From a virus: a stretch of DNA of 39,370 nucleotides. Each line of letters begins with the position of its first letter. Within the stretch, counting starts at the first letter, position 1. The translations under genes and the position numbers were made by a program. The notes beneath the pieces are model-generated. The model did not search any database. It worked only from the letters and a program-made list of their open reading frames with translations, and had not been told where the DNA came from. Below, one piece after another: positions 1-39,370 of this stretch. The DNA lies in IMG/VR virus record IMGVR_UViG_3300050821_013520, positions 1 to 39,370 of that record; one strand, written 5' to 3'.

Positions 1-450
1 GGGGTGCAGGGCTCCCCCGTTTCTGACGTGGAGCGCGCCGCAGAAGCCGCGCATATCCGCGAGGAATTCGATCAGTTTCCCAATGGATTCGAAACTGCTG
101 TTGGTGAGCGCGGCCTCACCCTCTCCGGCGGACAAAAGCAGCGCACCGCGCTCGCTCGCGCGATTCTCCGCAATCCTCGGATTCTGATTCTGGACGACGC
201 TCTCGCCAGCGTCGACACCTACACCGAAGAGCGCATTCTTGAGGAACTGCGCGGCGTGATGGCCGGCCGGACCACGATTCTGATCTCTCACCGCATCTCA
301 ACCGTGCGTCATGCCGACCGCATCGCGGTGCTGGTGCGCGGCCGCATCGCGGAACTGGGTTCACATGAGGAGTTGCTGGCGCGGAACGGCTACTACGCAG
401 GACTGTTCCAGAAGCAGCTGCTGGAAGAAGAACTCGCCGTGACGCACTGA
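1..450 (+). CDS. ABC transporter ATP-binding subunit, C-terminal part
   Basis: This is the 3' end of an exporter-type ABC protein whose start lies before the window; the frame is open from base 1. The nucleotide-binding domain is nearly whole from the signature onward. LSGGQKQRTALARA is the ABC signature, ILILDDALASVD is the Walker B region with D-loop, and ILISHRIST is the H-loop. The FPNGFETAVGERG stretch before the signature is typical of MsbA/LmrA-like exporters that fuse membrane and ATPase domains. The protein would hydrolyse ATP to drive export of an unidentified substrate at the inner membrane. It ends in an acidic tail (LLEEELAVTH). The converging fliS gene ends 3 bases downstream, so this belongs to the host chromosome rather than the phage. 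The ABC assignment is sure; the substrate is unknown. Confidence 0.93.
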   Translation, partial: GVQGSPVSDVERAAEAAHIREEFDQFPNGFETAVGERGLTLSGGQKQRTALARAILRNPRILILDDALASVDTYTEERILEELRGVMAGRTTILISHRISTVRHADRIAVLVRGRIAELGSHEELLARNGYYAGLFQKQLLEEELAVTH

Positions 451-453
451 CTT

Positions 454-909
454 CTATGCCGTCCAGCTCGAGCTGGCCGATTCCGGCGGCATGGTCCGCG
501 CTGCGGGCGTTACCATGACCTCGGCCACAGGGCCATCTCCCAGCAATCGGAGTACTTCAGGATCGTGTGCTGCGACCTTCCACGCGTCGCGAACGTCGCG
601 AATACAGCCAATCGCTTCCCGGAACCGGTCTGCGGACTGCAGCCTCGATCCTTCGAGACACAACGCGAAGATGGCCGCGTAAAATTCGGAGAGGGCCTTC
701 GCGGAATTCCCTCCCACATCGGGGCGCAGTCGCGACTGCAGGTGCATCAGGATTTCGAGTACCCGGCCAATGGCGATGCGCCGTTCGGCTGTCTGGTGGT
801 TCTCGGTGGCTGCGATCGCCTTATGCAGGAAACGCGCCATGCCGTCGTAGAGCGCGACAATCAGTTCTACCGGATTCATTCCGGCAATCGCCCGCTGCTG
901 ATAATTCAT
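454..909 (-). CDS. fliS: Flagellar secretion chaperone FliS
   Basis: This 151-residue, mostly helical protein matches FliS, the cytoplasmic chaperone that binds the C-terminus of flagellin and delivers it to the flagellar export apparatus. The N-terminus (NYQQRAIAGMNPVELIVALYDG) carries the family pattern of a Tyr-Gln-Gln start followed by a P-x-x-L-I-x-x-L-Y-D-G helix. A later L-x-x-L-x-S-R-L-x-P-D-V-G-G-N segment fits the second helix pair. The Ala/Pro/Ser tail after about residue 130 is not conserved in the family. The gene faces the ABC transporter gene and is divergent from the integrase, so it is the last host gene before the prophage. Its presence says the host is, or was, flagellated. 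The ribosome site before the ATG is weak. Confidence 0.85.
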   Translation of the reverse strand: MNYQQRAIAGMNPVELIVALYDGMARFLHKAIAATENHQTAERRIAIGRVLEILMHLQSRLRPDVGGNSAKALSEFYAAIFALCLEGSRLQSADRFREAIGCIRDVRDAWKVAAHDPEVLRLLGDGPVAEVMVTPAARTMPPESASSSWTA

Positions 910-1014
910 TTTGCTCTGCGCCTTCCCTCGTCACCCCTGCGGGTTTTCGTTGTACCCGGTTACGCATCAGAATCTCCTGTATCCATGCCTAGTCTAGAAT
1001 TTGGATTTTCCTCG

Positions 1015-1033
1015 TGTACAAACCATGTACAAA
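1015..1033. repeat. Direct repeat TGTACAAA in front of the integrase
   Basis: TGTACAAA occurs at 1015-1022 and again at 1026-1033, separated by CCA. That is an 11-base period, about one helical turn, and each copy contains the palindrome TGTACA. The repeats lie 28-46 bases before the preferred integrase start, so they could be an operator or an integrase arm-binding site. No protein is known for them. An integrase start at the ATG at 1025 would place the second repeat inside the coding sequence. Confidence 0.4.
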
Positions 1034-1060
1034 TGCTACTCTGTTGTCCGGAGGATGCAA

Positions 1061-2296
1061 GTGGGAAATCTGCTGCGGTCATCACACGGAAGTGTTAGGG
1101 CCTACACCCGGCATGAGGCGGCCTGCAAACACCGAAAGAAGAAGGATCATAACGACTGCGATTGTGCGAAGTGGCTGTACGAACACAAACGCGGACAGCC
1201 TCCCCGGCGGTACACACTGAGCACCCCATCATGGCCGGAGGCGTTGGAGAAAGCCACGGCCACCCTCGAAAGCTTCCATCCAAAGATTGCGGCGGCACAG
1301 GCGGCAGAGAGAAAGACACAGCGGCAACAGAAAACCATCGAAGAGGCGTGCGAGATGTGGGTCGATCAGGGGCCGCAGAAGGGGCGACGCCAGTACGTCG
1401 CGATCCAGCGGAAGACCGTTGCCTGGGCTACGCGAGAGCACATGCTTTTCATCCAAGACGTGACGACCGATGCGCTACTGAAATGGTCCATGAGCGACGA
1501 CTGGAAGAAGCACTACGCCGACAGCACACGCCGAAATCGCTGGTCGCTGCTGCGCGGCCTCTTCTCTTTCCTGCACAAAATGAAAATCATCGACGAAGAC
1601 CCGTGCCTTCCGATCAAACCTGTACGGGTGAGCAGCGATTTAGTGCAAGGTCCGTTCACTGATGACCAGGTGGCGGCGATCTTCGCGCACATTGCCGACG
1701 CAGACAACGGGAACATCAGCGAGAGCCTGAGGAAGGTTCACATCGCTCGGCTCACCGCCTTCGTCAAATTGCTGCTCCACTCCGGCTGCGACCTCATCGA
1801 TGCCGTTCTGTTCACACAGGATAAAATCGAGCCGCTACAAATCGAGCGCCGCACCGTGAACGTCCTCCGGTACAGGCGCGCGAAGACCGGCGTCCTCGCC
1901 GTGGTGCCGCTGCCTGACGACGTGGTGGCCGTCCTGCGCTCCGTTCCGATGTTGCCGGAGAATCCTGCAGGCATGCCGTTCAGAAACTCCGATCTGGAGA
2001 CCGAACCGGACACCTCCACATGGTCACGTCGTATCAGTCGGGTGCTTAAAGCGGCGGGCGTCGAATACGTAATCCTGGAAGGAAGAGATTCACGAGGGCG
2101 TGTCAGGAAGAAGAACGCGAATGCGAAAATGCTGCGACATACATTTGCTGTCCGTCAACTCATCGCCGGTCAGCGCCCGGAGGCGGTAGCCAAAATGCTC
2201 GGGCACAAAAGTGTCGCGATGCTGGAGAAACACTACGCGCCGTGGGTCAAGGAACGGGATGAGGCGCACGTCCGACAGGTGATGGCGCAGTGGTGA
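1061..2296 (+). CDS. int: Phage tyrosine-recombinase integrase, catalytic residues altered
   Basis: This is a phage-type tyrosine recombinase, expected to cut and rejoin DNA at attP and attB through a 3'-phosphotyrosine. The N-terminus has a Cys/His cluster (C-x4-H then C-D-C-A-K-W) seen in a family of integrases I associate with Acidobacteriota. A SAM-like core-binding region follows, then the catalytic domain. The expected beta-hairpin lysine (RAKTG), the box II arginine (MLRHTF), the LGH histidine and the nucleophile (EKHYAPW) are all present. Two positions are unusual. The Arg I site, normally T/S-G-L-R, reads SGCD, and the box II histidine is replaced by Lys (KMLR). The start is uncertain: GTG at 1061 has GGAGG six bases upstream, while ATG 1055, ATG 1025 and TTG 1001 are in frame without a well-placed site. 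It converges on the excisionase-like gene. Confidence 0.85.
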   Translation: MGNLLRSSHGSVRAYTRHEAACKHRKKKDHNDCDCAKWLYEHKRGQPPRRYTLSTPSWPEALEKATATLESFHPKIAAAQAAERKTQRQQKTIEEACEMWVDQGPQKGRRQYVAIQRKTVAWATREHMLFIQDVTTDALLKWSMSDDWKKHYADSTRRNRWSLLRGLFSFLHKMKIIDEDPCLPIKPVRVSSDLVQGPFTDDQVAAIFAHIADADNGNISESLRKVHIARLTAFVKLLLHSGCDLIDAVLFTQDKIEPLQIERRTVNVLRYRRAKTGVLAVVPLPDDVVAVLRSVPMLPENPAGMPFRNSDLETEPDTSTWSRRISRVLKAAGVEYVILEGRDSRGRVRKKNANAKMLRHTFAVRQLIAGQRPEAVAKMLGHKSVAMLEKHYAPWVKERDEAHVRQVMAQW

Positions 2297-2299
2297 TCG

Positions 2300-2521
2300 T
2301 TATCGCCGGGTCAGCCTCTCGTGAACGCGGCGCTTGACGCTGGCCGGGATGCGGTAGGTGGTATATCCCCTGGTCAGCTTCCTCCCCACCCTGCGAGACG
2401 CGTGCGTGAGCCGCAGTACGCCTGCCTCCTCGGCGAACAAGCGGCGGATCATCTCGTCGCTCAGTCCCCACTCCGCCGCGATCTCTTGTGGGGTGTAGTG
2501 TTGTTCGTCCGCGAGGGCCAT
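2300..2521 (-). CDS. Small helix-turn-helix protein, excisionase-like
   Basis: A 73-residue basic protein. Residues 9-33 (YTPQEIAAEWGLSDEMIRRL) form a MerR/excisionase-type helix-turn-helix. The C-terminal part (GYTTYRIPASVKRRVHERL) looks like the wing and helix that follow in Xis and HTH_17 proteins. It would bind DNA, most plausibly at the attachment region to direct excision, or act as a regulator. Its stop lies four bases from the stop of the convergent integrase, a common int/xis arrangement. It is the last gene of the leftward replication operon, with a 60-base gap from the preceding gene. The family is moderately sure; the excisionase role is inferred from position. Confidence 0.6.
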   Translation of the reverse strand: MALADEQHYTPQEIAAEWGLSDEMIRRLFAEEAGVLRLTHASRRVGRKLTRGYTTYRIPASVKRRVHERLTRR

Positions 2522-2581
2522 GGAATGTAGTACCGATTCGCCGCCCCGGCCCCATTATTGAGTGGGAAAATTCTGGACGCC

Positions 2582-3829
2582 TCAGTCATCACTATCCTTC
2601 TTCCAGGTTTTCCAGGGCTTCTGATGCTTGGCGCTTTCGATAACACAGGCGCAGGGGTCCCACTGCCGATACGCGTCGGCCAGCACACCCTCGTAAGCCT
2701 CATTGCGCACCGCGCCGCCGCCGGTGCCGCCGCAGAGAGGGCAGTTGGGGTCGGCGGGGCCGTAGGGCAGGATTACGGTCGCCGAGCCGGGCACCTTGAA
2801 ATCGTCCGGCGTCTGCGCTGCCATTTTGTCGAGCACCTGCTCCAGGCGTTCGGGCGAGGTGACGTCGCCCTGCTTCGCTGACCAGTAGGGCTTCGCGATC
2901 TTCCAGTGGTAGAACACAACGCGGCGAAGCTCCCTCGGCTCCAGATCGGCGAACGGCGCTGTGCACGTCATGGCGAAGTCGAGAGCATTCCAGGGCTCAG
3001 CCTTCGCGGCAGACCGCACAGCGGGGCGCTGTGGCGCGACGTGGGGCGCTGTAGATGTCGATGCAGGGCGGCGTTGTGCCTGGCGCTCGGCAGGATTGAC
3101 GATCGGGCCACGCGCGGCGGCGGTTTTTGGGGATGGTGGGGCAGGAGATGCCTTCGGCGCGGGAACAGGATCGGATGCTGGAACCGTCACCAGTGACGGT
3201 GTAGCAGGGGAGGGTGGGGCGTCGTTGCTGTTGTCTTTGCTTTTAGAAAAAGAAGAATCGCGAGCAGGCTCTGTCCCGGCGCAGTCTCCATCGGGATCAC
3301 CGCTACCCTCTCCTTCTGATGCGGGGGCGCTGCCCCCCGCGCCCCCGCCGTAGCCTGAGCCTTTGCCAAAGCCAAAGCCAAAGCCAAAGCCAAAGCCGGG
3401 GGTAGGGTCGGGGTAGGGAGTGCCCAGGCTCCGCCTAGGCTCAGGGTAGGGAGTAGCCAGGAACTCCTTAAGCTGATCCTTGGGGACGAGAGGTCCGTCT
3501 GTCTTTCCACGCTGGCTCGGTGGCGGAAGCCGTCCCGGCTCCTCGATCCCCACCCAATAGCCCCACGTTTTACCGTCCTCTGCACGCCAGCGAAACAACA
3601 TCCGAGCCTGCTCAAAATCGTCGAGCGCCGCCGCAACATCCTGCACGGTGACGTGAGGACGGCTGTGCACATACGCCTGCGTCCAGATCAGACGCGCCTC
3701 GCATCGGAACGTTCCATTCCCTTGAGCGAGCGGAATGAGGTAAGCGTACTCAGCCTGGTGTTCGGGCCGCAGACGCGTGAGTTTCTCACTGGTCCACAGC
3801 GCGTCACCATCGACAACGCGCTTAGGCAT
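2582..3829 (-). CDS. Probable phage replication initiator or helicase loader
   Basis: A 415-residue protein with three parts. Residues 1-120 contain a compact region (RVVDGDALWTSEKLTRL, then Y-A-Y-L-I-P-L-A, then W-G-Y-W-V-G-I-E-E) like the winged-helix N-termini of phage replication organisers. The middle is a long Pro/Ala/Ser/Gly-rich linker that includes an FG dipeptide repeat and two TPYP[E/D]P repeats. The C-terminal quarter holds a helical segment (LRRVVFYHWKIAKPYW) and a possible zinc knuckle (CPLCGGTGGG, then CAC). Together with the helicase gene upstream, this suggests loading of the replicative helicase at the phage origin. ATG 3829 was chosen because it overlaps the previous stop by eight bases; extending further upstream only adds low-complexity sequence. 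The function is inferred from architecture and neighbours. Confidence 0.6.
   Translation of the reverse strand: MPKRVVDGDALWTSEKLTRLRPEHQAEYAYLIPLAQGNGTFRCEARLIWTQAYVHSRPHVTVQDVAAALDDFEQARMLFRWRAEDGKTWGYWVGIEEPGRLPPPSQRGKTDGPLVPKDQLKEFLATPYPEPRRSLGTPYPDPTPGFGFGFGFGFGKGSGYGGGAGGSAPASEGEGSGDPDGDCAGTEPARDSSFSKSKDNSNDAPPSPATPSLVTVPASDPVPAPKASPAPPSPKTAAARGPIVNPAERQAQRRPASTSTAPHVAPQRPAVRSAAKAEPWNALDFAMTCTAPFADLEPRELRRVVFYHWKIAKPYWSAKQGDVTSPERLEQVLDKMAAQTPDDFKVPGSATVILPYGPADPNCPLCGGTGGGAVRNEAYEGVLADAYRQWDPCACVIESAKHQKPWKTWKKDSDD
3365..3397. repeat. GCCAAA hexanucleotide tandem repeat
   Basis: Five and a half copies of GCCAAA lie inside the replication gene and encode alternating Gly-Phe on the minus strand. 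Copy-number change would lengthen or shorten the FG linker without breaking the frame. Next to it, GGGTAGGGAGT occurs at about 3411 and 3444, 33 bases apart, and encodes the duplicated TPYP motif. Confidence 0.8.
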
Positions 3830-4004
3830 GCGGCACCCCAGCATCCTTTGCCTGCACCGGCGCGTCGGTGAGGAAGCGGAACAGAGCCTCCGCCGCGTCG
3901 ATCCCTTCGAGGACGTCCGTGTCAGTGGTGAAGCGCTTGGCGATGAAGGTGCGCATGATCGCCACTTTTTCGTCAACGGTGAAGCGGTGGGAGTGCTTAG
4001 TCAT
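3822..4004 (-). CDS. Small hypothetical protein of the replication operon
   Basis: A 60-residue protein (starts MTKHSHRFTVDEKVAIMRTF) that I do not recognise. It is predicted helical, with an N-terminal basic patch and an acidic middle (TDTDVLEGIDAAEALFRFL). It overlaps the upstream gene by eight bases and the downstream replication gene by eight bases (ATG inside GCATGCCTAA). That arrangement supports translational coupling and a real gene. Its place between two replication genes suggests an accessory role in phage replication, but no motif indicates what. Confidence 0.6.
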   Translation of the reverse strand: MTKHSHRFTVDEKVAIMRTFIAKRFTTDTDVLEGIDAAEALFRFLTDAPVQAKDAGVPHA

Positions 4005-4266
4005 GGGCCACCTCCGTCGCCGGTGTCAGCCGGACGTAAAGCCTGTCCTCGCCGACAGCAATCTCGATGGCCATCTTCCGGTGCGCCGCCGCGAACTCCA
4101 GCGTCATTTTCTTCGCGCTGGGCGTCGCGCCGTTGATCTCGGAGAAAGGAACCGCCACCCATTTACCGGCGGCGGCCATGACCGCCTGCATCAGGCGCGT
4201 GTAAGACCGGTTGCGGCGCTTGAGGACCGCGCCATCCGGCAAAACTGTGAGTTGCTCAAAACTCAT
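3997..4266 (-). CDS. Hypothetical protein of the replication operon
   Basis: An 89-residue protein (starts MSFEQLTVLPDGAVLKRRNR) without a recognised domain. Alternating hydrophobic strands around one helix (RLMQAVMAAAG) suggest a small alpha/beta fold. A very strong ribosome site, AGGAGG, precedes the ATG by ten bases, stronger than any other in this operon. The gene may therefore be highly translated despite lying behind the helicase. It is separated from the helicase by a 72-base gap that contains a perfect hairpin, and it overlaps the next gene by eight bases. Confidence 0.6.
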   Translation of the reverse strand: MSFEQLTVLPDGAVLKRRNRSYTRLMQAVMAAAGKWVAVPFSEINGATPSAKKMTLEFAAAHRKMAIEIAVGEDRLYVRLTPATEVAHD

Positions 4267-4301
4267 AAAGTTTAACCTCCTGAAATGTTCTTACTTATGC
4301 G

Positions 4302-4335
4302 AGTCGCCGGTCTGAATTATCCCGGCGACTTTTTT
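4302..4335 (+). terminator. Perfect intrinsic terminator reading rightward, inside the leftward operon
   Basis: Nine-base arms AGTCGCCGG (4302-4310) and CCGGCGACT (4322-4330) flank an 11-base loop and are followed by six T residues on the plus strand. This is a textbook intrinsic terminator for rightward transcription. The surrounding genes are on the minus strand, where the hairpin has no T tract after it. It may stop read-through entering from the left, or end a short antisense RNA. Confidence 0.7.
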
Positions 4336-4338
4336 CGT

Positions 4339-5871
4339 TTAATAGGCGGCAATGTCCCGGGGAGAAAGCGCAGCCTCCTCCTCTGCCCGCTTATATGTGC
4401 TGATCATGCTGATGTCCGACTTTGGGCCGCCCGCGAGGTCGTAGATCATCCCCGTCCGCGCGTCAATCCGCGCGAAGTGAGGAGCGAAGCGACGCGCCCC
4501 CCCACGATTTTTCAGGCAGGACAGCTTCACCACCCCCTGATCCTTAAGCAGCCCCTTGCTCCACACGCCGATGATGAGGTCCGCATCACGCCCGGCGTCA
4601 GTGAACTGCTCGATCGAGCCGTCGGCGTAGACGCCCCAATCCTCGCCCTCCTCTTCATCCGCCGCCTTCATGCCCGCCTTGTTCGCCTGCAGTGCATGGA
4701 CAATGACAAGCCCGCGACCACCTCTATAGACCTGGGTGAGACTCTGCGCCGCTTTGAAGATGGAGCGAATCTCATCCTTCTCACACTGACCGGTCTGTCC
4801 GGTGCTGAAGTGGGCGATGTAGTCAATGAAGCAGGCGTCATAGGGCTTGCCGTTATGACCGGTCTCCAGTTCACGCACGACGTCCGCCCACTTGTTCATG
4901 GTGACGACGACGATGTCACCGGTGACGCTCTTGCCAAACTTCAGATCGTCGATGAGGAGGCGGAGGTTCTCTTCGTGCTCGGGGGTGATGCGCTTCTGAG
5001 CGTGCTGCCAGATAGTGGCGGAGGGGATGTCCAACTCGGGCTTGCGATACGCGTGGAGGAAGCTCAGCCGCGTCCAGCAATTGAGGGCGCTTTCTTCGAG
5101 AGCGACGTAGAGCACGCGTTTACCGGCGGCGGCCATGTTGTAGGCCAGCGTCCGCATCACCAGGCTCTTCCCGTGGTGCGTGTATCCCTGGATCGCCACG
5201 CAGCGGTTTTCCATCCGGGGACCAATGGTCACCGCGTGGTCCACATGGCGGAGACCGGTGTAACACCGCTCTTTCATCGTGTCCCTGAGACCGTCGATCA
5301 ATGCGTCGGCGGACAGGTCGGCGTTCTCCTTCCATGACCCCTCCGGCGACGATGGCGGCAGCGTGAAATCTTTCCGGCGCACTTCGTCGAGATACTTGAG
5401 TGCGGCGGTGACGCGCTCCGCGTCGGTCAACGCGGGCGCTGGCTTCCCGTTCGCCGTCGGCAGGTCCGCCCGCACCGAGATGCAGCCGATCGCCGTCTTC
5501 ATCGCCCTCACATACATCATCTGGCGAGCGGCGACGGTGTAGTCGTCGAGAATCTGGCACCAACTTCCCTGGTGTGCGGAGATGGAAGCCTCAGATAGTT
5601 CGCGGCAGCGCTTCGCGACCATACCGGCCCCGTCGATTTTGCTGTCGAGATGGGGGGAGGAGAAGACGAACTCTTCAAGCTCCCGGTACGTGGGGTATTT
5701 CAGGTAGTGCTCCGCGTACTTCAGAGCGACATAGAGCAGCGTGCCGTCGTGCGGAGTGTCGTCGTCGCGCATGTGGCGCACCGCTTCGCTGATCGTCTCG
5801 TGAAAGCCGCGAAGCTCGTCATAGTTACCGCGCGTAATCAGGGTGTGGAGGAGAAGCTCGGTGCTGATCAC
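4339..5871 (-). CDS. Replicative DNA helicase, DnaB-like
   Basis: A 510-residue RecA-fold ATPase of the DnaB family that would unwind the replication fork for the phage. Residues 1-180 resemble the helical DnaB N-terminal region. The ATPase domain follows, with Walker A GYTHHGKS at 229-236, a strand-catalytic Glu region (LYVALEES) at 254-261 and Walker B (ACFIDY) ending near Asp350. The later IVHALQANK replaces the usual SQL motif, and KNRGG is an arginine-finger-like segment. It starts with GTG, overlapping the previous stop by four bases (GTGA), so it is coupled to the upstream gene. The family assignment is firm; the closest relatives are unknown. Confidence 0.85.
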   Translation of the reverse strand: MISTELLLHTLITRGNYDELRGFHETISEAVRHMRDDDTPHDGTLLYVALKYAEHYLKYPTYRELEEFVFSSPHLDSKIDGAGMVAKRCRELSEASISAHQGSWCQILDDYTVAARQMMYVRAMKTAIGCISVRADLPTANGKPAPALTDAERVTAALKYLDEVRRKDFTLPPSSPEGSWKENADLSADALIDGLRDTMKERCYTGLRHVDHAVTIGPRMENRCVAIQGYTHHGKSLVMRTLAYNMAAAGKRVLYVALEESALNCWTRLSFLHAYRKPELDIPSATIWQHAQKRITPEHEENLRLLIDDLKFGKSVTGDIVVVTMNKWADVVRELETGHNGKPYDACFIDYIAHFSTGQTGQCEKDEIRSIFKAAQSLTQVYRGGRGLVIVHALQANKAGMKAADEEEGEDWGVYADGSIEQFTDAGRDADLIIGVWSKGLLKDQGVVKLSCLKNRGGARRFAPHFARIDARTGMIYDLAGGPKSDISMISTYKRAEEEAALSPRDIAAY

Positions 5872-6200
5872 GCCCGCACCTCCCGAGCCCGGGTGACGAT
5901 GCCGCGCTGCCGGAAGAACTGGTCCGGCCCGGGATGCTTCTCCCGGAAGCGCTGAATTTCCATGATGACTTCGAGCAGATCGTCACCGATGGCGCGGTAG
6001 GCCCGGCCACTTTCAGAGCCCGGAGCGAAGTATCGCGCGAACTCGTCAGCGGTGAGAAACCTGTCAGCGCCGACGCTCGGCTTCGGCAGCGCGTCGAGCG
6101 CTTCGGCCAAAGCCGTCCTGAAGGCGGAGGCAATTTTTGAGTGAGTTTCCATGTTTGTATATACGGAGTTTTTCCCGTTCCCTGAAATATGCGTGGTCAT
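5868..6200 (-). CDS. Hypothetical first gene of the leftward replication operon
   Basis: A 110-residue protein with no family I recognise. The centre (SKIASAFRTALAEALDAL) is helical, and the C-terminal half is charged (EVIMEIQRFREKHPGPDQFF). ATG 6200 was chosen because AGGGGGA lies about ten bases upstream. A TTG at 6275 would extend the frame but has no good ribosome site, and ATG 6152 is another in-frame option. It is coupled to the helicase through a GTGA overlap. As first gene of the operon it could be a regulator or a replication accessory protein. Confidence 0.5.
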   Translation of the reverse strand: MTTHISGNGKNSVYTNMETHSKIASAFRTALAEALDALPKPSVGADRFLTADEFARYFAPGSESGRAYRAIGDDLLEVIMEIQRFREKHPGPDQFFRQRGIVTRAREVRA

Positions 6201-6381
6201 GCTGTTTGGGTCCCCCTGAAGGAGGGACCTGATAGCAACTTCTTCGAGGTTCACTTCGTTTTTGCGCCGGACCAAAAGTCATTTTTCGGAATAACTAGAC
6301 AACGAAGTTAGTAAGTGAAAGGCAAACCGAAGTGATCGCACAAAAACTCGATACCGGATCGCTGCTATGGAGACCAAATCC
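6201..6381. promoter_or_regulatory. Divergent control region between leftward and rightward operons
   Basis: This 181-base, relatively AT-rich stretch separates the leftward replication operon from the rightward sigma-factor operon, so both must have promoters here. Related half-sites occur three times: CACTTCGTT at 6252-6260, its approximate inverse AACGAAGTT at 6301-6309, and ACCGAAGTG at 6326-6334. These could be operator sites for an unidentified regulator. I cannot place -35 or -10 boxes with confidence. Confidence 0.45.
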
Positions 6382-6639
6382 ATGGCAGCCAGACACCGCC
6401 GCGCATCAGCCCGCGCCCGCAACCGTATCGATAAGTCCCATCGTGAGGAACCCACGTGGAAGACCTGTGGGGATGACCAGCTCCTCGCCTCAACGCCCAA
6501 GTTCTGGCCCCACCCAGAGAGCCTGAACCCGAACCACCAGACGATGGAGGCGGTGGCGATCCATGGGTCTGCACGGGCGCGGGCGATCACGGATTCATAC
6601 AGCGGCCTCGTCATCCCCATTACGGTGGTGCACTCGTGA
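6382..6639 (+). CDS. Hypothetical first gene of the rightward early operon
   Basis: An 85-residue protein with a strongly basic N-terminus (MAARHRRASARARNRIDKSH) and no recognised domain. ATG 6382 is preferred over ATG 6367 because GGAGACC lies upstream at a nine-base spacing, the same extended ribosome-binding leader found before several other genes of this phage. It ends in a GTGA overlap with the next gene, so the three genes up to the sigma factor form one coupled operon. Long antisense frames over this region look like shadows. Confidence 0.5.
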   Translation: MAARHRRASARARNRIDKSHREEPTWKTCGDDQLLASTPKFWPHPESLNPNHQTMEAVAIHGSARARAITDSYSGLVIPITVVHS

Positions 6640-6986
6640 GGCCCCGCTGGAGCATCCGGCGGACGCAGCGTGGCAGGTGGATCGTCAGGCAGACCGGGGT
6701 CCGGACCCACCACAGCTTCACCGCCTGGCCCCTGGCGATGACCTACATCCGCGCTCAGGTGAGTAAGTGGTGCGTCGCCTCCGTGATCCGCCGCGCTGAA
6801 GAATCCGGCGAGTATGAGGCGATCGAGGCTTGCGTCATCGACGCCCCAGACATGCACAGGAAGCGCCGCCGGATCATTCAGGCGGCCTGGTGGCGGGGGA
6901 TGTCTGCGAAGGTCGAGGTTGAGCACGAGGCCGATCCGCGCGACACGCTGATGCTGCTGAAAGTCCGGCGGGGAGGGCGGCCATGA
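6636..6986 (+). CDS. Basic hypothetical protein, early operon
   Basis: A 116-residue, very Arg/Trp-rich protein starting with GTG. It is basic throughout, with a central segment (IRRAEESGEYEAIEACVIDA) that is more acidic. No motif I know is present; the charge fits nucleic-acid binding. Both ends overlap neighbours by four bases (GTGA before, ATGA after), which makes it a genuine coupled gene. Because it lies directly ahead of the sigma-like gene, it could be a partner of that factor, but this is only positional. Confidence 0.5.
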   Translation: MRPRWSIRRTQRGRWIVRQTGVRTHHSFTAWPLAMTYIRAQVSKWCVASVIRRAEESGEYEAIEACVIDAPDMHRKRRRIIQAAWWRGMSAKVEVEHEADPRDTLMLLKVRRGGRP

Positions 6987-7486
6987 CCGGAGCCCAACTG
7001 CTAACCGCCTACGTGCACTACCAGACCACCGGCGACATGGACGCCCTCCTCACCTGCGTCCGCCGGTACGCCCTCCGCTGCAAACGGGACGAAGATTTGG
7101 CTCAGGAGGTCGTGCTCAAAGTGTGGGTGGCGCTCCAGGACGACCCTGTCATCCTGAGTTTCCCCGGATGGGTCCGCACCATCGTCGAGCGCTGTTGCAT
7201 CAACGAGTCGCTCCGGCCTCAGAATCGCTCCGTGCCCGTCGATGGCGGAGTCCTCGAAGGCCTCCTCAACCAGAGCATCGCCGCTCCCGTCCGGACCCCG
7301 GCGCTCTTCCACGATCTGATCACCAACGGCCCTCCGCAGGCGCGGGAGCTGCTGGCGAAAGCGGTGGCTGAGCACGCCGAATCTCTGTACGAAGCGGGCC
7401 GCATGCTCGGCATGACGGAGTATCAGGTGGAGTACCGCTCGCGGCTGCTTCGAAAATATTTGTGCGAGAAGTCGGCGACGGCATGA
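6983..7486 (+). CDS. Small sigma-70 family (ECF-like) protein encoded by the phage
   Basis: A 167-residue protein with a two-domain sigma-factor layout. Residues 36-48 (DEDLAQEVVLKVW) match sigma region 2.2, and FPGWVRTIVERCCINESLR (60-78) matches region 2.3-2.4. After a linker, residues 124-160 end in a helix-turn-helix (EAGRMLGMTEYQVEYRSRLL) like region 4. It would bind host RNA polymerase core and direct it to phage promoters. It starts in an ATGA overlap and is the last gene of the early operon. Its 3' end overlaps the first copy of a three-copy 35-bp element that could be its promoter target. The family is likely; the regulon is inferred. Confidence 0.7.
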   Translation: MTGAQLLTAYVHYQTTGDMDALLTCVRRYALRCKRDEDLAQEVVLKVWVALQDDPVILSFPGWVRTIVERCCINESLRPQNRSVPVDGGVLEGLLNQSIAAPVRTPALFHDLITNGPPQARELLAKAVAEHAESLYEAGRMLGMTEYQVEYRSRLLRKYLCEKSATA

Positions 7487-7504
7487 CTAACCCGGTCTAC
7501 GCCT
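7470..7504 (+). promoter_or_regulatory. Conserved 35-bp element, copy A
   Basis: AGTCGGCG at 7470-7477, 17 variable bases, then GTCTACGCCT at 7495-7504, with AT-rich DNA just before (AAAATATTT). The same two blocks at the same spacing recur at 13700 and 20702. Copy A overlaps the last codons of the sigma-like gene and lies about 100 bases before the membrane-protein cluster. A second GTCTAC follows at 7513. It may be a promoter with a 17-base spacer or a folded RNA element. Confidence 0.6.
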
Positions 7505-7542
7505 GTATCGATGTCTACTGACCTCCTCGGCAGCAGACTGAA

Positions 7543-7580
7543 GGCAGGGTTGAGTTGGCTTCCCAGTTGGCTCCCCTGCC
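7543..7580 (+). other. Hairpin in the leader of the membrane-protein cluster
   Basis: GGCAGGG (7543-7549) pairs perfectly with CCCTGCC (7574-7580), and an inner GAG/CTC pairing can extend it. The loop contains two GTTGGCT copies. No T tract follows, so it is more likely a leader structure than a terminator. The AAGGAGACC ribosome site begins 13 bases later. Confidence 0.4.
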
Positions 7581-7604
7581 GCCTCAAAATTTAAGGAGAC
7601 CAAC

Positions 7605-7760
7605 ATGGTCATCGCATTGATCGTCATCGCAGTCCTCGCCGTCATCGGCTACTTCATCTACAAGCACCGCGCCGCTGTCGAAGCCGCAGCCGAAGCAGAC
7701 GCTGCGAAGCTCAAGGCCGCAGCCGAAGCAGACCTGAAGAAGGTCGAAGCCAAGCTCTAA
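7605..7760 (+). CDS. 51-residue single-span membrane protein
   Basis: A very short gene. The first 18 residues (MVIALIVIAVLAVIGYFI) form one membrane helix. A basic YKHR follows, then an Ala/Glu/Lys helix with repeated AAEAD units that should be a coiled coil. AAGGAGACC precedes the ATG at good spacing, which supports translation. The stop overlaps the next ATG by one base (TAATG). With the following two membrane or exported proteins, this fits a lysis or envelope cluster, for example a holin partner or inner-membrane spanin. The exact role is unknown. Confidence 0.6.
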   Translation: MVIALIVIAVLAVIGYFIYKHRAAVEAAAEADAAKLKAAAEADLKKVEAKL

Positions 7761-8062
7761 TGGACGGCCAGCAGCAGACACCGACGACGAAGCCAGGCTT
7801 CTGGCGCGGTGTATTCTCAGACTCGGGCGAGCCCAGCAGCAGTCGTGTGCTGACGGTCGTCCTGTCCATTGGCAGCCTCGGCATCATCGTCGCGATCGTC
7901 GTGCACCTGATTCACCTCCACGATCCGGCGCAGCTCAGCCTGTGGCTTACCAGCCTGCCGGGCATCATCCTCGGCATGGTGGGGATGAGCAGCGCTCCAT
8001 ATACGGTCAACCGCGCATCCGGGTCGATCAGCGATATTTTCAACTCCCTCCGCAACAAATAA
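7760..8062 (+). CDS. Two-span membrane protein, holin candidate
   Basis: A 100-residue protein with a hydrophilic N-terminus and two probable membrane helices: VLTVVLSIGSLGIIVAIVV near 30-48, and WLTSLPGIILGMVGMSSA near 62-79. A short charged tail follows. Size and topology fit a holin or a small phage membrane protein. The gene overlaps its upstream neighbour by one base and is followed after 11 bases by a signal-peptide protein. No endolysin gene was recognised nearby, so the lysis role rests on topology and context alone. Confidence 0.55.
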   Translation: MDGQQQTPTTKPGFWRGVFSDSGEPSSSRVLTVVLSIGSLGIIVAIVVHLIHLHDPAQLSLWLTSLPGIILGMVGMSSAPYTVNRASGSISDIFNSLRNK

Positions 8063-8073
8063 ACGGACCAGAC

Positions 8074-8388
8074 ATGAAACTTTCTGCCATCGCCCGCTTC
8101 GCCGCGTCACTGTTCTTCGCCGCCAGCCTCGGCTTCTTCGCATCCGCAGCCCAGACACCCGCTGCTCCTAAGCCAACATCACCACCGGCGCTCACTCAAG
8201 TCGAGCAGCTCACCATCCAGAACATCCAGCTCCGCTACCAGCTCCTGCAGACACAGGAAGGACAGCTTCGCGCACAATACGCCGCGCTCGCCGCTCAGAT
8301 CGCCAAGGAATACCCCGGCTATGTGTTGGACCCGAAGACGAACACGCTCGTGAAGGCTACGCCCGCACCGGCACCTACAAGGAAGTAG
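8074..8388 (+). CDS. Exported coiled-coil protein, possible spanin-like
   Basis: A 104-residue protein. The first 26 residues (MKLSAIARFAASLFFAASLG, ending SAAQ) form a Sec-type signal peptide. A Pro-rich spacer and a helix rich in Gln and Leu (VEQLTIQNIQLRYQLLQTQE) follow, which should be a coiled coil. No lipobox cysteine is visible. The ATG was set at 8074 because CGGACCAGAC precedes it, a variant of the leader shared by other genes here; upstream sequence in frame belongs to the previous gene. It probably acts in the periplasm during lysis or assembly. Confidence 0.55.
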   Translation: MKLSAIARFAASLFFAASLGFFASAAQTPAAPKPTSPPALTQVEQLTIQNIQLRYQLLQTQEGQLRAQYAALAAQIAKEYPGYVLDPKTNTLVKATPAPAPTRK

Positions 8389-8501
8389 ACAAGTTTTGCT
8401 GCGGCGGCGTGGTGCGGCCAGGGAATCCCTGCGAATCCGAAGCGAAAAGTGACACGCGAGATAAGACACGAGCCGGTATCAAACCCCGGCCCGCAGCAGG
8501 T

Positions 8502-8696
8502 TCATTCCCACTTTTGGAGTGACTCGGGCGGGAACTCGCCCTTCTCCAATTTATGTTCACCTTTGCTGGCGGCAAACCAAGTGCACCAAACCAGTTTCTT
8601 GCCAGTCATCGCCTGCGTACCAGCCTGCGTGACGGTCATCACCGGACCACCTGACTTCAGCTTAACAACATCACCCGCTTTGAATTCTTCAGCCAT
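8502..8696 (-). CDS. YodC-like (DUF2158) small protein
   Basis: A 64-residue protein beginning MAEEFKAGDVVKLKSGGPVM, with VWCTWF in the middle and EKGEFPPESLQKW at the end. This is the hallmark pattern of the YodC/DUF2158 family: a small beta-rich domain with GDVVxLKSGGPxM, CxWF and FPPExL. Its molecular role is not established. GAGGAA lies about ten bases before the ATG. It is the only minus-strand gene in the rightward half of the phage, so it probably has its own promoter and could be expressed in the lysogen. Confidence 0.7.
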   Translation of the reverse strand: MAEEFKAGDVVKLKSGGPVMTVTQAGTQAMTGKKLVWCTWFAASKGEHKLEKGEFPPESLQKWE

Positions 8697-8762
8697 TACC
8701 AGCCGTTCCTCTGCCCGCAATCGTAACAGAGAAACAAAGGAAAGTAAGGAGACCAGACCAAC

Positions 8763-8987
8763 ATGATGATCGGCGTAGAAACGAACACCGGGTTCCACCA
8801 GCCGGAGAAGAAAGCCACGCCCGAGATCAGGACCGGAGTGCACTCGGTGCTCGGATACGATGGCGAGCGGCAACGGGCGATTGAAGCTGCGGAGCATATC
8901 CGCAGGCATGGCCAGTGTAGCTGTGACGACCCTCAGCGGCCCACCAATAGCTTAGGTGGTGGCCCCATCGCGGCCATACCCGCCTGA
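8763..8987 (+). CDS. Small hypothetical protein before the ParB-like gene
   Basis: A 74-residue protein without recognised domains. The middle (GERQRAIEAAEHIRRHGQCS) is helical and Arg-rich, and the C-terminus is Gly/Pro-rich. AAGGAGACCAGACCAAC directly precedes the ATG; this is the fullest form of the leader shared by several genes here and strongly supports translation. The stop overlaps the ParB-like start (TGATG), so the two are coupled. The gene starts just upstream of, and divergent from, the YodC-like gene. Confidence 0.5.
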   Translation: MMIGVETNTGFHQPEKKATPEIRTGVHSVLGYDGERQRAIEAAEHIRRHGQCSCDDPQRPTNSLGGGPIAAIPA

Positions 8988-9601
8988 TGCGCATCACCGA
9001 CCTGCAGCAGGACGATCGCAACGCCAACCGTGGCACCCCACGCGGCGCTGAGGCAATCGAAGCCTCCCTCCGTGAGCTGGGCGCGGGCAGAAGCGTTCTC
9101 ATCGATAAGGATGGCAGACTCATCGCCGGAAACAAGACGGTCGAGGCGGCCATCGCTGCGGGCCTCAAAGACGTTCTGGTCGTACCCTCGGATGGCTCCC
9201 AGATCATCGCGGTGCAGCGGACCGACCTTTCACTCGACGACGCGAAGGGCCGCCTGCTCGCTGTGGCCGATAACCGCAGCTCAGACCTCAGCCTCGACTG
9301 GGACGCCGACGTGCTGCTGGAGCTTTCGAAGGACATCGACCTCGATCCCTTCTTCACGCAGTCCGAACTGGATGCGCTCATGCCGACCGTCTCCGAGCTG
9401 GATGGCTCAGAGGACGAAACACCGGCGGAGCCCGAAGGTGAGCCCGATAGCCAAGCTCGGCGACCTGTATTTCCTCGGACGGCACAGGCTCCTGTGCGGG
9501 GATGCGACGAACCCGAACGACGTGGAGCGCTTGCTCGGAGAAAAGAAGGCGGAGTTCGTCTTCACCGATCCCCCGTACGGGATCAACATGCGGATGGATA
9601 A
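8987..9601 (+). CDS. ParB/sulfiredoxin-like domain protein, frame broken from the methyltransferase
   Basis: Residues 1-150 form a ParB-like nuclease or specificity domain of the type fused to phage DNA methylases: LQQDDRNANRGT, then an ERSLRELGAGRSVLI-like helix-strand, LIAGNKTVEAA and LLAVADNRSSDLS. After about residue 150 (EPEGEP) the frame leaves the normal protein and runs through out-of-frame sequence to a stop at 9601. The expected continuation (IAKLGDLYFLGRHRLLCGDA) lies in the next frame. Skipping one C in the CCC at 9442-9444 would restore a single ParB-methylase fusion. Either the gene carries a frameshift, or it is decoded by +1 slippage, or it has become two proteins. Confidence 0.7.
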   Translation: MRITDLQQDDRNANRGTPRGAEAIEASLRELGAGRSVLIDKDGRLIAGNKTVEAAIAAGLKDVLVVPSDGSQIIAVQRTDLSLDDAKGRLLAVADNRSSDLSLDWDADVLLELSKDIDLDPFFTQSELDALMPTVSELDGSEDETPAEPEGEPDSQARRPVFPRTAQAPVRGCDEPERRGALARRKEGGVRLHRSPVRDQHADG

Positions 9602-10136
9602 CGCGATCCCCGAGTGCCGCAACCGGATCATGGGTGACGACACCACCGACGTCGCAGCCGCTGCCTATCACCTCTGCACCGCGATGGATATCCCGATGAT
9701 CTTCTGGGGTGCGAACCATTACGCCGCCGACGCCCGGCTCCCTAACGCGAAGTGTTGGCTGTGCTGGGACAAACAGGAAAGCAACAATCACATCGACCAG
9801 AGTGACTGCGAATTTGCCTGGACGAACATCGACAGCCCGGCGCGTATCTTCCACCACCTGTGGGCGGGATTCAGACGCGACTCAGAGAAGGGTGAACGCC
9901 GTGTTCATCCTACCCAGAAGCCGGTGGCGCTCATCGTCGAAATCCTGGATCACTTTAAGGCGGGCAAGCGCGTGCTGGACCTCTTCGGCGGCTCGGGCTC
10001 GACGCTCATCGCGGCTGAGAAGACAGGGCGCTCGGCGTTCCTGATGGAGCTTGATCCGAAGTATGTCGATGTCATCGTAGCGCGGTGGGAGACGCTCACC
10101 GGTAAGAAGGCGGAGCGGGTCTCGCATGAGCACTGA
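9438..10136 (+). CDS. DNA adenine/cytosine-N4 methyltransferase
   Basis: A DNA amino-methyltransferase with motif IV TDPPYG before motif I (VLDLFGGSGSTLIAAE), the order typical of the beta class. The amino-transfer loop is DPPY, so the product is N6-methyladenine or N4-methylcytosine. WCTQKP-like HPTQKPVALIVEIL precedes motif I, as in related enzymes. If made separately it could start at GTG 9438, with GGAG nine bases upstream; otherwise it is the C-terminal half of a fusion with the ParB-like domain. No restriction enzyme is present, so it is likely an orphan phage methylase that protects or marks phage DNA. The target sequence is unknown. Confidence 0.85.
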   Translation: MSPIAKLGDLYFLGRHRLLCGDATNPNDVERLLGEKKAEFVFTDPPYGINMRMDNAIPECRNRIMGDDTTDVAAAAYHLCTAMDIPMIFWGANHYAADARLPNAKCWLCWDKQESNNHIDQSDCEFAWTNIDSPARIFHHLWAGFRRDSEKGERRVHPTQKPVALIVEILDHFKAGKRVLDLFGGSGSTLIAAEKTGRSAFLMELDPKYVDVIVARWETLTGKKAERVSHEH

Positions 10137-10380
10137 GAAGGGAAAGTCAGAATATATCCTCCGGTTGTTCGAGAAGGTGCTGGCCAACCCAACTTATCCC
10201 CAGCCCACGAATCCAACACGGGTTAAGAGGTACGGACGGCTGGCGGCGAGGCCATCCACATGGAGCGAGGGCAGTCTTCGGTCGGCATTCCAACTCGGGA
10301 TTAGGTACGGGATGGCGAGGAATCAACGGGCGGCATTTGAAAAGGGCATCCGATTTGCGAAAAACCGAGAGGACAAGTGA
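10126..10380 (+). CDS. Hypothetical basic protein after the methyltransferase
   Basis: An 84-residue basic protein (starts MSTEKGKSEYILRLFEKVLA) with no recognised domain. It overlaps the end of the methyltransferase gene by 11 bases and is followed by a 36-base gap before small terminase. The C-terminal half (LRSAFQLGIRYGMARNQRAA) is likely helical and amphipathic. Lysine and arginine richness would suit DNA binding, but nothing more specific can be said. Confidence 0.5.
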   Translation: MSTEKGKSEYILRLFEKVLANPTYPQPTNPTRVKRYGRLAARPSTWSEGSLRSAFQLGIRYGMARNQRAAFEKGIRFAKNREDK

Positions 10381-10416
10381 ACCGGAAAATTCGAAAGTGG
10401 GAAAGTAATCCGTGAC

Positions 10417-10992
10417 ATGGCGACGCTAAGTAAAAACGGGAAGAAGCTCGGCAGGCCGGAAATCCCTTATGAGCCTGAAGTTGGCGACGCTATTTGCGAG
10501 CTTCTGGCGACAACATCGAAGGGACTAAAGCAGGCGCTCGATGACGTGAATGCGAAGCTGCCAGCCGACAAACCTAAGCTGAGCCTGATTTCAATTTACC
10601 GCTGGATCGAGCGCAACGAGCCCTTTCGAGAGCAATACGCGCGAGCGCGGGAGCTTCAGGCCCAAATTCTGCACGATCACGCCCAGCATGAGGCCGAAAC
10701 CACCCGGCCCGCGATCCTGCGACGCAAGGGGAAGCGCGATGGGAAAGATTTTGAGGAGAGTTCTGTTTCCGACAACGTGCAGCGCTCACGTCTGATCGTG
10801 GACACGGAACTGAAGCGTGCCAGTCAGCTCTGGCCGAAGAGATTCGGCGAGCCAGGAAAGAACAGCGGCGACGGTGACGCGCCGGTGAAGATTCAGATCG
10901 AGCTGGTCGGCGCAGCTCCAAAGAGAGCGCCGAAGCCGCCGCCTGAGTTTTGCCTGACGCCAGAGATTCTGCAGTTACCAAAAGGTGATTGA
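10417..10992 (+). CDS. terS: Terminase small subunit
   Basis: A 191-residue protein of the helix-turn-helix type seen in phage small terminases. The N-terminal half carries an Arg-Pro start (GRPEIPYEPEVGDAICELL), an HTH ending SIYRWIERNEPFREQYARAR and a helical oligomerisation segment. The rest is basic and ends with a Pro-rich tail that may contact the large subunit. It would recognise the packaging site and regulate the large terminase. The large terminase is not next to it: a serine recombinase gene and a small gene lie between, which suggests an insertion. The assignment is supported by both motif and position. Confidence 0.75.
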   Translation: MATLSKNGKKLGRPEIPYEPEVGDAICELLATTSKGLKQALDDVNAKLPADKPKLSLISIYRWIERNEPFREQYARARELQAQILHDHAQHEAETTRPAILRRKGKRDGKDFEESSVSDNVQRSRLIVDTELKRASQLWPKRFGEPGKNSGDGDAPVKIQIELVGAAPKRAPKPPPEFCLTPEILQLPKGD

Positions 10993-11010
10993 TTCTGGCC
11001 TCTGATCCTG

Positions 11011-11044
11011 TTACGTTACTGCAACGGTCGTTGCTGAAACGTAA
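11011..11044. repeat. 16-2-16 imperfect inverted repeat before the serine recombinase
   Basis: Left arm TTACGTTACTGCAACG (11011-11026), central GT (11027-11028), right arm CGTTGCTGAAACGTAA (11029-11044). The arms match at 14 of 16 positions. There is no T tract, so it is not a terminator. The layout fits a serine-recombinase crossover site, which these enzymes cut with a two-base overlap, or an operator. It ends next to the recombinase ribosome site. Confidence 0.65.
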
Positions 11045-11061
11045 TGGGAGGCCGGAATCTC

Positions 11062-11748
11062 ATGGCAAATGGCAAGTATGTCGCTTATTACAGGGTATCT
11101 ACGCAGCGTCAGGGTGAGTCGGGCCTTGGCTTAGAGGGTCAGGAAGAGACGGTCACTCGCTATCTGAACGGCGGTAAATGGACGCTGGTCGGCGCTTTCA
11201 CCGAGGTTGAGACCGGCAAGCGATCGGACCGGCCAAAGCTGGCTGAAGCGCTGGCGGCGTGTAGGCGGCATCGCGCTACCCTCATTGTCGCGAAGCTGGA
11301 CCGCCTGGCCCGCAACACGAAGTTTCTCCTCACCGTCGTAGAAGGCACCGGTGACGCCGGTGTCGTGTTCTGCGACATGCCGGGGCTGCCCGAAGGGCCG
11401 GTTGGCAAGTTCATGCTGACGCAGATGGCGTCCGTCGCCGAGCTGGAAGCTGGCCTCATCAGTCAGCGCACCAAGGCCGCGTTACAAGCGGCGGCGGCGA
11501 AAGGCGTCAAACTCGGCGGTCGCCGCTCGAACAGCGCCGCGATCTGGCGGAAGGGCGTGAAAGCCCGCAAGAGCCGTGCCGCAGCCCTGGCTCACAACCT
11601 GAAGCCCATCATCGACGCCATCCGGGCCGAGGGCAAAGTCACCCTGCGTGACTTTGCCGCCGGGCTCAACCAGCGCAACATTCCCGCCCCACGCGGGGGC
11701 GAATGGAGCGCCACACAAGTTATGCGTCTGCTCGACGCCACCAGATAG
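11062..11748 (+). CDS. Small serine recombinase (resolvase/invertase family)
   Basis: A 228-residue site-specific recombinase. The catalytic serine is in YYRVSTQRQ (Ser13). Other resolvase-domain signatures are EVETGKRSDRPKL, LIVAKLDRLARN (active-site Arg residues) and FMLTQMASVAELE, followed by the long E helix. The C-terminal part (TLRDFAAGLNQRNIPAPRGG, then a short helix) is the DNA-binding domain of this subfamily. It cuts DNA with a two-base stagger through a 5'-phosphoserine link. GGGAGG ten bases before ATG 11062 decides the start. Sitting between small and large terminase is unusual for a phage. It could resolve multimers, invert a segment, or be the mobility gene of an inserted element. 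Confidence 0.9.
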   Translation: MANGKYVAYYRVSTQRQGESGLGLEGQEETVTRYLNGGKWTLVGAFTEVETGKRSDRPKLAEALAACRRHRATLIVAKLDRLARNTKFLLTVVEGTGDAGVVFCDMPGLPEGPVGKFMLTQMASVAELEAGLISQRTKAALQAAAAKGVKLGGRRSNSAAIWRKGVKARKSRAAALAHNLKPIIDAIRAEGKVTLRDFAAGLNQRNIPAPRGGEWSATQVMRLLDATR

Positions 11749-11754
11749 CACGCC

Positions 11755-11775
11755 GGTCTCCCGGCGCGGGAGACC
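11755..11775 (+). promoter_or_regulatory. Hairpin that hides a ribosome-binding site
   Basis: GGTCTCCC (11755-11762) pairs perfectly with GGGAGACC (11768-11775) over a five-base loop. The right arm contains the Shine-Dalgarno sequence of the 55-codon gene that starts at 11780. Folding would block ribosome entry unless the upstream ribosome or a protein opens it. No T tract follows, so a terminator is less likely. Confidence 0.55.
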
Positions 11776-11779
11776 AGCC

Positions 11780-11947
11780 ATGACTCAAGACGAAGCATTT
11801 GAACTCCTCCTCACCCACCGTAGCGAGTGGCTCGCACGGCAATGTGACGCCCGCTTTCCATGTGAAGACGGCACCCTCTGCTGCGTCCTCGAACGGGGGC
11901 ACAGCGGTCTTCATCGCGACTACACGGGCCGGGAACGGAGCGAGTAG
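11780..11947 (+). CDS. Small Cys/His-containing hypothetical protein
   Basis: A 55-residue protein. The second half has a metal-binding look (CDARFPCEDGTLCCVLERGH, then SGLHRD), with four cysteines and two histidines. The C-x-L-x-x-G-H-x-G-x-H pattern occurs in many small phage and actinobacterial proteins of unknown role. ATG 11780 is chosen because GGGAGACCAGCC lies directly before it, although it is inside a hairpin. The stop is two bases before the putative ATT start of the large terminase, so the two may be coupled. Confidence 0.55.
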   Translation: MTQDEAFELLLTHRSEWLARQCDARFPCEDGTLCCVLERGHSGLHRDYTGRERSE

Positions 11948-11949
11948 CC

Positions 11950-13680
11950 ATTCCCGCCAAAGACCCCCTCATCTCGCTGCAGCCGAAGCAGCTCCAGCTC
12001 TATGACTTAATCCGCGATCCGAAGACACTCGTCATCGGCGCGGGCGGCGGACGCGGCTCCGGCAAGTCATCAGGCCTCGACCGGGTGCTCATCCGCCTGA
12101 TGGCGGAACAGCCGGGCCTCCAGTGCACGCTGGTGATGCGCAACTGGGATCAAGTCTTCAAGTACCACATTGAGGAGATTCGCAAATCTTCTGACTTTCG
12201 GCCCCTGAATGAAAACCTGAAGGTCACGTCACCGGCCAGCCTGAAGATCGGCACCAGCCAGCTCGACTTCTCCTATGCCGAGAACCTTCAGGACGTCATC
12301 CGCCGGTTCCGCTCCGCCAACATTGACGTCCTGGTGGTGGACCAGTCGGAGCAGTTCACCGAGGCGGAAATCCGCGAAATGCGGCAGGCCGCCCGTAGCA
12401 AAAGCGGCAAGCCCGCGAAGCTGGTCCTCAGTTTCAACATGCGCGGGGCCGGGATCGACTTCCACCGCAACTGGTTCCACCTCCGGCGCGTCGGCGCTGA
12501 GGAGTCAGCCGACGATTTCCGTTTCGTCAAATACAACCCCTGGGATAACGCCCAGTGGGTGCTCACCGCCCTTGAAGAAGACGGCTACGCGGTCAAAGAG
12601 GACTACTACCAGTGGACGGATGAGCAGCGCAAGCGGTACGCGGCGAAGCGCGGCTCCTACACCAAGCAGCTCGCCTCGCTCGACCCCGTCGTTCGCAAAG
12701 CCGACTGGGATGGCGACTGGGATTCCATCGAGGGCACGTATTTCCAGAACAGCTTTGACCTCGACGCGACGCGCATCAGCGCCGGGAAGGTGGAGGCGCT
12801 CCGGAAGCCCACCGCGACCCATTGGATGTCTTCCGACTGGGGCAAGGCCCACTGGTGGCCCACGTACTGGCATTTCCGCGTCGGGCTTTCACCCTCCGAG
12901 GTTGAGACCATCCTCGGCTGGACCGTCGATGCTCCCCTCAATGTCACCGTCACGTACCGGGAGCTGATCAAGAATGAGGTGACGCCGGATCAGATGGCGC
13001 GGCTGCAGATCGCGGCGACGCCGGAGCATGAGCGGTCGCGCATCAGGGCCTACTTCCTGTCGCCTGAGCAAGTCACCGGCGAGCCCGGCTCTGTCGGTGC
13101 TCAGCAAGCCCGCGAGCTTCGCGCCGCCGGTATGCCCGGGCCGGCGAAGGCCGACAACGACCGCATCGGCGGCTGGTCCCTCATGGACCGATTGCTGCGC
13201 GGCACCAAGTACGCCGGGCATGACCCGACCACGCTCCGGATCACCTGCAACGCCTGCGGTCATTCCACCATTGCGCCCGCCGGGACCCATTCCAAGTGCA
13301 CCCGATGTGGCTCCATCAGCCTTCGCGCCGTCCCCTCGCAATGCAGCGACGTGTGGCTCATCTCCGCCGAATGTCCCGAGCTGCTGGAGTCGATCCCGAA
13401 GCTGATCCGGGACCCGAAGAAAATCGATGATTGTCTCCGGTTGGATGAAACATCTGCCCGGGTCGAGCAGGACATCGCGGACGCCGTGCGTTACGGCCTG
13501 AAGACGATGCTCGCCCCCCGCCGGAAAACCGCCGAGGATGAGTTCCGGGAGCGCATGGCCGCGACCGCCGACCCGGCCCAGCGCATGATGATCGGCGCGG
13601 CGCATGCCCTCCGGAAGAACAAGCCGAAGAGCTACTGGGCGCAGCGGTTCAAACAGGGAGCGCTGAAACGACCGCGATGA
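11950..13680 (+). CDS. terL: Terminase large subunit, probable ATT start
   Basis: The phage DNA-packaging ATPase-nuclease, about 576 residues. Walker A is GAGGGRGSGKS (residues 30-40). Walker B is VLVVDQSEQF, with Asp at about 131 followed by Gln. The nuclease domain starts near SSDWGKAHWW. Four cysteines (about 433, 436, 450 and 453; CNACG and CTRCG) form a zinc ribbon late in the protein, which is uncommon in terminases. The first ATG in frame (12085) lies after Walker A, so it cannot be the true start. No ATG, GTG or TTG exists between the last in-frame stop (11863) and Walker A. ATT 11950 has GGAG nine bases upstream and is the best candidate. Function is confident; the start is inferred. 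Confidence 0.85.
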   Translation: MPAKDPLISLQPKQLQLYDLIRDPKTLVIGAGGGRGSGKSSGLDRVLIRLMAEQPGLQCTLVMRNWDQVFKYHIEEIRKSSDFRPLNENLKVTSPASLKIGTSQLDFSYAENLQDVIRRFRSANIDVLVVDQSEQFTEAEIREMRQAARSKSGKPAKLVLSFNMRGAGIDFHRNWFHLRRVGAEESADDFRFVKYNPWDNAQWVLTALEEDGYAVKEDYYQWTDEQRKRYAAKRGSYTKQLASLDPVVRKADWDGDWDSIEGTYFQNSFDLDATRISAGKVEALRKPTATHWMSSDWGKAHWWPTYWHFRVGLSPSEVETILGWTVDAPLNVTVTYRELIKNEVTPDQMARLQIAATPEHERSRIRAYFLSPEQVTGEPGSVGAQQARELRAAGMPGPAKADNDRIGGWSLMDRLLRGTKYAGHDPTTLRITCNACGHSTIAPAGTHSKCTRCGSISLRAVPSQCSDVWLISAECPELLESIPKLIRDPKKIDDCLRLDETSARVEQDIADAVRYGLKTMLAPRRKTAEDEFRERMAATADPAQRMMIGAAHALRKNKPKSYWAQRFKQGALKRPR

Positions 13681-13699
13681 AAATTTATTTTTCTCCGTC

Positions 13700-13734
13700 A
13701 GTCGGCGCGGGACGCGGATGTCCTGTCTACGCCT
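13700..13734 (+). promoter_or_regulatory. Conserved 35-bp element, copy B
   Basis: AGTCGGCG at 13700-13707, 17 bases, then GTCTACGCCT at 13725-13734. It lies 20 bases after the large-terminase stop, behind an AT-rich run (AAATTTATTTTT). The middle can fold through GGGAC/GTCCT and the blocks through GGCG/CGCC. The ribosome site of the next gene begins two bases after the element, which is tight for a promoter. Confidence 0.6.
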
Positions 13735-13750
13735 GCAGGAGACCAGACCG

Positions 13751-13876
13751 ATGCATTGTCCTCGTTGTGACGAGAGCGACTTGTGGGATGCGTGTTATCA
13801 CCGCTGTCATCGTTGCGGCTTCAGCAACCCGGTGCCGGGCCGTCTCCAGACATTCCTGAGGATGCTGTTCGCATGA
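13751..13876 (+). CDS. 41-residue zinc-ribbon-like protein
   Basis: A very short gene encoding MHCPRCDESDLWDACYHRCH, then RCGF and a short helical tail. Two C-x-x-C pairs (CPRC and CHRC) plus an extra Cys and His make a zinc ribbon very likely. AGGAGACCAGACCG precedes the ATG, the shared leader of this phage, which supports translation. It starts 17 bases after copy B of the conserved element and overlaps the next gene by four bases (ATGA). Its function is unknown; small zinc ribbons often bind nucleic acid or protein partners. Confidence 0.6.
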   Translation: MHCPRCDESDLWDACYHRCHRCGFSNPVPGRLQTFLRMLFA

Positions 13877-14163
13877 CCTGGCTGAAGACCTTGATCGATA
13901 CGTTGTGTCCCTGTCGATCACACCTGGAGCGGGAAGTCGAATACCTCCGCGCACAGCTCGCGCAGCGTCAGCGCCGCGTCGATGAACTGCAGGAATCGCT
14001 GATCGAATCGCTGATCGAATCGAAGAATCCTCCGCTGCGTGGCCCGCGTCCGGAGCCGCCACCGCTTCTGCAGACGAAGCCCGTTGGCTGGGAAGCTTTT
14101 CGCGCCAGCCGGAAGGCCGCCGCGTCGCAATCTGCGGATGAAGCCGAGACGGCAGCATCGTGA
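13873..14163 (+). CDS. Hypothetical coiled-coil protein between terminase and portal
   Basis: A 96-residue protein. The middle (LEREVEYLRAQLAQRQRRVD) is a strong heptad coiled coil that ends in a duplicated SLIE unit (ELQESLIESLIESK). The C-terminal part is Pro-rich and then Ala/Ser-rich. No family is recognised. The ATG at 13873 overlaps the previous stop (ATGA), and the gene ends in a GTGA overlap with the next, so this is a tightly coupled run of small genes. An accessory role in head assembly is possible from position. Confidence 0.5.
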   Translation: MTWLKTLIDTLCPCRSHLEREVEYLRAQLAQRQRRVDELQESLIESLIESKNPPLRGPRPEPPPLLQTKPVGWEAFRASRKAAASQSADEAETAAS

Positions 14164-14357
14164 ACCCGTTCATGGAGCTGCGCCACGGTCTGATGCGTGC
14201 GGCGAAGGTTCGCCTGATGAGTATGGGCAGGAAGCCTACCAAACAAGCAGCGCGTGCCCTGGTGGATCAGCATTTTTCCAAACTGCGGGCGCGGATCAGG
14301 GAAGAGACGCCCGCTGAAAAGCGGGACGAAAGCGGCGCTTGCACCACGTCTATGTAA
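14160..14357 (+). CDS. Small basic protein, 3' end overlapped by a homing endonuclease gene
   Basis: A 65-residue basic protein starting with GTG (MNPFMELRHGLMRAAKVRLM). The body is helical and Arg/Lys-rich, with no recognised domain. It is coupled to its upstream neighbour by GTGA. The last six codons overlap the TTG start of the GIY-YIG gene, so its C-terminus (ACTTSM) may have been changed when that gene inserted. Its role is unknown. Confidence 0.45.
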   Translation: MNPFMELRHGLMRAAKVRLMSMGRKPTKQAARALVDQHFSKLRARIREETPAEKRDESGACTTSM

Positions 14358-14899
14358 TCAGTAACTCCGGTACGACGAAAAAGTACATCGGAAAGACTTC
14401 AAAGAACCTGGAGCTGTATTTAGGCGAGAATCTGCGCCGTGCTGCAAGAGGCAGCAGAAACAAACCCGCTCTCTTCAACGCCATGCGGAAGTACACCGAG
14501 GGCTGGCAAATCGAGTCCTTATTCGAGTTTGAGGATGAAAAACAGGCTTACAGAATAGAGCGGATGTTGATCGCTTTATTTGACACCAGGAATTGGGGCT
14601 ACAACATTGGCGCGGGCGGTGAGGGCGTCGATATGACGCCCGAAGTTAGGTCAAAGATTGGCGTCGCGTTGCGTGAGCAATATGCCACAGGAAAACGGAA
14701 GTGCCACCTCAAAGGAAGGCCCGCCTGGAATAAAGGAATAAAGACGGGGCCGTTGTCCGTTGAAACAAGACGGAAGATGTCCCGTAAGCATGTGAGTAAC
14801 AAACACAGGCAGAATCTCTCAATCGCCGCGAAAAGGCAGTGGGCCAGTGGTCGGGGATATAGATACAAAGTGGAAGGCAGGCAATATGAAAGCACTTGA
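14339..14899 (+). CDS. GIY-YIG homing endonuclease with NUMOD3-type repeats
   Basis: A 186-residue free-standing homing endonuclease. The catalytic module starts at once: HHVYVISNSGTTKKYIGKTS is the GIY...YIG pair in variant form. A conserved Arg (NLRRAARG) and Glu region (RIERMLIALF) follow. The C-terminal half has NUMOD3-like DNA-binding segments (SKIGVALREQYATGKRK, AWNKGIKTG, RRKMSRKHVSNKHRQNLS). Such genes spread by cutting copies that lack them. The start is TTG at 14339; no AUG fits. Codon use is more AT-rich than the neighbours, consistent with a late insertion. It overlaps the genes on both sides. Confidence 0.85.
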   Translation: MHHVYVISNSGTTKKYIGKTSKNLELYLGENLRRAARGSRNKPALFNAMRKYTEGWQIESLFEFEDEKQAYRIERMLIALFDTRNWGYNIGAGGEGVDMTPEVRSKIGVALREQYATGKRKCHLKGRPAWNKGIKTGPLSVETRRKMSRKHVSNKHRQNLSIAAKRQWASGRGYRYKVEGRQYEST

Positions 14900-15218
14900 C
14901 GGAACAGATTTCGGCAGCGCATCGCTCGCCATGGGCAGGCACAATCGCAAACTGCAGCGCTCGGGCTACAAGGCTCCGGCCAGCAGCTCCTACGGCGACG
15001 ACGGCTCCGAGCAGGATCAGGATCAGCCGCAGCCGATCACCGACAACCAGGATGCGATGGAATGCGTGGACAAGCTTCAGCAGATGGGCTACACCGCCGA
15101 CGATGTCGCACAGGCATTCGAGTCTCTGTCCGGCGAAGATCAGGATACCGATCAGGACGCATCGTCCGGCGCGGCATCCACGCAGGCAGCTCCGCTTCAA
15201 ATTCCCGGCCTCTCGTAA
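14886..15218 (+). CDS. Acidic hypothetical protein upstream of the portal gene
   Basis: A 110-residue protein, basic at the N-terminus (MKALDGTDFGSASLAMGRHN) and very Asp/Gln/Glu-rich later (QDQDQPQPITDNQDAMECVD). A UBA-like helix segment (CVDKLQQMGYTADDVAQAFE) is visible in the middle; this three-helix pattern usually mediates small protein contacts. ATG 14886 has GGAAGG about eight bases upstream and overlaps the end of the homing endonuclease gene by 14 bases. Possibly a minor head or scaffold-related protein; unproven. Confidence 0.5.
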   Translation: MKALDGTDFGSASLAMGRHNRKLQRSGYKAPASSSYGDDGSEQDQDQPQPITDNQDAMECVDKLQQMGYTADDVAQAFESLSGEDQDTDQDASSGAASTQAAPLQIPGLS

Positions 15219-15335
15219 GGCCGCTCTCAAGTTTGGGCTCGATGGTGTTGGCGTCGGTTCCTTCTTCGCATAGAAACCACAACCGCCGCCGCTTGTTCCT
15301 CGGCCCAGAAATTTCTCACTCTCTGGAGTTAGCCA

Positions 15336-15863
15336 ATGTCCAGCATCACCGTTTCCATCCCCGCTAAGTGGCGGGGTAACGCCGCGTTCGACCTCGTCAC
15401 GGTCAATACGCTGAAGGCCGCTGGAGTTCCGGCGGAGTTCATCGATCGCGGTCGCATCGTGCTCTCCGGCGAGGGCTCGCTGACCTCCGCCACCAAAGGC
15501 GACACCACGACTTACACCTTCACGCCGATTCCGCCTCCGGCTCCCACGCCCGATCCTAAGGACGCGACCATCTCTGACCTTCAGTCGAAGGTTGAGGCCG
15601 CTGGCGTGCTCGTCACCCAGCTTCAGTCCCGCGCTACCAGCGCCGAGAATTCGACCGACACCCTCAAGAACCAGGTGACCGCGTCCGAAGCGCAGATCGC
15701 AGAGCTGAAGACGGCCAACGCATCGCTGACCGAAAGCAACACGAAACTGGCCGCGCATGCCGCCGACCTTCAGGCGCAGATCAGCGCCGCCGAGGCTTCG
15801 CTGGCGAAGGCAGCCGCCGCGACCGAGACGCCCACCACCTCCGCGCCGATCCCGACTAACTAA
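15336..15863 (+). CDS. Hypothetical protein with long coiled coil
   Basis: A 175-residue protein. Residues 1-60 form a small alpha/beta region (SSITVSIPAKWRGNAAFDLV). A Pro-rich hinge (PPPAPTPDPKD) follows, then a long heptad coiled coil (from about 80 to 155). TGGAG lies about nine bases before the ATG. Its stop overlaps the portal start by one base (TAATG). It is not recognised; the position immediately before portal suggests a head-assembly accessory protein. The 117 bases before this gene hold no other gene or obvious signal. Confidence 0.5.
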   Translation: MSSITVSIPAKWRGNAAFDLVTVNTLKAAGVPAEFIDRGRIVLSGEGSLTSATKGDTTTYTFTPIPPPAPTPDPKDATISDLQSKVEAAGVLVTQLQSRATSAENSTDTLKNQVTASEAQIAELKTANASLTESNTKLAAHAADLQAQISAAEASLAKAAAATETPTTSAPIPTN

Positions 15864-18376
15864 TGGCCCAGATCGAAGATATCGAGAACCAGGATACCGA
15901 CCTGGTCGATGACGACGCCGAGTCTGAAGTCGTCGCGCGGGAGTACGCGCCCGGCGAATTAGCCCCGTCCATCGTCACGAAGAGCAAGGTCTGGAAACCC
16001 GACGACCTTCGCGACGAAGACATGCTCGACGTCACCACCGCCCTGCTCCGTTCCTGCTTTGAGTCCGATGAGCCGTGCCGCCGCTGGCAGGTGCTGGAGA
16101 CATGGGAACTCCGCATGTCGGATCGCGGTTATCAGCATCTCGAAAGTACTTCGGAGGGCGGATGGCGCGTCCCCGGGTCAGAAGATGAGCACTCGAATGC
16201 ACTGGCGAACATGAACGACGCCGGGGTATTCAGCACACCCATCTTGCCAAGCCAGGGCGATATCGCCATCGGATGCCTCAACCGTGGCGCGATCAAAGTG
16301 AACTTCACACCGAGGCGCAGCAAGCGCCCGCAGGATCGGGCCGCCGCCGAAGCCGCCAATGAGTACAAGTGGCTGTGGCAAAAAGTAAACGCCGATCTGC
16401 AGTTCGACCTGACCTCGATCGGATGGACCGACCCCCGCGTCATCACCTGGACGCGCACGATCGCCGACAAACGTTTCGGCCTTGATGAGGACGGCAATCC
16501 GCTGCAGGCGGAGCTGACGTCCCCGTGGGGCGTCCTCGAATCGCGTGCTCCGATGTTGGCCGGGAGCCTCAAAGAATGCGGATTCATCTCCCTGTTCGAG
16601 TCGCTCGACCACGGCCTCGCCCGCGCGGCGTATCCGTGGATGAACAAAAAGCTGAAGCCGTGCCTCAGCACCTTCGGCAATACAGATTTCGAAGCGATCG
16701 CCCGGATCAATACCCGCGTCGGCGTCGCAAGCCATCTCGCCGCCGGAATCTCCGGCCTGCGTGAAACCGGCATGGGCTACCACTGGATTCGCCCGGGCCT
16801 CTACTTCTCCGATTCTGTGAACGATCTGCAGCGGGAGTTCCTGCTGGAGAATTTTGAGAACGGGATGTTCCTCGTCACCGGCGGCCAGGAAGTTTGCGCC
16901 GTCTGGGAAGAATCGATGGACGACCACCTCGAAATGGGGATGTTCGTTCGCGGACAGGGGCAGAATCGCCGCGCCCTGGGCTCTTCCGATCTGCCGATCC
17001 AAAAGCGAATCAACTTGTGGATGGACCTTCTTGACCGGACTTTCCGCTCGGCGTCGCCGATCACCCTCTTGGAGTCGCAGGCGTTCAACACCGAGGCGGT
17101 CGCTTCGCTGGAAAACACGCCGAACCGTTTCCTCTCGGTTGCGCTCGATACCGCCAGTGGACAAACGATGGAGTCGGTTGTCGGACAGACACCGGTGTCG
17201 GCGGCCCCAGCCGGTCTCATGGAAACCCTGCAGTTTTTCGTGGGTCCGCTTATCCAGTCGATCGATGGTGCGACACCCGCGTTGTTCGGCGGCGGGGAAG
17301 GCACAGATAACACGGTCGGCGCGACGCAGATCAGGTTGCACCAGGCATTAGAGCGCTACGGCACGCCCTGGCAAATGGCGAACAAGGTCATCGCGCGTGC
17401 GTGCTGGCAGGCCGCTAAATGTTGCGGTGACAACCGTGAAGGCAACATCGAGGATTCCGCCGATGGCTACGGAGACGTGATCGTCAATCCCGAGAAGCTG
17501 CGCGGCGGTGAGTTCAACTGCATCGCTGAAACCCTGGGCGCTATCCCCGAAAGCGGTGCGCAGCGCGAAGCGAAGGTCCTTTCCATCCTCGACATGGCGA
17601 ATACCAACCAGCAGGTAGCTTCCATCGTCGCGACGCCGTCGAACGCCCGCGAGATTGTTGCGGCCCTTCACATTGAGGACGTGATCACGGTGGATGAGGC
17701 CGACTCAGAGGACAAACAGATGGAGGAAATCGAAATCCTCCTGAACTCTGAACCCCTGACCAACCCTGCATGGCAGACGTTGTCAGACGAAATCGAAAAA
17801 TTGAACGCCGTGCACGAACAGGCAAAAGCAGCAGCGGCCCAGCTCGTGCAGAACGGCGAAATTCCCGGCCCCGAGCTGATCGAGAAGGGTCAGCAGATGG
17901 AACAAGCGCTGACCGCGCTTCAGCAGCAGCTCGCCAACGTTCCGCAGTACCAGCCGTCTGTGCCGGTCGCTCAGGATGAGAGTGAGGATCACGCCACCGA
18001 AGCCGCGACGTTGTTTTCGTGGATGCAGAAACCGGATGGCCGCGCGATCCGCCGCAGAGCGGCGAAGGAAAAGCCCGGCGGCGACTTAGAAACCTCGCCT
18101 AACTGGGCTAAATTTACAAATTGCTTCCTTCACTGGCAGGGACACACGGCGATGGCCGCGAAGTTTGCGGCGCAGAACGCGCCGCCCGCGCAGCCGAAGG
18201 TCAGTATCTCGATCGATCCCTCGAAATTCCAGGGAGCGGCACAAGTTGAGGCGTTACAGAAAGCCGGGATTCAGGTCTCAGCACCGCCAACCGGCCAGCC
18301 TCACGAAATTGAGCAGGAAACTATTCAGCGTACACCGATGGCCGAGGTGAAAACGCGGGTTAGGCGGCGACTGTAA
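15863..18376 (+). CDS. Portal protein
   Basis: An 837-residue protein, the right size and position for a podovirus-type portal, the twelve-subunit ring through which DNA enters and leaves the capsid. An acidic N-terminus is followed by a globular body. The central region (RINLWMDLLDRTFRSASPIT, then SALFGGGEGTDNTVGATQIR-like) has the loop and stem features of portals. A helical, Gln-rich wing (EQAKAAAAQLVQNGE to about LQQQLANVPQ) and a long C-terminal barrel-like region follow. It begins in a TAATG overlap and is followed without a gap by a small gene. The assignment rests on size, place after terminase and these patterns rather than on a single diagnostic motif. Confidence 0.68.
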   Translation: MAQIEDIENQDTDLVDDDAESEVVAREYAPGELAPSIVTKSKVWKPDDLRDEDMLDVTTALLRSCFESDEPCRRWQVLETWELRMSDRGYQHLESTSEGGWRVPGSEDEHSNALANMNDAGVFSTPILPSQGDIAIGCLNRGAIKVNFTPRRSKRPQDRAAAEAANEYKWLWQKVNADLQFDLTSIGWTDPRVITWTRTIADKRFGLDEDGNPLQAELTSPWGVLESRAPMLAGSLKECGFISLFESLDHGLARAAYPWMNKKLKPCLSTFGNTDFEAIARINTRVGVASHLAAGISGLRETGMGYHWIRPGLYFSDSVNDLQREFLLENFENGMFLVTGGQEVCAVWEESMDDHLEMGMFVRGQGQNRRALGSSDLPIQKRINLWMDLLDRTFRSASPITLLESQAFNTEAVASLENTPNRFLSVALDTASGQTMESVVGQTPVSAAPAGLMETLQFFVGPLIQSIDGATPALFGGGEGTDNTVGATQIRLHQALERYGTPWQMANKVIARACWQAAKCCGDNREGNIEDSADGYGDVIVNPEKLRGGEFNCIAETLGAIPESGAQREAKVLSILDMANTNQQVASIVATPSNAREIVAALHIEDVITVDEADSEDKQMEEIEILLNSEPLTNPAWQTLSDEIEKLNAVHEQAKAAAAQLVQNGEIPGPELIEKGQQMEQALTALQQQLANVPQYQPSVPVAQDESEDHATEAATLFSWMQKPDGRAIRRRAAKEKPGGDLETSPNWAKFTNCFLHWQGHTAMAAKFAAQNAPPAQPKVSISIDPSKFQGAAQVEALQKAGIQVSAPPTGQPHEIEQETIQRTPMAEVKTRVRRRL

Positions 18377-18580
18377 ATGGCACGACTGAAAGCAGAAGAA
18401 CGGAAGCGCCTGCGCAGCAGCACTTTCGCGCTCCCAGGCAAGCGGGAGTTCCCGCTGGAGGATCGTGAACACGGCGAGAAGGCGCTACAGCTTCTGCCGA
18501 ACTCACACACGACCTCCGCAGAGAAGAAGCGCGTCCGCGCTGCGGTGCACCGGAACTTTCCCTCGATCGGATCGAAGTAA
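18377..18580 (+). CDS. Small conserved phage protein (FALPGKREFPL type)
   Basis: A 67-residue basic protein with the pattern STFALPGKREFPLEDREHGE, then ALQLL, then SAEKKRVRAAVHRNFPSIG. This short conserved domain (ALPG-x-R-x-[YF]-P-x-x-D, ending in VRxAVHRxFPSIG) is common beside portal or scaffold genes in phages of many hosts. Its role is not established. The ATG follows the portal stop immediately, with no gap. Confidence in a real gene is high; the function is unknown. Confidence 0.65.
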   Translation: MARLKAEERKRLRSSTFALPGKREFPLEDREHGEKALQLLPNSHTTSAEKKRVRAAVHRNFPSIGSK

Positions 18581-18583
18581 CCA

Positions 18584-19207
18584 GTGGCGAAGGCACATCT
18601 GGTTGGCTTCATCGCCAGGCATGGTGAAACCGCTGCAAATGCAGAGGACCGTTTTCGCGGCTGGCTGGACATCCCGCTCAACGATAAGGGCGTAAAGCAG
18701 GCGCACCAGGCGGCGGAGTTCCTGAAGGGCTATCCCATCAGGAACGTGATCTGCTCACCGCTGCTGAGGGCGTTTGTAACTGCGGATGTTATCGCCGCGC
18801 CGCGTAAGTTGCAGGTGGGACAACACCGAGGATTATTTCCCCTCGATGTCGGCGTCTTCAGCGGTTTGTCGAAGCCTGACAACCAGGCGGCGCTGCGGTT
18901 GTTCGTGAAGTCGCCCGACGTGGTGATCCCCGGCGGTGAGTCACTCGCCGATTTCGAAGAGCGCCAGTTCGCCTTCTGGGACACGGCTCTGAAGCTGGCA
19001 CGCGTGGCGGGCCTGACACTATTCGTCGCCCACACCAGCAACGTCATCGCCCTGCAGAACCTCACCGAGGACGGTGAGGCGATGGAGCCCGAAGACGGCG
19101 ATACGGTGAAGCCGGGCGGGATTGCAGCGATCTATTGGGACGGGCAGAAGCATCACGTCGAGCCGGTGTTCGGCCAGGCCGAGGCCGCACGTTTTGGGGG
19201 TTCATAA
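18584..19207 (+). CDS. Histidine phosphatase superfamily protein
   Basis: A 207-residue member of the histidine phosphatase (phosphoglycerate-mutase-like) superfamily. The catalytic RHGE is at residues 12-15 (IARHGETAANAEDRFRGWLD). SPLLRA(xxT) gives the second arginine motif, GGESLADFEER the conserved Glu region, and VAHTSNVIAL the second histidine. It would remove phosphate from an unknown substrate through a phospho-histidine. Start is GTG 18584, three bases after the previous stop. A metabolic-type phosphatase between portal and scaffold is unusual; it may act on a metabolite or a phosphoprotein during infection. Confidence 0.85.
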   Translation: MAKAHLVGFIARHGETAANAEDRFRGWLDIPLNDKGVKQAHQAAEFLKGYPIRNVICSPLLRAFVTADVIAAPRKLQVGQHRGLFPLDVGVFSGLSKPDNQAALRLFVKSPDVVIPGGESLADFEERQFAFWDTALKLARVAGLTLFVAHTSNVIALQNLTEDGEAMEPEDGDTVKPGGIAAIYWDGQKHHVEPVFGQAEAARFGGS

Positions 19208-19221
19208 CTCAGGAGACCGTC

Positions 19222-19377
19222 ATGCATTACCTGAAGTCCACGCCCTTTACCATCCCGGCTAACAACGGGAAGATCGCCCAGCTCGACTGGGATCGGGCTT
19301 TCTTAAGCCCCGAAGAATTTCGCCGGAAATACGGCGCAGAACCAACAGAACCAGGAGACCAGACCAATGGCCGCTAG
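19222..19377 (+). CDS. 51-residue hypothetical protein before the scaffold gene
   Basis: A small protein (MHYLKSTPFTIPANNGKIAQ, then LDWDRAFLSPEEFRRKYGAE) with no recognised domain. ATG 19222 is set by the CAGGAGACCGTC leader. The last 11 bases overlap the start of the scaffold-like gene, and the AGGAGACCAGACC leader of that gene lies inside this coding sequence. Position and coupling argue for a real gene; a role in capsid assembly is possible. Confidence 0.55.
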   Translation: MHYLKSTPFTIPANNGKIAQLDWDRAFLSPEEFRRKYGAEPTEPGDQTNGR

Positions 19378-20671
19378 TGTGCTTGATTTTTCCTCCCTCG
19401 ATACCACCACGGACGACGTCACCGACCAGTCCACTGACACCGACGTCGTCGATACCGACACCGATCACGATGCTGGCGGTGATGGCTCCGCCGATGCCGG
19501 TGATGGTGGCGGTGATGGGGCCGAAGCCGACGCTGGCGGCGAAGAAAAGCTCGATGGCCGCAAAGGCCCGCAGGCGATCCGCAATGCGGTGAAGGCGGCA
19601 TCCGACGCCGTTCCCGAACAGGCTGCCCGCCTGAAGGAAATGGCGAACGGCTACTTCCGCGAACAGGCGTACAAGGCGACTTTCGCCACACCGCAGGAAG
19701 CCGCTTCCGCGAAGCAGCTTATTGAGTCGGTCGGCGGCGTGGAAGGGATCGCGAAATTCCAGGAGCGCGATCAGATTTATCAGGCCCAGGACGCCATGTT
19801 CGAGGAGGGTAATCCCGAGGTCCTCGACGACTTCTTTGAGGATTTCCCGGATGGCGCTGTGGCACTGGCTCCGGCCTATCTGGATCGGCTGGCGAAGGTG
19901 AACCCAGAGGCATTGTCGGCAGCGGTGATGCCGCACGTCGTCGGCGTCCTGCAGGGAATCGGTTTCGACAGCTTCCTGCGCACCATGCACGCAGAGTCGG
20001 ACCCCGCGAAGTTCAAGGGACTGGTGGAACAGCTCTACAACTGGTTTGCGGGCGAGCATAAGAAGGCGGGCCAGCTCCGTCAGCCCGCTGCGAAGAATCC
20101 TGGCACCGATCGCATCAAGCAACAGCAGACCAAGCTGGATCAGGAACGCGAACAGCTCTTCAGCGATGGGGTCACGGCGAAGGTGCGGACCTCTACCGGC
20201 GCGGAGATGAGCAGTGTCGTCGATCAGCAGGCGAAGCGCTACGGATGGAACGACAAGCAGAAGGCCCATTACCAGAAGACGCTCGGACAGCGGGTTGTCG
20301 ATGCGCTGAACGCGGATGAGACCTATAAGAGCCAGCTCAAGATCAAGCAGAGCAGCAAGGCCCGCACCCACGACACGGTCGCGAATCATATCTCCGGAGC
20401 CTTCAACGAAAAGCTGAAGGACATGGCTTTCGACGTCGCCACCGAAATCTACGGAGCACCAAAGGGCGGCAAGGGTAAGCCCGGCGGCAAGCCCACCACC
20501 GGCGTGGTGAAACCCGGAACGCCGAAGACCGCGCCCGGCGGCGGCCCGATCCTCGTCAGCGCACAGCCGTCGCGTGAACAGGTTGACTGGCGGAAGCCGA
20601 ACGCTGAAGAGCTGTGGATCATGAACCAGGCCTGGCTGAAGAGCGGGCGGTTCGTCACCTGGAAGGACTAA
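19367..20671 (+). CDS. Probable capsid scaffolding protein
   Basis: A 434-residue protein with a highly acidic, Asp/Thr/Gly-rich N-terminus (about residues 8-60). A helical, Gln/Lys/Ala-rich body follows, then a Gly/Lys/Pro-rich linker (KGGKGKPGGKPTTGVVKPG) and a short basic C-terminus ending WLKSGRFVTWKD. The place between portal and major capsid, the helical composition and a charged C-terminus are typical of scaffolding proteins that guide capsid assembly and are then removed. AGGAGACCAGACCA precedes the ATG. No protease motif is seen. Moderate confidence, from context and composition. Confidence 0.55.
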   Translation: MAASVLDFSSLDTTTDDVTDQSTDTDVVDTDTDHDAGGDGSADAGDGGGDGAEADAGGEEKLDGRKGPQAIRNAVKAASDAVPEQAARLKEMANGYFREQAYKATFATPQEAASAKQLIESVGGVEGIAKFQERDQIYQAQDAMFEEGNPEVLDDFFEDFPDGAVALAPAYLDRLAKVNPEALSAAVMPHVVGVLQGIGFDSFLRTMHAESDPAKFKGLVEQLYNWFAGEHKKAGQLRQPAAKNPGTDRIKQQQTKLDQEREQLFSDGVTAKVRTSTGAEMSSVVDQQAKRYGWNDKQKAHYQKTLGQRVVDALNADETYKSQLKIKQSSKARTHDTVANHISGAFNEKLKDMAFDVATEIYGAPKGGKGKPGGKPTTGVVKPGTPKTAPGGGPILVSAQPSREQVDWRKPNAEELWIMNQAWLKSGRFVTWKD

Positions 20672-20701
20672 CCAGGCCCCTCACAAATTATTTTGCGACT
20701 T

Positions 20702-20736
20702 AGTCGGCGAGATGGCTTTCCATCTTGTCTACGCCT
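20702..20736 (+). promoter_or_regulatory. Conserved 35-bp element, copy C
   Basis: AGTCGGCG at 20702-20709, 17 bases, then GTCTACGCCT at 20727-20736. It lies 30 bases after the scaffold stop, behind AT-rich DNA (AAATTATTTT). The middle is a perfect hairpin, AGATGG-CTTT-CCATCT, filling 16 of the 17 spacer bases. It sits before a homing endonuclease gene and, further on, the major capsid gene. Confidence 0.62.
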
Positions 20737-20796
20737 ACAGAAGAAGAGTTTGCGGAAGTAATTAAGATCAGCCGGGCTTATTCGGTATTAACCTTC

Positions 20797-21315
20797 ATGG
20801 CGCAGCCCGGTTACATCTACCTCATCGGCTCCACTCGGTTCGGCTGGTACAAGATCGGACGATCGCGGAAGCCGGACATCAGGATTAAGGACCTCGGCAT
20901 TTTGTTGCCGTTCAAGGTCGAGGCATTTGCCGTCTGGAAGACGACCAACGCTGAACTGACTGAAAAGCTGTTTCATAAGAAACACTCCGCGCAGAACATT
21001 AACGGCGAGTGGTTCAGCTTCGGGACGGCGCAGGTCGCCGGAATCATTCATGGGGACGCGCCGTACGATGCCCTGCGAGTTTATCCGGGGCAGGCCCGCG
21101 TGTTCTGTGGGTTTCAGAACGTCGTAAAAGATCGCGTGGTTAACCACAAGTCGCGCTCTGAAGTCGCGCACAGGAAAGAGAACGGTCGTGCTTTTAGCGA
21201 CGCAATGAACGATTACTTGCGAGAGCACAACCTGGAGCAGACCCCGAAGAATAGAACACTGGCACGGGAAGCCATCAAGTCTGCCTACCAACATTTAGAG
21301 TTCGTCGCGCACTAG
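20797..21315 (+). CDS. T5orf172 (GIY-YIG superfamily) endonuclease-like protein
   Basis: About 172 residues. The N-terminal domain is T5orf172, a GIY-YIG relative: PGYIYLIGSTRFGWYKIGRS, then DLGILLPFKVEAF, and a conserved Glu/His helix (ELTEKLFHKKHSAQNINGEW). The C-terminal half is basic and likely binds DNA (VVNHKSRSEVAHRKENGRAF). It is probably a homing or self-spreading nuclease. The start is uncertain: ATG 20797 is given, but TTG 20725 is in frame and would run through copy C of the conserved element. It lies between scaffold and major capsid genes. Confidence 0.75.
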   Translation: MAQPGYIYLIGSTRFGWYKIGRSRKPDIRIKDLGILLPFKVEAFAVWKTTNAELTEKLFHKKHSAQNINGEWFSFGTAQVAGIIHGDAPYDALRVYPGQARVFCGFQNVVKDRVVNHKSRSEVAHRKENGRAFSDAMNDYLREHNLEQTPKNRTLAREAIKSAYQHLEFVAH

Positions 21316-21425
21316 ACGGTAAATGGTGCCCTCTGTGATCGGTTATCACTGGCCGTCGCGCACCAGACACAAATGTGTGCCCGTTCAGCTTTCGAGCTGA
21401 GAACCTCTGATCGGTCAATTCACTG
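21303..21425. repeat. Imperfect tandem duplication after the T5orf172 gene
   Basis: CGTCGCGCACTAGAC at 21303 recurs as CGTCGCGCACCAGAC at 21354, both continuing to ...GTGCCC. CTCTGTGATCGGT..CACTG at 21331-21351 recurs at 21405-21425 in similar form. The second unit has an extra hairpin between the two parts (21383-21404: CAGCT-TTCG-AGCTG with flanking GTT/AAC). The first unit includes the gene's stop codon. This looks like a duplication linked to insertion of the endonuclease gene. Confidence 0.55.
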
Positions 21426-21456
21426 TTGCTCCGAAACCAGACCAGACAATGACCAG

Positions 21457-21515
21457 CCCCGATAACTCGGGGAAATAACCCATCAAGCGCGACACCACCC
21501 GTGTGTCCAGCGCTT
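21457..21515 (+). promoter_or_regulatory. Two hairpins in the major capsid leader
   Basis: CCCCGA-TAAC-TCGGGG (21457-21472) is a perfect six-pair hairpin. AAGCGCGACAC (21485-21495) pairs with GTGTC (21503-21507) and, after a two-base bulge, GCGCTT (21510-21515). The second ends one base before GGAG, the capsid ribosome site. They may stabilise the abundant capsid mRNA or control its translation. Confidence 0.5.
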
Positions 21516-21528
21516 CGGAGAGTCATTC

Positions 21529-22842
21529 ATGATCGGCACAGAAGCAGCGTTCCAGAATATTGAGCTGGAACAGTTCAACAAGAAAATTCCTGACCTCATT
21601 TATCAGGGCAAGACGCTTTACTCCCTGATGAAGGATCGTTTCCCCAAGGTCCCGCAGTCCAACATCACCGAGGGCGGCTCGACGCAGCGCGCCTCCATGC
21701 GTGTTCCGTTCCGCGTGCAGGGTGGCCCGGCCATCTCGCAGGGCACCGGCAACGGCGACAGCATGGGCAGCGGCAACGCCTCGGTCTATCAGTCTTTCGT
21801 GGGCAGCCCGGTGTACAACTACGCCGTTCAGCAGCTCACCGAGCTGTCGGAACTCGCCACGAAGGGTAAGGATCGCAGCACGATCGGCTCCCTGAAGGCG
21901 AAGGAGCTGAAGAACTCGCTCGACAGCGCCCTCAACGGTTTCGAAGCCCTCCTTTATGGCGATGGCTCCGGAGCCCTGGCACAAATCCCGTCCACCGCGA
22001 CGATTTCATCTGGCAGCGGCAGCGGCAACGAAACCAGCTTCATCACCGGTCTGCTCGCTACCATCTGCACAGACAACCAGGTTCTGCAGTTTTTCCCGGC
22101 TGAGGGCGGAAGCTCTCGCGGATCGGCAACGGTCTCCGTGAACGATCCCGTCACCGGCACCATCTGGTTCAGCACTGATCTGCCTTCGGGCACCGCAGTC
22201 GGCGATTACATCGTCGTCAATGGTTCCTCGGGCGCAATCGGCTCCGGCATCCTCGGCACCACGAGCTGGATCAACTCATCCACCTCTGGCACCCAGGCCG
22301 GTTACAACCGCGCTCTGTATCCGTCGCGTACCAGCTCGCCGAGCATCAACCTGAACGGCGGCGCTGTCACGGCGTCCCTGTCGGCCCGCATTGAGCGTCT
22401 GCTCGGTCAGGCGATGGGCGGCGACAACAAGACGAAAGACTCGGGCATTTATCTGTTCGGAGATGATCAGGCGGAGGCCGTGGCAACCACCACGTACTAC
22501 CAGCAGCGCATCACCCAGCAGAGCGATCGCGCGTCGAACAACGAAGTTCCCGACACGAGCCGGAAGTACTTCGCGGGCACTTTCGGACAGCGCGAAGTCA
22601 ACATCAGCTACAACCAGCCGCGTGGCCGCATCGACATGCTGTTGACCGATTCATGGCTCCTTGGGGTGCTCGTCGATTGGTCGCTTTACGACTATACGGG
22701 CGAAGGAAATTTTTCCATGCCTGTGCCGGATGGGTCCGGAAATTGGACCACGGCCCGTCAGAGCTGCTACCGCAGCGCCCTGCAGGTCTTCTGCTCCGCG
22801 CCGCGTCATCAGCTCTTCGTCGAGAACGCAGCCCAGCCGTGA
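21529..22842 (+). CDS. Major capsid protein
   Basis: A 437-residue protein with the look of an HK97-fold shell protein: a helical N-arm (EAAFQNIELEQFNKKIPDLI), a long Gly/Ser-rich surface-loop region (roughly 70-95 and 145-250), a spine-helix candidate (DSALNGFEALLYGDG), and beta-rich segments toward the C-terminus. It lies after scaffold and is followed by a strong terminator-like hairpin, as expected for the most highly expressed structural gene. GGAG lies eight bases before the ATG. The hairpin-rich leader is described separately. Assignment is by gene order, size and composition; no single diagnostic motif proves it. Confidence 0.65.
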   Translation: MIGTEAAFQNIELEQFNKKIPDLIYQGKTLYSLMKDRFPKVPQSNITEGGSTQRASMRVPFRVQGGPAISQGTGNGDSMGSGNASVYQSFVGSPVYNYAVQQLTELSELATKGKDRSTIGSLKAKELKNSLDSALNGFEALLYGDGSGALAQIPSTATISSGSGSGNETSFITGLLATICTDNQVLQFFPAEGGSSRGSATVSVNDPVTGTIWFSTDLPSGTAVGDYIVVNGSSGAIGSGILGTTSWINSSTSGTQAGYNRALYPSRTSSPSINLNGGAVTASLSARIERLLGQAMGGDNKTKDSGIYLFGDDQAEAVATTTYYQQRITQQSDRASNNEVPDTSRKYFAGTFGQREVNISYNQPRGRIDMLLTDSWLLGVLVDWSLYDYTGEGNFSMPVPDGSGNWTTARQSCYRSALQVFCSAPRHQLFVENAAQP

Positions 22843-22860
22843 GTTCTAACCGATAACTCT

Positions 22861-22884
22861 TAGGGGCGGCTAAGTCCGCCCCTA
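22861..22884 (+). terminator. Terminator-like hairpin after the capsid gene
   Basis: TAGGGGCGG (22861-22869) pairs perfectly over nine bases with CCGCCCCTA (22876-22884), with a six-base loop. The T tract is weak (TCCATTTC), so it probably attenuates rather than fully stops transcription before the GroES-like gene. It would let capsid mRNA exceed that of the downstream genes. Confidence 0.7.
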
Positions 22885-22921
22885 TCCATTTCACCCCTCA
22901 CCTATAGACCAGGACCAGACC

Positions 22922-23422
22922 ATGGAAATCATCGACCGGCGTCAATTTGACGCTGAAGGAAACCCCGTCGCCTCCGAAGTCACGGACGCGGAAGCCGCAG
23001 CCCCCGCAAAGCCCGAAATCGATTACCGCAAGCTGCTCACCGAGGCGCTCGGTTCCGCTACTCAGCACGGGAAAGAGCTGCCGATCCTCGATCGTATTCT
23101 GGTGCTCCGCTCGAAGGCGAACACGACCTACGAAGGCACCAACTTCATCATTCCCGACATCGCGAAGAAGAACCGCAACTGCGGCATCGTTGTCGCCATC
23201 AGCGAAGTGCTGGAAAAGCACGGCGTGCCGCTCGGCGGCATCTTCGTTCCCGCCAACATCGGCGTCGGCGACCTGGTCACCTTCACCGAGTACACGGATG
23301 AAGGCTTCCAGATCGAGCGCGAGGACGGCCAGCTCGACGAGTTCGTTCTCCTGCGCATCCACGACGTGAAGTTTGTTCGCCGCGTGGTCTACGGCGTCGC
23401 TGGCGCAGCGGTCAGCAACTAG
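22922..23422 (+). CDS. GroES-like phage co-chaperonin
   Basis: A 166-residue protein whose residues 54-153 match the GroES fold. LPILDRILVLRSKA corresponds to LHDRVLVKR, TYEGTNFIIPDIAKKNRNCG to the mobile loop and following strand, PANIGVGDLVTFTEY to the core GD-x-V-x-F strand, and EFVLLRIHDVKFV to the last strand. A 50-residue N-terminal extension is not part of GroES. Phage co-chaperonins such as T4 gp31 replace host GroES to enlarge the folding chamber for the capsid protein. Its place right after the capsid gene fits that role. The start carries a GGACCAGACC leader. Confidence 0.78.
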   Translation: MEIIDRRQFDAEGNPVASEVTDAEAAAPAKPEIDYRKLLTEALGSATQHGKELPILDRILVLRSKANTTYEGTNFIIPDIAKKNRNCGIVVAISEVLEKHGVPLGGIFVPANIGVGDLVTFTEYTDEGFQIEREDGQLDEFVLLRIHDVKFVRRVVYGVAGAAVSN

Positions 23423-23428
23423 GCTGTG

Positions 23429-24160
23429 ATGGAACCGATCAGAGATTCGCGCGGATACGCGGTCGAGCGCCGCGTCTGTCCGGAACACTTCCAGGAGAGA
23501 ATCCGCCAAGTCGCCGGAACAAATCGGTACGGCGAGGATAACTACAAGCTTGTCTGGGCACAGACCGAGACCACCATCGGCGGCGGCGAATGGGAAGCGC
23601 TTGGCGAAACCTTCAGGGGTTATCGTCCGTGCTATCTCAGCGATGGCCTCCCCCACTGGGTGCTCGTCAAATGGATCGACGCCGGTAAGTCACTCGAAAT
23701 GCCGTTCCTGCCCGCACAGGGGCCGGGTGCTTTCTACGCGGAGAACCAATGCCCGAAGACGGGCCTGCAGCTCCTCGGCGGGTATCCGTACCACGGCAAT
23801 TACCAGGTCGCTCTTCCTTTGGTCGCTAAGTGGTTCGCCAACGGGAAGCTCAACCTCCGGTTTTATCCACTCGACACCGAAATCGTCGAGATGATGATCC
23901 CGGTGATCCAAGCGTCGATGATCCTCACCAGTGAAGCGAAAAGGCGCTTCCTGAAGGAGCAGAACGAAAAGGACGAGCTGGAGGCCGACAAGCAGTTCGA
24001 GGCAATGTACAACGACCTCAAAGTTGACCGCCGCCTGGCCGCCTCTCAGTGGATTCAGGATGAGGAGCGGAAGATCGAACGCGCGTTCAATGCGGCGGCG
24101 ACCGCAAAGGTCATGGGGTTTAGCAAGAACACGCGATTCCAGTCGGATCGCCCGATCTAA
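23429..24160 (+). CDS. Hypothetical virion-region protein
   Basis: A 243-residue protein, globular in the first two thirds (rich in Trp, Tyr and Gly: NRYGEDNYKLVWAQTETTIG, GGYPYHGNYQVALPLVAKWF) and helical and charged at the C-terminus (EQNEKDELEADKQFEAMYND). No family is recognised. It follows the GroES-like gene by six bases. GTG 23426 is directly before ATG 23429 and could be the start. It is probably a minor head or capsid-associated protein. Confidence 0.5.
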   Translation: MEPIRDSRGYAVERRVCPEHFQERIRQVAGTNRYGEDNYKLVWAQTETTIGGGEWEALGETFRGYRPCYLSDGLPHWVLVKWIDAGKSLEMPFLPAQGPGAFYAENQCPKTGLQLLGGYPYHGNYQVALPLVAKWFANGKLNLRFYPLDTEIVEMMIPVIQASMILTSEAKRRFLKEQNEKDELEADKQFEAMYNDLKVDRRLAASQWIQDEERKIERAFNAAATAKVMGFSKNTRFQSDRPI

Positions 24161-24176
24161 GTCAGGAGACCAAGTA

Positions 24177-25010
24177 ATGGCACCAAAAGGTTTTGACCCG
24201 AAAGCTCAGGCGTTGAAAGAGAACGCCGTCAACATTAAGGGGTTCGATTTTGACCCCACCGCGTTTCGTGCCGCCGTTCCGAAGAGGCCGATTTATTTTT
24301 ACAACGTCTCAACGGTCGAGCACACCCGCAGGCTTCCCCCGAATCACCCACGCGGCCTTCTGTTTCAGGCGTGCCCGCCGGACAAGCCCTATGTCATTTG
24401 CCGGACCGTGCTGACGCATCCTTTCATTGAGTATCGCGAAGACACGAACAACAACCGCTTCCCCGTCGAGACGGACGGACAGCGTGAGGCCACCAAGATT
24501 CTCTGCCCCATGAACCCGGGCATCGATCAGAACTGGGATGACGCCGCAGCGCTCCACACCGGCGGCAATCTTTGCAGGCTCGGTGTCTTCTGGTCTTTCA
24601 ACAATCCGCCGCTGAAAGAGGAACTCGAAGCCGCCCGCAAGCGGATGATCGAGACCTACCGCAAAAGTATCGAGAAGATGGTCGCGATCGAAGCGTCGGA
24701 CGGCCAGGACGGCGCACGCAAAGCCGCCGACCGCACCGCCCACGCCGCCGCTGAACTTTTCCAGCAGTCGTATTCATGGCACCGCTCCGACCTCACCCAG
24801 CGCCGCGACGACGGCAAGGTCGATTGCGGAGTCTGCGGCGAGAAGATTCGCGAAACCGCCAAGCTCTGCGTTCACTGCCAGGCCCCAACCGATCCGGCGA
24901 AGCAGGCCGCGTGGCTGGAGGCGAAGTACGGGGCCGATGAGCCGAAGGCCACTCGGGGCCGCAAGCCGGTCGTCATCGATCCGGCGCAAGTCGTCGATTT
25001 TCAGAGTTAA
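24177..25010 (+). CDS. Hypothetical virion-region protein with C-terminal zinc ribbon
   Basis: A 277-residue protein. The N-terminal half (PKRPIYFYNVSTVEHTRRLP, then LFQACPPDKPYVICRTVLTH) is compact and beta-rich. A helical segment (LEAARKRMIETYRKSIEKMV) follows. The C-terminus carries two cysteine pairs (CGVCGEKIRETAKLCVHC), a clear zinc ribbon. ATG 24177 is chosen for its CAGGAGACCAAGTA leader. In many phages a protein of this layout is encoded between capsid and connector genes; its role is not established. The 109-base gap after it contains a small GGGA-GAAA-TCCC hairpin and no gene. Confidence 0.55.
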   Translation: MAPKGFDPKAQALKENAVNIKGFDFDPTAFRAAVPKRPIYFYNVSTVEHTRRLPPNHPRGLLFQACPPDKPYVICRTVLTHPFIEYREDTNNNRFPVETDGQREATKILCPMNPGIDQNWDDAAALHTGGNLCRLGVFWSFNNPPLKEELEAARKRMIETYRKSIEKMVAIEASDGQDGARKAADRTAHAAAELFQQSYSWHRSDLTQRRDDGKVDCGVCGEKIRETAKLCVHCQAPTDPAKQAAWLEAKYGADEPKATRGRKPVVIDPAQVVDFQS

Positions 25011-25119
25011 CAACCTTCCGGGGAGAAATCCCTCCGCATGATCCGCCCGGCCCTGGTCTCCGGCGCGTGGCGCGGGGCGGTCCTATCCCCGGATGCCTTT
25101 CCCTCCAGGAGTCAGATAA

Positions 25120-25950
25120 GTGGCCGTAGCCGGACAGAACAATTACCCGTCGCTGAACACCATCGGCAACTTGTGCCGCAGCGCGGTCAATGACGACAAG
25201 CCCGGGAAGACCGGCACGCCCGGCGAAGGTCAGATTCTGACCAACAACGGCTCGACCACCGATGTAACTCTTCAGAACTTCATGAACTCCGCGATCCGTG
25301 ACACCTATCGCGATCTGCGGATCATGGGTTCGCCGACGCTGATCCGGGATAACTACCTCCTGCTCGGTCTTACCCCGGTGAACTCCGCGCTGGGTGTGGG
25401 AGCTGTCAACCCGGCGGTTCAGGTTTCGGTTCAGTATGTCGGATATTTCGACGGCCTGGAATATAACCCCAACCTTCTGCTCCCCGGCGACCTCATCCTC
25501 CCGTATGAAGTGTGGTGGCGGCAGAGCGGCACCAACAACCCCTTCCGGGAAGTTCCGCAGGCCACCGGCCCGCTGCGTTCGCGCTATCAGACGATCCACC
25601 CGGGCGAATGGGAGTGGCGTCAGGATTCCATCTGGTTGAACGGTTCACTCGTTCCCATCGACCTGCGCCTTCGCTACGAATCCACCTTCGTGGATTTGGC
25701 CGCGCCCAACATCGACTGGACGAACACCTTCGTGCCGATCCTCGATTCCGAGGAAGCGATCGCCGACAAGATTCTGGTCCGTTACGGACGGCGACTTAGC
25801 TCCTCCCAGGGCATTGCCTTCGACCAGGACCTGCAGACCCAGGCGGATCGATCGATGCTCAAGCTTCGCCAGCAATACACGAAGTCGCGCCAGAAGATCG
25901 ATTTTCGTCAGCCCCTCTTCGGCGGCGGACGTCGCGGCTCCCGCCGCTAA
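25120..25950 (+). CDS. Probable head-tail connector protein
   Basis: A 276-residue protein starting with GTG, with CAGGAG ten bases upstream. The N-terminal helical region (TLQNFMNSAIRDTYRDLRIM) is like connector or adaptor proteins. A beta-rich middle with many aromatic residues (YPYEVWWRQSGTNNPFREVP region) and a basic Arg/Gly C-terminal tail (FGGGRRGSRR) follow. Size and position after the capsid block fit a podovirus tail-tube A (gp11/gp4-like) or stopper protein. This is an inference from order and shape. Confidence 0.5.
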   Translation: MAVAGQNNYPSLNTIGNLCRSAVNDDKPGKTGTPGEGQILTNNGSTTDVTLQNFMNSAIRDTYRDLRIMGSPTLIRDNYLLLGLTPVNSALGVGAVNPAVQVSVQYVGYFDGLEYNPNLLLPGDLILPYEVWWRQSGTNNPFREVPQATGPLRSRYQTIHPGEWEWRQDSIWLNGSLVPIDLRLRYESTFVDLAAPNIDWTNTFVPILDSEEAIADKILVRYGRRLSSSQGIAFDQDLQTQADRSMLKLRQQYTKSRQKIDFRQPLFGGGRRGSRR

Positions 25951-25991
25951 GATTCTTTCCCACAAAATTCACAGTTTCACAGGAGTAACAC

Positions 25992-26363
25992 ATGGCACTC
26001 GCACTTACCGTTTTGAACGCGCCGAACGGGACCGACAATTCCCAGAAGCGCCTGATCCTTGAAGGCACCGGCGTGCTCAGCGGCGATTACGCCGAAGGCG
26101 GCGAAGCAATCACCTGGACCGGCCTTCAGGATGCAGCGGGCTTCAATGTTCTGCTGAACACCAAGAATCCGCCCGTCCCTCTCTGGGTGGAATTCCAGGT
26201 CGGTGAGCCGGACGGAGCGGTGTGGCCGCTCGTTTTTAACTACTCGACCGGCAACCTCCAGAGCTTTGTCCAGAGTACCGGTGATGAGCAGTCCGCCGGT
26301 GCGTACAGCGGAGCCCAGACCGGCGCTGTCCTGTACTTCAAAGCTGAATTCCAGAAGGACTAA
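25992..26363 (+). CDS. Small structural protein, possible decoration or tail protein
   Basis: A 123-residue protein, mostly beta, with low charge and many Gly/Thr/Ser residues (MALALTVLNAPNGTDNSQKR, WTGLQDAAGFNVLLNTKNPP). No family is recognised. CAGGAG about nine bases before the ATG gives good translation. It lies just ahead of the giant tail gene, so it may decorate the capsid or help attach the tail. Function is not proven. Confidence 0.5.
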   Translation: MALALTVLNAPNGTDNSQKRLILEGTGVLSGDYAEGGEAITWTGLQDAAGFNVLLNTKNPPVPLWVEFQVGEPDGAVWPLVFNYSTGNLQSFVQSTGDEQSAGAYSGAQTGAVLYFKAEFQKD

Positions 26364-26375
26364 GGCCCGCTCAGC

Positions 26376-29300
26376 GTGCATAACCTGAACGGGCGCACGA
26401 GCGCCACGCTCGATGTGTTCTCCGGCAATGTCACGCTGGCGGACCCGTCGAGCATCCCCCACGGCGGGTCCCCTCGCAACGTCAATTGCGATTTCAAGGT
26501 GGGCAGTGTCTCCACGCGCGGCCCGCTGACGAATCCGTTCGTGTACGAGAACAATGACGCGGGACCGTCCGCCGGTGGCGACGCCGTCGATGTCTCGATC
26601 ACGGGGAACGTGTGGAACAGCCCAACGCATGTTCTGACCGAGGGCACCTACGCCACCTCTCAGGTGAGCCCACTCTCGCTCACCATCGTGAACGTGCAGG
26701 TGCTGCTCGACCCGAGCGGCTTCTATCTCGCTGTCATCAGCTTTGGCAGCGATGTTCCGGCGTTCGCATCAGGACAGACCTACACCTTCTCTGGCCTCAC
26801 GCACTACACGGCGCTGAACGGGCTCGTGGAAACCCCCGGCTTCGTGGGAACCGCTGGCGGCCTTGAGCCGAATCAAATCGCATTTCGGTTTGGGTCCGCC
26901 GCCTACGGACCGACAGCAGACACCGGTACGGCCATCGTATCCGGCCTGACCGTCGGCACCGATGCGATCGATGTCACCGAATTCGCTTTCTCTGTTCCGT
27001 CCACCGTGACGCCACAGGGATTCGAGATTTCGGTGCTCGGATACTCCGCTGTCGCGGGCTCGACGCTGAGCGTGCAGATGCTGAAGGCCGGAGTGCCGGT
27101 CGGAACCCCGACCACCGCCACTCTCGCGGTCGGTACGCCGACCACGGTCGAAATCGGCGGCATCAATGAGCTGTTCGGAGCGAGCTGGGTCTACTCCGAC
27201 CTGAACAACACCCAGTTCGGTGTCCGGCTCTCAGTCACCGGCACGGCTGCTTCACCGACCAACGGGATTTTCCTCGGCTACACGACCGTCACCGCCTACT
27301 TCGTACCGACCCAGGAAAATTTTAATTACGTCACGACGTTCGAGGACAGCTTTGGTGACATTTTCACCCTGGCCATCGATAACTCCGGCCAATGGTGGCT
27401 TGAGGACGTGAGCAACAACCCCGGCGTGTTGTCGCCTTTGATGAGCGGCGCACCGGCGGGGAGCTTCGCTTCATCCTTCACGGCGAATTCACGCCAGTAC
27501 ATCGTCACGAGCGATCTGCTCCAGGGCAGCTACGTTCCGCAGCAATACACCGGTCAGTGGACCGACCGTATCTCGCAGGTTGGACCTGGCCAGGCACCAA
27601 CCTTCACGCCTATCTCGTCCACGTCGGACGAGTACGACATTTCGACGATCACCCAACTGGCCGAAAAGACTCAGGGGTTTTCCTACTTCCTCCAGTCTGG
27701 CGGACCGGGCGCAACCGATCCGGGGAACGTCATCACCTTCTATTACCTCGATTCGACGGTGGCTCCGGGTCCGGATACCAACCTCGTCAACGCCTTCAAT
27801 AGCGGCCAGCCGGTCTACCTCTATGCATCGTTCGTGGGCGGAGGCGGCGGCCAGGGCGATGTGAACTTCGGCCCTCAGGTGGTTCAAGTGACCTCTGTGG
27901 GCAAGGGACAGCCGCCGGGCCAGCCGCACCAGTACTACTACTTCACCTTCACCGTCACGACGGTCGCGTACAACTTCACTGATGAGTCGTCGAGCGAAAA
28001 CGTAGCCCATTATCAGCAGACGCTGGCGACGATGACCACGACCGCGCCGGTGCCGGGCCTCATCATCGGCAACAAGGCGACGGTCTCTGGTTCCTCGGTC
28101 AGCGGTTACGACCAGCAGTGGACGATTTCGCAGACGCCGAATTCCGGCTCCTTCACCATCAACGAGACCGTAGTCGAATCTGGTGTCGCGACCTTCAGCT
28201 ACACGCTGATCAACGGCTCCGATCCGACCGCCGGTCAGCTCGTAACGATCACCGGCACAAATAACGCCAACGGCGCTCTGAACCTGGTGAACGCGACGAT
28301 CGCGTCGTCTTCGGGTGGAGACTCGGGCACCTTCACCGTCAACGTGTCGCTGCCGAACTTCGCTTCCACCTCGGAAGAGGGGCAGGCGACGACGGCGGGC
28401 ACGGTCTTCGACTTCGATCCCGGCGCGGCGCTCGTGGGCTCGGACACGAACCCGATCTATGGCGACGCGACCGGCGGCACGCTCACTTTCGCTGGCTCGG
28501 GCCAGTATGTCAGCCCCGGCACCCGGAAGGGCACGCTGTTCTTCATTACCCGCAACGGCTACTGGACGGCTCCGGCCCCGCCGGTCACTTTCGACGCCAG
28601 CGGCGACACCATCACCGGGATTCAGGCGACAGGCATCCTGATCGGACCGCCCAACGTCATCGCCCGCGCGATCGTCTTCACCGAGGCGGGCGCAAACGGT
28701 GTTCCGGGCGCTGATTTCTTCACCATCCCTGCGCCGGTGACCTATGTCGTCGATAACGTCACCTATGTCAGCGACTCTCTTTTCATCAACGACAACACAA
28801 CGACCACGGCGACCTTCTTCTTCACCGACGCTGTGCTGCTGGACGCCGAAGCCGTCGATATCAACGGCAACGACCTGTTCGCCCTCGCTGAGCTGCCGGA
28901 CGCCGCCTGGTGCGTGAACTACGCGGGCCGCGCCGTGTTTGGCCGCGTGCGTAACAAGGTTCAGAACTTCCAGAACCTCAGCTTCGACGGCGGATATCTG
29001 GCGAACCCCGGTGGGAACCTTACTCCTTCCTTCTGGACGGTCAATGCCTCCAGCGTGATCCAGGGAAGTGAGCCGACGCTCCTGGTCAGCCCGGTCTTCG
29101 GGAACAGCTATTACCTGAACAACCAGTCAGGCAGCACTCAGGCCGTGTTCGGCATGATCTACCAGAGCGCCGCTCTCGACTACAACCTGGTCGCGATCCT
29201 GCAGAACCAAACGGCGTATTCGGTGCGCGTGGCGTGCCGGACGCCGTCATCGGCAACCGGCGGATCGCTCGTCATCGATCTGACCTCATGGGATTCGGGC

Positions 29301-30632
29301 ACCGGCTTCGGCAATACCTTCGGGAGCTACACGCTGCCTCTGTCGGACATGTCTTCGACGATGACGACGTACGAGGGCACGCTGCTCACGACCGACACGC
29401 TGAACATCCCATCGGACCTTCAGCTCAGGGTGTGGGCGCAGAACCTGGCAAACGAGGCGGACATTGAAATCGACAGGATCGAAATCTTCCCGACGATCGC
29501 ACCTACGAACCTGACCGGTCTGACGATTTCCTATCAGAGCGATTACGAATCGTTCGACCAGGACTCCGGCGGTCAGGATACCAGCGTCGTCAACGCGCAG
29601 CCCGCGAACGGTGGCTTCGTAATGCACAACAACCTTTACGTGGTGAAGGAGAGCAGTCTCTGCCTCACCACGGCCAGCACCGCCGCGACAACCGCTGACG
29701 AAGACAACGAGCCTGCGACGTGGAACCCCTTCGAGGAGGTCTCCAACGTCGCCGGGGCCAGCGGAATCAATGCGTTCGACGTCGGTGAGGAATGGGCAAT
29801 CATGGGCTGCCAGAACGGTCTATTTCTGACTAATGGCGGCCAGCCGACTCCGATCCAGCTTGAGATTCAGGATATCTGGCAGGCGATCAACTGGCAGTAC
29901 GGTCACACGCTCTGCATCCGCAACGACGTCGCTAACCGGAGAATCCTCTGCGCGATCCCGCTGCCGACGCCGAACGCATGGATGCCGGACGCTGAGGAGA
30001 ACGCCAACCCGGACGAGCCCAACGTGATTTTGATGCTGAACTACAAGGGCCTCGGGACCATTGACGAGCTGATGAGCGCTGCACCGCTCCACATGACGAT
30101 GATGGGCAACCTCGTCGTGCAGGACCTTCGCCGCAAGTGGAGCCTCTGGACGATTCCGACGCCGTACATGGGAATGGTGAAGCGTAACGAGCTTCTCTCG
30201 CTGCTCATGATCTGCAACGGGATCGAGTCGAGCAAAATCTACTATCTCGGCAACACGCCGACCGGTCAGGACGACGGCGTGCCCTTCACCTCTTCGTATT
30301 GCACTTACGGTTGGGTGGATACCGAGCAGGAGAAGGAAAATCCGCTCTTCGGGGCGTTCAACAAGCGCTTCGTTTATTGGGACATGTTGATCGACGGTGC
30401 GGGCACTTGCTCGGTCACCTTCTATCAGAACACTTTGGAAGCGCCCTATCCATTCGAAGTCCCCGGTGGAGTGACTCTCAGCTCTCCGGCTGCGAATAAC
30501 ATCCAGGGTCCACTCAACGAGCTGGCGACGCGTCTCTACACGGAAATCGTGATGGAGAACGGCTGGTTCAACCTGAGCCGCGTGACTCTCGTCGGCGCTG
30601 CGGATAAGTGGTCCGCGATCCGGGGATTCTGA
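26376..30632 (+). CDS. Large virion/tail protein, 1418 residues
   Basis: The largest gene in the window. It starts with GTG and ends in a TGATG overlap with the next gene. The protein is beta-rich, Gly/Thr/Asn/Ser-rich and nearly free of Cys and Lys in its first two thirds, as tail-tip and tail-nozzle proteins often are. The N-terminus (LNGRTSATLDVFSGNVTLAD) and the C-terminus (NGWFNLSRVTLVGAADKWSA) are more globular. Many repeated TxxxTxTGTNNxxG-like beta strands occur between about 450 and 800. By position it would be the tail nozzle/hub or main tail protein of a short-tailed phage. It is not a tape measure: no long helices are present. Confidence 0.55.
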   Translation: MHNLNGRTSATLDVFSGNVTLADPSSIPHGGSPRNVNCDFKVGSVSTRGPLTNPFVYENNDAGPSAGGDAVDVSITGNVWNSPTHVLTEGTYATSQVSPLSLTIVNVQVLLDPSGFYLAVISFGSDVPAFASGQTYTFSGLTHYTALNGLVETPGFVGTAGGLEPNQIAFRFGSAAYGPTADTGTAIVSGLTVGTDAIDVTEFAFSVPSTVTPQGFEISVLGYSAVAGSTLSVQMLKAGVPVGTPTTATLAVGTPTTVEIGGINELFGASWVYSDLNNTQFGVRLSVTGTAASPTNGIFLGYTTVTAYFVPTQENFNYVTTFEDSFGDIFTLAIDNSGQWWLEDVSNNPGVLSPLMSGAPAGSFASSFTANSRQYIVTSDLLQGSYVPQQYTGQWTDRISQVGPGQAPTFTPISSTSDEYDISTITQLAEKTQGFSYFLQSGGPGATDPGNVITFYYLDSTVAPGPDTNLVNAFNSGQPVYLYASFVGGGGGQGDVNFGPQVVQVTSVGKGQPPGQPHQYYYFTFTVTTVAYNFTDESSSENVAHYQQTLATMTTTAPVPGLIIGNKATVSGSSVSGYDQQWTISQTPNSGSFTINETVVESGVATFSYTLINGSDPTAGQLVTITGTNNANGALNLVNATIASSSGGDSGTFTVNVSLPNFASTSEEGQATTAGTVFDFDPGAALVGSDTNPIYGDATGGTLTFAGSGQYVSPGTRKGTLFFITRNGYWTAPAPPVTFDASGDTITGIQATGILIGPPNVIARAIVFTEAGANGVPGADFFTIPAPVTYVVDNVTYVSDSLFINDNTTTTATFFFTDAVLLDAEAVDINGNDLFALAELPDAAWCVNYAGRAVFGRVRNKVQNFQNLSFDGGYLANPGGNLTPSFWTVNASSVIQGSEPTLLVSPVFGNSYYLNNQSGSTQAVFGMIYQSAALDYNLVAILQNQTAYSVRVACRTPSSATGGSLVIDLTSWDSGTGFGNTFGSYTLPLSDMSSTMTTYEGTLLTTDTLNIPSDLQLRVWAQNLANEADIEIDRIEIFPTIAPTNLTGLTISYQSDYESFDQDSGGQDTSVVNAQPANGGFVMHNNLYVVKESSLCLTTASTAATTADEDNEPATWNPFEEVSNVAGASGINAFDVGEEWAIMGCQNGLFLTNGGQPTPIQLEIQDIWQAINWQYGHTLCIRNDVANRRILCAIPLPTPNAWMPDAEENANPDEPNVILMLNYKGLGTIDELMSAAPLHMTMMGNLVVQDLRRKWSLWTIPTPYMGMVKRNELLSLLMICNGIESSKIYYLGNTPTGQDDGVPFTSSYCTYGWVDTEQEKENPLFGAFNKRFVYWDMLIDGAGTCSVTFYQNTLEAPYPFEVPGGVTLSSPAANNIQGPLNELATRLYTEIVMENGWFNLSRVTLVGAADKWSAIRGF

Positions 30633-32623
30633 TGGGACAGCTTAGCGGCGGTCGCGAGTTATCGACGGTAGAGCAGAAGCAGCCCTTCCTGGGTTCGCTC
30701 CTGCGCCGGATCATCACCGCCGTCAACAACGCCGCGTCGAATGCGGCCTCGGTCGCCAGCAACGCAATCACCAGCCTGGGCGGCGATGTCACGACGGCGG
30801 GAGCGGGTGCGGCGACTGCAACCGTCACCGGCGTCAACCAGGCAACGGTTCCGGTCTCCGCTCAGGTGGTTGGAACGAACGCAAAAGGTCAGCTTGTCGC
30901 GACAAGCGTCAGCGAACCGCTGAACACGCCCGTCGTCTCGCATGAGTGGCTCGACTCGTATGACGCCACCTCGGGAGAATTCGGGCAGACCCAGCCTGCG
31001 TTCACCGATATCTCCGGCACTGCGACGCCCGCACAACTGCCGGTTGCCACCGGAACGACTCTGGGGATTGTGAAGCCTGATGGCACCACGATCACGATCA
31101 CCAGCGGAGTCATCACGTCGGTCAGCAGTGGCGGCGGGGGAACCGTGCTCTTTGGCTCCGGACCGCCTTCTTCCGGGCCGGAGGTGGTGCAGTCAACATC
31201 GGCAGGAGGCTACAGCCTCCCCTTCGCATTGCCGGTCACGTCGGGCAATCTGCTCCTGGTCGCCTATAAGAGCGAGAGCGCGATCACCGGTGTGACTATC
31301 TCGGACACCCTGGGAACGCCATACACGCTGGTCGCTTCGATTTCCGGCCAGCCGAACAACATGAATATTTACGCCGGAATCGCTCCGGCGAGTGGCGCGA
31401 ACACGGTCACGATCGGTGGAGCACCCAACAACTTCGACCGCCTCGCTCTGATGGAGGCCTTCGGCGTCGGTGCCACGGTAGACGCCACAGCCAACTCTTA
31501 CAACGGGAGCAGCCCTTATAGCCTGCCGATCACGACGACGAACGCGACGGACTTCATTTTTGCCGCAGTCGCCGGATATCACAACGTCAACGTGTTCACG
31601 TTCTCAGCGCCGTTCACCCTGAATTCACAAAGCAACGGAGCGGACGCCAACGCGATCGGACATTACATTACCAGCGCCGCTGGCACCTTCACTCTGACGG
31701 TGACGCTGACGGCGGGCGCGGCGGATAATCAGCCCGCAATCCTGGTCGCATTCAAGACCGCAGTGACGCCACCGGCACAAGGTACCTTCTACTTCGATAC
31801 TTCGACCACTCCTTACACGGGCTACGTGTTCAATTTTGGCTGGGAGTTACAGGGCGGAAGTGGCCCCACACTTCAGACCGACGGTACAAACAACGCATCG
31901 CAAACGTTGCTGAACCTCATTGCTGGTTCGAACGTCACCCTCACCAATAGCGGAGGGGGCGTGACCATTGCAGCCAGCGGGGGAGGCGGAGGAGGTGGCT
32001 TTGGCGCAGGCGAAGCGACATTGACCGCTCCGCTATTGTCAGCCTTTACGCAAGACAACTTCAGCGGCAGTACTTCAGCCACAACGATCACGCCGGGTGG
32101 CACGACGGCAATCTTGCTGACCGATCCGGGCCTGGGTGGGAACACCAACCAGCTTCGCAGCTTGCTGCAGACGATCCCGACGCCGACTAGTCCTTGGACG
32201 CTGACAGCACGATTGCGTTTCAACTCTATCCTCGTCGTGTATTACTCGTTTGGCTTGGTGTTGAAGGATGGAACATCCGGCAAGTACATGCTTTTCGGGT
32301 GGGGCAGTGACTCATCCATCGTTCAAGAGACAGATTGGAATAATGCGAATTCATTTGCAACCGACTTCAACCTCATCCATCCCATCTTGTTTCAACCGGA
32401 TGGGTGGTGGCAGTGGCAATACGACGGCACAGACCTGAATTACAGGTATTCCCGAGACGGCAACTACTTTGTGACGTTGTACAAACCAGCATTTGGGAGC
32501 ATCTACCTTCCCAACGCTCCGAGTGAGGCGGGCTTTGGGATGAACGTCAACAACGCCGACACCGGCCCTCCGCTCAATGCTGCCGCAATGGAGTGCTTCA
32601 GTTTCACGCTCACCCAACCATGA
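30632..32623 (+). CDS. Tail fibre or host-range protein
   Basis: A 663-residue protein coupled to the preceding tail gene by a one-base overlap. The N-terminal 60 residues are helical and Ala-rich (LLRRIITAVNNAASNAASVA) and could attach to the tail. A first beta-rich region follows, then a compact Thr/Ser/Asn domain (about 190-385). A glycine run (SGGGGGGGFG, near 455) acts as a flexible hinge before a C-terminal lectin-like domain with many Trp/Tyr/Asp residues. This modular design fits a receptor-binding fibre. It overlaps the next gene by four bases (ATGA). Confidence 0.55.
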   Translation: MGQLSGGRELSTVEQKQPFLGSLLRRIITAVNNAASNAASVASNAITSLGGDVTTAGAGAATATVTGVNQATVPVSAQVVGTNAKGQLVATSVSEPLNTPVVSHEWLDSYDATSGEFGQTQPAFTDISGTATPAQLPVATGTTLGIVKPDGTTITITSGVITSVSSGGGGTVLFGSGPPSSGPEVVQSTSAGGYSLPFALPVTSGNLLLVAYKSESAITGVTISDTLGTPYTLVASISGQPNNMNIYAGIAPASGANTVTIGGAPNNFDRLALMEAFGVGATVDATANSYNGSSPYSLPITTTNATDFIFAAVAGYHNVNVFTFSAPFTLNSQSNGADANAIGHYITSAAGTFTLTVTLTAGAADNQPAILVAFKTAVTPPAQGTFYFDTSTTPYTGYVFNFGWELQGGSGPTLQTDGTNNASQTLLNLIAGSNVTLTNSGGGVTIAASGGGGGGGFGAGEATLTAPLLSAFTQDNFSGSTSATTITPGGTTAILLTDPGLGGNTNQLRSLLQTIPTPTSPWTLTARLRFNSILVVYYSFGLVLKDGTSGKYMLFGWGSDSSIVQETDWNNANSFATDFNLIHPILFQPDGWWQWQYDGTDLNYRYSRDGNYFVTLYKPAFGSIYLPNAPSEAGFGMNVNNADTGPPLNAAAMECFSFTLTQP

Positions 32624-33045
32624 CAGTTATAGACGTCGGACCCGAACAGCACGCGGAGGTTGAGGCCATCCACTCCGACATGGGCATGGACTATAAGTGC
32701 CCCGATCTGACCTCGCCGCTCCTGATCGTGAAAAAGGCGGTCACCAACGACAAGGGTGAAGTTATCGGAGCGTGTCTGCTCCGACTTACCGCCGAGACGA
32801 TCCTGCTCCTTTCTCCGGAGCTGGACCCGAAGCAAAAGATGGACGCGATGGAAGAGATGCAGCCCGAGGTTCTTCAGGCGGCATGGCAGTTAGGTCTCGA
32901 CGATGTCGAGGCGCGGATTCCGACCGATACAGAACACATTTTTGAGAAGAGGCTAAACCAGCTCGGATGGTCACGCGACCGTGACGGCTGGCACCCGTGG
33001 TCTAGGTCAACGGAAGGATCGTATGGAACAGATTCAAGCAAATAA
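32620..33045 (+). CDS. GNAT-like phage protein
   Basis: A 141-residue protein with an acetyltransferase-like alpha/beta pattern: MTVIDVGPEQHAEVEAIHSD, then TSPLLIVKKAVTNDKGEVIG, ACLLRLTAETILLL and a C-terminal helix-strand (RLNQLGWSRDRDGWHPWSR). Many phages encode a protein of this type beside tail genes. The acetyl-CoA loop is not clear, so it may be a degenerate GNAT fold with a structural role. It starts in an ATGA overlap and overlaps the HNH gene by 23 bases. Confidence in the fold is moderate; activity is unproven. Confidence 0.5.
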   Translation: MTVIDVGPEQHAEVEAIHSDMGMDYKCPDLTSPLLIVKKAVTNDKGEVIGACLLRLTAETILLLSPELDPKQKMDAMEEMQPEVLQAAWQLGLDDVEARIPTDTEHIFEKRLNQLGWSRDRDGWHPWSRSTEGSYGTDSSK

Positions 33046-33553
33046 TGACTCAAAACTGATCCCTTTGTCTCGGGGGCTCTTCGCCCTCGTTGACGCTGAG
33101 GATTTTCAGCGGCTGTCCCGTCACAAGTGGCACGCGAACCCCAGTTCGACGGGTGATTTCTATGCACGCACCACCGTCTACAACGATGACGGATCGAGGG
33201 TACAGCTCTATATGCACCGGGAGGTGATGGGCATTTCCTCCGGCGACTGCCGCGAAGTCGATCACCGGAACCCTTCGGAGACGCTGGATAACCGGAAGTC
33301 GAATCTGCGGATCGCCTCCAACCTTGAAAACAGTCGCAATTGCCGTAGTAAGCGGCGCAGGAAGCCCGGCGGCGAGAATCTGCCAAAAGGAGCGTATTTC
33401 GCGACAGATAAGAACAAATGGACCGCGCAAGTGCGGACAGGCGGTCGTGTGGTCCAGTGTGGATACTTTTCGACGCCGGAAGAGGCTGGAAGTGCGTACG
33501 CAGAAACGGTCCGAGCACACCATGGCGAATTTGCCTGCACGAGGAATGTCTAA
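33023..33553 (+). CDS. HNH homing endonuclease with AP2 DNA-binding domain
   Basis: A 176-residue nuclease. The HNH core is LYMHREVMGISSGDCREVDH, then NPSETLDNRKSNLRIASNLE, with the conserved V-D-H and N-x-x-x-N-L-R. The C-terminal AP2-type domain reads KWTAQVRTGGRVVQCGYFST, then EEAGSAYAETVRAHHGEFA, and gives DNA recognition. HNH-AP2 proteins are a known free-standing homing endonuclease class. GGAAGGA before ATG 33023 sets the start. The stop overlaps the next ATG (TAATG), and the start lies inside the GNAT-like gene, so it fits seamlessly between two tail-region genes. Confidence 0.9.
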   Translation: MEQIQANNDSKLIPLSRGLFALVDAEDFQRLSRHKWHANPSSTGDFYARTTVYNDDGSRVQLYMHREVMGISSGDCREVDHRNPSETLDNRKSNLRIASNLENSRNCRSKRRRKPGGENLPKGAYFATDKNKWTAQVRTGGRVVQCGYFSTPEEAGSAYAETVRAHHGEFACTRNV

Positions 33554-34134
33554 TGCGTAGCGCAGTAAATCAAGCAGGTAACGCGGCGACGACGGCGGGC
33601 AACACCGCCGCCGGATACGGAGCCGGAGCCAGCACCATCGGCTCTGCTGTCGTCCCGTTTGAAACTCGACAGCTCACGAACCCATCAGGGATGTCGCAGC
33701 AGGACATCGCCTCGCAACTCACCGCCGGTCTGGCGGGTGCGGGTGGCGCGACCTCTGGGCTCACCGGCGCGGCGAGTAAAAACGCGGCCACCACACGCAA
33801 CCCGGTCGGCTTCAGCGCCGCGCTCGACTCAGCGGCTCGGTCACGCGATAAGGCCGCCGCGAGCACCAGCGAAGGCATCACGGCCAAGAATGCTGACGTG
33901 AAGCTCCAGCAACAGGACCAAGCTGGCGACATCCTGGGCAAGATGTACGGCACTGATGTCAGTGGTCAGAACGCGGCATCGGGTCAGATCGCACCCGACA
34001 TCAACGCTCAGGTCAACGCGTCGAATTCCGGTTGGCTTCAGAACCTCTTGAAGATCGGTCAGACCATTGGCGGCGCGGCGGGCGGCGCGGGCCAGCTTAT
34101 GACCGGACTCGCGAATCAGGGGATCAGCGTCTAA
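33553..34134 (+). CDS. Ala/Gly-rich hypothetical virion protein, likely internal or ejection protein
   Basis: A 193-residue protein dominated by Ala, Gly, Thr and Ser (MRSAVNQAGNAATTAGNTAA). It has a helical Gln/Asp segment in the middle (DVKLQQQDQAGDILGKMYG) and a hydrophobic Gly/Ala C-terminus (LLKIGQTIGGAAGGAGQLMT). Small residues with membrane-active helices are typical of podovirus internal virion proteins that form a channel during DNA ejection. Both ends overlap neighbours by one base (TAATG). Not assigned to a family; the role is inferred. Confidence 0.5.
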   Translation: MRSAVNQAGNAATTAGNTAAGYGAGASTIGSAVVPFETRQLTNPSGMSQQDIASQLTAGLAGAGGATSGLTGAASKNAATTRNPVGFSAALDSAARSRDKAAASTSEGITAKNADVKLQQQDQAGDILGKMYGTDVSGQNAASGQIAPDINAQVNASNSGWLQNLLKIGQTIGGAAGGAGQLMTGLANQGISV

Positions 34135-35600
34135 TGAGTCTCACTTCACTAATTCCGAATTTGATGGGCGATCAGCTCGATCCGAAAGCGGCAGCGCTCC
34201 TGCCGCGCCTCGGACCCTTGCCGAGTCTCTCAACCCAGGAACCGCAGCTCCACGAGACGATCCCGGCGCTGAAGCCGATGGCCGCACCGTCTGCGGCGCT
34301 GGCTCCTCTCCCTTCATTCGCCGACGCGCCGTCGCCGGACGTGTCTGGCATGGCGGGCGGCGCTTCTCTTCCGCCACTCACGCCCACGCTGCACCCACTG
34401 GTGACCAACGGAAGCCCACGCGGTCTCCAGGAGCAGCACCTCGAAGACATTATCGGGAAGCATGATGCTCCCGATCCCGCGAAGCCTGGATTCTGGCACG
34501 GGCTCGCACACATTGCGGCGAAGGTCGGCAACATTGCGGGCGACGTGTTTGCTCCATCGACGATGGCGATGATCCCTGGCACCGATCTGAACAAACAGGT
34601 CCAGTACGCAGGCGCTGTGCGCCAGCTCGCTGGTCTGCAGAAGCAGGACACGGACGAGCAGAATGCGGCGTCACAGCGCAATCTCCAGGGTGCGGAAGCG
34701 GCGAAGGCGGAGGCCGAGGCGAACAGTGAGCCGCAGGAAAGCGCGGCGGATATTGCCCTGAAGAATGCCCAGGCATATCGCGCCATCCATCCCCTCGCTA
34801 CTTCCGCCTTCGACCTCTGGCACCAGCAAAATCCGACCGGCACGGCTCAGGATTACGAGACGCTGATGCAGAAGCCACTCTCGCAGCAGCAGGCCGATTC
34901 GATGAATGCTGTCTGGGACAAGATGGCATCGAAGTACGGTTTGCCGACCGGACAGTTCAAGGCCGGAATGCCCGCGACCGACGCCAACGCGCTCTCTGCC
35001 TCGCTCAACAACGTTGTCTCGCGAGGACAGGGCGCACAGAGCATCACCATTAAGCAGCAGCAGGCCGCTGAGAAAGTTCCCATGTTGCAGCCGGACGGCA
35101 AGGGCGGTTACACGCTCACTTACGTGCAGCCCGGACAGACGATTGCACCCGGGTCGGCAACGCCAACCCAGGTCGGCGGCGCAAACGAAAAAGAGGCGGG
35201 GGCGTTGCAGGATGCCAAAGCCTCGATTGATTACGCGAACACTTATGTACAGGGAGGAAAGTACACCGGCGCTGGAGACGAGGCGCTGCTGGAAAAGTAT
35301 TTCGACCTGGCGAAACCCTCGTCAGGATTCCGCATGACGCAGCAGCAAATTGAACTCCTGCAAAATTCACGCAGTTGGATGGAGAGCGCGAAAGGGCAGG
35401 CTTACCACGCCTCCACCGGCACCTGGTTCAGCCCACAGCAGCGCCAGCAGATTGCCGAGACGATGAACACGCTCTATCAGGCGAAGGCCGGGGTGTCCGG
35501 CCCGTCAGACATCGTTTACGACGACAAGGGCGTGGAGCATCGCTACAAGGGCACCGGAAGTCGCTCCGACCCGAACAACTATGAGGTGGTGAAGAAATGA
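34134..35600 (+). CDS. Hypothetical virion protein, likely internal or ejection protein
   Basis: A 488-residue protein, Pro-rich in the first 130 residues, then helical. A segment with many Gln/Glu/Ala residues (QKQDTDEQNAASQRNLQGAE) and a strongly helical C-terminus with several tyrosines are visible. No transmembrane helix is obvious. It begins in a TAATG overlap and ends in an ATGA overlap. With the genes on either side it forms a run like the internal-protein cassette of podoviruses. Function is inferred only. Confidence 0.5.
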   Translation: MSLTSLIPNLMGDQLDPKAAALLPRLGPLPSLSTQEPQLHETIPALKPMAAPSAALAPLPSFADAPSPDVSGMAGGASLPPLTPTLHPLVTNGSPRGLQEQHLEDIIGKHDAPDPAKPGFWHGLAHIAAKVGNIAGDVFAPSTMAMIPGTDLNKQVQYAGAVRQLAGLQKQDTDEQNAASQRNLQGAEAAKAEAEANSEPQESAADIALKNAQAYRAIHPLATSAFDLWHQQNPTGTAQDYETLMQKPLSQQQADSMNAVWDKMASKYGLPTGQFKAGMPATDANALSASLNNVVSRGQGAQSITIKQQQAAEKVPMLQPDGKGGYTLTYVQPGQTIAPGSATPTQVGGANEKEAGALQDAKASIDYANTYVQGGKYTGAGDEALLEKYFDLAKPSSGFRMTQQQIELLQNSRSWMESAKGQAYHASTGTWFSPQQRQQIAETMNTLYQAKAGVSGPSDIVYDDKGVEHRYKGTGSRSDPNNYEVVKK

Positions 35601-36871
35601 GCACGCCAGCGCAGATTCCCGCAGGATGGAGCACTCTTCCTCCTGGCTGGAGTGCAAGCAAGCCGGGGGGCGCAGCACTCACATCTCCCGATCAGGAGAA
35701 CGGATTTCAACGTGAGGTGGATGATCTGACGAAGATCGAACCATTCAACGCCCGCCCGGGGATCGGCGGCCATCTTCTGACGGCTGCAGGCAACATTGGA
35801 GGCGGAGTCCTGTCTCCGCTCGGATTGCTTGCGCACCCCGAACAAACGCTGAAGTCGTTAGTGAACACGGTCAGCAACCAGTACGGAGTGGGTGGTCCTT
35901 TTGCTGACGTGCCTTCAATGCAGGAGGGGATCGCTCGTACCGCAGTCGAAAATCCAGCCGGTCTCGCCGAAAACGTCGCCGGGGGACTGCTCGGCGGAGA
36001 AGCGACCGGAGGCTTGCTGGATGCCGCAAGGCCAATGCTGCGCCCGCTGGGCGAGGGGTTGCAGAATGCGGGCGGAAAGCTGATCGATCGCACAGCCGGA
36101 TCGTTGCAAAAGGATTTCGCGCACGGTGCGGAGCCTGGAAAGAGTTATCTCGCGGGTGGTGGAAAACCAGCGCTCAGCATGAAGTCGCTCTCCTCAAAAG
36201 CGGCGAAAGTAGCAAGCGACGCAGGACAGAAGCTCGGCGAGGTTTACAACGCCGGAGATGCAGCCGGTACAGTCATTCCGGCGACTGACGCCTTCGATGC
36301 TGTGGCGGAGCCAGCTCACGATCTGCGCGTCCAGTCGGAGGGCTTCGGCGGCACCGGCGCTCCGGACACACTGAACGCCTATGAGGACCGCGTCCTGCCG
36401 TCTCTCGCGAGCGCATATTCACGCGGTGGATATAAGCCCACTGAACTGTGGAGTGACGCGAAGAACCTCGGCGCGAACACGCGCTGGAACGATCCGACGA
36501 TGTACGACCTGAATGCGGTGCGCCAGGAGACGCGGGGAAGGCTCGGCGGACTGCTTTCGGATGCCGTGCCGGATGCAAGGCCGCTCAACAAAATCTACCA
36601 GGGCTCCAGCAATCTGGCGGAACGCGCTGGACTCCGCGCACAGACGGGTTCCATGCCGCTGACAAAGCTCGGCAGGATCGGTGCTGAGGCGGCCATTGGT
36701 CACGCAACCGGCGCTTCGCTGTTGCCGCTCATTGAGTCCGTGCCAGTGGCCAGCACCGGCGCTTATGGCCTCTACCACATTCCTGACGCCGCCAGCCTTG
36801 GTCTCAAGGCGTTACCGGCTCTTTTCCCAGCCGGTTCCGCCGCCAGCGCGGATCGCGATCAGGATCAGTAA
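35597..36871 (+). CDS. Hypothetical virion protein, likely internal or ejection protein
   Basis: A 424-residue protein. The N-terminal 160 residues are Gly/Leu/Pro-rich and partly hydrophobic (GVLSPLGLLAHPEQTLKSLV, GGLLGGEATGGLL). The middle is helical and charged (SSKAAKVASDAGQKLGEVYN). The C-terminus is again hydrophobic (LLPLIESVPVASTGAYGLYH), ending in an acidic DRDQDQ tail. It starts by an ATGA overlap. Composition suits a membrane-interacting ejection protein. The 70 bases after it are AT-rich, contain a GAACC...GGTTC inverted repeat and lead into a homing endonuclease gene. Confidence 0.5.
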   Translation: MSTPAQIPAGWSTLPPGWSASKPGGAALTSPDQENGFQREVDDLTKIEPFNARPGIGGHLLTAAGNIGGGVLSPLGLLAHPEQTLKSLVNTVSNQYGVGGPFADVPSMQEGIARTAVENPAGLAENVAGGLLGGEATGGLLDAARPMLRPLGEGLQNAGGKLIDRTAGSLQKDFAHGAEPGKSYLAGGGKPALSMKSLSSKAAKVASDAGQKLGEVYNAGDAAGTVIPATDAFDAVAEPAHDLRVQSEGFGGTGAPDTLNAYEDRVLPSLASAYSRGGYKPTELWSDAKNLGANTRWNDPTMYDLNAVRQETRGRLGGLLSDAVPDARPLNKIYQGSSNLAERAGLRAQTGSMPLTKLGRIGAEAAIGHATGASLLPLIESVPVASTGAYGLYHIPDAASLGLKALPALFPAGSAASADRDQDQ

Positions 36872-36941
36872 TAACTCGACTTTCCGAACCATTTTTCAAG
36901 GGTTATTTAGGTTCTGGTGCACGCCACAGGTATTAGCTTTT

Positions 36942-37640
36942 GTGGCCTTCACTCTTTACTGCATTCAGAACCGGATCAACGGGAAGCTCTATATCGGCAA
37001 GACGGTTCGTCCGATTGCGAAGCGGTGGAAACACCACCTTTCGGATCATCTTCGCGTCGATACACGTCTTTATCGGGCAATGCGCAAGTATGGTCCGGAT
37101 AACTTTCGGGTTATCGTCCTTTCTGACTTCGACGTCGATCACGACTCGCTGCTACGCCGGGAAATCGCATATATCCGGCTCTTCGGGACGACCGACCCGA
37201 AGTTAGGGTACAACTCGCACCCCGGTGGCGCTGGCACTTCGCATCACGCAACGCCGCAAGAGACCCGCGACAAAATTAGTCGCGCACATCGCGGAAAAAG
37301 GCGCTCATCCGATGCGAAGCAAAAGATGAGTCTGGCGGCGAAGGAGCAGCGACGGACGCTTACAGATCCGCAGAAAGCAGTCCTGCACAGGATGACCTCG
37401 GTAAATACCGGCAGGATTCGCAGCGCGGAACATAGGCGCAACAACGGGCTTGCTCGACGCGGCAAGGGGAAATGTTACTCGTTCAATCGCGTCCACCAAA
37501 AATGGCAAGTTCGTGTGACCGTCGATGGGAAGGTCAGACAGCTCGGCTTATACCAAACCGAGCAAGAAGCAAGATTAGCCGCTGAGGCGGCAAAGAAGGA
37601 GTATTACCATGCCTCTCTACACCACTCTTACACCGGGTGA
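36942..37640 (+). CDS. GIY-YIG homing endonuclease with NUMOD3 and AP2-like domain
   Basis: About 232 residues. The GIY-YIG module is LYCIQNRINGKLYIGKTV, followed by KRWKHHLSDHLRVDTRLYRA and a catalytic Glu region (LLRREIAYIRLF). NUMOD3-like segments follow (DKISRAHRGKRRSSDAKQKM, SLAAKEQRR, RIRSAEHRRNN). The C-terminus is an AP2-like domain (KWQVRVTVDGKVRQLGLYQT, EQEARLAAEA) similar in layout to that of the HNH enzyme. GTG 36942 is the nearest start before the GIY motif. The 3' end overlaps the next structural gene by 32 bases and carries that gene's AAGGAG ribosome site. Confidence 0.85.
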   Translation: MAFTLYCIQNRINGKLYIGKTVRPIAKRWKHHLSDHLRVDTRLYRAMRKYGPDNFRVIVLSDFDVDHDSLLRREIAYIRLFGTTDPKLGYNSHPGGAGTSHHATPQETRDKISRAHRGKRRSSDAKQKMSLAAKEQRRTLTDPQKAVLHRMTSVNTGRIRSAEHRRNNGLARRGKGKCYSFNRVHQKWQVRVTVDGKVRQLGLYQTEQEARLAAEAAKKEYYHASLHHSYTG

Positions 37641-38382
37641 CCCGGTTCGCCGTATCGGGACTAGCATCGAACCAAATGTTCTTTTCGGCCAGCTCTTCTA
37701 CGGAGTCCAGCCGTTCGTTTATGCCGTGACCTCGGTCTCGCTCAGCGACAACGTGGCGACCCTCGGCGTCACGATCCGGAAGGGCGGCTGCGCCCACCCG
37801 CTGTTCAACCTTCCCTTCGTCGGCGCGTCGCTCGCTGTCCAGGGTACGCAGTCGAACAGTGGCGTCTTCAATGTGGGTTACACCACGAAGGTGAGCGCGG
37901 TCGATTTCAACAACGCCACCGGAACGGGCACCATCTCTTACGCCCTTACCGGCGACGATGTGGCGCAGACGACGGATGTGGGCAAGCTGACCATCCTGCC
38001 GTATCCGCTCGCCGACGTCGTGGCCGAAGGCGACGCCTCCATCCCGGTGGCGCTGATCTTCAGCCCCGACACCAGTGACAACAGCCGCTCACTGTTCGCC
38101 TCCGCCGCGTGGTCTGGGACGATCCCGACCGCCGCGACCGTGGTGCTTCAGGTGGCGAATGAAAACGAGGACTCGCAATTCCAGACGGTGGCAAACGCTC
38201 AGGGGACCGCGCCGGGTGGCGTGGTCGCATCCAGCGATGCCCTCGCGACAATCGCCGATAGTGCGGTCACTCAGGGCGGGGCTCTCTACAGCTTCCTGAT
38301 GGGCAAGTTCGTGCGTGCGAAGGTCCTCAGCATGACCGGCGGCGATGACACCACTTCGCTCGTCGTCTCCCTCTTCGCCTAA
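37609..38382 (+). CDS. Hypothetical beta-rich virion protein
   Basis: A 257-residue, beta-rich, low-charge protein (MPLYTTLTPGDPVRRIGTSI) rich in Thr/Ser/Val/Gly, with no recognised domain. AAGGAG nine bases before the ATG gives strong translation, although the first codons lie inside the preceding homing endonuclease gene. Composition is typical of tail-fibre or surface-decoration proteins. It is followed after 20 bases by a signal-peptide protein. Function is unknown. Confidence 0.5.
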   Translation: MPLYTTLTPGDPVRRIGTSIEPNVLFGQLFYGVQPFVYAVTSVSLSDNVATLGVTIRKGGCAHPLFNLPFVGASLAVQGTQSNSGVFNVGYTTKVSAVDFNNATGTGTISYALTGDDVAQTTDVGKLTILPYPLADVVAEGDASIPVALIFSPDTSDNSRSLFASAAWSGTIPTAATVVLQVANENEDSQFQTVANAQGTAPGGVVASSDALATIADSAVTQGGALYSFLMGKFVRAKVLSMTGGDDTTSLVVSLFA

Positions 38383-38402
38383 TTCCAACGAAACGGAAAC
38401 AC

Positions 38403-39370
38403 ATGAACCGCATCTTCAAAAAGCTGATCTTCTTCCTCTTCGCGCTCGGCCTCTCTGGCGCGGCGGCGCACGCGCAGTCCTATGGTCTGTTGCCGAATTG
38501 CGAGTTGCAAACCGCGCAGGGGCAGGCTGTGGCCGGGGCCAACGCGTATCTGCTCACGCAGCCCGCGAACACGTCGAACCTGACGCCGCAGGCGACAATT
38601 TACTCTTCGACGACCGGCGGCGCATTGAGCCAGCCCGTGAAGACCGATGGCTTCGGTGGGTGCACCATGTACGCCGCGCAGGGCCTTTACACCGTCGTCT
38701 ACATCAGCCCGCAGACAGGAACGCGCATCTTCCCGGACCAGGCGATCATCCTCCCCTCCGGCGGTTCGGGCTTCATCGTGAATCCCATCACCGGCATTCA
38801 ATGGCCCATCGCCTCGGGAACTTCTCTCCCATCGAATCTCTGTCCGACAAGCGCAACTGGAAACCTCACCAGCGGCAGCCCAACCATCCTCGGCGTGAGC
38901 AGCTTCTCGAACGTTCTGATCGGTCAACAGGTCACGGGCACCGGCATCCCCTCGGGGACTTACGTGCAGTCAATCAATACATCCGCCGGGTCCATCACGC
39001 TGACGCAGAACGCCACCACGACCCAGACCGGCGTGAGTCTCGGCTTCTTTTCCATCGGGCAGCCCTTCCAGGACACCACGAACAATGCGGAGTACTTCTG
39101 CAGTTTGAGCGGATGGACGGCACCTGTGCAGCAGCTTATCCCTGGCGCTAACGTAGAACTCTCGCCCAGCGATGGTCTGGGCATCGTCACGGTCACAGCG
39201 CTGGCTCAGGCGGTTCCTCCCACGGGTTCACTTCAATATGACAACGATGGGGTCTTCGGTGCGGCCAATGCGGACTGGAACAACATCACCAGCAGTGGCT
39301 TCACGTTTGGGTTAACTGGCCAGGTGGGTGTCTCGGGCTTCTCCTGCAATGGCACCAACTGCACACTGAC
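38403..39370 (+). CDS. Signal-peptide protein, tail-fibre-like, cut by the window end
   Basis: An open reading frame of at least 322 codons that runs off the right edge. The first 24 residues (MNRIFKKLIFFLFALGLSGA, then AAHAQ) are a clear Sec signal peptide with a basic start, hydrophobic core and an A-H-A-Q cleavage site. The mature part is Gly/Thr/Ser-rich and beta-like, with repeated domains (GNLTSGSPTILGVSSFSNVL, then QVTGTGIPSGTYVQSINTSA) reminiscent of fibre or adhesin repeats. Pairs of cysteines (NCELQ, GCTMY, FCSLS, SCNGTNC) suggest a disulphide-containing, exported protein. Phage fibres normally lack signal peptides, so it may be a lysogen-expressed surface protein. The 3' end is unseen. 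Confidence 0.65.
   Translation, partial: MNRIFKKLIFFLFALGLSGAAAHAQSYGLLPNCELQTAQGQAVAGANAYLLTQPANTSNLTPQATIYSSTTGGALSQPVKTDGFGGCTMYAAQGLYTVVYISPQTGTRIFPDQAIILPSGGSGFIVNPITGIQWPIASGTSLPSNLCPTSATGNLTSGSPTILGVSSFSNVLIGQQVTGTGIPSGTYVQSINTSAGSITLTQNATTTQTGVSLGFFSIGQPFQDTTNNAEYFCSLSGWTAPVQQLIPGANVELSPSDGLGIVTVTALAQAVPPTGSLQYDNDGVFGAANADWNNITSSGFTFGLTGQVGVSGFSCNGTNCTL

Follow-up and report, generated by a model that had tools for sequence, protein, structure and literature searches.

How phages of acidobacteria-like hosts control transcription is, to our knowledge, poorly understood. Among the closest described systems are the PeSLs, units of an early promoter and a terminator stem-loop that Arbiol (2010) and Comeau (2014) reportedly studied in T4-like phages, and the morons, which usually carry host-type promoters together with a terminator. 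According to the paper that cites both studies (PMC4503421), these promoter/stem-loop cassettes mediate the shuffling of genes in T4-like phages. Morons are described as accessory loci of temperate phages (PMC7067206).

A second set of comparisons comes from the ECF sigma factors, whose promoters carry CGTC at positions -13 to -10 (PMC3397946). The promoters of the ECF41 group read TGTCACA-N16±1-CGTC (PMC3426412). Small sigma factors are also encoded by prophages: Xpf, from the Bacillus subtilis prophage PBSX, is listed as a 20-kDa positive control factor of group IV, composed of sigma2 and sigma4 (PMC10141391).

Here we report on a short repeat in a viral sequence of 39,370 nucleotides (IMG/VR record IMGVR_UViG_3300050821_013520); this whole stretch is called the window. 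The pattern AGTCGGCG-N17-GTCTACGCCT matches exactly at three places in the window, all on the plus strand (Table 1). An earlier note on this DNA had listed the three exact copies with their 17-base spacing and had placed them at a sigma-like gene, the large terminase gene and the scaffold gene; pattern matching and gene coordinates bear it out on each of these points. Its statement that no known feature explains the element went too far, since ECF-type promoters and the promoter/stem-loop cassettes of T4 are close analogues. We favour a reading in which each copy would serve as a promoter for an ECF-like sigma factor that the phage itself encodes, and we give that reading an even chance of being right.

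Sequence and setting of the element

How improbable is such a triple? None of 100 dinucleotide shuffles of the window gave the element, and a random sequence of 39.4 kb is expected to hold about 2e-8 triples of this kind, counting a single gap and a single split. When all bipartite 6+6 words with gaps of 4-30 are ranked over the whole window, the element is the top plus-strand triple; the minus strand of the window has no copy. A scan of the window that allowed spacers of 15-19 with as many as six mismatches found no site with one to four mismatches. The next-best sites have five, and in number and quality they are what random sequence gives. It follows that the edges of the element are sharp and that the family consists of the three perfect copies alone. 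Chance origin is ruled out by the shuffles, the mismatch scan, the word ranking and the expected count, as the earlier note had judged.

Outside the two blocks the copies have little in common. The central 17 bp are unrelated among the three, the flanks share scattered letters (including an A three bases past the 3' block), and no longer homology was found within 700-900 bases around them. By our own gene table, with the start of the MUG113 gene set at 20761, the non-coding share of positions 6983-39151 is 3.7%; copies B and C fall wholly within it, and copy A falls half within it.

Table 1. Coordinates of the element, of the sequences around it and of its proposed reader
Feature	Position	Strand	Remarks
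Element copy A	7470..7504	+	exact match; its first 17 nt belong to the 3' end of the sigma gene
Element copy B	13700..13734	+	exact match; begins 20 nt past the terL stop
Element copy C	20702..20736	+	exact match; begins about 30 nt past the scaffold stop
AT-rich run before copy A	7453..7461	+	AAAATATTT; putative UP element
AT-rich run before copy B	13680..13692	+	AAAATTTATTTTT; putative UP element
AT-rich run before copy C	20685..20694	+	AAATTATTTT; putative UP element
Predicted transcript start, copy A	7507..7507	+	A; sequence plus ECF numbering of PMC3397946
Predicted transcript start, copy B	13737..13737	+	A; 14 nt before ATG 13751; PMC3397946 numbering
Predicted transcript start, copy C	20739..20739	+	A; sequence plus PMC3397946 numbering
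Small ECF-like sigma, 167 aa	6983..7486	+	proposed reader of the element
Possible 27-aa ORF	7511..7594	+	directly after copy A
Weak Rz-spanin-like match	7605-7760		after the 27-aa ORF; later late genes follow
CxxC/CxxC Zn-ribbon-like ORF, 41 aa	13751..13876	+	headed by copy B
MUG113/T5orf172-family ORF	20725..21315	+	headed by copy C; start uncertain, the TTG at 20725 being within the element

An AT-rich run precedes each copy at about -17 to -8, within the 8-20 bases upstream. Its AT total at the same offset was matched by none of 20,000 random triples and by none of 20,000 triples placed near gene stops, which puts the runs remarked on earlier far above expectation. UP elements lie in the region of about -57 to -45. 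If the GTC of the 3' block is set at -12 to -10, as in ECF numbering, the AT-rich runs come to lie at about -57 to -45 and the 5' block at about -37 to -30, and position +1 is an A in all three copies.

The earlier note had found the promoter reading strained at copy B, which stands so near the next ribosome site. A predicted start at 13735-13737 would leave a leader of 14-16 nt that still includes GGAGACC, the phage's usual ribosome site, which precedes several other genes. The objection is weakened in so far as this site is retained; what stands of it is that the Shine-Dalgarno sequence would be at the extreme 5' end. A leader of 14 nt, as predicted for copy B, would be short but not impossible.

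The late block and its inserted genes

The virus is probably a prophage integrated in a host chromosome, with the left end of the window, where an ABC transporter fragment and FliS are encoded, as host flank. A tyrosine integrase comes next after this probable flank. Replication-type genes run leftward over 2582-6275, and a rightward block extends from about 6300 to the window end. The sigma-like gene is the last of a short rightward early group, and copy A overlaps its final nucleotides; downstream of copy A are lysis-like, terminase, portal, scaffold, capsid and tail genes. The ORF of the MUG113/T5orf172 family lies between the scaffold and capsid genes, ahead of the latter. Several GIY-YIG-like genes are present in the phage as well.

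Relatives were collected through terminase and portal searches; they share the late module, with about 45-58% identity at the protein level. Eight are close-relative contigs (G405, G406, G408, G409, G412, L125, L198 and L199); L195 is a shorter fragment. The element is absent from all eight, and most relatives are without both the sigma and the element. In seven relatives the gene next to terL, an orthologue of the window's 13874 gene, starts either immediately at the terL stop or no more than about 35 nt beyond it. The corresponding interval in the window is 193 nt, holds copy B and the Zn-ribbon ORF, and is missing (13681-13873) from those seven. The gap between scaffold and capsid genes measures 857 nt in the window against about 210-480 nt in five relatives, and the extra length is copy C with the MUG113 gene. 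By these two comparisons with the relatives, copy B and copy C each head an inserted segment. That they stand at the head of accessory genes absent from comparable phages had been overlooked in the earlier note. Scans with capsid and MUG113 found no relatives, and a de novo search for bipartite repeats in the relatives found none comparable at intergenic sites.

Searches further afield gave a similar picture. The full pattern has one match in IMG/VR, inside a coding gene; a loose pattern returned, among the matches listed, only chance matches of coding type; and a variant with the AT run had five matches, all inside long open frames. In 396 sampled acidobacterial genomes there were four matches, all in one conserved, apparently coding stretch. 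None of 40 more distant prophage regions, drawn from the bacterial class to which a Bryobacterales MAG belongs, has the element, one look-alike aside. Two sites, a 13-base look-alike near a capsid gene in L257 and a AGTCGGCG in L126 with a 17-nt inverted repeat downstream of terL, both within or close to coding sequence and with the second block incomplete, were taken as chance. The earlier note had proposed looking for the bipartite pattern in related phages; no carrier was found among the eight close contigs and 40 distant prophages.

The sigma-like protein as candidate reader

The product of the sigma-like gene matches Sigma70_r2 (PF04542) at 26.4 bits, above the Pfam curated cut-off of 24, and matches an HMM of acidobacterial ECFs (E=6e-17) and phrog_1740. 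Against the NCBIfam sigma70-ECF model TIGR02937 it reaches 24.5 bits, under the cut-off of 42.9, over residues 24-81 only. Residues at about 130-160 can be aligned with ECF region 4 and with a Fis-like HTH, with no profile passing, and we infer a region-4-like or Fis-type helix-turn-helix in the C-terminal 35 residues. The protein ends directly past this HTH-like region. Its AlphaFold model (pLDDT 50) was too poor for a fold search. The DxxR motif, which reportedly reads -12G, is degraded to N-E-S-L in this protein. No relatives of the protein were found in IMG/VR or phage records. One close relative, G408, has a phage sigma directly upstream of its terminase genes, and this homologue scores 43.3 against TIGR02937, above the cut-off. 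The same profile found no phage sigma in the other relatives save an ORF near the distant prophage L229, which may be a host gene.

How would the element work as a promoter? AGTCGGCG would be the -35 region and GTC(TAC) the -10 region, with an UP element in the AT-rich run that lies 8-20 bases upstream. Transcription would start about 10 bases past the GTC, at the A common to all copies. The reader would most likely be RNA polymerase with the phage's ECF-like sigma. After induction, the early rightward operon would yield the sigma, which would turn the late block on at copy A and boost it at copies B and C; these two would have come with, or been set before, accessory genes placed between core morphogenesis genes.

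Several observations argue for this promoter reading. The three exact copies lie on the strand of late transcription and are mostly non-coding, and copy A sits where the sigma gene gives way to the late block. The 3' block has an invariant GTC in three of three copies, as in ECF -10 regions, although the base before it is G, T and T instead of C. A sigma-70-type promoter pattern is absent from 6000-22000, although shuffles give only 3.4. Other observations count against it: 18 invariant bases exceed what an ECF sigma usually requires, and the hairpins in two of the spacers are left unexplained. The pairing of promoter and sigma has G408 against it, which has the sigma and no recognisable element. 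The earlier note had offered phage-sigma promoters as one of two inferences. This is the better supported of the two through position, strand, the UP-like AT run, the ECF41 geometry and the A at +1, while transcription, with the start sites and the sigma that would direct it, is predicted from sequence.

In its geometry the element is closest to the ECF41 promoters, being bipartite with GTC in both boxes and a GTC-to-GTC distance of 24, against 23±1 in ECF41. Few targets, near the sigma gene, are a further likeness. The putative -35 box AGTCGGCG is without the AAC core common at ECF promoters; it resembles only the TGTC... of ECF41 and diverges after GTC. There is also no C before the GTC of the 3' block, and that block is conserved over a greater length. 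The proteins differ too: ECF41 has a large C-terminal extension and the 167-aa phage sigma none. Xpf, a small prophage-encoded sigma thought to activate late genes, is similar in size and predicted layout, the features compared here, but it belongs to another host phylum. If the promoter reading is confirmed, the phage would possess both a sigma and a promoter family to match, sharply delimited and so far seen in this phage alone, and accessory genes would enter the late regulon by bringing that regulon's own promoter.

Hairpins, other readers and cassettes

The second inference of the earlier note, an RNA hairpin, is alive but weaker than the promoter reading; we consider it rather unlikely. 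Here GGCG and CGCC would form the closing pairs of a structured RNA, the variable spacer an inner stem, and GTCTA a bulged loop for recognition by an RNA-binding protein of phage or host. The structure would act in late read-through transcripts, in antitermination, processing or translation control. If true, this would be an undescribed phage RNA element. GGCG and CGCC are able to close a structure in all copies, and the blocks remain constant while the spacer sequence varies. The spacer stems described earlier are real in copies B and C, which form six pairs of unrelated sequence when G-U is allowed (p=0.014 each in random spacers); with Watson-Crick pairs only, B has four (p=0.11) and C six (p=0.002). 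By our own after-the-fact estimate the two stems have a joint probability of roughly 5e-4, which is suggestive. Copy A, however, has no comparable stem: its best is an unremarkable three pairs (p about 0.5-0.8; 0.77 with G-U). The folding energy of the whole element is ordinary in A (p=0.73) and only marginal in B (0.10) and C (0.06). Rfam has no family that matches the element, and the upstream AT runs have no role in an RNA model. A terminator was considered and rejected, there being no T-run after the stems and no terminator-like hairpin at the element.

The anatomy of the element would look equally promoter-like if something else read it, either a host ECF sigma or a transcription factor with a bipartite site. 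The degraded -10-reading motif of the phage sigma is consistent with this, as are the two blocks themselves, which lie 24 bp apart and contain GTCGGCG and GTCTACG, both of the form GTCnnCG. We nevertheless hold another reader to be unlikely. The 396 acidobacterial genomes have the element nowhere beyond the one conserved, apparently coding match, so no host regulon there uses it, and the location of copy A, where the sigma gene ends, speaks for the phage's own factor. Very improbable, in our view, is a boundary of mobile cassettes, in which the element would be a recombination or insertion mark at the left edge of accessory genes and not a promoter. Copies B and C do stand at the left edge of segments missing from relatives, and the phage encodes a serine recombinase (11044-11748) besides its GIY-YIG-like genes. 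Yet the right edges of both segments are without matching sequence beyond a 12-bp coding coincidence, insertion is not demonstrable at copy A, and conservation is lacking at the element's centre, the expected site of strand exchange. A site for a serine or tyrosine recombinase was rejected for want of a conserved core.

A distinctly doubtful variant of the promoter reading would make the element a self-spreading late-promoter cassette, a sigma promoter whose spacer tolerates or requires a hairpin and which is copied before newly acquired genes. Accessory genes would then join the late regulon on arrival between morphogenesis genes. Through its inserted genes the element recalls the PeSLs of T4 without meeting their definition, as far as the passage that cites them describes it. 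Both are short repeated promoter-plus-hairpin units, putative in our case, that lie between genes and are tied to inserted accessory genes. The stem of the element, where present, lies between the boxes, however; there is no terminator; and there are three copies only, among late genes. With morons, as the passage on them presents these loci, it shares an extra gene between core genes with a promoter-like signal of its own. The difference is that here the late block has the same signal, an arrangement that suggests expression of the inserted genes in the late phase and not in lysogeny.

Capsid leaders and the end of the MUG113 gene

In G406 and G408, two of the relatives that share the late module of the window, the capsid gene is preceded by a long non-coding leader that is highly conserved and contains possible stems. 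The sole Rfam match near this leader was S15-leader, below threshold (E=0.013). The corresponding leader of the window could not be aligned with it. An imperfect 29-bp direct repeat (CGTCGCGCAC[T/C]AGAC...) runs from the end of the MUG113 gene, a MUG113/T5orf172-family reading frame between scaffold and capsid, into the start of the window's leader; this repeat is perhaps a trace of the gene's insertion.

Coordinates of the features discussed
Feature	Position	Note
Conserved capsid leader, G406	L207, about 12080-12190	relative
Conserved capsid leader, G408	L208, about 10640-10760	relative
Window capsid leader	21316-21528	213 nt
Direct repeat	21303-21382	window
Histidine-phosphatase-family gene	18584-19207	window
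GIY-YIG nuclease-like ORFs (2)	14339-14899; 36681-37640	window, late region
ACTTCG/CGAAGT words	about 6220-6345	window
Expected terL start	about 11950-11965	window
Expected MUG113 gene start	20761	window

Other genes, start codons and early repeats

Between portal and scaffold lies a histidine-phosphatase-family gene, an unusual member of a head-morphogenesis module, which the relatives keep at 42-66% identity. The two GIY-YIG nuclease-like ORFs are probably homing endonucleases. At the expected starts of terL and the MUG113 gene there is no ATG, GTG or TTG; ATT codons occur there, with purine-rich, ribosome-site-like stretches 5' of them. The ACTTCG/CGAAGT words that recur in the stretch separating the leftward early genes from the rightward ones resemble repressor operators.

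Spread of the phage family

Portal homologues of the window's phage family are common among prophages of the bacterial class of G008, a Bryobacterales MAG (59 of 399 genomes).

Follow-up and report, generated by a model that had tools for sequence, protein, structure and literature searches.

Phages are well known to carry free-standing homing endonuclease genes (PMC2988022; PMC10448857), the products of which can cleave DNA hundreds to thousands of bases away (PMC2988022). The described systems closest to those considered here are the Seg-type GIY-YIG enzymes of T4-like phages, the T5orf172 genes of ICP1 and other phages, and the HNH-AP2 genes of certain Bacillus phages. In this work, we analyzed a 39,370-base contig, an IMG/VR virus record, hereinafter referred to in its entirety as the window. 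Its left end is host DNA, which is followed by a tyrosine integrase gene recognized with Pfam:

4..450, plus strand: 3′ end of a host ABC transporter gene, host flank (Pfam ABC_tran)
454..909, minus strand: host fliS, host flank (Pfam FliS, 3.4e-24)
1001..2296, plus strand: tyrosine integrase (Pfam PF00589, 36 bits)

As the host fliS and ABC transporter genes adjoin the integrase, the window is an integrated prophage of a temperate, podovirus-like and unclassified lineage, residing in a soil-type bacterium. The integrase was not found in most close relatives. One relative of the terminase (33%) comes from a Bryobacterales assembly, and an acidobacterial host would be consistent with that match, which falls short of proof. 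A DNA-level search of named phages gave no match to the window, nor did a tblastn search of named phages with its portal, and scans of IMG/VR with the major capsid protein (MCP) and tail genes recovered no relatives. Terminase-based scans returned many IMG/VR relatives with identities of up to 55%. The contigs of 33 relatives were fetched and every gene of the window was mapped on them by synteny and tblastn; their MCPs are about 22–64% identical to that of the window, a distance too great for co-conversion tracts or an exact target to be read. The late genes run in the order terminase, portal, histidine phosphatase, scaffold, MCP and tail-tube-like genes. The phosphatase gene (18584–19207, between portal and scaffold) is kept in most close relatives, and a serine recombinase (11044–11748) lies between the small and large terminase genes. 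At 8987–10136, ParB-like and N6/N4 DNA methylase parts occupy two overlapping frames; the copy in the window looks frameshifted, since in G025 both matches share one frame.

Some relatives have interrupted terminases. Group I introns were considered as the cause, but Rfam found none and the interruptions are inteins. Three relatives carry one at a common terminase site (L052 3440–4348, L056 7154–8062 and L059 11462–12394), each enclosing, in a different reading frame, a gene for an HNH/zinc-ribbon endonuclease of 195–205 aa. The intein frame is open throughout in all three and is stop-free in 3%, 0.4% and 9.6% of synonymous shuffles of the HNH gene. At this terminase site, L067 has a mini-intein without a nuclease (5320–5706). 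In a phage methylase insertion that lacks intein splicing domains, a comparable hidden HNH gene is known (PMC11855218).

Four nuclease genes and their junctions

Four intact nuclease ORFs are found among the virion genes, as a sequence-only reading of this DNA had claimed:

14339..14899, plus strand: HEG1, GIY-YIG nuclease-like gene of 186 aa with a TTG start and a NUMOD3-like tail (Pfam, PHROG, active-site alignment)
20797..21315, plus strand: HEG2, T5orf172/MUG113 GIY-YIG-type nuclease of 172 aa (Pfam, alignment, model)
33023..33553, plus strand: HEG3, HNH-AP2 nuclease of 176 aa from the likely start, the ATG at 33023 (PHROG 99)
36942..37640, plus strand: HEG4, GIY-YIG nuclease with an AP2-like tail and a likely start at 36942 (TIGR01453, alignment to I-TevI structures)

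That reading counted three families; however, T5orf172 is a subfamily of GIY-YIG (PMC10448857), and hence there are two nuclease superfamilies, with three genes of the GIY-YIG type and one of the HNH type. The GIY-YIG label holds for HEG1 (Pfam 29.1 bits against a cut-off of 22.6, 1.3e-6; PHROG homing endonuclease 1.3e-20) and for HEG4 (31.2 bits; TIGR01453 71.5 bits, 9.5e-20, above its cut-off; PHROG homing endonuclease 9.5e-36), as does the T5orf172 label for HEG2, where MUG113 (44.6 bits) and T5orf172 (36.3 bits) both exceed their cut-offs. The accessory labels fared less well: NUMOD3 in HEG1 (15.6 bits against 20.4) and AP2 in HEG3 and HEG4 fall below the Pfam cut-offs, and HEG4 yielded no NUMOD3 match. 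The tail of HEG4 is matched at residues 172–231 by PHROG 99 (1.3e-10). HEG3, in which the Pfam HNH_3 profile also stays below its cut-off, matches the PHROG 99 HNH endonucleases (6.7e-27), shows an HNH motif followed by an AP2 domain and has homologues in 465 phage records. Recognizable catalytic residues are kept in HEG2, HEG3 and HEG4; in HEG4, alignment to I-TevI and homologues recovers all six (Tyr, Tyr, Arg, His, Glu and Asn). The four genes are ORFs of their own outside any intron or intein, an Rfam search of the window found no intron, and they are sporadic, with their sites closed in relatives. By these features of sequence and context they fit a known kind, that of free-standing homing endonucleases, of which they would be new members.

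The genes flanking HEG1, HEG3 and HEG4 are the following:

13867..14163, plus strand: g13783, conserved small gene left of the HEG1 junction (tblastn, 24 relatives among the matches listed)
14160..14357, plus strand: small gene left of HEG1, its 3′ end cut short at HEG1 (homologues in G001 and G002)
14886..15218, plus strand: g14886, conserved small gene right of HEG1 (comparison with relatives)
32593..33045, plus strand: g32593, conserved gene of 150 aa left of HEG3 (comparison with relatives)
33553..34134, plus strand: g33551, conserved virion-region gene right of HEG3, with a TAATG overlap (comparison with relatives)
35597..36871, plus strand: g35597, gene left of HEG4 (mapping on relatives)
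37609..38382, plus strand: g37609, conserved gene right of HEG4, its start and Shine-Dalgarno inside HEG4 (mapping on relatives)

All four genes had been placed at gene boundaries, overlapping their neighbors or sharing their translation signals, and this is borne out for three of them. HEG1 overlaps the 14160–14357 gene by 19 bp and g14886 by 14 bp, the first 14 bases of the latter also closing the HEG1 frame; HEG3 overlaps g32593 by 23 bp and has the TAATG in common with the next gene; HEG4 overlaps its downstream neighbor by 32 bp and contains that gene's AAGGAG and ATG. HEG2 differs in having non-coding DNA on both sides, about 125 bp before and 213 bp after it.

Comparison of the HEG1, HEG3 and HEG4 junctions with relatives lacking these genes, as the earlier reading had proposed, found them closed in about 40 relatives, with the flanking genes overlapping or near-touching. 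The g13783/g14886 spacing is −65 to +82 bp in 25 contigs without a nuclease gene there as compared to 722 bp in the window, the g32593/g33551 spacing −26 to +180 bp in 15 such contigs as compared to 507 bp, and the g35597/g37609 spacing 32 bp in G019 and G005 as compared to 737 bp, with some of these contigs coming from the same virus population and thus not being independent. The 722 bp at HEG1 include the 14160–14357 gene, which G001 and G002 also have, leaving about 550 bp for the insert; in those two relatives the homologue of this gene continues until it overlaps the next gene. Near this junction, L002 carries another insertion, a DNA methyltransferase gene (6621–7202) flanked by the g14886 homologue and the portal, a position at which the window has none.

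Filled versions of the same junctions also occur. Other GIY-YIG genes sit between g13783 and g14886 in G013 and L061, and G011 has an HNH-AP2 gene at the HEG3 junction that is 38% identical to HEG3. Further GIY-YIG genes are found between portal and phosphatase (G033), between tailA and tailB (G016) and before tailA (G039). Over the Pfam cut-offs, 4 of 39 viral relatives have GIY-YIG, 3 of 39 MUG113 and 7 of 39 HNH_3. The sporadic presence, closed junctions and different nucleases at the same places are the reverse of a fixed presence in all relatives with no sign of gain or loss, and they indicate that the four genes are independently gained or lost. That they were instead ancestral and lost from the relatives without them, with shared positions reflecting vertical descent as opposed to re-insertion, would accord with the use of the same junctions by several lineages and with the homology of HEG3 to the G011 gene, but is very improbable. 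One junction often holds different nucleases: HEG1 has little similarity to the L061 gene and no tblastn match to the G013 gene, which HEG4, from another junction, matches at 35%. Furthermore, the tree of HEG2 conflicts with the phage groups, and the window and G030 are closer in HEG2 (37% identity) than in MCP (25%).

Loss of two active-site residues in HEG1

In the GIY-YIG enzyme I-BmoI, the R27A and E74A substitutions yield catalytic mutants, and the listed active-site residues include R27 and H31 (PMC3161791). Alignment of HEG1 with I-TevI and ten comparable homologues places a tyrosine (Y27) at the catalytic Arg27 and an asparagine (N31) at His31, two substitutions that rest on one contig. 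The arginine is kept in I-TevI and 10 of the 10 homologues and the histidine in all but one. HEG1 retains the equivalents of Tyr6, Tyr17, Glu75 and Asn90 and thus lacks two of the six active-site residues; a loss of Glu75, also considered, was ruled out by the homologue alignment, with substitutions only at Arg27 and His31. A single-sequence fold of HEG1 gave no usable model (pLDDT 39.8). With the catalytic Arg and His replaced, HEG1 is probably a GIY-YIG family protein unable to cut and, as it stands, is unlikely to target a neighboring structural gene, as had been suggested for each of the four nucleases.

The simplest reading is that HEG1 is probably a decaying copy, with the decay following fixation. 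We consider it unlikely that, once catalysis was lost, it was domesticated to regulate the packaging/portal operon by binding DNA. I-TevI does also act as a repressor (PMC10448857), and the 186-codon frame of HEG1 is still open, with E74 and N89 kept, despite the loss of Arg27 and His31; yet an open frame is equally expected shortly after inactivation, and the presence of the HEG1 gene in no relative leaves no measure of selection.

HEG2 at the scaffold/capsid junction

HEG2 lies in the following setting:

19367..20671, plus strand: scaffold-like gene left of HEG2 (synteny, tblastn with relatives, position before MCP)
21425..21528, plus strand: major-capsid leader between HEG2 and MCP, with a possible, weakly indicated RNA fold
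21529..22842, plus strand: major capsid protein gene, MCP (synteny in the scaffold/MCP order, tblastn to relatives)

Alignment with homologues places its likely start at 20797, within a longer ORF that begins at 20725. Tyr, Arg, His and Glu are invariant across the 21 sequences of the alignment with 20 homologues, and the predicted model (pLDDT 83.6) matches T5orf172/GIY-YIG models in Foldseek at 1e-5, though it has no fold match in the PDB; profile and fold thus agree on T5orf172/MUG113 membership. The subfamily is short (about 145–250 aa) and, unlike the well-studied homing enzymes, has no recognized DNA-binding domain.

The leader fold could pair the Shine-Dalgarno (CTCCGA..TCGGAG in the window, TTCTCC..GGAGAA in several relatives), and might possibly exert translational control; it has no Rfam match, and a consensus fold on the plain alignment is without covariation. 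In the scaffold/MCP gap of G017 (oriented contig 3946–4350), a small ORF has the motif LKSGRFITW, resembling the LKSGRFVTW of the scaffold C-terminus, and perhaps encodes a second capsid-binding peptide. No tRNA genes were found in this gap in the relatives.

A scan with HEG2 returned 54 loci, from a query alignment drawn from genes at the scaffold/MCP slot, an ascertainment to be borne in mind. All HEG2-type genes of the window's phage family lie between scaffold and MCP, in 10 lineages (the window, L178, L180–L183, L185, L189, L194 and L190, the last from the scaffold side only; in L180 the preceding gene is without a sequence match to scaffold). Five P22-like lineages, as defined by matches to P22_portal, the PHROG scaffold and P22_CoatProtein, have the type in the same slot (L186, L195, L201, L202 and, from the scaffold side only, L192). 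Profile comparison with hhalign of the MCP, scaffold and portal of the two groups found no similarity (probability below 1%). The HEG2 tree unites L190 and L194 of the window's family with the P22-like genes (98/92), and the seven loci of a third, sister group C precede an unrelated zinc-ribbon gene. The distance from HEG2 to the MCP start is 105–226 bp in 13 of the 13 loci measured. This recurrence at the scaffold/capsid junction is the unusual part of the set.

On the MCP tree, the presence of HEG2 in 9 positive rows entails 8 changes, as compared to 8.1 with shuffled labels, and supported branches force at least 7. Between G012 and G016, which have close MCPs and of which only the latter has HEG2, the scaffold/MCP region differs by an indel that leaves the scaffold end and the MCP leader intact. 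Vertical inheritance of HEG2 is rejected by the conflict of its tree with the phage groups and by the scatter on the MCP tree. Tree conflict, random-like scatter and indel together point to a gene that has repeatedly been transferred horizontally into a single slot, also where the flanking genes are unrelated.

Since the same place is reached without detectable similarity of capsid, scaffold or portal, we tentatively raise the less-than-likely prospect that insertion at this junction is independent of the local sequence, with a general feature of the junction (e.g., the capsid leader) being targeted or a capsid-linked role being involved. Still more doubtful is that HEG2 is not, or is no longer, a homing gene, having become a capsid-linked accessory nuclease that stays beside the capsid gene through the need to be made with the late virion proteins, and that is exchanged between phages as a useful cassette. 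The sharing of close HEG2 proteins in one slot by 10 family and 5 non-homologous P22-like lineages would agree with such a role, as would the steady spacing before the MCP start. Conversely, the scatter on the MCP tree equals that of random labels, unlike that of a gene under steady selection, group C stands before an unrelated gene, and the T5orf172 family is otherwise tied to homing (PMC10448857).

Proposed route of entry and comparison with known systems

We consider it very likely that four free-standing homing endonuclease genes entered the virion module of this prophage independently, each at a gene junction and with no essential gene broken. From the sequences, we infer cutting, target and homing as follows: a phage bearing such a gene would cut a relative free of it in a shared cell, and repair would then copy the gene across with flanking DNA, by the route established for such genes. 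The four would be at different stages, HEG2, HEG3 and HEG4 having their catalytic residues and HEG1 decaying, and the HEG2 subfamily would repeatedly arrive between the scaffold and capsid genes, upstream of the capsid leader. Mixed infection, which had been invoked as frequent in this lineage, is a plausible meeting place; as the window is an integrated prophage, superinfection of lysogens would be an equally good one and may be what is meant.

With the same junctions found both closed and filled within one phage family, homing, target choice and decay of endonuclease genes become directly testable. That the HEG2 subfamily prefers the scaffold/capsid junction even in unrelated phages prompts one to ask what determines the settling sites of such genes, and warns that position by itself does not prove that the adjoining gene holds a DNA target.

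Among known systems, the Seg-type free-standing GIY-YIG enzymes of T4-like phages (PMC2988022) share the location at junctions and the sporadic presence among relatives, and HEG4 matches both I-TevI structures and TIGR01453. In contrast to them, the genes described here belong to a prophage of an unclassified podovirus-like lineage and include one, HEG1, without two catalytic residues. HEG2 resembles the T5orf172 genes at phage exchange boundaries in ICP1 and others (PMC10448857) in its domain, sporadic occurrence and position at a boundary between conserved genes, but represents a distinct short subfamily without a recognized DNA-binding domain, located between scaffold and MCP in two unrelated capsid lineages. 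Finally, HEG3 has the domain order, HNH then AP2, of the genes annotated as HNH-AP2 homing endonucleases in Bacillus phages Slash and Staley; it is 32–37% identical to its best phage matches over most of its length, and differs from the Slash and Staley genes in host lineage and insertion site.
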